Below, in pieces: positions 1 to 41,068 of a DNA stretch of 41,068 nt (position 1 is the stretch's first letter; every line of letters starts with the position of its first letter). The stretch covers positions 1-41,068 of the forward strand of contig JAENRP010000372.1 in the NCBI GenBank assembly GCA_024741835.1, given 5' to 3'. The stretch comes from Diplocarpon mali (taxonomy: Eukaryota > Ascomycota > Leotiomycetes > Helotiales > Drepanopezizaceae). The notes under the pieces are model-generated. The model worked only from the letters and a program-made list of their open reading frames with translations. It ran no database searches and was not told where the DNA came from. Made by a program: the position numbers and the translations under genes.

Positions 1-2387
1 TATAATATAGGTCTACTATATAGTACTATTATACTTTTAAATATACTTTTCCAACCTTTTATATTTACCTAATTAGAATTAGTATATACCTTAAGCTTTG
101 CGCTTATATATTTCATTAGTCTATATCTTACCTTTTATATAATTATCAATTAAAGGTACCTTTTAAGTCGCTTAATTGCATTCTTATATTAAATTGTTAG
201 ATCCTTTAAGTTCTAACTAAGTTGCTTAATAATAAAGGCAATATTTAGTCTTATATATATTATAGTATATATAATTACTTTAATATCTTATTAATACTTC
301 TTTAGATCTTCTCTTTACTTATTTTTATTAGTAGGCTTTAACTTATTATACTTTCCTTTAATTAAAGTATTCTTTAGCTTAAAGTTGGAAGTATAAGTAA
401 AGAGTCCTATTTGGTCTAGGATCTTCTTAATATACTACTCTTAGTCTAACCAGAGTTTTTAAGTAGAGCGGTTCCTTATAATGTAAATGCTAAAGATCTT
501 ATAAATTTCCCTTAAATCCTTAGTATTAAAACGTTTTTAAATAGTTATAAAGAACTAATCTAATTAAGTAGTTGTTTTCGCAGCGATAGTAATATTATTA
601 ATATATAATAGTAACTTAATTCTATACTTAATATAGGTAAATAGATAAGGGTTAGCTAGACTTTAAATAAATCCTATTTCTATTAAAGTAAAGTTATATA
701 AGAGGTTCTAATTATAAGCTAATTATTTAAGCCTATAGATACTATAGAGTATATAAATAGAGTGGCTAGCGTATATAAGAATACTATTAAGTTAAGAGAG
801 AAAAATCCATTCTTTTACAATTGCTTTAGTAAATATATTTTTAATATTATACTATTTGTATTCAAGGTCCTTAGCAGCTACTATTACTATAAATATACTA
901 TAAAACTGAGGGGAGACAACACAAGAATAGGCCTAAGGGAAGACCCAAAAACAAGAGGAGGAAGCACTACAAGCGGGCTCTCCTAGACAAGATGTTGGGA
1001 ACAAGTCCCAAGTATGGGGTATATTCAGTACTATGGCGACACGCGCTGTCTCTATGTACAGAAGATGGCCCTTTTATCCTCCTACCGTCCTGCGCCGATC
1101 ATGTGATATATGTCACGAGACCTATCCATCTCAGGTCTCCACAATACAAAGGGTGTCTATACGAACTATTAGCGCAAACGTATCGAAGTAGTCTTCTTTA
1201 TACTATTAGGAGAAGCCCTTAGCTATAAGCCTTACCTTATAACGTTCTAGGGTCTTATTTATATATATTTTAATTATAAAGACCCACTTTATTAATACTA
1301 GGTTTATATCCTTTAGCATCGGTTCCTCTATTTATATACCATTTGTAGTAAAAGAGCTTATCTCCTCTTAGATTACCTTATTCTATACTACTCTATTCTC
1401 CAGATTGTTAATAGCTTTATTATATATCTTTAAAAGAGAGATTTTCATTATTCCCTTAGCAGCTAGGAATGTATTATCTTTATTATAGCTCTATTAAAGT
1501 TTAAGCTTATAGATCCTATATACTATTATAGCTTAAATACACTTAAACTTATATTTATCTAAGGTATCTTCTAGTTCTAAGTCTCTATTCCTCTTTAAAG
1601 GCGTAGGTTCAGCTATAGGTTCTATAGGCTTATTATCTAAGGAACTGCTTTCTAATAGTAGAGGCTTATTATTACTTATACTTATTTTAGCAATATCCTT
1701 TACTATAGGTGCTTTAATTAAAGGGATAATAATATTAAAGTTATTCTATACTTTAAGCAGTTTGCAGATAATAGGAATAGTCTATTCGGCCTTTAGGCGA
1801 CCAGTAGGTTATTAATTAGCAGGTGCACTTAATATACCTAAGCTAAGAGAAAGGGGTTATTAGTTTAGCTTAATAGTATTACTATCAAGTAGTATACCTT
1901 ACGAATCTTTAGGTATATAAAGCTTTAAAGATAGCTCCTTCCTATTTTAAGATTTATCGAACTCAACTACTAAAGATATAATTACTTACTTTAAATCTAA
2001 TGCATATACTATCTATTGCTTTATTATCTATTTAATATACTTAATAAATATATACTCTCTACCTTAGTCTATTAGCTTCTTACTCTTTATACCCGCGGGC
2101 TAAGACTTTAGGCTAATATAAGAGTAGAAGACGCTTCTAAAGATATAAATATAATCTAAGCTTAGTTTCTATCTAAAATATACCTTATATAGTAATATTT
2201 AGATATTATTAACTATTAGTCTACTACTTGTTTTATTTCGTAGGTATATATTTGCCTTAATCGCAAGGTCTTAGAATTCTAATAGTAAGTTAGCATCTTA
2301 TAATAGAGCGCGATAGTTAGTCTCTACTTGCTAAATGCTTCGCTTAGCGATACCATTCTAATAGGAACCTTTATATATTATAGTTAG
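1..2387 (-). pseudogene. Ty1/Copia copy C1: RNase H (part), reverse transcriptase, linker and integrase end, RIP-degraded
   Basis: On the minus strand this reads as a Copia pol remnant, matching copies C2 (33350-35487) and C3 base for base apart from point changes. From high to low coordinate it holds the end of integrase (SDNALE-type segment continues at 32399), the poorly conserved linker, then RT with a YGLKQ-like segment and a YVDD box read as YINDIA, then the start of RNase H, which leaves the window at base 1. Many codons expected as Gln or Trp are TAA/TAG, so no protein can be made. It is interrupted by an H-family solo LTR at 899-1143, and at 2387 by the G element, after which it resumes at 32399 with the GTTAG duplication. 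Confidence 0.85.
899..1143 (-). repeat. Solo LTR of the Gypsy-type element H, little mutated
   Basis: This 245-bp block is the reverse complement of the H LTRs (4347-4591 and 19840-20084) and has exactly their length. Its ends read TATAAAAC and CTCCACA, i.e. TG...CA with the first G changed to A. It is flanked by a 4-bp duplication ATAC (895-898 and 1144-1147), and the Copia sequence of C1 is continuous if it is removed. It keeps many CA and TG dinucleotides that are TA in the other two LTRs, so it looks younger or less RIP-exposed. Open frames across it (762-986, 992-1222) are incidental. Confidence 0.9.
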
Positions 2388-2686
2388 TATAGGTTCTATA
2401 CCGGTAATCGATATTCATATGAATATAGTTGAGTATTTATTATTAAAAAGAATCTATTATAATATCTATCTATCTCTATATGATTGAGATAGTACCTTTA
2501 TACCTATAAATGTCCTTCCTCTTATAGTCCCTTCTAGCTATATATGGATATCCTTCCGAGGTCCTCCGGCTAAATAGCCGTCTGAAATACATACGAAACC
2601 CTTTATATCGCATATAGTATAGCTATATGGGATGACCTTAGGAACGAGAATAGCTTGCCTCTTGCATAGGAATCTGCGTACTAATA
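2388..2686 (-). repeat. 3' LTR of element G
   Basis: This 299-bp repeat matches 32100-32398 along its whole length. Read on the minus strand it starts TATTAGTACGCAG (TGTTGGTACGCAG in the better copy) and ends AACCTATA, i.e. TG...CA termini after RIP. Most differences from the 5' LTR are C/T or G/A. Confidence 0.92.
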
Positions 2687-4346
2687 CTGGTAGTACTCTC
2701 TTTTAAAAAGACCTTTTCAACTTGTATAAGGAAGTACGTAGAACAGTTGTATAAAGGAGGCAGATCGGTAGCAAATAATCAAATGGCAATAAAGAATAAA
2801 TTAGCAAAGACAAATAGCTTGATAGTAAAGGCAGGTATAATAGGTAGTAAGGATAGTATATAGAAAGTAGAATAGTAAAGATAAAGGCAAATAGCAAAGA
2901 GGGAAAGGAAAGGTGTTCAAGTGATAGAAGCAATCTAAAGTCTTTGTTTAAGCCTTATAGTAGTGCAATTATAGTCCGATTGCGTTTTAGTAGGTTTAAG
3001 ACTCTTTATTAAAGAGTCATCTAGAGTTGTAATCCACTATAGCTATGAATTATAATAATCTATAGACGGGAAAAGAGGGGCCTTTAAGAAGGTATATATA
3101 TTGAGCTTCCCTCCTCCCTTGATCTCTTAACTATAACTCTTACTTCTTATAAGTAGGTTGATTTCCCCTTTTTGCTTTAGAGTTAATTAACCCTTTAGTA
3201 GATCTTATCCTATATTATCTTATTAATACTATTATTATTATTAGTAAGTGCTCTAATTATTGGCCGACCCCCTTTAATATATATATTACTAACTTGGATA
3301 GTGCTCGAATGCAATCCTAAGGACTTGCCTAAGGCCTTTCGAGTGCTATATGTATATTATGCGCGTATGATATTAAGAAAGGAGGCTAGTAAGAATAATA
3401 CTAGCTATATATGCGCATTTAATACTCTTACTTTTAAAAAGTATGACTATTGCATTGCGTAGTAGGCAAAGTGTATTTTAATAAGTGCCCTTTAATATCC
3501 TTTTGCCTTAATAACCTTTAATAGATGTCTGTTTTAAATACCTATCTAGGCTTAAGATAAGTATATTATCCTTTAGGATACTTAGGTTAGTAGTAATGTT
3601 AAAGCGATCTAAAAGGCGGCCTAAATCCTATCTAAGGAGACTTAGATATAAATCTCTATAGTCCTAAAGACTTAGGATACTCTTTAGCTAGCTTAGCTAA
3701 ACGAGGCTTATGCTCTCTACTATAGTATCGACCTTACGAATACCTAGTAAGCTATATATGCCTTTAAATCTATCTAATATTAATAACTAACTATTCGCAG
3801 GATCTATTGCGCGCTATTTAAGTCAGTAATGCTGCCCTTAGGCGTCTTGAAACTTAAGGTGCTAAGGTGCTCGGCTCCCTTTAGCATATAAAGGGGCTAT
3901 CTAGCTTAGCTAAGGGCCGCTCTTAGGCTCCTTTTAATAATATCTGCTGCTAAAAAGGCAAGGGTAGATAAGTGCCTTTTAAAGGCTCTTTAAAGGGTAG
4001 GGATCTGGATCTTAGTGATTTAGATAAGCCAAATCCAAAGGAGATCGCGGCCGCTTTTACTTAAGTGTAAGCTTAAAAGGAGTAGGCCAACTTGGCTGCT
4101 GCTTTAAGTAGTAAGGCTTTTAGGCCTTAGGGGCTTAGGGATCTATGCCTTAAAAATCCTAGTGCTTAGGATAAGTGCTTATTAAGGGTGGAATTGTTAG
4201 TAGATTATTATCTTTAGCAATATAATAATTGCTACTTTACTATAACCTCCTTCTCTAGTACTACTTAAGTAATAAAAAAAATGCAAGTACGCGCAGGTAA
4301 GTAAGAAAAGATAAAAAGAAGGTAGTAATAGCAAGTATAGGAATAT
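2687..4346. other. Unassigned 3' part of element G
   Basis: This stretch, with 20085-20240, lies between the end of G's RNase H and its 3' LTR. I find no recognisable protein in any frame. 2703-2933 is purine-rich on the plus strand. A perfect 9-bp hairpin lies at 3000-3018 (GACTCTTTA / TAAAGAGTC). About 3830-4190 is visibly richer in G+C than its surroundings and contains a NotI-type GCGGCCGC octamer. It is long for a Copia 3' untranslated region, so it may hide a further, unidentified insertion. Confidence 0.5.
4300..4346 (+). repeat. About 47-bp repeat unit, left of element H
   Basis: The unit ends ...GCAAGTATAGGAATAT and is repeated immediately right of H at 20085-20136. Since the H target duplication is only ATAT, the simplest reading is that G carried a tandem pair of this purine-rich unit and H inserted at the junction between the two units. 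Confidence 0.75.
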
Positions 4347-4591
4347 TGTAGAGACCTGAGATGGATAGGTCTTATGATATATACCATATAATCGGCGCAA
4401 GACGGTAGGAGGATAAAAGGGCCATCTTCTATATATAGAAATAGCGCGTGTTACTATAGTATTAAATATACCTTATACTTAGGACTTATTCCTAATATCT
4501 TATCTAAGAGAGCCTGCTTGTAGTGCTTCTTCCTCTTATTTTTAGGTCTTCCCTTAGGCCTATTTTTATATTATCTCCCTTCTGTTTTATA
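4347..4591 (+). repeat. 5' LTR of element H
   Basis: The 245-bp LTR starts TGTAGAGACCTGAG and ends CTGTTTTATA (TGTTTTACA before RIP). It equals 19840-20084 in length and matches the reverse complement of the solo LTR at 899-1143. Confidence 0.92.
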
Positions 4592-5150
4592 TTAGTAACC
4601 TACGTAGGGACCGATTTCTTAAGATTTCCGTCCTTATACGACCTTATCGATCTCTTAATTCGTAGATAAAAGACCGGCCTTTCGAAAAATACATCTTTAA
4701 AACACTTATAGCATTTTAATCAACTTTAAAACCCTTATCCTTAATCGCCTAGTTACTTAAAACTGTCGATTTTCATTTAGCAACTATTAATAACCTTAGA
4801 TTTTCCCTTTTCGGCTCTGCTCCGAAAACCCCTATTTTCTTCCTTAAACTTTGAAATTTTCGGAATTTTCGGCTTCCTAGTATGAAAAGTTTAGCAAACC
4901 CTATAATAGCAATCTCAAATAGTAGTGGTTTTAAGTACTTAAGTAATACTAAGCGCAAACTCCAATTGGAAGTGCCTCTTTAGAATCTTTAGAAATCCGA
5001 ATCTAATAATTTAGCCGCCTTAGCTTAATAGAACTCTAAAAATTGCCTTAGAATCGTCTCTAAAGACCCCTTTATTTTAAAGACTAATAGGAATTAGCTT
5101 AAAGGCTAAGAAGAATCTTAAATATAAATCTTATTTTAGAAATTAGTCTT
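4592..5150 (+). other. 5' leader of element H
   Basis: The internal sequence begins TTAGTAACCTACGTAGGGACC. If the first bases were TGG before RIP this could be a tRNA primer-binding site, but I cannot name the tRNA. The rest shows no convincing ORF. Confidence 0.45.
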
Positions 5151-5267
5151 AGATTAGGTAAACCTTATTTTATTGCAATTAGTTGCAACGCTCCTATTAG
5201 CTATTTAGTACCTACTTAGAATCTCTTAGCAAACTTAGATTAAACTTTTAGTAGAATCCGAAATTCT

Positions 5268-5290
5268 ACTCCTAGGCCTAGCTTATAAGT
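5268..5290. repeat. Palindromic 23-mer, H copy 1
   Basis: Arms ACTCCTAGGCC / AGCTTATAAGT around T. It lies in the extended gag frame but in the second frame (LLLGLAYK). Confidence 0.8.
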
Positions 5291-6276
5291 AAGAGGATAA
5301 AAAGATATCCTTAAACAACTTAGGACTACTACCTACTTTTTTAATATCGATATTAGAAAATATTAAAAATAATAACAATTTTAAACTTTTCACTAACCCT
5401 TTATCTAAATCCTTTCAAACTCGTCTTAATTACTCTAAGATTGACTTAGATTCTAAACGTTCTTTAAGCCCTTTTATATTTTAAAATACTCCTCTTAATA
5501 ATCAATCTCGCAATATTAAAGCTTCTCCTTTACCTCTTATAGATTCTATTAACTCAAACGGTTAGTATAAAACGATAATAGCCGCATTTAAGGCTATTAC
5601 TAGTCACTTTCCCTTCCTTAATTCCCCTAGCGCTTCTTACTTTATAGGCGCTAATATTACTAATTTCCTTAAGCAATATAAGGAAACTTATTACGATTTT
5701 AGTATTATATAAAAGGATATGATTTCTCAACTTCCTTACTACTATAATTATATAAGCAAGGATATTATCAAGTCCCTCTTCGAATGGAAAACTCATAGTT
5801 TATAAGAACTCCTTATTAAGGCCTTCAAATCTGAATTCTGCGAATTTGATAGATAGCAGATTTGTAATACCCTGGCTTTCTTAAAGGAATTTGTTCTAAT
5901 CACTTGTACTCCTAAGGAACTTAAGAACTACTATCGGACTTTTACTTATATATCAAATACCTTAATCAGTTAGAAAATACTTAGCAAAGTTGAAAGAGGC
6001 TGTCTTTTCTTACTCAAATTACCTACTAGCTTTTAAAATAAGATTATTAAGCATTTTAAGATTAATAAGTAAGACCTTATAACCTTTGCCTTATTTAAGG
6101 AATTCTCGGCCTTTGCTTTAAAATCAGATCTTAATAAGAGAACTATTAATGCTATAGAGTAGGAAAAAGCCCTTACTCCCTCTTATACTAAAGACCTTAA
6201 GAATCTGGTTTAAGAACACTCGAAAGCTTTAGAAATCACAAAGGAGGTAAAGAAGAACCTAATAGTTATACCTTTC

Positions 6277-6299
6277 ACTCGCAGGCCTAACTTAAGAGT
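6277..6299. repeat. Palindromic 23-mer, H copy 2
   Basis: Arms ACTCGCAGGCC / AACTTAAGAGT around T. Encodes TRRPNLRV in the gag frame. Confidence 0.85.
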
Positions 6300-8192
6300 A
6301 AGATCCAACCTTAGAATTAAGGAACTTAAGACCCAATTTATAAAACTCTAAATCTAAAGCTTAGAAACTAAGATTAATAATCTCTTATAAGAAAAATAGC
6401 ATATTCCTTAGTTTGGTAATAAATAAAACTTAGCTATTATAAGCCAACCTAGTAGTTCCTATTACTAGACTCCTACTTCTTATTATTTGGAATAACCAGC
6501 TAATATAAGAATATAATAGCTGGTTAAAGAAGGAGGAATTGATCCTAACTAGCACTCTACTAATATCAATACTATAGGGTATTAAGGAAACGGCAATAGG
6601 AGACAACTAACTTGCAACTTTTGCAATAATAAAGAACTTAACTGCGCTCTATATAAGTACTGCAACGATTGCCCTCTTTTCCTTCGTTTTATTAACACTA
6701 GGGTTATATATATTAATAAGTATAGGATGCTTTATATTAGAGATCCTAGGCTAAAAGCTATCCCTATTAAAAAGCATTAGAATCACTTATAATTATAGAC
6801 TATTTAAATAATAATATATAGTATAAAATAGGATAAGAATTTGGTCAAACGATAGCGTATTATAAATATAAATGCTAAAATTCCAACTTATATATATATA
6901 GGTCTAATTAGCAACCTACCTAAGGGAGTTCTTAAGGACCTAGCTTCTAATCAAATAGCTATAGAAGTTAGAGGTATCTCTATCTTAAGATAGGTTAATA
7001 ATAATATATCTACTAATATTAATACTACTTCTATATCTAGAAACCCTTAGAATACTTAGCGTCCTTTTAAATCTACTACTCCCTTAATACTAATAAAACC
7101 AGCTAAAGTCTAGAAATCAATGTGTGCAACTTAGGAATCTTAATATAAAGTCCAAATGTTAAAAGATACCTAATAATCTAAAATTGCAATAGATAAGGAT
7201 AAAGCTAATATAGTAGACAAATTGATTAGAGATATAATAGATAAAGATAGCTTTAAGCTTAAAGATTAAGAAGTTGAAGTTATTACGCAGACCCTTAACC
7301 CTAAGCGAAAGAGACAGATATTAAAGTAGGAAAAATTCGTTGATAAATATGCTAGTTCAACTGTAATAGAGAAAGCTGTAGAGAATATTATAACCTAGCA
7401 AATTAACCTTATATTTAAAGACCTATTTAGTTTAATTAGACGCTTTAATAAAGTGCTAAGAAAGCATATCCCAATTGCCTTTAAAGATTTAAATAATAAT
7501 AAGGAAATGGAAATTATAATATAAAAGAACTCTAAGAAGCACTTAGCCTTAATTAAATATCTTTAGATTATAGAAGATAAAGGAACCTAAAGGTACTATG
7601 ATATTATAGCAATAGCTTTAATATCTTAGAATATTAATCGAAATTATTCAGCAGTTATAATAAAAAGCCTTATTATTATTTGCTTTATAAAAGAATTAGT
7701 TAAAGCAAAGGCTTTAATTAATTATAGTTTAGAAGTTAATATAATAATTAGAAAAGTGGTAGAAATGGCTCAATTGACAATTATTAGCGATCGACTCCTT
7801 ATTTATTTGACTATCTTTAGATCGAAATACAATTTTAATAGATAGGTGAAAAACGTAAAGGTTAGGGTTAAAGGAATTATTAATTATACTGACTTTCTAA
7901 TAATAGAGAATTCTTTAAACAATATTCTTTTAAAAATGCCCTTTATTTTAGAATCTTAGCTAATATTTAACTATCCTAAAGATAGTCTTATAAAAGCTAG
8001 TCTTTAAAATACAGATCGATCTTTAAAAGGATAAATAGTTATCGCAAGAGATATAGCCGAATTTTAAAATAAGGTTTTAAGAAACGATTAGCTAGCATAA
8101 GGGCTAAGCTTAATACTAATAAAGGAAGGCACTTAGCAAGGAGTTATAGCGAAAGAAAGGTAAGTTTGCCAATTTTGAATAATAGCAATTTA

Positions 8193-8215
8193 ACTCGCAG
8201 TTTTAAACTAGGAGT
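8193..8215. repeat. Palindromic 23-mer, H copy 3
   Basis: Arms ACTCGCAGTTT / AAACTAGGAGT around T. The inner bases are changed on both arms so that pairing is kept. Encodes TRSFKLGV in the pol frame. Confidence 0.75.
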
Positions 8216-8354
8216 CAAATCTGGAATTTTAAAAAATAGTACAATTAGCGTTTTATCAGATTAATAATTAAGAAAAAAGAAAAATAAAGTAGAGAAAAGG
8301 GTTCGTTTTACAAATTTCGATAATTCGCCAATCATTTTAAAAAACCTAAAAACC

Positions 8355-8377
8355 ACTTATAAGCCGGACTCGCAAGT
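8355..8377. repeat. Palindromic 23-mer, H copy 4
   Basis: Arms ACTTATAAGCC / GACTCGCAAGT around G. Encodes TYKPDSQV in the pol frame. Confidence 0.75.
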
Positions 8378-10321
8378 AAAAAATAATAAAATTACTAATA
8401 ACATTTCCATCTACGCACTTTAAATTAATAACTTAGAAAATCTTTTATTTATTATTAAAAAGAAAAATTCAAACTATTTCGCAGGATTTGATAAAAAAGG
8501 AAAGAAGTAAAGAAGTATAGTATTAGCTAATATTTAAACTATATATAAAAGCAAAACTAATAAAGTACGACCGGTAGATTAAGGAATCTCTAACGGCTTA
8601 AAACCTAGAGGATTAGATGATTAGTTTAAATAAGATAAGAAGCTTCGACCTTTAAAGCCAGGTGGCAAATTCGATAAGTTTATTATAAGTAGATTTTCTA
8701 ATAAATCCATCAGATATTAGCTAATAAAAGAACATTTTAATATACTAAAAATTAGAGAAGACTTAATAGAGTAAGAACGCGAACTACTTTATAAAACCTT
8801 AGTAAATTAAAAGGCCGCCTTAGCTTTTGATTAAATAGAACTTAGCCAGATTCGAAAAGAGGTCACGCCTTATATTAAGATTAAGATAATACCCTATAAA
8901 GCCTAGTAAGAAAAAACATTCGGGGTCCCTAAAGCTCTTTAAGAAAAGGTAATCGAAATATTAAAGGATAAATTAAAGTAAGGTATTCTTAAGTTCTATA
9001 ATAGCCCTTATAGGAACAAATGGTTCCTAGTTGCTAAGAAAGAGAAGGGAACTTACAGATTAATAATAGTAATAGTAGAGATGAACCGAGTAACTATTAA
9101 GGATACTAACGTTCCTTTAAATATAGATAAGTTCTTAAATGAATTTATAAGATTAACCTATAGCTCTCTTATTAACTTCTTCTTTAAATATAACTAATTT
9201 ATTCTTAATATTAAATTAAGAGATATAATAGCAATTCAAACCCCTTTTAAGCTACTTCAAATAATAAGATTACCTTAAGGGGCTATAAATTCAATCGCTT
9301 AATTTATCTAAGTAATCTATAAGATACTAGTAGATTATATACCTAATATTGCACTCCCTTATATAAATGATATAAGAGTAAAAGGATTAAGATCATTCTA
9401 TAATTATAAAGAAGTTCTTCCTAGTATATAACAATTTATAATAGAATATATACAGAACCTAGATTAGGTGCTTATACGATTCGAAAGGGTAAGAGCAATA
9501 GTTGGTCCGAAGTTATAATACTATCTTCTATTAATAGAAATTATTAGTTTTATTACTAATTCTAATAGCTGAAGTCCTTAAAGGGCTAAAGTACTTAAAA
9601 TCGATAAATGGAAGAGGTATAATAATATGGTAGAAGCTCGCGCGTTTATTAGTATTATAGTATACTATTGCATTTGGATTAAGGATTTCGCTAAAAAGGC
9701 AGTACCTATTTACGCCTTATTTTGAAAAAGGGCTGAGTTTCAATAGGAAGAACCCTAAATAGAGGCTATAAAACAACTAAAGCAAGCGTTGCTTAAAGCG
9801 CTATATTTAATCAAAATAGACTATAGAGCTGACGCTAGGCCAATTATACTAATAGTTAACGCAAGCTTAATCAAATAGGGTACTGTCCTTTAATAAGCTA
9901 ATAGCTAATAGAAAAGATATCTAGCTCGCTTTAAAAGTGGTCTTTAAAATCTAGCAGAGATAAAGTATAATACTATTAAATAAGAATGCAAAGGAGCTTT
10001 AAAAGTAATGAAAAAGATGAGAAGCGACCTCTATAGCACTTACTTCATCTTTAAAACTAATGCTAAAGTACTAGTAGAATAACTAAATAAAGCTATAAGC
10101 AACCTACTTAAAGCCTTGCTAATAAAATAGATTACTTAAATAAGACTAATAGACTTTAAAGTCAAATATATTTTAAGAACGAAAAACACCGCCGCAGATA
10201 GCCTTTTAAAAAGAACTCGCCCTTACTCTTCTAATTTAATTGAAGAAGACGAAATAGATATTAATAAGTAGGTAGAAAACGAAGTTGGTTATCTATCGAT
10301 ATATTACCTTAAAGGGACTCG

Positions 10322-10344
10322 ACTCCTAGTCCTAGCCCGCGAGT
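10322..10344. repeat. Palindromic 23-mer, H copy 5
   Basis: Arms ACTCCTAGTCC / AGCCCGCGAGT around T. Lies between RNase H and integrase in the second frame (LLVLARES). Confidence 0.85.
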
Positions 10345-11756
10345 CAAATAAGAGAATTTTATCACCTAACTACTTAAGTAACTTTAAAGAAATCGCGAAA
10401 TTTTTAATTACGCTTAAACGACTAAAGACAATTGCTTTTAAGGATTTTTAGAAATTCAAAGCTAAAGCTCTAATTTATCTAATGCAAGGAAAACAATTGT
10501 TTAAAAGAAGCGATAACTTATACCCTATACGACTCTGCTTAAATAATAAAAAACTAAGGGCTAAGGCTATTTAAGATATTTATAAGGAAACTAACTACTA
10601 AGAAGCTAAGTCTACCTACTACCGACTCTTAAGGAAATTCTTTTAAAAGGGTTCTTTTAAAGATTATAAAGCTTTTATAAAAAGTTATATCCCTTATTAA
10701 AAACGAAAACCTAGTTATAAAAAGAATCCTCTATTCCCAACCTAGCTATTAGGCCTTTTCTATAAAGTCAGTCTTAATATTATATAAGTACTAATAACTA
10801 AAAATAGGATTATATATTTTATTTTAATAAAGGAAGACCTATTAGAATAGCTTAAAGGGCGACCTTTGAAATCTGCTAACTTTGAATTTATTATAAAGTT
10901 CCTTTAAGAAGACGTAGTCTATTGCTATAGACTTTTTAGTAGATTAACTATTAATAAGGGCTTTAAAAATAAAGGAGTAATTAAAGCTTTTTTGCAAAAA
11001 TATAGTATTAAATAGGTTTAAATCTTAGCGTACAATTCAAAAGCTAATAGAGTAGTAGAGCGAGGATATCGCAATATTCTTAATAGGCTATCTAAAGTTA
11101 CTTATAAAGGATTTAAGAATTAGATAAAACACTTTTATAAAATACTCTTTACTTATCGAACGATAATTTATAAACTAATTAAAATTATACTATTTTTCCT
11201 TATCTATAGCAGAAAGGTATAGCTTCCTCTTAAATTCTAATAGCCTATTTAAAGATTGTTCGACTATAGTCAAATTTAAAACTATTCCGATTTACTTATA
11301 ATAAGATGCTAACAACTTAAGCTTTAAGATATAGATATAGAGGAAATCATTCTATAAAAGAAACGATATTAGGAAAAAGCTAAGGAAGCATAGGCTACTT
11401 CTAAAGTACTTAAAACGCATCTTATTTAAAAAGATAATCTTATCCTAATCTATAATATTATAAGAAGTATTAATATATTAGCAGATACTAAACTTAACTA
11501 TTAATAGCTTAATCTATTTAAGGTTAAGTTTAAGTAGAAAGAAAAGGAATACTATTCTCTTTAAGAACTTAATAAAGTCGATATTAAAGGAACCTTTGCA
11601 GCTAACCGACTAAAGCGCTTTTATTAATACAACTAGACCTTATTCCCTTTAAAAGACAAATCAGAAATTGATACAACCTCCGAATCTTTTATAAGAACCG
11701 ACGGCGATATAAGTAATTTTAAACCCTTAGATAAAGACTAAGATTTTTCCAACTTA

Positions 11757-11779
11757 ACTTATAAGCCAGTCCTGCGAGT
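11757..11779. repeat. Palindromic 23-mer, H copy 6
   Basis: Arms ACTTATAAGCC / GTCCTGCGAGT around A. Encodes TYKPVLRV near the pol C-terminus. Confidence 0.8.
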
Positions 11780-11900
11780 AAAGAATATCAAAATACCTAA
11801 CTAATCGCAACCTTAAGTTATTATTCTTAAAATATCTAAAGAACGCAAACGGGAATATTAAACGATTTCCTAGCCTATCAATTGTCCTACCTTCCTCTAA

Positions 11901-12195
11901 TCCTTATTTTTACATTTTTAGCAAAGTCGCCTCCTTTATTATTTAGGATATAGATCTTTTAAGATTACCTTAAAATTCTTACCTACTCTAACTTATTTTA
12001 TATTCTTAATATTAGCCTTTAATTATAGCATTCCTATTACTTTCCTTAAATAATAAATAAAAAGTCCAATTTCCTTAATATATATATAGTAAACCTATTG
12101 CAGCTTATATGCCCTTTTAATTCTTATACCCTATTAAACTTTCTTATTTATACTCCCTATCTTTTATAAGTAATATGCCTTTAAAGAACTCATAA
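11901..12195 (+). other. Pyrimidine-rich spacer between pol and ORF A
   Basis: No coding sequence is recognised here. It is rich in T and C on the plus strand, like the spacer before ORF B (15510-16081), and may be the leader or promoter of ORF A. That function is inference only. Confidence 0.4.
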
Positions 12196-13020
12196 ATGGT
12201 TTTATCTATAGCAATAGGGAATAAATAAGCACTAGTTATAAACTTCTCTTAAGATAGTAAAGATATTATATTATTAGAGAACTTCAAATCGACCTACGCA
12301 GCCTTAGGAGATATAGAGTAATAAAAACTCCTTTTAGCTTACGCGAATGCTATTAATAACCTTTCAACCTAAGTGGCCCTTAGAATTCTCTAATTTAACG
12401 ACTTCCTAACCGAAGAATTAAAACTAAAGGGAATCTTTAAAGAGGAATTCTTAGCCGACGCAGATTAATACATAACCTTAGCCGATACTTTTAAAACAGA
12501 TTAAGATAAAAGGGAAGAATCTATTTAACAATTAGATAATTTAGCTACTAATAAGAGAGGACTCCTATTTCATTTGCACTTTTTAATAAAAATTAATTCT
12601 AATAATAGAAGGCGAGTATTATTAAAAATTCTTAAGGAAAATACTCCTATAGCTAAAGCTATATAGATTCTTAATTTCTTTATTATTTAAGAAGGAGTAG
12701 CAAAATTCTAAGGCAATCGAATTTGCGGTTGCAGATTTGTAGGCTTATCTAATACAGTACTTATAGTAGCTAATAGGGCTATAAAAAGGTCAAATTAGGC
12801 TACAGATATTACCCTACCTAATAATACTATTATTAATATGCTAAGGCTCTACGCTTTTGCTTATAGTTTGCTTATTTTAAAAGAGAACTAAACTCCTATG
12901 CTAAGGTTTAAACGAGATTTCTTTAATAATAAAGAAGGGAATTAATTATTTATAATTAAGCCTACCTTAAAATTCGCTTTTTAATCTAAAGATATAATAA
13001 GTACTAAACTATATAATTTA

Positions 13021-13043
13021 ACTCGCGGTCCTAGATTAAGAGT
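13021..13043. repeat. Palindromic 23-mer, H copy 7 (ORF A)
   Basis: Arms ACTCGCGGTCC / AGATTAAGAGT around T. Encodes TRGPRLRV; its position corresponds to copy 10 in ORF B. Confidence 0.85.
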
Positions 13044-14406
13044 TAGAAATAAGAATTTTAAAACTAGACCTAACCTACCTCTTATTAAAATGATTTTAGA
13101 AACCGCTATCGAATAAATTGCTTAAACGCTTAGCGTAGCCTCTTTAGAATTTTCGGAATCTTTAAAGGACTTTCCTTTAGCTAAACGACCTATTTTAGCT
13201 CAACCTTTAAAAAGGATAGATCATTCGATAGCTACCTTAGCTGATTTACAATTTAAAACTAAAAGATTGCGCGCTCGCTTAAACTCCTTCCTTAATAACT
13301 TAAAGGAGCTAATTCTTAACTTCTTTATATCTATATATAACTATTTTAAAAATAATAATATAAGGGAAGACCCTATTCCAATTACTTTAAAAACAATTAA
13401 AAGAGCCGTTAGATAGATTCAATAGCTTATCCTAAACGAGTTTACCCCTACGGATATTATTCAATTCTTTAATAATTATAGAAGTTAAGAACCTAATCTC
13501 TCAAATGCCGAATGAGACTATTTTATCTTATAAGAAAGAGAACGCAAAGAGGAATCTATTAATTAGGATATTTGTAATTATAGTAACGTACTTCAATCGG
13601 TTATTCTTAACCTTAAGCTTAAAGAACGATATAATATTCAAGTATCCTTTATAATAAAGACTTGCTTTTAATAGTATCTTCCTAGCGTAAGAATCAAAGG
13701 GAGAAGACTTTACGACCTTTATATTCGCTCTCTTTCGGTTTATAATAGTCTTAATTATAAAGGATTTGATATTAACGAAACTATTAAATACCTCGAACTT
13801 CTTTACGCAGTAGAAGATGTCGATCTTTTTCTAATTTACCTTAATAATCAGTTCTTTATCTTTTTAAAGATATGCAAATCCAACTTATTAATAATAAAGG
13901 CATCTTTAAGTGCTATAAAATTCAAGGCTGATCCTAAAGCCTTAAAAGCGTTAGAGCCGATTGAATAGAATAACTCCTTCTTATCGATATTATTAAGCAA
14001 TAAATAGTAAGAGGAAATAGAAGAAGAAAGGTCAATTGTAATGCCTAAGCCCTTCGGATGCCGCTTCTTAACCGATAATTTTACTACTAATAATAGTACT
14101 TTTATAAGTATATTCCTCTCTATTATAAGATAAGAAGTAGAGATGTATCTTTATCACTTCTGCCTTATAGATAGCGCAACTTCTATACCTTTTTATTTTC
14201 TCTATAATATAATATTCAGTCTTACTTAATAAGTCCTTCGAATGTACTATAGACTCTACCTCTTAACTATAATAGTAAGAAATAAAGGAACCTATTAGCT
14301 TATAGCCTACCTTGAACCTCCTTAATTGATTGGCCTTAGTCTTTACAATTAAGTCGTTTTAATAAAGAGAGATATAAGTGCTACTAATAAAGAAAGTCCG
14401 ATTTTT

Positions 14407-14429
14407 ACTTGCGGTCCTAGCCTGTAAGT
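14407..14429. repeat. Palindromic 23-mer, H copy 8 (ORF A)
   Basis: Arms ACTTGCGGTCC / AGCCTGTAAGT around T. Frame TCGPSL, stop, V; corresponds to copy 12 in ORF B. Confidence 0.85.
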
Positions 14430-15291
14430 CAATTTTATTAGAAAGCAAGTCTTAAATTATTAGATCCTACTAATCGGATAAGGGCTAGCTTCTAGAAGCC
14501 TTAATAGGTAGGTTGGCTCTTAATCGATTATAAAACTCACTCTATCTATAAAGAAGACAAGTCGATAGACTTCTTAAGCACTCAGTTCAAAATCTCAACT
14601 AGCTCGAATAACCGCAAAATTGAAGTAAAAGGAGATCTTACGACCTATTATTAATAATAGCAATCCAATTATAGTAATAACGAAATAGGGATACCTTCTT
14701 AAAATGCTTTCGGACAATTCTTATAAGACTAGTAGTTTTATAGCCTTTTGCAATAACTATATAGCCATCCTTAATAAGAATACCTTAGAAAATGAGACTT
14801 AAATCTCCGATTTTATCTTTTTAGTCTTTATTCTAAAGCAACCTCTAATACTTTAATAGATTAACGCAAGTAGAACCACTATACCTTTTAAGGCAGCTTT
14901 TCATTTTAAAAACTGCAGTAGCCTCTTTAAAGCTATTATTAGTCGACGCTCTTAAATAGATCTATCAGTTATAATCGAAGTATAGGAGTTGTTTCTTCTT
15001 AATAAAGACGAATTGAAAATCCACCTTATAAAATATAATTAGAAGCTCTTTAACGCCCTTATTAAGGCCTAAACAAATGTTATAAATACTAAGTCGCTTC
15101 TTTATAGACTCAAGTCTTAAGGATAGCGCGATAAAGTAAATGCTATCCGAGAGCCTGATGCACTAATTAATAAAGGCATTATTATAAGAAAATTCGGAAA
15201 AGAAACGAACTAAGACGCTAGTATAGTATTAGATACTAATTTAAGAACTAATCCCCTGTTTTTACCCTTAAGCTTAAAAACACTAAGACTG

Positions 15292-15314
15292 ACTCGCGAG
15301 CCTAGCCCGCGAGT
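15292..15314. repeat. Palindromic 23-mer, H copy 9 (ORF A)
   Basis: Arms ACTCGCGAGCC / AGCCCGCGAGT around T. Encodes TREPSPRV. A looser relative (ACTCGGCTAGC ... GCCTACGAGA) follows at about 15323-15347. Confidence 0.88.
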
Positions 15315-15509
15315 AAGGTTAGACTCGGCTAGCTTAAGCCTACGAGATAGTTCGAATGAACCTTAGTTACCAAATCTAGGGATACTAATAGAAGATCCTT
15401 TAAGAGAGGTCCCTAAAGCTAAGAAATCGCTAAGAAATAAGAACTAATATAAGAAAAGAAGACTCTAAAGTAATAATAAAACTAATAATTAAGTCGACTC
15501 GATCTAAAG

Positions 15510-16081
15510 AATTATAATCTACCCCCCTTTAAAAACCATTTAAAGAGATTACAAATTAAATATTGAATTTTTTTAAGATTATCTACTTTCTATATACCTA
15601 TACCTCTTTATTCTTAACCTATTATTCTATTCTATATATATTCTTTATTTACTTTACTCTTTATATAATTTATTCTTTAATTATTCCCTTTATATGCAAA
15701 TTTTTAATACTCACCTTTGAAATGTCGTCCTTACCTTTAATAATAGTCATTTACCAATTGTAAGTCCTTATATGCGTTATATCCTACTTTTGTTCCTACT
15801 TCTAGCCTCTTTATACCTACTTTTTCTTTATACACTAGTACGATTCCATCTTTATAAATAAACCTCTTCCTGCACTACGATTATACTTTTTTTTACCTTT
15901 TCTATAACCCTACCAAACCCTAGCACTAGCAATACCACTACTACTATCTTCTATTATCAATTCTTTCCTAGTACAAGCTCACTGTCTTATTAATCTGCCT
16001 TAAATAAGCTTCTACGAGTTCTATTATCCTATCCCTAATAAATAATTCATTATAGCACTACTGAGCTTAAGCAAAAAGGCC
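15510..16081 (+). other. Pyrimidine-rich spacer between ORF A and ORF B
   Basis: The spacer is about 570 bases, strongly T/C-rich on the plus strand from 15560 to about 15960. A short open frame (15563-15763) is low-complexity Phe/Tyr/Leu and looks incidental. It is comparable in composition to the spacer before ORF A. Confidence 0.4.
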
Positions 16082-16939
16082 ATACTTAAGAAAAACATAT
16101 CAATTGTTACCTTAAACAGCCAATCAATAAATACCGCTAGTAATAAACTAATACTAAAGGGTAGCTTTTCATAAGATGGAAAAGCTCTAAAATCATTAAA
16201 AGATATTATAACTACTTATAAAACGTTAAGTGAAATGGAGCAATAAGTATTCCTGAATTCGTCTATTAAAGTACTAAACTATAGAATTTCTACTATTAAA
16301 GAAGGATTTTTAAAGTTTAACGATTTTCTTAAGAAAGAGCTTAAGACTAAGGGAATCGATTAGGAGAAGTTTCTATAAGAATATTAAGAGTATGCCAATT
16401 CAGTTGATTTGTTTTAAAAGAATCGAGATAAGAAAAATAAGTATATGAAAAGACTAATGCAGTTTATAAACAGAATATATAGAACGCTCTTTCAAAGCCA
16501 CTTTATAAATAATATTATAGCTAATAATGCTCTACAAGGACTCGGCAAGATTTTTAAAACATACTAACCTATAGCAAAAGCGATATAGGTATTAAATCAT
16601 TTCACTATATAAGAAGGAATGAAAAAGCTATAAGGAAACAATATCAGAAGTAGGAAATTTATAAGGTTCTTAAGCACTATTATATACTCTACCATTCAGA
16701 CTATAAAAGACGATCCCTTATAGTATAATAATTTTACACTCCCTAATTAGACTATTTTAAATACCCTTAGCCTATAATAGTTATAATATAGTCTACTTAT
16801 AGTAAGGGAGAAGATGGTCTATCTAATTAAGTATATTATAAACTACTTCGATAATAAAACAGAAAGATAGGAGTTTATTATACCCGCCGCTTAGAAAATG
16901 CTGCCACTCTTGACAGATTCAATTAATAAGCTAAATTTG

Positions 16940-16962
16940 ACTCGTAGGCCCGGCCTACGAGT
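16940..16962. repeat. Palindromic 23-mer, H copy 10 (ORF B), perfect
   Basis: Arms ACTCGTAGGCC / GGCCTACGAGT around C, a perfect 11-bp inverted repeat. Encodes TRRPGLRV. Confidence 0.95.
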
Positions 16963-17116
16963 AGAAGCGCTATATAATAAAGATGCCCTTAAGTATAAGT
17001 TACCTATAATACCTTATATATAAATAATAGACTACCCTAACTGCCAATTATCTAAGTCAGACGACTTTGATTCCCTATCTCTTAAAATCCCCCGAATACC
17101 TATAGTAATAAAATCG

Positions 17117-17139
17117 ACTCGCGAGCCCGGCCTATAGGT
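17117..17139. repeat. Palindromic 23-mer, H copy 11 (ORF B)
   Basis: Arms ACTCGCGAGCC / GGCCTATAGGT around C. Encodes TREPGLQV (TAG read as Gln). I see no counterpart in ORF A. Confidence 0.88.
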
Positions 17140-18346
17140 CGATACACATAATATCATTAATTTAGATAGTGATTTAATAGATAAAGAGAATAACCTTATC
17201 ACTAACGTATTAGAAATTTTTAATAAAACTAAAAAGGATACATCTGATATTATATAGACTTTGCCTAAAGACCTGTAAAGGTTTATTCTAAAATTTTACA
17301 AGTCCATAATGAAGCGTTTAAAAAAAGAAGACTAAGAAGAAGTTTTATTAGCGTAGGAAGGGACGGCAAGAGCCGTCAAACAGATCATAAAGCTTTAAGA
17401 AGATAGATTTTCCGCCGATAATATTATACAGTTTTTCATTAAGCATAAAAAGCTAAAGGGTAATTACTATATTCTTAAAGAAAAATCAGATAATAATATA
17501 ATAACCATCTTTATAAAGTGCTATAAAGTCCCCTTTAATATTAAGATAATACTATAGTATAGCAATAGATTCAAGATTATAGTAATATTAGAAATAAAGA
17601 TACAACTAGGCAGATTTATAATAGGAATTTCTAAAGATACTAATAATGAAAAATTTTATACTCTTTATAAAAGACAATATGCGCAGTACTATAGGTTAGC
17701 ATTAATAGGCCTTAATAATAAAGATATATTATCTAATATCTATAAATTTTATATAGCTTTAAACCCGAAATTGTTCTTACTATATCTTAGAAATCATACT
17801 ATTATAGTTACCGGCAATAGAATAGCGAACTAAGTCAAGAAGGATATATTGCTAGGCTTCTCTAAGTTCAGAATAGCACTTAAAGCCTTTAAATTATTCT
17901 ATAATATCGCTTAGACCCTGGCCTAATATAATGCTATACTAACTAATAATAGCTTAATATCGCTCTATAGTAAAGGCTTTTTAAATATGCCTAAGTTGCT
18001 TAGCTATGCCTTTTTAGGCATTATGCGTATATATAGTTATAGTAATTATAAAAAGAATTCATTTTTAATATTAGTATAAAAGGAGCTAGAAATATATTAA
18101 TACCATTTCTAGACCTTAGATAAGAAGCTAAGCCTCCCCTCTGCCTTCCTTTATAACATGACTTATAGCTTGATATAGTAGACCTTAAGGATATACTATA
18201 GTCTGTATCTTAGTGCTCTATTAACTTATTATAATTCTTTATATAAGCTAGTGGCGTATCCTAAGCCTATACAATTTATAGGCATTAACTACTATTTGCG
18301 AATTGTTTTTACTAAGATTAATACCAACTTGAGATTCGTAAGGTTG

Positions 18347-18369
18347 ACTCCTAGGCCTAGCTCGCAGGT
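18347..18369. repeat. Palindromic 23-mer, H copy 12 (ORF B)
   Basis: Arms ACTCCTAGGCC / AGCTCGCAGGT around T. Encodes TPRPSSQV. Confidence 0.85.
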
Positions 18370-19168
18370 TAATTCTCCTAATAGTAGAACTATTAATTAT
18401 TATATGATTCCTACTATTAAATAATCGACTAGGGAATTTACTATATAGGAAAAGTCTTATAAGTCATTTACACTTATACCCTATCGCTTTAAAAACTCTT
18501 AGTAGATCTCGCTAAACCTAGTATAGAGCGCAGTTTAATAAAAAGAATTAAATACTAAGGATAGAATAATTCTAAAGGAGTATATCTCTAATAAGACTAT
18601 TCTATTCTTTATATTTATAAGATAAGGCACTTTTATTAACTTGGATTCTGATAGAGAGCCTAGGAAGGGTGGTTTTCTTACTATTAGTAACAACTATATA
18701 GAAGTTGTTAGCAATGATACGCTTGAGAATAGAGCTGATTTAAAAGATTTCCTTATCGACTCTATTAATATGAAAAAGCCTTAATTGTTAAGATAGGGCG
18801 TAGTCTATAAATCTTCCGCAAGATTCTAAGCAACAATTGGAATAACAAAAGGTAGTCTATTATTAGAAGCCCTTATAGGTAAAAGATTATAGAACGATCT
18901 ATTAATAATAATAACTATAAAGGATTTATTCGCAAAAGACGTATCTTAGCTAATAGCATATCTGAAGAAGTATAAATAAGAACTTTTTAAAGATTTTACT
19001 AGTACTTAAAAGCTAGTTTAATAACTAGAGCTATAGTTATATAGCGATAAGTCTTGGATAAAGACCAAAGATATAAAAGATAATATTAAAGCTGATAATA
19101 TAATTAATAAGACGATTCTATTTAAGAAGTATAGCATTAAGAAACCTTATGCAAAGACACTTAATATA

Positions 19169-19191
19169 ACTCCTAGGCTTAGCCCGCAACT
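19169..19191. repeat. Palindromic 23-mer, H copy 13 (ORF B)
   Basis: Arms ACTCCTAGGCT / AGCCCGCAACT around T. Encodes TPRLSPQL. Confidence 0.82.
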
Positions 19192-19583
19192 TGATTTGGC
19201 AAAGGGCAAGGCTAAGGAAGTAGTATTTATAGAATCTCCTACCTCCTCTTCCTCTATTACCGACAATTCCCTTAAGGATAATAACGATAATAATAACGAT
19301 AATGCTACTATATAAGTCTCTCTCCCCGTCGGTAGAAGCCGCTAAAGCATACTAGCATCTGCTTAAACTACCGAAGCTCCTATTACACCGAGACCTATCT
19401 TATCAAACACTAATAGCAATATTATAAAAAGAAGTGGTCGTTTAGCGAAAAGAGTATTATCTAATAATAGTTCTCCCTATCTTCTAAAGAGAACTAAGGA
19501 AAACTAATACCTAGGTTAGTTCTATTTTAATTATTTTTACAATTCTATAGCTTATTTGTTTATTTTATTAGTTTCGTTTTCTA

Positions 19584-19606
19584 ACTCCTAGGCCCGGCCT
19601 ATAAGT
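19584..19606. repeat. Palindromic 23-mer, H copy 14
   Basis: Arms ACTCCTAGGCC / GGCCTATAAGT around C. Lies after the probable ORF B stop and 12 bases before the assembly gap. Confidence 0.88.
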
Positions 19607-19618
19607 GAAAAGTGTAAA

Positions 19619-19675
19619 NNNNNNNNNNNNNNNNNNNNNNNNNNNNNNNNNNNNNNNNNNNNNNNNNNNNNNNNN
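19619..19675. other. Assembly gap (57 N)
   Basis: A run of N begins 12 bases after a palindromic 23-mer (19584-19606). The true length is unknown, so the 3' part of element H may be longer than shown. Confidence 1.
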
Positions 19676-19839
19676 TTTTACCTTTGATAATAATATAGCC
19701 CTAGTTTAGGCCTTTTAATATATTAGTTTTCTCGCACTTAAGGTTTGCTAATAATTGACTTGCTATTGCCTTAATCTATATTATTTTATATTCTTTACTA
19801 ATAGTAGTAAGGGCCACTACTTTTGTTATTTAAGATATA
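19676..19839 (+). other. 3' end of element H internal region
   Basis: These are 164 bases between the gap and the 3' LTR, with no coding content recognised. There is no obvious polypurine tract directly before the LTR. Confidence 0.4.
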
Positions 19840-20084
19840 TATAAAGACCTAAGATAGATAGGTCTTATAATATATACTATATAATTGGCGTAGGATAGTA
19901 GGAGGATAAAAGGGCCATCTTCTATATATAGAGACAGCGCGTATCGCTATAGTACTAAATATACCCCATACTTGGGACTTATTCCTAATATCTTATCTAA
20001 GAGAGCCCGCTTATGGTGCTTCCTCCTTTTGTTTTTAGGTCTTCCCTTAGGCCTATTCTTATGTTATCTCCCCTCTGTTTTATA
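19840..20084 (+). repeat. 3' LTR of element H
   Basis: The 245-bp LTR starts TATAAAGACC and ends CTGTTTTATA, followed by the ATAT target duplication. It is a full-length match to 4347-4591. Confidence 0.92.
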
Positions 20085-20136
20085 ATATAGCAAGAAAAGA
20101 TAAAAAAGAAGGTAGTAATAGCAAGTATAGGAATAT
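20085..20136 (+). repeat. Repeat unit right of element H (partner of 4300-4346)
   Basis: It starts ATATAGCAAGAAAAG and ends TATAGGAATAT, the same purine-rich unit as on the left side of H, with one extra A in the A-run. Together they suggest a pre-existing tandem repeat in the 3' region of G. Confidence 0.75.
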
Positions 20137-20239
20137 ATCTTGTAATAAAATAAAAAATAAATAAAAAAATTGCCAATAGCCCGCAATTAAAAATATCGAA
20201 TATCGTTAATCTAAGACCTTTTCAGGTCTAGTTATGCCC

Positions 20240-22230
20240 TAATAGGCCTTTATACCTATCCCTCCTTTTTAATAGTTATCAAATTGGTATCTACCAATTA
20301 CTAAAGGGCCTGATTTAGATTGGCTTTTATTATAGTATCGGCGGGGTTACTGGCGCTGTCGATCTAACGTATCTTTATAAGCTCCCTATTCTTATACGAT
20401 TGTCGAATAGCCATTATATCGATTATCAATCGCTTCTCCTTTATAATGCCCAATTTGATAATACACTTATATAAGGAGAAGGAATCTGTATATATAATAG
20501 TAGGGAGGCAGGGTAGACTTAGCTTAGCTATTACTATATCGATTATTATAGCTATAGAAACTAGTATATTAATACCCGCTACTATAGCATATAATTCAAA
20601 GGCTAGTATAGCTCTTATTACTCTTTTACACTTTGTTAAGCTATAGTATAGAATATTGCCTTTTAGAATAAACTGCGATTCTCCTTCCTCTTTAATAGCT
20701 AGTATGATAATATAGCCGATCTGCAAGCTTAAATCCTTATTATTAGTAAAATATCTATTGATAAATGCAAATAGCTTAGCGTTCTATAAATTAACAGTAA
20801 GGTAGGTCAGGCCTCTTTTAAGGTTATTTTGGATTTATTTAAATCGCTTATTTAGATTCTCTGCATCTTAAACTATTAGATCCTAGTGTTAGGCTGCAGC
20901 TGACAAATCGAAAGAAGCTTTTAGCTAGCAGATTATAGCTAAATAAGCTCCCTTTGCTCTTTGCTTTAGGTATTATTGCTTATAGCCCTCTTAAGAAGTA
21001 TCGACTAGTTCTAGCCTTTAGCCTTAGCCCTTTTATCGCATATATACTATATCCCCTTCTTAAGAAATAATACACCTATTGAAAGCTAGTGATTCGGTGC
21101 TCGATAGGTATTGTATTAGCTTTATAAAGAATCCTACCCTTTTGATCTCGTCCTCCTCCTTTTTTAAAAAGTCTACTTCTTTAAGTATTAAAGTATTATC
21201 CATTTATATTCCTACTATACTAAAAAAGGGAGAAGTGCTTAAGGTTAATAATAGATAAGGGTTATAAGTTAAGTTAGCTATACTAAGATTGCTATAATAG
21301 TGCTTATAGTAGGTATTAAACTAATGATTTCCTGATTTAGGAATGCCATAGAGCAGTAGCACCACTTTAAAGACTATACCTATAGGGAATAGCTTAGCAA
21401 TATCTTATAAGGGAAATACAAATATATCGCATAGTAGCTTTAAAGCTGCTTAGGTATATGCTTATATAATATCCTATAGGCTAAGAATGCCCTTCTTACC
21501 CTATTCTTTAAAGTGATCCTAGATTGATGCTAAAAGTGATATTAAAAGGCATTAGCTTACTTATTAGATAGTTAGGGATTGAGTGATTATACCTTCCTCC
21601 TTTTTACTAATATCGTTTTAAGCTTATACAACTAGGCGTAATTTCTCAAATAGGTGATCTATCTCCTTTCCCTTTATCTTATTAACTATTCTCGATTTGA
21701 AGATCCTCTTGCCTTTTATAGTAGGGTCATTTTTATTTATTAGTATAAATACCCCTTTGTTTATTAGCCCTTAGTACTCCTTTAGGCGAGATTACTAGAA
21801 AGGGCGCCTAGGAGTGGTAATCTTGCCTTCTGCCTATAGCTTCTGCGATAGTTCCTAGTCCTTATTCTCCTTCTCTATTAGGAATACCTCCGATTTGGCT
21901 ATATATAGCTTATCGTCTGCTCTAAAGGATATTTATATTTTAATATTATAATTGTTATCAATTATAGGAAGACTGGAAATAGGCTTAATAAAGGGAACCT
22001 CTACTCTTGGCGATTGCTTGCGGCTATTAAGTTGCAGCTTAACTAAGCGAGAGGGCTTTACTTCTTTATTAATATTAGTTGCATTCTACTCCCTTTTAGT
22101 AGTCGTTCGATCCTTAGGTTTAGTTCCTTTAATTTTCTTTAGGCAGTTTTCTTTATTATCGATTTTGAATAGATATACGCTTATCGATCTAAAGTGCTTT
22201 ATTCTACTACTAATATCAATTATATAAGTT
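20240..22230 (-). pseudogene. Element G: Copia-type RT and RNase H
   Basis: Minus-strand frames give a well-known fungal Copia pol type. The RT start is near 21700 (KSRIVNKIKGKEI). The catalytic box is read as QMDNTLILKE (about 21179-21208) where the family has QTDDTLIL, so one Asp has been lost to Asn. RNase H follows, with FELYAIVAGI, then YTDSFSLYKCIIKLG near 20470, MAIRQSYKNRELIKIRW, and NPADTIIKAN near 20340. A 120-codon stretch (20364-20726) is still open. The C-terminus (QLVDTNLITIKKEG) ends about 20240. The protein is inactive by stops and the changed RT residue. Confidence 0.88.
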
Positions 22231-22840
22231 TCGTTCTCTAAGCCTAAGAACTCGAATAGGCCTATCTATCCTCCCTTCTCCTAATATACTAATACCAGGT
22301 CTTTTAGCCTTAAATCGTAGATATAAGTGGTTCTAAAGCCATTCCTTATACTTAAAGTGTTATTGACTTTGTAAGTAGTATAGATCTTCCTAACTTCCTT
22401 TATAGCCTTCTTAATTATTACTACCCTCTATTCTACCAACAGATTTAGTAGATTTAGTTTAATCAGCCTTAGATATGCCCTAAAAACAAGTAAAGTGGGA
22501 ATCATCCTATTAGGCCCTGCTATATTATTAATTGCTTTAATAGCCATTTGCAGCCTCTTATTATCGCTTAATCAGGGGTATTCAACTATTATTATCTCAA
22601 AGGCATATCTTAAAGGGCGATGATACTATTCGACCTTGCTAATAGAGTGGTACGCCTTTATAGGAACTAATTTAAGGGTTATTCCTATAGATCTTAAAGA
22701 GCTTTTAAACTCTGCTAAGTTGAAGTTGGTGCTATAGTCGTATACTATAAAATCAAGAGGTCTAATATACGTATCTAGCTAAGCCAATTTAAGGGCTCGA
22801 AATACTGCGTCGGCCGAATATGCTCCTATTCCCTTTTATA
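22230..22840 (-). pseudogene. Element G integrase, C-terminal part (split by LINE)
   Basis: The minus-strand frame begins GIGAYSADAVFRALKLA at the LINE junction and continues LDTYIRPLDFIVYDYSTNFN (DDE second Asp, about 22735-22790), AYHSISKVE (catalytic Glu, about 22630-22660), YHRPLR, and AIKAINNIAGPN. The upstream part lies at 29040-29420. The two halves join in frame across the 16-bp duplication. Confidence 0.88.
22825..22840. repeat. LINE target-site duplication, left copy
   Basis: CCTATTCCCTTTTATA, 16 bp and extendable to 17 with a leading T, is repeated at 29040-29055. Removing 22841-29055 restores G's integrase reading. Confidence 0.93.
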
Positions 22841-23080
22841 CCGAATATCATTTTTCTGAACTGACCCAAAGGTTCAATAACTTCACAACCACGCCCTTAA
22901 AAAGGCACCTGACTATTAGAAAGTAATTAGGAACCCTTCTAATATAGCTGTACCAATTTTTCTAGTGTCTCTAGGCCAGATAGCACCCTTAACTCTTAAA
23001 AACTCGATTTCTAAAGTTCAAATAGCGGATTTTACGCATTTGCAACAACCCTCCTCCCTAATTAACCTGCGCACTATAAA
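22841..23080 (+). other. LINE 5' untranslated region
   Basis: About 240 bases follow the left target duplication with no clear ORF. This is presumably the 5' UTR with its internal promoter, inferred from position. Confidence 0.5.
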
Positions 23081-24690
23081 GAGATAGCAAATCCAAATAG
23101 CTAATACAATAGCTCCTCCTTATCTCTCCTTTGGTAAGAATACGCTTAAGAATAACTCTGCTTAAGCAGCAATTGCTACGCAATTTAAGGCTTACGAGCG
23201 TACCGCCCGGCTATGCTAAGAGGTGCTGAATAGCACTGCAAAAGCTATTAATAGGTACGTAGACTCGCTTAAGAAGCAGCCCGACTTCTACAAATTTGTA
23301 TAAAAGGTATAAGATTCTTTTATTATATACCTTATAGCAGCCAACTACGCTATTATAAACGACTTTATCCCTTTTAAACGACCTTCAATCTCGCCTCCTA
23401 TAATAGCACTAACAACTCGACCCTCTCCTCCTTCCTCAGTCACCTAAGCTAATAAAGTACAAGGGGACCCAAATACCTTAAAAAACTCAAGGGCTGCTAA
23501 GCCTTCTATAGCCAAGGCCAAAGTCTCCTCTTTTGGATAAAGTTCTACTAGTAGGGTCTTACTTTACTCCTCTAGGACTAGTATAGCCTCTTTATAATAA
23601 GATAAGAGGATCCTTATTAGAATTCAACCTTTATTCCATAAAACTCAATAGGAGCCTTATGCAATTCGCAAGGAGATTTACAAGCAAATTCCAGGCCTTC
23701 TTATAATAGAGCTACCCTAAGTCATAGAAATGGCGCAAAGCTAGGCCTTATACCTAGCTAATATATTAATATAAGATAAGCTTATAATATAAGAGAATAA
23801 GGAGATTCTACTCCGAATCATATATAGCAAGATCGTCCGCCTCCTTAAGGTCTAGTATACCTACGCAGTGCAAGGAGTTCCACTCTATATATAAGACATC
23901 TTTAGGCAACCTATTAAGCTTACTTAAGAGGAAGTAGCAATAGAGGCCTACTCTTAAATAGGGCGATACCTAATCAGCTGCTGACCCTTATAATATAGTG
24001 TAAATATAAGCACTTACCGCATTACCTAGATCGTCTCCTTTAAGGACCTAGTATAACCTTTTAAACTCTTTAAAGCTAGCGAGCAAGCTCGCCCTATTAT
24101 TAAAAAGACCCTAATCACCTGGCATAACCTAGGCTGCCAAGGGTACTATAACCTATAATACTATATAAGATATAGTAAATGTAGATACTGCAGAAGACAG
24201 AATGACCAATATAAAGGACCCGTAGGAAGGGAGTGCCAATACTAGGCAAAGTGTGCAAACTGCTATAGCCCCTTCCCTACCGACCACTAGAACTGCCTAA
24301 TAGCCCCTTTCTAAAAGAATAGGAAGATCATTAAGCTCACCTAGAATAAGATTAGCATTATTAGAAAAGCTGGTAACAGGCTCTTCCAAGATGCAATAGC
24401 TTAATAAGCAGCGTTTAAAGCAAGCTCGCAAAGGTCGTTTGCAAAGAGCTCTAATACTTAAGGTAACTAAGCTGCGGCACTAAAGAGAAAGAGGGCTAAT
24501 CTGATCCTAGCCTTTAAAAATCAAGGCTCTATAGTAGCATCGACCCCTAAGGACGCTATAGAAGTTGATCATACGCTTATACAAGCAGCGCAGCCTATGC
24601 AAATAGCAGGTAAGCCTATCCGACAAAGTGGAGCCAGGAAAAACCTTAACCTCCTTCACCTATTATAATAAAGCATTAGCCTAAATAAGG
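23080..24690 (+). pseudogene. LINE ORF1 (gag-like, zinc knuckles)
   Basis: The frame reads NTIAPPYLSFGKNTLKNNSA then AIATQFKAYERTARLC, a Pro/Ser-rich stretch near 23390-23460, a helical middle region (EVAIEAYSQIGRYLISC near 23930) and a Cys cluster at about 24178-24300 (KCRYC, then REC, KCANC and NC) typical of CCHC knuckles in LINE ORF1 proteins. It binds the element RNA in related systems. Several Gln-to-stop codons are present. The exact start and stop are not certain. Confidence 0.75.
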
Positions 24691-24749
24691 AAGGCGATTC
24701 ACAAATAAAGGCCAAAACTAGCTAATATTAAGAAACTAATATAAGCACT

Positions 24750-27700
24750 GCAGTTTCAGCTATAATACTAAGCCTAAGGACCTTACGGTCTATTAGGCAA
24801 ATATAGGCAAAGGCTTAGGCTATAATGCGCTCCTTAGTATAGCTTATAAATAGAGAATCGATATTATATATATCTAAGAGCCTTAGACAAATAGGGATAC
24901 TATAATAAAAACATACCTTAGATACTAATTGTTCACACCTATAGACAGTTGGAATAGTACCGCAGATAGGCCCTAAGTACTCATATACGTCTGCAAGGAG
25001 GCCTCCTTTAAGATCTAATAGCAATAGCCACTTTAGAGCCAAGACCTCCTCTAGCTTGATATTAACAGCTATACTATACTCAATATATACCAACAACCAC
25101 TTACGAATAAGGTAATAGATTATATTACTACATTGACTCTATTAGAGAAATGTCTAGTAAGAGGAGACTTTAACGTATAGTATAATACCTTTAAGCCAAG
25201 GACAGCCCCCTTCTTAAAAGGAGCAGAGCTAATAGAGTAGTCTAGACGCAGTTAGATGGACTTTATTAAGGAACCTGGCGTAGCGACCTAAGACTACAGA
25301 TATATACTAGATTTGACTTTCTCAAACATTCCTAAGGCAAGCACAACCGTTATACTAGAACTCTCCTATAGCTCTAACTATAGAACGCAAGTCTCGATCA
25401 TCCCTAGCTAAGGCAATATACCTTTAGAGCAATTTAAGTACTAAGTCCCTAAGGTATAGCTCTTACAATTCTTAAGCCTAATAGAAGCTAGAATACAGCA
25501 ACTACTAGACCCTTAAAGCATTACCTCAATTGTACAAATAGATATTCTAGCAGAAGCTCTTAGCTCAGTCTTTCATACTACTATTAAGATAATAGGCAAG
25601 CCTAACTAGGATATAGCTAAGTCAGCTCTATAGTAGATAGAAGAAGTATAGAATACTAGGCAGAAACACCTGCTCTTACTTATACAACTAAAGAGCTTTA
25701 GCACTAGCAAAGGAGCTATAGATAAGACTAGGCACTTCTATAAAGAGGTGCAGAAAGCTAAGGCTAAGTACTAGAAGTTGGTTTTAAACAATATCTATAA
25801 TAATATAGCTTTATATAAGGTCGTCGCCTGGCATAAGATAGTCCTAAACATTAAGGCCCTACCTCTAAATATCAAGGGACAAATGGTAAAGGATACACTA
25901 GAAAAGGCTAAAGCTCTGCATACTAAGGTATTAGATAGATTCAACTCAAAGGATAACTTACTAGAAGATCCACTTGCATAATAGACAAGTACTACCAGCT
26001 TACCCTAGGATAATACTATATCGATTAAAGAGGTTAAGAGGCATATAATAAGGGTCTCTAGTACCTTCCTAAGCATAGACAAGGTCATAGTATAGCTGCT
26101 CAAGGCCTACTAGAGTCACGTCCAAGGCCTTATACATACTCTCTTCAGCGCCTATATAGCTTTTAGTTACTTCCCTAGCTCTTAGAAGTATGCCGAGGTT
26201 GCTATACTACCAAAGGTCGGTAAAAAGGATAAAGAATCGCCCTAATTGTAAAGGCTAATCGCCTTACTCTCTTGCGTCTTTAAAGGACTTAAAAGGGTCA
26301 TTGCTAGCTAGATATTATAGACGGCTCTTACTTATAAGACTCTAAGCCCTTAATATAAAGGCGCCCTTCCCAAGCGGTTAGCAATAGACCTAATAGCCTA
26401 CTTCACTTATAATATAGAATACTACCTAGCAAAAGGGTAAGAGGTCACTCTAATCACTATAGATATCTAAGGGGCCTTTAATACCCTCCTCAAATAGCGC
26501 CTACTAAAGAGGATAATAGAATAGGGCTAGCTACTTAACCTTATCTAGCTAATATAGAGCTTTCTTATAAATTAGAAAGTATAAGTCAAGCTCGAATCTA
26601 AGACCACAGACTACTATACTATTAACTGCAGCATACCCTAAGGATCCCCTCTCTCCTTAGTACTCTATATGCTATACTTGGCAGAGCTCCTTCTAATAGA
26701 CCCCCTACTCACATTCGGTTACGCCAACGATATCGCCCTATACTACGCCTTCCTATTAGCAATATAGAATATACAACTACTTGCAAGGGATATTAGGACG
26801 ATTCTGCAATAGGGCAATGATAATAAGGTCTTCTTTGCACTAGAGAAACTTAAGATAATACATCTATTTAACAAATAGGGCACGCTATAGCCTATATGCG
26901 AAGTTAACCCTAACCTAATAATCAACTTAATTATAATATTAGAAAAGGAAAGGGAAGTTCCTACCCTCTATTAGCTTAGAGTCTAGTTTAATAGGAAGCT
27001 TAAGTTCAAGCGATATATAAATAAGCAAGCGGCAAAGGCGAGATAGGTTGCATATTACCTACGCAACCTCGCTAATATAAAACATAGTCCCTTAGCCTCA
27101 GCTCTCTGTAAGGCTGTTATAACCTATATCCTCCCCTTATTACTATATAGTACTAAAGCTTAGTATAATAAGAGGAAAAAGCTATTAGCAGAGAATAGAG
27201 CAGATCAGGATAGGCTAGTTAATACTAAGGTCGGCAAATATATTAAGACAGTTAAGAAGGCGCTTACAATTGCACTAAAAGGAGTCTTACCTACTTAAAG
27301 GACTATACTAAACGTCGCTCTCTTTAAGGATACAGCAGTCCTATTAGCAAAAGCTACTCTAGAAGAAGCCAAGCTCCGCCTTGCAATATAGCTCTAAATA
27401 GTTGACGAACGACACCCCTTAGTATAGAGGATTCAACTACCTACAATCGCTAGGAGTAAGCACGCTAAGAGACCGCAAATGCTTTAGACTAAGGTATAAT
27501 ATCTAAAGCAGATCATTCCAGCAGCTTTAAGATAGAAGCTCCGCATACCACACTTCTCGCTAAGGTGTCGAATAGATCCTATAAAGGGACTAGATAAAGA
27601 AAGAGCTGCTATAGCATTCAAAAGGTAGTAGGCTGAACTTCTACTAGATATTATTATAGTATTCTCAAATAGCTTTAAAAGATACAACTATAAGGCTAAG

Positions 27701-28548
27701 TTTGTTAGCTACAGCTACGCAATATACCTCGCTAGAAAGCAGGTACACTCTAGCTTAAGAGCTATTAATACCATATCATACGTCTTTGATACAAAGGCAA
27801 TTAGCGCCTGGAAAGGATTGCAAAGAGTCTTATAGGACCTAGCTCTATACTATAAAAAGATCTGGCAGTATATCGATAGTACTTTAATAATCTAATGCCT
27901 ATATAGTAATGCTTTAACTTTATTACAATAGGCTTTCTATACGTATTAGGACACTATAGAAGTCTATAATATATCTATCTATTAGTCTCTAAGCTATATA
28001 AGCATCAAAGGAAACGAGGCCGCGGATCTTCTAGCAGACTTCGGCTCTCGCAAGCCATAGGACTCTAGCCAGGCATCCTAGCCTATAGTAAGTAGCATTA
28101 GGTCTACCTATCGAGAACTCCGAGAGGAGGCTCTTAACAGCTAATAGACAGTTTAAGAAAAGACCCTTTCACCTTACTATAGACGCTAAGGACTCCCATA
28201 CGATATTAAACTATAAGAGACTCTTAATCTCCCTCAATCGATACTATAGCAGATCCTTGCGATAAGGACCTCTTATAAGGACTTTGCATAGTACCACCTA
28301 AAGTTCAAATACGCAAATGCCAACTTAAAGTGCTCCTACCGTATAAATAAATCACTAGAACACCTAGTAATATGCGAGAAGGCCTAGAGGCTCTATAAAC
28401 ACTGGCCTATAAAGCTACTAGTGCCGATCGGCTATAATAAAAAGGATACAAGAGAGTACTTAAGGACTCTACTTAAAAACCCAAAGTATTTTATCTAGTA
28501 CCTAGACCTTATAGAGTTCTACTCTAAAATCTACCTAAGAGGGTAATA
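24750..28548 (+). pseudogene. LINE ORF2: endonuclease, RT, RNase H
   Basis: The ORF starts with the endonuclease (VLQANIGKG at about 24790, IDIIYI then EP, and RGDFNV at about 25161-25180). RT shows TLITIDIQGAFN (about 26450), IPQGSPLS (26632-26655) and YANDIALYY (about 26719-26745), where the family has YADD. RNase H has IKGNEAADLLADFGSR (about 28004-28050). A terminal Cys-His knuckle (CSYRINKSLEHLVICEKA) lies at 28332-28385. The ORF ends at TAATAA near 28548. Internal TAG/TAA codons replace Gln and Trp; otherwise the frame is largely intact. Confidence 0.9.
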
Positions 28549-29039
28549 ATCCCCCTTAGGGTTTTCAAACCTTCTTTAGGATAGTATAGTACTATCCCAA
28601 GGGAACTTTTTCTTATATTACTTTATAGCGTTTAAAGGCTTTCTCACTTTATATAATTGCATAGATATAATAATAATAATAATACTAAAAACATTCTCTT
28701 CCTTTTCCTCTATTATTACCACTAGGCTAGAATATCTCTTTACTATTACGCAATATAAAATATAGCTTTAGCTTATATTTATACAACTCTATACTATAAA
28801 TATATACTAGTAAAACCTACCTATCTTAAAACACACTAGCGCACTATCCTATATATAAGGGATCAGCAAAGAAGAACAGCTAAGGCCATAGCGCTTATTA
28901 GAGCTGGAAATTGTCTATTAAAGGCACTATATATACAGATAAGACCCTAGCTAGACACATCCCTATGCCCTTTAGGAGGCTTAGGTAATAGGCTTCCAGC
29001 CTACCACCGTTGGACGAAAATGACTATTATTATCATCAT
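28549..29039 (+). other. LINE 3' untranslated region and tail
   Basis: This holds a (TAA)n run at about 28668-28690, further AT-rich sequence, and the terminal ATTATTATCATCAT before the right target duplication. Confidence 0.7.
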
Positions 29040-29055
29040 CCTATTCCCTTTTATA
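29040..29055. repeat. LINE target-site duplication, right copy
   Basis: CCTATTCCCTTTTATA is identical to 22825-22840. Confidence 0.93.
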
Positions 29056-29900
29056 AGAACCTTATAGCTCTAAATCCTGTCGCTTTATCAACTATATAAA
29101 GGGCGTTCCTTTTACTAAACTAAGCAATATCGATATATATAGTATAATTGAAGTCGATATTATCTTATAGCTTGAATTAGAATCTATAAGGAGCGTTAGC
29201 GTAGAGTTGATAATATCGGCATATTTCCCTTACTCTTACTATAATGCTAGAGTCGACGTTATAACCGGCCTAGTTCAAAAGGTATTTAAGGCACTTTACC
29301 AAAGGATATTCGAATCTTTTATATAGCCTTCGGATCTCTATTTCTATTAAGTAGTATATATTGATTATACCCTTTGAAGTTATTAAAAGTTGCTCTATTA
29401 TATTAAGTAAGAGCTATAGGTACCTATGTTTTCTAATGATTAAGTGTTTCTCCTTGCCGATTATAAGCAAATTGCGTAGATTATCGTATTTAGCTCCTAT
29501 TTTATCGAGTTATTATAAGTAGACTAAAAATGGTATATCTGCCTTTATAATTAAGAACTCTATAGGGCCTGCCGGTATTCGAACACTTGTCTTGCCGATT
29601 GCATTTCGCGAACCTGCCCTAAAGGTAATTTTATACTTTTTAGCGCTAAGTAGAGCTAGAACTGCGTCTTATATGTTTTGCAGGGCTTTGAATTAGTTAA
29701 TTCCTCTTATATTTTTATTTAAGGCGCTTATATCGATTAAGAATCCTTAAAAGAATTGATCTATCTACTAGATTATAAATACCTTAGGGTCCGTTTATAT
29801 AGGTTTATTAACCCTTATTATTAAGAGGTATTTAGCCTTTTGCTTTTTAAGCTAGTTAAGCACAGTTCTTAAGTCATATTCCTAATCGGACGCTAAGAAT
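29040..29900 (-). pseudogene. Element G protease and integrase N-terminal part
   Basis: On the minus strand, protease-region sequence (IPAGPIEFLIIKADIPFLVY, about 29520-29580, followed by LDKIGAKYDNL) is followed by the integrase His-Cys region (YKRFEYPLVKCLKYLL at about 29280-29325, originally an HRRFGHPS-type motif). The integrase core then starts with FTLK, DIDFNYTIYIDIA and ALYIVDKATGF up to the LINE junction. It continues in frame at 22840 and below. Confidence 0.83.
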
Positions 29901-31750
29901 ACTATAGTAAAGTTGATATTACTATCCTTAGGATTGCTATTTGCTTAGTCCTCCTCTTCTAAAGACGTTTCCTATTTATCCTTATCAGTCCTATTACCTT
30001 TTGAATATGCTCTATTATCCTCTTAAGCTAAGTATACCTTATATATTTTATCTATTAGCTTATACCCTTCGGCTTATTAGCTTACTATATAGTAAGACTT
30101 CTAAGCGGCTCTTTCTTCTTTTAAGTGCTTGCTACTATAGCAGTCCTTTTTCTAATATATAATGCACCTTATATAGCCTGGTTTTAGTTGGAAGGTTGTT
30201 CCTTTCTTATTACCTTAGGCAAACTTCAACTTTCTATTTGAAAAGTGCACTATAGATTGCCTTTGCTCCTTAGCCAAATGATATTAGGGTCTATTAGTAG
30301 CTAAACTAGGGTGCTAAGGTCTTAATAGTCTATCTTAGGCAACTACCCTTGCGCAAGCCTATAGGCTATCTAATAGGGCTAAGAATATCGCTAGTAGTTT
30401 AAAAAGTGCCATTTGAAAGAGCCGATTCTTAAAAACACTTTATATAAGTCTATCTCTAATTGATCGATTATTCCTTATACTAGCATATAGGCCTAATTGC
30501 AAGTTCTATAGCTCCTTAGCATAGTTTTTAAGTTAGGTTAGGATCGGTTTCCTCTTTTAATAGTCCTCTTATCGGAATAGGTTAAATATCAGCTGAAACC
30601 ACTTCCTTAGGAATCTGCTACTTCTCTCTTCGGTCTTATAATTGGCCCAAATGGCCTCTATTAGCCTAGCAAACTTGAAGTTCTTGTTTTACAGGTACCG
30701 ATAGTAGTATATCGAGGCCGAGTCTTATAGTATAGATAAAAAGGCTCTATACTATATACTCTAGTTTACTAAGGCTCTTTAGTATAAATCGGCGAATATA
30801 TAAAGCTTTTTATTAAAGTGATCTTTCCTACTTAAGTACTAAGTCTCCTTAGTATATATCTTACTTAGATTTATAAGGGTTTTGGCCTAATCTGAAGTCA
30901 AAGGTTCTATAATATACTAGGATAGTTAAGCGTCGCTTTAATTAAGGTCTAGAAGCGCTCTTAAACCCCTTCCTATAGTAAAGGGTAGCAATAATCTGTC
31001 TTTTAATTAGATCGGCGGTATTAGTATTGGATTTAGGATCTTTAGGTATTGCAAGACTAGGGTTCATCTTAATTAAGGTTAATAAGGTATTCTTTTAGGA
31101 TTATACCATTCGGTTATTTGTCTTAGAGTGTCCGCTTTATATAGGTTATCTTACAAAGTGTTATTATATCTAGGGTGTCTTTGCCGAAGCGAGTCTTAGT
31201 ATAGTATCTCCTATTTAGCTATAGTAACCCTTTAAGCGGGTGGCTTACTTATTCGTATAGATTTGGCAAATTCTGAGGTAAACCTTATTCTATATCTTAG
31301 AGATTATACTATAACTAAGTTCAGTACTTCTCAGGTCTATAACTCTAGCTAGTCTTTTGGCTACTCGTTTCCTTCTTAGTGTACTATATTAAAAAGTGCC
31401 TAGCTGATCGAAACGCCTTTCCTATACTAAATATATATTCTATAGTACTAAAGGTCGTCCCTTAGGTATTGTCGAACGTCCTTATCTAGCGATTTAAAGT
31501 CGCTAACTATCCAATCTTAGAACTCCTCTTAGAAGTCCTTAGCGAGGTATAGCCCTCTCCTTTTACTATCTTATAATATCTTCTAGAAGTTCTTTATATA
31601 TTAATCTTTTAGTCTAAGGGCCTCTTTGCTAAGTTGATCCTCCTAAGGTCTTATATCCCTTTTAGGGTCCCTTAGTATCTAAGGTTACCTTAGATTAAGT
31701 GGCATTAATAGTCTCCCCTTAGTCATTTTCTAATATTATCTAAATATTGC
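29900..31750 (-). pseudogene. Element G gag with zinc knuckle
   Basis: The minus-strand remnant has a knuckle at about 30115-30180 reading RCIIY then KKDCYSSKHLKEER, the decayed form of the RCxVCxKxGCWSxxHxxEER motif of this fungal Copia family. An acidic Ser/Asp-rich segment follows. Upstream (about 30250-31750) is gag-like sequence with many stops, for example around 30900-31000. The start codon was not resolved. Confidence 0.65.
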
Positions 31751-32099
31751 TTTGCGCCTTAATAGGGTCTGAAAGAAGTCTAATATAGTTGTATTTTGCA
31801 TATTATTATACTATTGTCTAGTTATAGTTAGGATACCAATTGCACTCCGGTTTTACCTTGATTATAATATATAATAGAACGCAGGTAGAAGAGGATAGTA
31901 TCTACTTTTAAAGTAATAACTTTAGCTTAATTCGCGTACCTTTCGCCTTTTCCCCTTTAGTAGTAACTGATATTACTTCGTACATTTAGGTTGGTATTTA
32001 AGGTAAGCCGGAAATATAATCAAGTACTCCTTAAATTAAGAAAGAATTCTTTAGTTTAATAACCTTACTATCTGTAGTAAAGGTACTACTACTAATTAG
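31750..32099 (-). other. 5' leader of element G
   Basis: About 350 bases between the 5' LTR and gag. The bases next to the LTR on the minus strand read CTAATTAGTAGTAG; a primer-binding site is expected here but not recognisable. Confidence 0.4.
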
Positions 32100-32398
32100 T
32101 ATAGGTTCTATACTAGTAATCGATATTTATATAAATATAATTGAGTACTTATTATTAAAAAGAATCTATTATGATATCTATCTATCTCTATATAATTGAG
32201 ATAGTACCTTTATACTTATAAATGTCCTTCCTCTTATAGTCCCTCCTAGCCGTATATAGATATCCTTTTAAGGTCCTCTGGCTGAATAGCCGTCCGAAAT
32301 ATATATAAAACCCCTTATATCGCATATGGTATAGCTATGTGGGATGACCCTAGGAACGAGAACAGCTTGCCTCCTGCATAGGAATCTGCGTACCAACA
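32100..32398 (-). repeat. 5' LTR of element G
   Basis: The 299-bp LTR on the minus strand starts TGTTGGTACGCAG and ends AACCTATA. It is followed on the plus strand by the GTTAG duplication. It is less mutated than its partner at 2388-2686. Confidence 0.92.
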
Positions 32399-32518
32399 GT
32401 TAGTTTGTAATAAACTCCTTATTTTGCCTATTTGTCTAGCTTTGCCCTAATCTCTAATGCATTATTAGACCTAATAGCTATTAGCTTTAACTAGGTCCAG
32501 CGTTCCTTTATCACTTTC
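32399..32518 (-). pseudogene. Continuation of Copia copy C1 (integrase)
   Basis: This matches C2 at 35483-35603. On the minus strand it reads as the integrase segment around IKxxRSDNALEIK. It stops where LTR1 of copy C2 begins. Confidence 0.85.
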
Positions 32519-32713
32519 TATTGAGCTTAAGTGAGTCGGCGCAGTAGGTAAAGGAGGCTTCTAGAGGTCGATAGTCGATATATTAGTAAGAGTTAGGGAA
32601 GGAAGGTTACCCCTTTCTTCCTTATAGCTATATATATATCAATATCTTATTAACTAAGCAGTAGGGTTATATGATAATATATTGGAGTAATACCTATATT
32701 ACCTATCTTAATA
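32519..32713 (-). repeat. C-family LTR1 (3' LTR of C2)
   Basis: The 195-bp LTR has minus-strand ends TATTAAG and CTCAATA (TGTTAAG...CTYAACA before RIP). The same length is found at 35765-35959 and 40053-40247. A purine-rich AAGTAGAGG lies just upstream on the minus strand, as expected for a polypurine tract before a 3' LTR. Confidence 0.9.
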
Positions 32714-32851
32714 CCTCTACTTAGACCTTACTCCGATTGACTTGCAGTTAGGAAAATAACAATTATCCTTTTGCGCTAATCCAACTCCTAAGTATCTCTT
32801 TAAATTAAAAATAATTAATTAATAGTAACCTCTATTGAAATCACCAATCCT

Positions 32852-32874
32852 ACTTATAGGGCAGGACTAGGAGT
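32852..32874. repeat. Palindromic 23-mer, C2 copy a
   Basis: Arms ACTTATAGGGC / GGACTAGGAGT around A. In the 3' untranslated region of C2. Confidence 0.8.
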
Positions 32875-32915
32875 TAAATTTCTAAAAGTGTTCCTTTATA
32901 AGACTATATAACTTA

Positions 32916-32938
32916 ACTCGCAGGGCAGGCCTAGGAGT
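32916..32938. repeat. Palindromic 23-mer, C2 copy b
   Basis: Arms ACTCGCAGGGC / GGCCTAGGAGT around A, 41 bases after copy a. Confidence 0.88.
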
Positions 32939-32970
32939 CGTCCTTAAGTATACTAAGCCCTTACTATCTT

Positions 32971-35764
32971 TTACAACTCTAGTATATCTTTAAATGCTTT
33001 AAACTTTGCAACTATCTTTAATAGCTTTATAAATCTATCTGCTACTATTTGATTGGTTAGGATATAGGTAATTGATAACTTATTCTTTATAATAAGGTCG
33101 CGGATAAAGTAGTAGGTAATATTAATATATTTCGATCGCTTATATAAGTGTGGATTCTTTATAAGTATAATCGCCTTTATATTATCTGCTTAAAGATTAA
33201 TATAGTTTCTATCTTATTTAATATACTTAGCGAAACCTATATCTTTTAAAACTTAGGCGATTTATAATCCTTGCTTACAATTTAATAATATTAATATATA
33301 TTCGGCCTTAGTGCTTGCAATAGCTATTGATTTCTACTTCCTACTTTCTTATAATATAGGTCTATTATATAGTACTACTACGCTTTTAAATATACTTTTC
33401 CGACCTTTTATATTTACCTAATCGGAATCGGTATATGCCTTAAGCTTTGCACTTATATATTTTATTAATCTATATCTTACCTTTTATATAATTATCAATC
33501 GAAGGTACCTTTTAAATCGCTTAACTATATTCTTATATTAAATTGTTAGATCCTTTAAGTTCTAACTAAGTTGCTTAATAATAAAGGCGATATCTGGTCT
33601 TATATATATTATAGTATATATAATCGCTCTAATATCCTATTAGTACTTCTTTAGATCTCCTCTTTACTTATTTTCATTAGCAAGCTCTAATTTATTATAC
33701 TTTCCTTTAATTGGAGTACGCTTTAGCTTAAAGTTGGGAGTATAAGTAAAGAGTCCTATTCGGTCTAGGATCTTCTTAATATACTACTCTTAATTTAACT
33801 AAAGTTCTTAAGTAGAGCAGTTCTTTATAATGCAAATGCTAAAGATCTTATAAATTCCCTTTAGATCTTTAGTATTAAAACGTTTCTAAATAGTTATAAA
33901 GAACTAATTTAATTAAATAGTTGCTTTCGCAATTATAGCAATATTATTAATATATAATAGCAATTTAATTCTACACTTAATATAGGTAAATAGATAAGGG
34001 TTAGCTAGGCTTTAAATAAATCCTATTTTTATTAAAGTAGAACTATATAAGAGATTCTAATTATAAGCTGATTGTTTAAGCCTATAGATACTATAGAGTA
34101 TATAAAGAGAGTAGTTAGCGTATATAAAAATACTATTAAGTTAAGAGAGAAAAATCCGTTCCTTTATAATTGCTTTAGTAAATGCATTTTTAATATTATA
34201 CTATTTATATTCAAGGTCCTTAGTAGCTACTATTATTATAAATATATAAAGAGTATCTATACAAACTATTAGCGCAAATGTATTAAAGTAGTCTTCTCTA
34301 TACTATTAAGAGAAGCCCTTAGCTATAAGCCTTACCTTATAACATTCTAAGGTCCTATCTATATATATCTTAATTATAAAGACCTACTTTATTAATACTA
34401 GGTTCATATCCTTTAGCTTCGGTTCCTTTATTTATATACTATTTATAGTAAGAGAGCTTATCTCCTCTTAAATTGCCTTATTTTATACTACTCTATTCTT
34501 TAGATTATTAATAGCTTTATTATATATCTTTAAAAGAGAGATTTTCATTATCTTCTTAGCAGCTAGGAATGTATTATCTTTATTAAAGCTCTATTAAAGT
34601 TCGAGCTTATAGATCTTATACGCTATTATAGCTTAAATACGCTTAGACTCGCGTTTGTTTAAAGTATCTTCTAATTTTAAGTCTTTATTCCTCTTTAAAG
34701 GCGTAGGTTCGGCTATAGGTTCCGTAGGCTTATTATCTAAAGAACTGCTTTCTAATAGTAAAGGCTTATTATTATTTATACCTATTTTAGGAATATCCTT
34801 TACTATAGGTACTTTAATTAAAGGGATAATAATATTAAAGTTATTTTATACTTTAGGTAGTTCGCAGATAATAGGAATAGTCTATTTAGCCTTTAGGCGA
34901 CTAGTAGGTTATTAATTAGCAGGTGCGCTTAATATACTTAAGTTAAGAGAAAGGGGTTATTAGTTCGGCTTAATAGTATTATTATCGATTAATATACCTT
35001 ACGAATCTCTAGGTATATAGAGCTTTAAGGATAGCTCTCCTTTATTTTAAGATTTATTAAACTTAACTATTAAAGATATAATTACTTACCTTAGATCTAG
35101 CGCATATACTATCTATTACTTTATTATTTATTTAATATACTTAATAAATATATACTCTTTACTTTAGTCTATTAGCTTCTTACTTTTTATATCTATAGGC
35201 TAGGACTTTAGGCTAATATAAGAGTAGTAGACACTTTTAAAGACGCAGATATAGTCTAAGCTTAGTTTTTATTTAAAATATACCTTATATAGCGATATTC
35301 GGATGCTATTAATTATAAGTCTATTACCTATTCTATTTCGTAGGTATACGTTTGCCTTAACCGCAAGGTCCTAGAATTTTAATAGCAAGTTAGTATCTTA
35401 TAATAGAGTACAATAGTTAGTCTCTACTTATTAAATGCTTTGCTTAGCAATACTATTTTAATAGGAACCTTTATATATTATAGTTAGTTTATAATAAACT
35501 CCTTATTTTACCTATTTGTAAAGCTTTACCTTAATCTCTAATGCATTATTAGACTTAATAGCTATTAGCTTTAACTAGGTCTAGCGTTCCTTTATCATTT
35601 TCTAAGTTTCTAGCTTTTTTATAAGCTTAGATTTGGTCTTAGCGCAAATGGTCTATATCTGCTAAATAGAGTTATCTACTATTGAAGAAAATTAATTATT
35701 TCATTTAATAAAAGTTATAAATAGTCTAGTAGTATTGATAGATATTAGCGCTAATATTGAATCT
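32971..35764 (-). pseudogene. Copia copy C2: integrase (part), RT, RNase H
   Basis: Read on the minus strand. The integrase core has CAKTKSKLIKKLET and SNNALEIK (SDNALE in the family), then YLRNRIGNRLI. After a linker, RT has an NAFTKA segment, IYRLKQS (YGLKQ) near 34060 and YINNIAI (YVDDIAI) near 33940. RNase H has KSIAIASTKAEYI (about 33300-33340), ADNIKAIILIKNPHLYKRSK and YINITYYFIRD (about 33090-33200), and ends FKDILEL with TAA at 32971-32973. Its 5' part is missing because LTR2 joins it in the integrase. Numerous RIP stops are present. Confidence 0.9.
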
Positions 35765-35959
35765 TATTAAGCTTAAGTGAGTCGGCGCAGTAGGTAAAGG
35801 AGGCTTCTAGAGGTCGATAGTCGATATATTAATAAGAGTTAGGGAAGGAAGGTTACCCCTTTCTTCCTTATAGCTATATATGTATTAATATCCTATTAAC
35901 TAAGCAGTAGGGTTATATGATAATATATTAGAGTGATAACTATATTACCTATCTTAATA
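35765..35959 (-). repeat. C-family LTR2 (3' LTR of C3)
   Basis: The 195-bp LTR on the plus strand starts TATTAAGCTTAAGTGAG and ends CTTAATA. It interrupts the integrase of C2. Confidence 0.9.
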
Positions 35960-36097
35960 CCTTTACTTAGACCTTACTCCGATTGACTTACAATTAGGAA
36001 AATAACAACTATCCTTTTACGCTAATCCAACTCCTAAGTATCTCTTTAAATTAAAAATAATTAATTAATAGCAACCTCTATTAAAATTACCAATCCT

Positions 36098-36120
36098 ACT
36101 TATAAGGCAGGACTAGGAGT
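36098..36120. repeat. Palindromic 23-mer, C3 copy a
   Basis: Arms ACTTATAAGGC / GGACTAGGAGT around A. Confidence 0.8.
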
Positions 36121-36161
36121 TAAATTTTTAAAAGTATTCCTTTATAAGACTATATAACTTA

Positions 36162-36184
36162 ACTCGCAGGGTAGGCCTAGGAGT
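36162..36184. repeat. Palindromic 23-mer, C3 copy b
   Basis: Arms ACTCGCAGGGT / GGCCTAGGAGT around A. Confidence 0.86.
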
Positions 36185-36216
36185 CGTCCTTAAGTATACT
36201 AAGCCCTTACTATCTT

Positions 36217-38289
36217 CTATAACTCTAGTATATCTTTAAATGCTTTAAACTTTACAACTATCTTTAGTAGCTTTATAAATCTATCTACTACTATTCGATT
36301 AGTTAAGATATAAGTAATTAATAACTTATTCTTTATAATAAGGTTGCAGATAAAGTAATAAGTAATATTAATATATTTCAATCGCTTATATAAGTGTGGA
36401 TTCTTTATAAGTATAATCGCCCTTATATTATCTGCTTAAAGATTAATATAGTTCCTATCTTATTTAATATACTTAGCAAAACCTATATCTTTTAAAACTT
36501 AAGCGATTTATAATCCTTACTTACAATTTAATAATATTAATATATATTCGGCCTTAGTGCTTGCAGTAGCTATTAATTTCTACTTCCTACTTCCTTATAA
36601 TATAGGTCTACTATATAATACTACTACGCTTTTAAATATACTTTTCCGACCTTTTATATTTACCTAATCGGAATTAGTATATGCCTTAAGCTTTACGCTT
36701 ATATATTTTATTAATCTATATCTTACCTTTTATATAATTATCGATCAAAGGTACCTTTTAAGTCGCTTAACTATATTCTTATATTAAATTATTAGATCTT
36801 TTAAGTTCTAACTAAGTTGCTTAATAATAAAGGCGATATCTGGTCTTATATATACTATAGTATATATAATCGCTCTAATATCCTATTAGTACTTCTTTAG
36901 ATCTCCTCTCTACTTATTTTTATTAGTAGGCTCTAATTTATTATACTTTCCTTTAATTAGAATACACTTTAGCTTAAAGTTAAAAGCATAAGTAGAGAGT
37001 CCTATTTAGTCTAGGATCTTCTTAATATACTACTCTTAATCTAACCAAAGTTCTCAAGTGGAGTAGTTCTTTATAACGCAGATGCTAAGGATCTTATAAA
37101 TTCCCTTTAAATCCTTAGTATTAAAACGTTTTTAAATTATTATAAAGAACTAATTTAATTAAATAGTTGTCTTTACAGCTATAGCAATATTATTAATATA
37201 TAGTAGCAACTTGATTCTACACTTAATATAAGTAAATAGATAAGGGTCAGCTAGGCTTTAAACGAATCCCATTTTTACTAAAGTAGAGCTATATAAGAAG
37301 TTCTAATTATAGGCTAATTGTTTAAGCCTATAGATACTGCAAAGTATATAAAGAGAGTGGCTAGCGCATATAAGAATACCATTAGGTTAAGAGAAAAAAA
37401 TCCGTTCCTTTATAATCGCTTTAGTAAATGCATTTTTTATATTATACTATCTACATTTAAGGTCCTTAATAGCTACTATTGCTATAAATATGCAAAAGGT
37501 ATTTATATAAACTATTAGCGCGAACGTATTAAAGTAGTCTTCTTTATACTATTAAGAGAAGCCCTTAGCTATAAGCCTTACCTTATAATATTCTAAGGTC
37601 CTATCTACATATATCTTAATTGTAAAGACCCACTTTATTAATACTAAGTTTATATCCTTTAGCATCGGTTCCTCTATTTATATACCATTTGCAATAAGAG
37701 AGCTTATCTCTTCTTAAATTGCCTTATTCTATATTACTCTATTCTCTAGGTTATTAATAGCTTTATTATATATCTTTAAAAAAGAGATTTTCATTATCCC
37801 TTTAGTAGCTAGGAACGCATTATCTTTATCAAAGCTCTATTAAAGTTTAAGCTTATAAATCCTATATGCTATTATAGCCTAAATATGCTTAGACTTGCAT
37901 TCGTTTAAGGTGTCTTCCGATTCTAGGTCTCTATTCCTCTTTAAAGGCGTAGGTTTAGCTATAGGTTCCGTAGGCTTATTATCTAAGGAACTGCTTTTTA
38001 ATAATAGAGGCTTATTATTACTTATACCTATTTTAAGAATATCTTTAACTATAGGTGCTTTAACTAAAGGAATAATGATCTCGAAGTTATTCTATACTTT
38101 AGGCAGTTTACAAACGATAGGAATAGTCTATTCGGCCTTTAGGCAATTAGCAAGTCGTCGATTAGTAGGTGCACTTAATATGCTTAAGCTAAAAGAAAGG
38201 GGTTATTAGTTCAGCTTAATAGTATTACTATCAAGTGGTATACCTTGCGAATCTTTAAGTATGCAAAGCTTTAAGGACAGCTCCCCTTA
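36217..38289 (-). pseudogene. Copia copy C3: RT and RNase H, truncated in linker
   Basis: A third aligned copy of the C-family pol on the minus strand, with stop TAG at 36217-36219, RNase H, RT, then part of the linker. Similarity to C1 and C2 ends at about 38288 (AGCTCCCCTT), where Gypsy remnant Y begins without an LTR between. Confidence 0.88.
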
Positions 38290-38638
38290 ATATAAGAGTA
38301 TATTAGCTAGTGTATTTATTATACCTATTCGGTATATAATAAGGAAGTTGAAGTTAGCGAAGAACTCTGCTTAGCAAGCCTACTAGGCTATTAAGTCCTT
38401 AGTTATTATAAAGTACTTAAGGGCCTTATAATCTATATATACGCATACTATTTTCTAAGCCTTAAGTAGCTTTGCCTTATACTAATAGAATGATTTAAAA
38501 ATCGCTAAGAGCTCTTTATTATAAATAAGGTAATTTAGCTTAGCGTTATTTATAATCTTTAAGAAGTACTCGATTAGATAATAGTCATTATCTTCTTAGA
38601 GTTAAGAGAATATGCTAGCAACTATACTATTAGAGGTA

Positions 38639-38723
38639 TATTATATATAATACCGCTTGGTTAAAATGTGAATCTATACCTTAGGGCGCGTACTAGTATA
38701 TTTAGCCTATTTTCTATATAATA
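38639..38723. repeat. TRIM-like direct repeat, left
   Basis: 85 bp containing ATACCGCTTGG and GGGCGCGTACTAG, matching 39052-39136 with a few C/T and G/A differences. Confidence 0.85.
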
Positions 38724-38729
38724 TACCCC

Positions 38730-38766
38730 TTAGGTCGCTGGAAGAATAGTTTTTCCAGCGGCCTAA
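38730..38766. other. Strong hairpin just inside the TRIM-like repeat
   Basis: Arms TTAGGTCGCTGGAA (38730-38743) and TTCCAGCGGCCTAA (38753-38766) pair over 14 bp with one G-T pair and a 9-base loop. It is far richer in G+C than its surroundings. Confidence 0.8.
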
Positions 38767-39051
38767 GTACTAGCCTAGTCTGTAGTAGTATAGATATAGC
38801 GCATAGACTGCTAAGCTAGTAGGAAATAGGTAGTCGGAAGGCCGGAATGCATTTTTCTTCGGCTATATATTAAAGGTCGTTTTATTTAAATCTATCGAAA
38901 CTTCTATTAATATAGTTGAAACTGAGTATAATTATTGCCGAATTCTTTAAAAAGTAGTTTATTAGTAGAACTTTAAAGTAAGAAACGTTAGTTAAACCTT
39001 GCGTAAAAGGAATGCGAAAAGATTTATCGCTACGCTTATAGGGCTTATAAC

Positions 39052-39136
39052 TATTATATATAATACCGCTTGGCTAAAATGTGAATCCATACCTTAAGGC
39101 GCGTACTAGTATATTTAGCCTATTTTCTATATAATA
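39052..39136. repeat. TRIM-like direct repeat, right
   Basis: The 85-bp partner of 38639-38723. Confidence 0.85.
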
Positions 39137-40052
39137 AGGCATTAGTCTTAAGCCTTATCTACTTCTAAGGGTAATAGTAGTATAAAATCAAGGTTACTTA
39201 AAAGCTTAAGCGCAAAGTTTCCCAAGCTTTTTTATAAGTATTATTAAAATTAATAGGAACGTTCCTTATAAGAGCTATTAAAGGTCGGCAGATATAACTA
39301 TAGCTTTAAATAAACCTTTAATAGAAGTTACAGAACCTTAAGAAGCTCTATATACTATGTATATTCTTAGCGTATTTTTACTCTTAAATAACTTAGACCT
39401 TATTAAGGTCTACTTTAATTTTATAAACTCTAATAATAAACCCTAGGAACCTAGTCTTAGTAACCTTGAACTCGCTTTTCTTAATATCTACTTAAAGGCT
39501 ATAGTATTAAAGAATTCCTAAGATCTTCTTAATATAAATCTTATAGTTAAGGGAGTTTTTTAAGTAGATTAGAATATTATTTAAGTAGGTAGAGTAGAAA
39601 TCGTTAAGGTGCTTAAGGAGAATATTATTAATAAACCTTTAAAAGGTAGTAGGCCTATTTGTCAGCCTAAATAGTAAAACCTTATATTTGTAAGTCCTAT
39701 AACGCATGCGAAAGGTAGTTAGGTCCTTAGCGTTAATTAATATGCGGATATAGTAAAAGGCTTATTATATATTGATTTTTATAAAAATATAAGCTTTCGA
39801 TATATATGCTATTATCTTATTAATAAGTGGAATCGGGTAAGGGTCTTTCTTCATTAAAGCGTTTAGTTTCCGATAATCGATATATAAGTATAAGGAGCTA
39901 TTAGCTTTTTTAATAAAAAGGATTAGGGCTACTTAAAGGAAACTCGAAGCTTTGATAAATCCTTTATATAAGTTCTTAAGAATATAGCTCTTGACCTTTG
40001 AGAGCTATTTATTAGTAAGGCGGTAGAAGGGTTCGATTATTAAGTTATTCTT

Positions 40053-40247
40053 TATTAAGCTTAAGTGAGTCGGCGCAGTAGGTAAAGGAGGCTTCTAGAG
40101 GTCGATGGTCGATATATTAGTAAGAGTTAGGGAAGGAAGGTTACCCCTTTCTTCCCTATAGCTATATACGTATTAATATCCTACTGATTAAGCAGTAGGG
40201 TTATATAATAATATATTAGAGTGATAGCTATATCACTTATCTTAATA
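40053..40247 (-). repeat. C-family LTR3 (3' LTR of C4)
   Basis: The 195-bp LTR starts TATTAAGCTTAAGTGAG on the plus strand and ends CTTAATA. It interrupts Gypsy remnant Y. Confidence 0.9.
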
Positions 40248-40386
40248 CCCTTACTTAGACCTTACTCTGATTGACCTACAGTTGGGAAAATAATAACTAT
40301 CCTTTTGCACTAATCCAACTCCTAGGTATCTCTTTAAATTAAAAACAATTAATTAATAATAACCTCTATTAAAATTACCAAACTCT

Positions 40387-40409
40387 ACTCGCAAGGTAGG
40401 ACTAGGAGT
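40387..40409. repeat. Palindromic 23-mer, C4 copy a
   Basis: Arms ACTCGCAAGGT / GGACTAGGAGT around A. Confidence 0.82.
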
Positions 40410-40451
40410 TAATTTTCCTAAAAGCGTTCCTTTATAAGACTATATGACCTA

Positions 40452-40474
40452 ACTCGCAGGGCGGGCCTAGGAGT
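40452..40474. repeat. Palindromic 23-mer, C4 copy b
   Basis: Arms ACTCGCAGGGC / GGCCTAGGAGT around G. Confidence 0.88.
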
Positions 40475-40506
40475 CGTCCTTAAGCCTATTAAGCCCTTAC
40501 TATCTT

Positions 40507-40900
40507 TTATAACCCTAGTATATCTTTAAATGCTTCGAACTTTATAACTGTCTTTAATAGCTTTATAAATCTATCTACTACTATTCGATCGGTTAGGATA
40601 TAAGTGATCGACAACTTATTCTTTATAATAAGGTTATAGATAAAGTAGTAAGTAATATCGATATATTTCGATTGCTTATATAAGTATGGATTCTTTATAA
40701 GTACAATCGCCCTTATATTATCTACTTAGAGATTAATATAGTTCCTATCTTATCTAATATACTTAGCGAAACTTATATCTTTTAAAACTTAGGCGATTTA
40801 TAATCCTTGCTTATAATTTAATAATATTAATATATATTTGGCCTTAGTGCTTGCAGTAGCTACTAATTTCTACTTCCTACTTCCTTATAATATAGGTCTG
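40507..40900 (-). pseudogene. Copia copy C4: RNase H C-terminus
   Basis: The minus-strand frame ends at TAA (40507-40509) and shows the KNPYLYK, YIDITYYFI and TKAKYI-type segments of the C-family RNase H. It is interrupted at 40901 by a plus-strand LTR of the same family. Confidence 0.85.
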
Positions 40901-41068
40901 TGTTAAGATGGGTGATATAGCTATTACTCTGATGTATTATCATATGACCTTACTGCTTAGTCAGTAGGATATTAATACGTATATAGCTATAGGGAAGAAA
41001 GGGGTAACCTTCCTTCCTTAACTTTTACTAATATATCGACTATCGACCTTTAAAAGCCTCCTTTACCT
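40901..41068 (+). repeat. C-family LTR, plus orientation, little mutated, cut by window edge
   Basis: It starts TGTTAAGATGGGTGATATAG, the unmutated form of the RIP-changed ends of LTR1-3, and follows the LTR for 168 bases to the window edge in opposite orientation. It keeps TG and CA steps (for example GATGTATTATCATATGACC) lost in the others. It could be a solo LTR or the 5' LTR of an element that continues outside the window. Confidence 0.88.

What the first reader, a model, noticed from the sequence alone, without database searches (positions are those of the whole stretch)
5268..40474. Dispersed near-palindromic 23-bp element shared by a Gypsy and a Copia family
Twenty copies, all exactly 23 bp, follow the plan ACTCGYRGGCC, one base, GGCCYRCGAGT (starts: 5268, 6277, 8193, 8355, 10322, 11757, 13021, 14407, 15292, 16940, 17117, 18347, 19169, 19584, 32852, 32916, 36098, 36162, 40387, 40452). 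Copy 16940 is a perfect inverted repeat; the others differ mostly by C/T and G/A changes. They stand out as G+C-rich islands in AT-rich sequence, and occur in two unrelated retrotransposon classes but not in G, the LINE or Y. This suggests either an independent tiny palindromic mobile or gene-conversion unit, comparable in concept to Rickettsia palindromic elements or fungal mitochondrial hairpin elements, or a shared functional site. I know of no named nuclear fungal element of this form.
Basis: partly seen in the sequence, partly recalled or inferred. Interest (0 to 1): 0.86.

Follow-up and report, generated by a model that had tools for sequence, protein, structure and literature searches.

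The report
Shared palindromic DNA site in retrotransposons
Several unrelated retrotransposons in a leaf-blotch fungus carry the same roughly 23-27-letter palindromic DNA sign at fixed places along their length, kept letter by letter even inside genes, which suggests that some still unknown protein reads it.

Summary
The 20 window sites are real and reach far beyond this window: 2888 sites at <=3 mismatches in the 49.4-Mb genome, 0 for the reversed control. The genome is Diplocarpon coronariae or near kin. The element does not behave as a small mobile unit: in three families the sites sit at the same places in the closest copies scored, with no palindrome-sized gap, and flanks show no target duplication. 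It occurs in at least two Ty3/Gypsy lineages, a Copia family and unclassified repeats. Inside reading frames it is read in two frames, and its third codon positions lack the transversions seen in flanks (0/24 versus 62/240 columns), so the DNA itself is held constant, not only a peptide. The arms vary independently, against a hairpin; the motif extends to a pyrimidine at -2 and a purine at +2 (48/48 half-sites). Best reading: a duplex DNA site recognised as two half-sites by an unidentified dimeric protein, conserved in LTR retrotransposons and multiplied locally by tandem duplication, comparable in logic to VANC target motifs in Arabidopsis. The binder and any benefit are inferred. How so many dispersed sites arose is unexplained.

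The parts
5268..5290 (.). palindromic site, Gypsy element A, upstream (gag) part, read in frame nnA-CTC
   Evidence: homologous site in L074, L080, L089, L090
6277..6299 (.). palindromic site, element A, upstream (gag) part, frame ACT-CGN likely (local stop counts ambiguous)
8193..8215 (.). palindromic site (most decayed, 7 mismatches), element A, upstream of RNase H (and of RT by my reading of the letters)
   Evidence: 40 rows without palindrome-sized indel
8355..8377 (.). palindromic site, element A, upstream of RNase H
10322..10344 (.). palindromic site, element A, downstream of the RNase H domain, frame nnA-CTC
11757..11779 (.). palindromic site, element A, downstream of pol; frame unclear
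13021..13043 (.). palindromic site, extra ORF 1, aligned with 16940 in extra ORF 2
14407..14429 (.). palindromic site, extra ORF 1, aligned with 18347 in extra ORF 2
15292..15314 (.). palindromic site, end of extra ORF 1
16940..16962 (.). perfect palindrome, extra ORF 2 (TRGPGPRV in intact D. coronariae proteins)
17117..17139 (.). palindromic site, extra ORF 2; no partner in ORF 1
18347..18369 (.). palindromic site, extra ORF 2 (TPGPGSRV in three of four intact proteins; this stretch is missing in the fourth)
19169..19191 (.). palindromic site, C-terminal part of extra ORF 2 (TPGPGPQL/RL in intact proteins)
19584..19606 (.). palindromic site between extra ORF 2 and the downstream repeat; next to a run of N
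32852..32874 (.). palindromic site, Copia family repeat copy 1
32916..32938 (.). palindromic site, Copia family repeat copy 1
36098..36120 (.). palindromic site, Copia family repeat copy 2
36162..36184 (.). palindromic site, Copia family repeat copy 2
40387..40409 (.). palindromic site, Copia family repeat copy 3
40452..40474 (.). palindromic site, Copia family repeat copy 3
4349..4594 (+). 246-bp terminal direct repeat (LTR) of element A, 5' copy
19842..20087 (+). 246-bp terminal direct repeat (LTR) of element A, 3' copy
8000..11700 (+). RIP-degraded Gypsy pol of element A
   Evidence: RNase H PF17917/PF17919; homologues with RT, RNase H and integrase
12154..15600 (+). extra ORF 1 of element A (degraded; ends approximate)
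   Evidence: aligned with ORF 2, 342 of 1194 columns identical
16058..19500 (+). extra ORF 2 of element A (degraded; ends approximate); relatives found only in D. coronariae among the candidates scored; no Pfam family for copy L030
33200..35800 (-). RIP-degraded Copia polyprotein (RVT_2)

Best explanation
The element is a duplex DNA recognition site made of two inverted half-sites (about YYN-ACTC[G/C]YRRGCC, with a purine/A-rich stretch outside) meeting at one free base, at least 27 bp in all. It is part of the inherited sequence of several LTR-retrotransposon families of Diplocarpon. Shown: fixed positions in the copies measured, a profile that extends symmetrically outside the search pattern, DNA-level constraint inside reading frames, independence of the two arms, recurrence in unrelated families, varying numbers of site-bearing tandem units. 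Inferred: a symmetric (dimeric) sequence-specific protein, from the host or from one element family, binds these sites along the element, and elements keep and multiply them because binding helps them, most likely by promoting transcription or opposing silencing, as VANC does for VANDAL elements in Arabidopsis. How 14 such sites first came into one element is not shown: tandem duplication explains close pairs, not the dispersed ones. The G+C-rich look arises because a site with G or C at 18 of 22 non-central positions (unmutated form) stands in DNA that RIP has made AT-rich.
For: 2888 sites versus 0 for the reversed-not-complemented control; one match each, in 69% G+C DNA, in IMG/VR and in the prokaryote genome collection with slightly different patterns. 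Same positions in 30 of 30 fetched element-A copies for 16940 and 17117 down to 76% identity, in 30 of 30 fetched Copia copies, and between ORF 1 and ORF 2 (342/1194 identical columns) for 13021/16940 and 14407/18347. Columns with >=2 transversion copies: 1 of 88 non-central palindrome columns versus 116 of 720 flank columns; at third codon positions 0 of 24 versus 62 of 240, Fisher p 0.001. Same string read as T-R-G-P-G-P-R-V and as L-x-[GS]-x-A-x-E. -2 is Y in 48/48 half-sites, which the search pattern did not select. Own-arm identity 186 of 264 versus 183.6 for random pairing. Unit number 1-4 in the second Gypsy family.
Against: No binding protein is known or was found; extra ORF 2 has no Pfam match and an unusable predicted structure (mean pLDDT 29.7). 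The constraint test rests on four sites of one family in copies that share ancestry, so the Fisher value is optimistic; phase 1 columns alone do not differ from flanks (p 0.18), and taken alone site 15292 did not stand out in the first version of the test, which still held non-homologous rows. In the Copia family 8 of 30 copies differ by transversion at two positions of the second site. Whether the Copia sites are coding is undecided (6.6-13.7 stops per 100 codons in the six frames). Dispersed gain of long sites has no explanation here.
Confidence: 0.48

Rival explanations
1. An ancient mobile palindrome (Rickettsia-palindromic-element-like, or spread by gene conversion) that once entered many positions and is now immobile and merely inherited.
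For: More than 20 separate positions in unrelated families; 23 plus one base keeps reading frame; in proteins the sites fall outside the recognised domains, for instance in the stretch between RNase H and integrase (my reading). Homologous Gypsy proteins of other fungi mostly lack the peptide there. 17117 is in ORF 2 only.
Against: No empty site among 39 measurable copies of the second Gypsy family (40 of 181 candidates scored) and no palindrome-sized indel in the 40 scored rows each. No target duplication; own arms no more alike than random pairs. A neutral relic should not show synonymous constraint. The RNase H-integrase stretch varies in length between fungi, so one search shows no precise empty site. 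Only the closest copies were scored, and seven distant rows show 15-18 extra bases that I did not resolve.
Confidence: 0.2
2. A peptide motif (T-[RP]-x-P-x-x-R-V), for instance a protease cleavage site or linker of the retrotransposon polyproteins, whose DNA only happens to be palindromic.
For: Most coding sites use frame ACT-CGN; 13021/16940 and 14407/18347 keep T..P..RV-like residues at homologous positions; intact D. coronariae proteins show TRGPGPRV, TPGPGSRV, TPGPGPQL.
Against: Third codon positions are as constrained as the others; two sites are read in another frame; family D, whose copies are less RIPped than element A, has open stretches of only 39-65 aa through the site, so probably non-coding; the flanking Y/R rule holds on both sides.
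Confidence: 0.1
3. An RNA or single-strand hairpin signal of the element transcript.
For: Inverted repeat with G+C-rich arms.
Against: Arms do not covary: at position 5 the two arms differ in purine/pyrimidine class in 15 of 24 contexts; an asymmetric arm pair is kept at site 18347.
Confidence: 0.07
4. Preferred integration target of LTR elements.
For: In L020 an element-A LTR sits inside the 18347 palindrome. Plant LTR elements show a weak preference for palindromes (PMC6911290, passages).
Against: One clear case; element A itself in the window, the solo LTR at 894-1138 and the L074 LTR are not flanked by half-palindromes by my reading; apart from L020, the isolated half-sites look like chance matches or misregistered neighbours (58 listed).
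Confidence: 0.05
5. Accidental ancestral sequence of these families with no function at all.
For: First-look candidate numbers of a few families, times sites per copy, would be enough to account for the genome-wide count.
Against: Does not explain recurrence at many unrelated positions nor the constraint.
Confidence: 0.1

Closest known systems
VANC target motifs of VANDAL transposons, Arabidopsis (PMC5735166; passages read)
   Same: Sequence motif repeated along an element; motif-bearing tandem repeats gained and lost between copies.
   Different: VANC21 motif is 9 bases (YAGTATTAY), mainly non-coding and enriched in one family; here at least 23-27 bp, palindromic, largely in coding DNA, shared by Gypsy and Copia. 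No VANC-like protein was found here.
Rickettsia palindromic elements (recalled; only search listings seen)
   Same: Palindromic, present inside reading frames, frame-preserving.
   Different: RPEs are longer and mobile (recalled); here no sign of mobility.
REP/BIME elements of bacteria (search listings only)
   Same: 20-40-bp palindromes in high copy, also arranged in arrays.
   Different: Extragenic and bacterial; here inside LTR retrotransposons of a fungus.
Mitochondrial GC clusters / double-hairpin elements of fungi (partly recalled; one listing)
   Same: G+C-rich palindromic islands in AT-rich DNA.
   Different: Nuclear, fixed positions, no covariation of arms.

Membership tests
Palindromic mobile element (RPE-like) | empty orthologous or paralogous sites | tested here: not met
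   0 of 39 measurable copies empty; no palindrome-sized indel or in the full-length rows. Only the best-scoring paralogous copies of one genome were tested.
Palindromic mobile element (RPE-like) | target-site duplication | tested here: not met
   direct flanking repeats of >=3 bp in 0 of 24 contexts (2 bp in 2, 1 bp in 7)
Palindromic mobile element (RPE-like) | copies in host genes or unique DNA | tested here: inconclusive
VANC-type target motif | motif density along an element and varying number of motif-bearing tandem repeats | tested here: met
   14 sites in element A; 1-4 units of 45 bp in the second Gypsy
VANC-type target motif | cognate binding, anti-silencing protein | not testable with these tools
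   no candidate; ORF 2 without Pfam family or usable fold
VANC-type target motif | specific to one element family, non-coding | tested here: not met
   several families, largely coding
RNA hairpin element | covariation of paired positions | tested here: not met
   own-arm match equals random pairing

The most novel reading that the evidence does not exclude
A single dimeric DNA-binding protein of Diplocarpon reads a long palindromic 'badge' that unrelated Gypsy and Copia retrotransposons have acquired convergently, or passed between one another, as a shared anti-silencing or transcription platform spread through their coding sequence.
Probability: 0.3. Interest if true: 0.85.

Novelty: new variant of a known kind. 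Interest (0 to 1): 0.62.

Why it matters
If a protein reads these sites, it links LTR retrotransposons of different superfamilies through one cis-acting site, and shows DNA-level selection acting on transposons inside their own genes. It would give a handle on how retrotransposons stay active in a fungus with strong RIP. It also warns annotators that peptides such as TRGPGPRV in these proteins may be footprints of a DNA site.

Tried and rejected
Mobile unit: not supported for lack of empty sites, target duplications and arm similarity. The first automatic empty-site screen flagged 45 of 225 queries; its output was cut. The cases I saw looked like misplaced gaps, different numbers of tandem units in the second Gypsy family, or the tandem array next to family D; I did not resolve each.

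Integration target: one case (L020), otherwise no visible excess of half-sites. Hairpin: no covariation. Peptide motif: contradicted and by frames. Fold of ORF 2: unusable, so no fold search was made. Searches of IMG/VR and prokaryote genomes gave one match each, in 69% G+C DNA, taken as chance. One search (plasmids) found nothing.

On checking, I had first called the Copia sites non-coding. One search does not settle it (lowest frame 6.6 stops per 100 codons, close to the 12-14 per 200 of the degraded pol). I withdrew that claim and moved 0.02 from the main reading to the peptide rival.

Papers: searches. I saw no description of this site in those listings; of the two D. coronariae genome papers I saw passages only (PMC12158172, PMC11527701; both 0 occurrences of 'palindrom' in the main text). 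That is no proof that it is unpublished.

Rows dropped before counts: L005, L035, L036, L046 as duplicates of window sequence; L038:1220 and L002:2930 as spurious, copies with N in the flank (so 19584 and L041:115 have no representative), and L074:1004 and L065:1407 as homologues of L080:1028; L011, L017, L020 at 15292 and L020 at 18347 as not homologous there. In one search, 10 of 30 Copia copies lay in the other orientation and were not aligned; one search repeats this with all 30. The 24 contexts are not all independent: A and its relatives share ancestry, and L077, L087, L065 and the Copia sites come in pairs.
Full report
What is there. All 20 sites are present as listed. A scan at <=6 mismatches recovers 19 of the 20 and nothing else in the window; 8193 has 7 mismatches. 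At <=3 mismatches there are 7 sites, while 100 shuffles gave none. In the whole genome (49.37 Mb, 676 contigs) there are 2888 sites at <=3 mismatches and 0 for the pattern read backwards; a wider pattern without the RIP-type changes gives 188 at <=1 mismatch and 0 for the control. In 304 kb of fetched, transposon-biased loci, 230 sites at <=6 mismatches stand against 1 reversed control.

Which organism. A Gypsy polyprotein found with the sites (L004) is 75% identical to D. coronariae proteins over the searched part. Extra ORF 2 of the window's Gypsy element, searched with copy L030, gave four proteins, all D. coronariae, among the 7991 candidates scored. The differences look like RIP (my reading of the letters). 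Low CpA/TpG and high TpA run through the window, and no ORF of 150 aa survives. So the window is D. coronariae or very near kin. Published assemblies are 50-54 Mb (PMC11527701, PMC12158172, passages).

The carriers. (A) An element of 15.7 kb between 246-bp direct repeats (4349-4594, 19842-20087) with degraded Gypsy pol and two extra paralogous ORFs; 14 sites. (B) A Copia family (RVT_2), two sites per repeat copy, three in L011; coding status of these sites undecided. (C) A second Gypsy, with 1-4 sites in 45-bp units between RNase H and integrase by my reading. (D) A repeat next to A-rich tandem units, probably non-coding. (E) Relatives of A: L089, L090 and L080 (86-87% alike) and L065 carry a site in the place of 5268, with sequence 68-69% alike to A or to L065. 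(F) A repeat with two sites 54 bp apart, L077/L088. L087 resembles C weakly (one match, 71% over 116 columns) and has two sites 45 bp apart. First-look candidates (not confirmed copies) were 238, 266 and 249 for three parts of A, 1175 for B, 181 for C, 190 for F and 99 for E. Times sites per copy, these exceed the genome count, so no further carriers are needed to explain it; whether any copy lies in host genes was not settled.

Fixed positions. The sites at 16940 and 17117 are present in 30 of 30 fetched rows (the window included), down to 76% identity, and both Copia sites in 30 of 30. For 8193/8355 and for 13021, 40 rows each show at most one base of difference between matched span and query; the 40 rows differ by -3 to +9 bases, in the full-length rows by a few. 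For C, a query with the site removed gave 40 scored copies of 181 candidates: 17 carry exactly 23 extra bases, 16 carry 68, 3 carry 113, 1 carries 158, 2 carry other lengths (77, 131), and 1 shows one side only; none is empty (arithmetic checked). The tool scores the best candidates, so distant copies were not tested; seven distant rows of family E differ by 15-18 bases, unresolved.

DNA or protein. Around four sites in 27-30 copies, flank columns show transversions most often at third codon positions (62 of 240, against 30 and 24 of 240), as coding sequence should. Within the sites it is 0 of 24 at third positions (Fisher p 0.001), 0 of 32 at first (p 0.02) and 1 of 32 at second positions (p 0.18); of the four central bases 1 varies. 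Sites 5268 and 10322 are read in another frame than most (stop counts; L074, L089 and L069; in L089 a second frame is open almost as far). Hence the string is held at DNA level, though in the Copia family 8 of 30 copies differ by transversion at two positions of the second site. Intact D. coronariae proteins show what less mutated sites encode: TRGPGPRV, SRGPGPRV, TPGPGSRV, TPGPGPQL/RL.

Anatomy. In 24 contexts (48 half-sites) -2 is always a pyrimidine (p 7e-15), -3 mostly so (41), -1 is free, -5 and -6 are purine-biased (34 and 39 of 48). These flanks were not part of the search pattern. The centre is free. Within the 23-mer the profile is mirror-symmetric, though there the pattern itself was symmetric. 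Own arms match no better than randomly paired arms (186 versus 183.6 of 264), and at position 5 they differ in class in 15 of 24. So neither hairpin pairing nor recent copying of a perfect palindrome is indicated; two half-sites in duplex DNA is the simplest reading. No direct flanking repeat of 3 bp or more occurs in 24 contexts.

Age and gain. ORF 1 and ORF 2 of element A align with 342 of 1194 columns identical; 13021/16940 and 14407/18347 fall on the same columns, 17117 has no partner, and 15292 and 19169 are 20 residues out of register. So two sites look older than the duplication, and others came or went. Among the 134 proteins listed by the first two protein searches, a loose pattern hit six: four D. 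coronariae, P0035 and P0020; P0017 shows TREPGARV in the alignment and with a wider pattern. For P0017 and P0035 (unnamed sources) the peptide fits well, but their DNA was not seen. The two Drepanopeziza brunnea homologues P0029 and P0072 have none.

Mechanism. Shown: a conserved two-half-site DNA word in several LTR-retrotransposon families. Inferred: a symmetric binding protein, and a benefit to the elements, most likely transcriptional or anti-silencing. The closest parallel is VANC in Arabidopsis, where motif arrays grow by tandem repetition and guide an anti-silencing protein (PMC5735166, passages). Against filing it there: no binder known, several superfamilies, coding location, palindrome. 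Extra ORF 2 could be a partner but has no Pfam family and no usable model. What stays unexplained is how so many dispersed long sites arose; a past copying process cannot be excluded.

Noticed in passing
window 12154-15600 and 16058-19500: The Gypsy element carries two paralogous extra ORFs of about 1000 aa; relatives of ORF 2 were found only in D. coronariae among the candidates scored, and copy L030 of it has no Pfam match.
   Followed up: partly
L020:400-520: An element-A LTR is inserted inside the 18347 palindrome of another element-A copy.
   Followed up: partly
L004, L067, L083 (one), L075, L079, L060 (two), L082, L084 (four): A 45-bp tandem unit carrying one palindrome varies from one to four copies between RNase H and integrase of a second Gypsy family.
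   Followed up: yes
window 894-1138: Inverted solo LTR of element A inside a copy of the Copia repeat, with a possible 4-bp GTAT target duplication.
   Followed up: no
window just after 19606; L041, L065: Short runs of N next to palindromes or A/T runs, either assembly gaps or withheld stretches.
   Followed up: no
P0035 residue 241, P0017 residue 833: Gypsy proteins from unnamed sources carry TREPGPRV and TREPGARV, which suggests that the site exists outside Diplocarpon.
   Followed up: no
L042:3582-3700: Right of one palindrome, two further stretches resemble strongly decayed copies of it.
   Followed up: no
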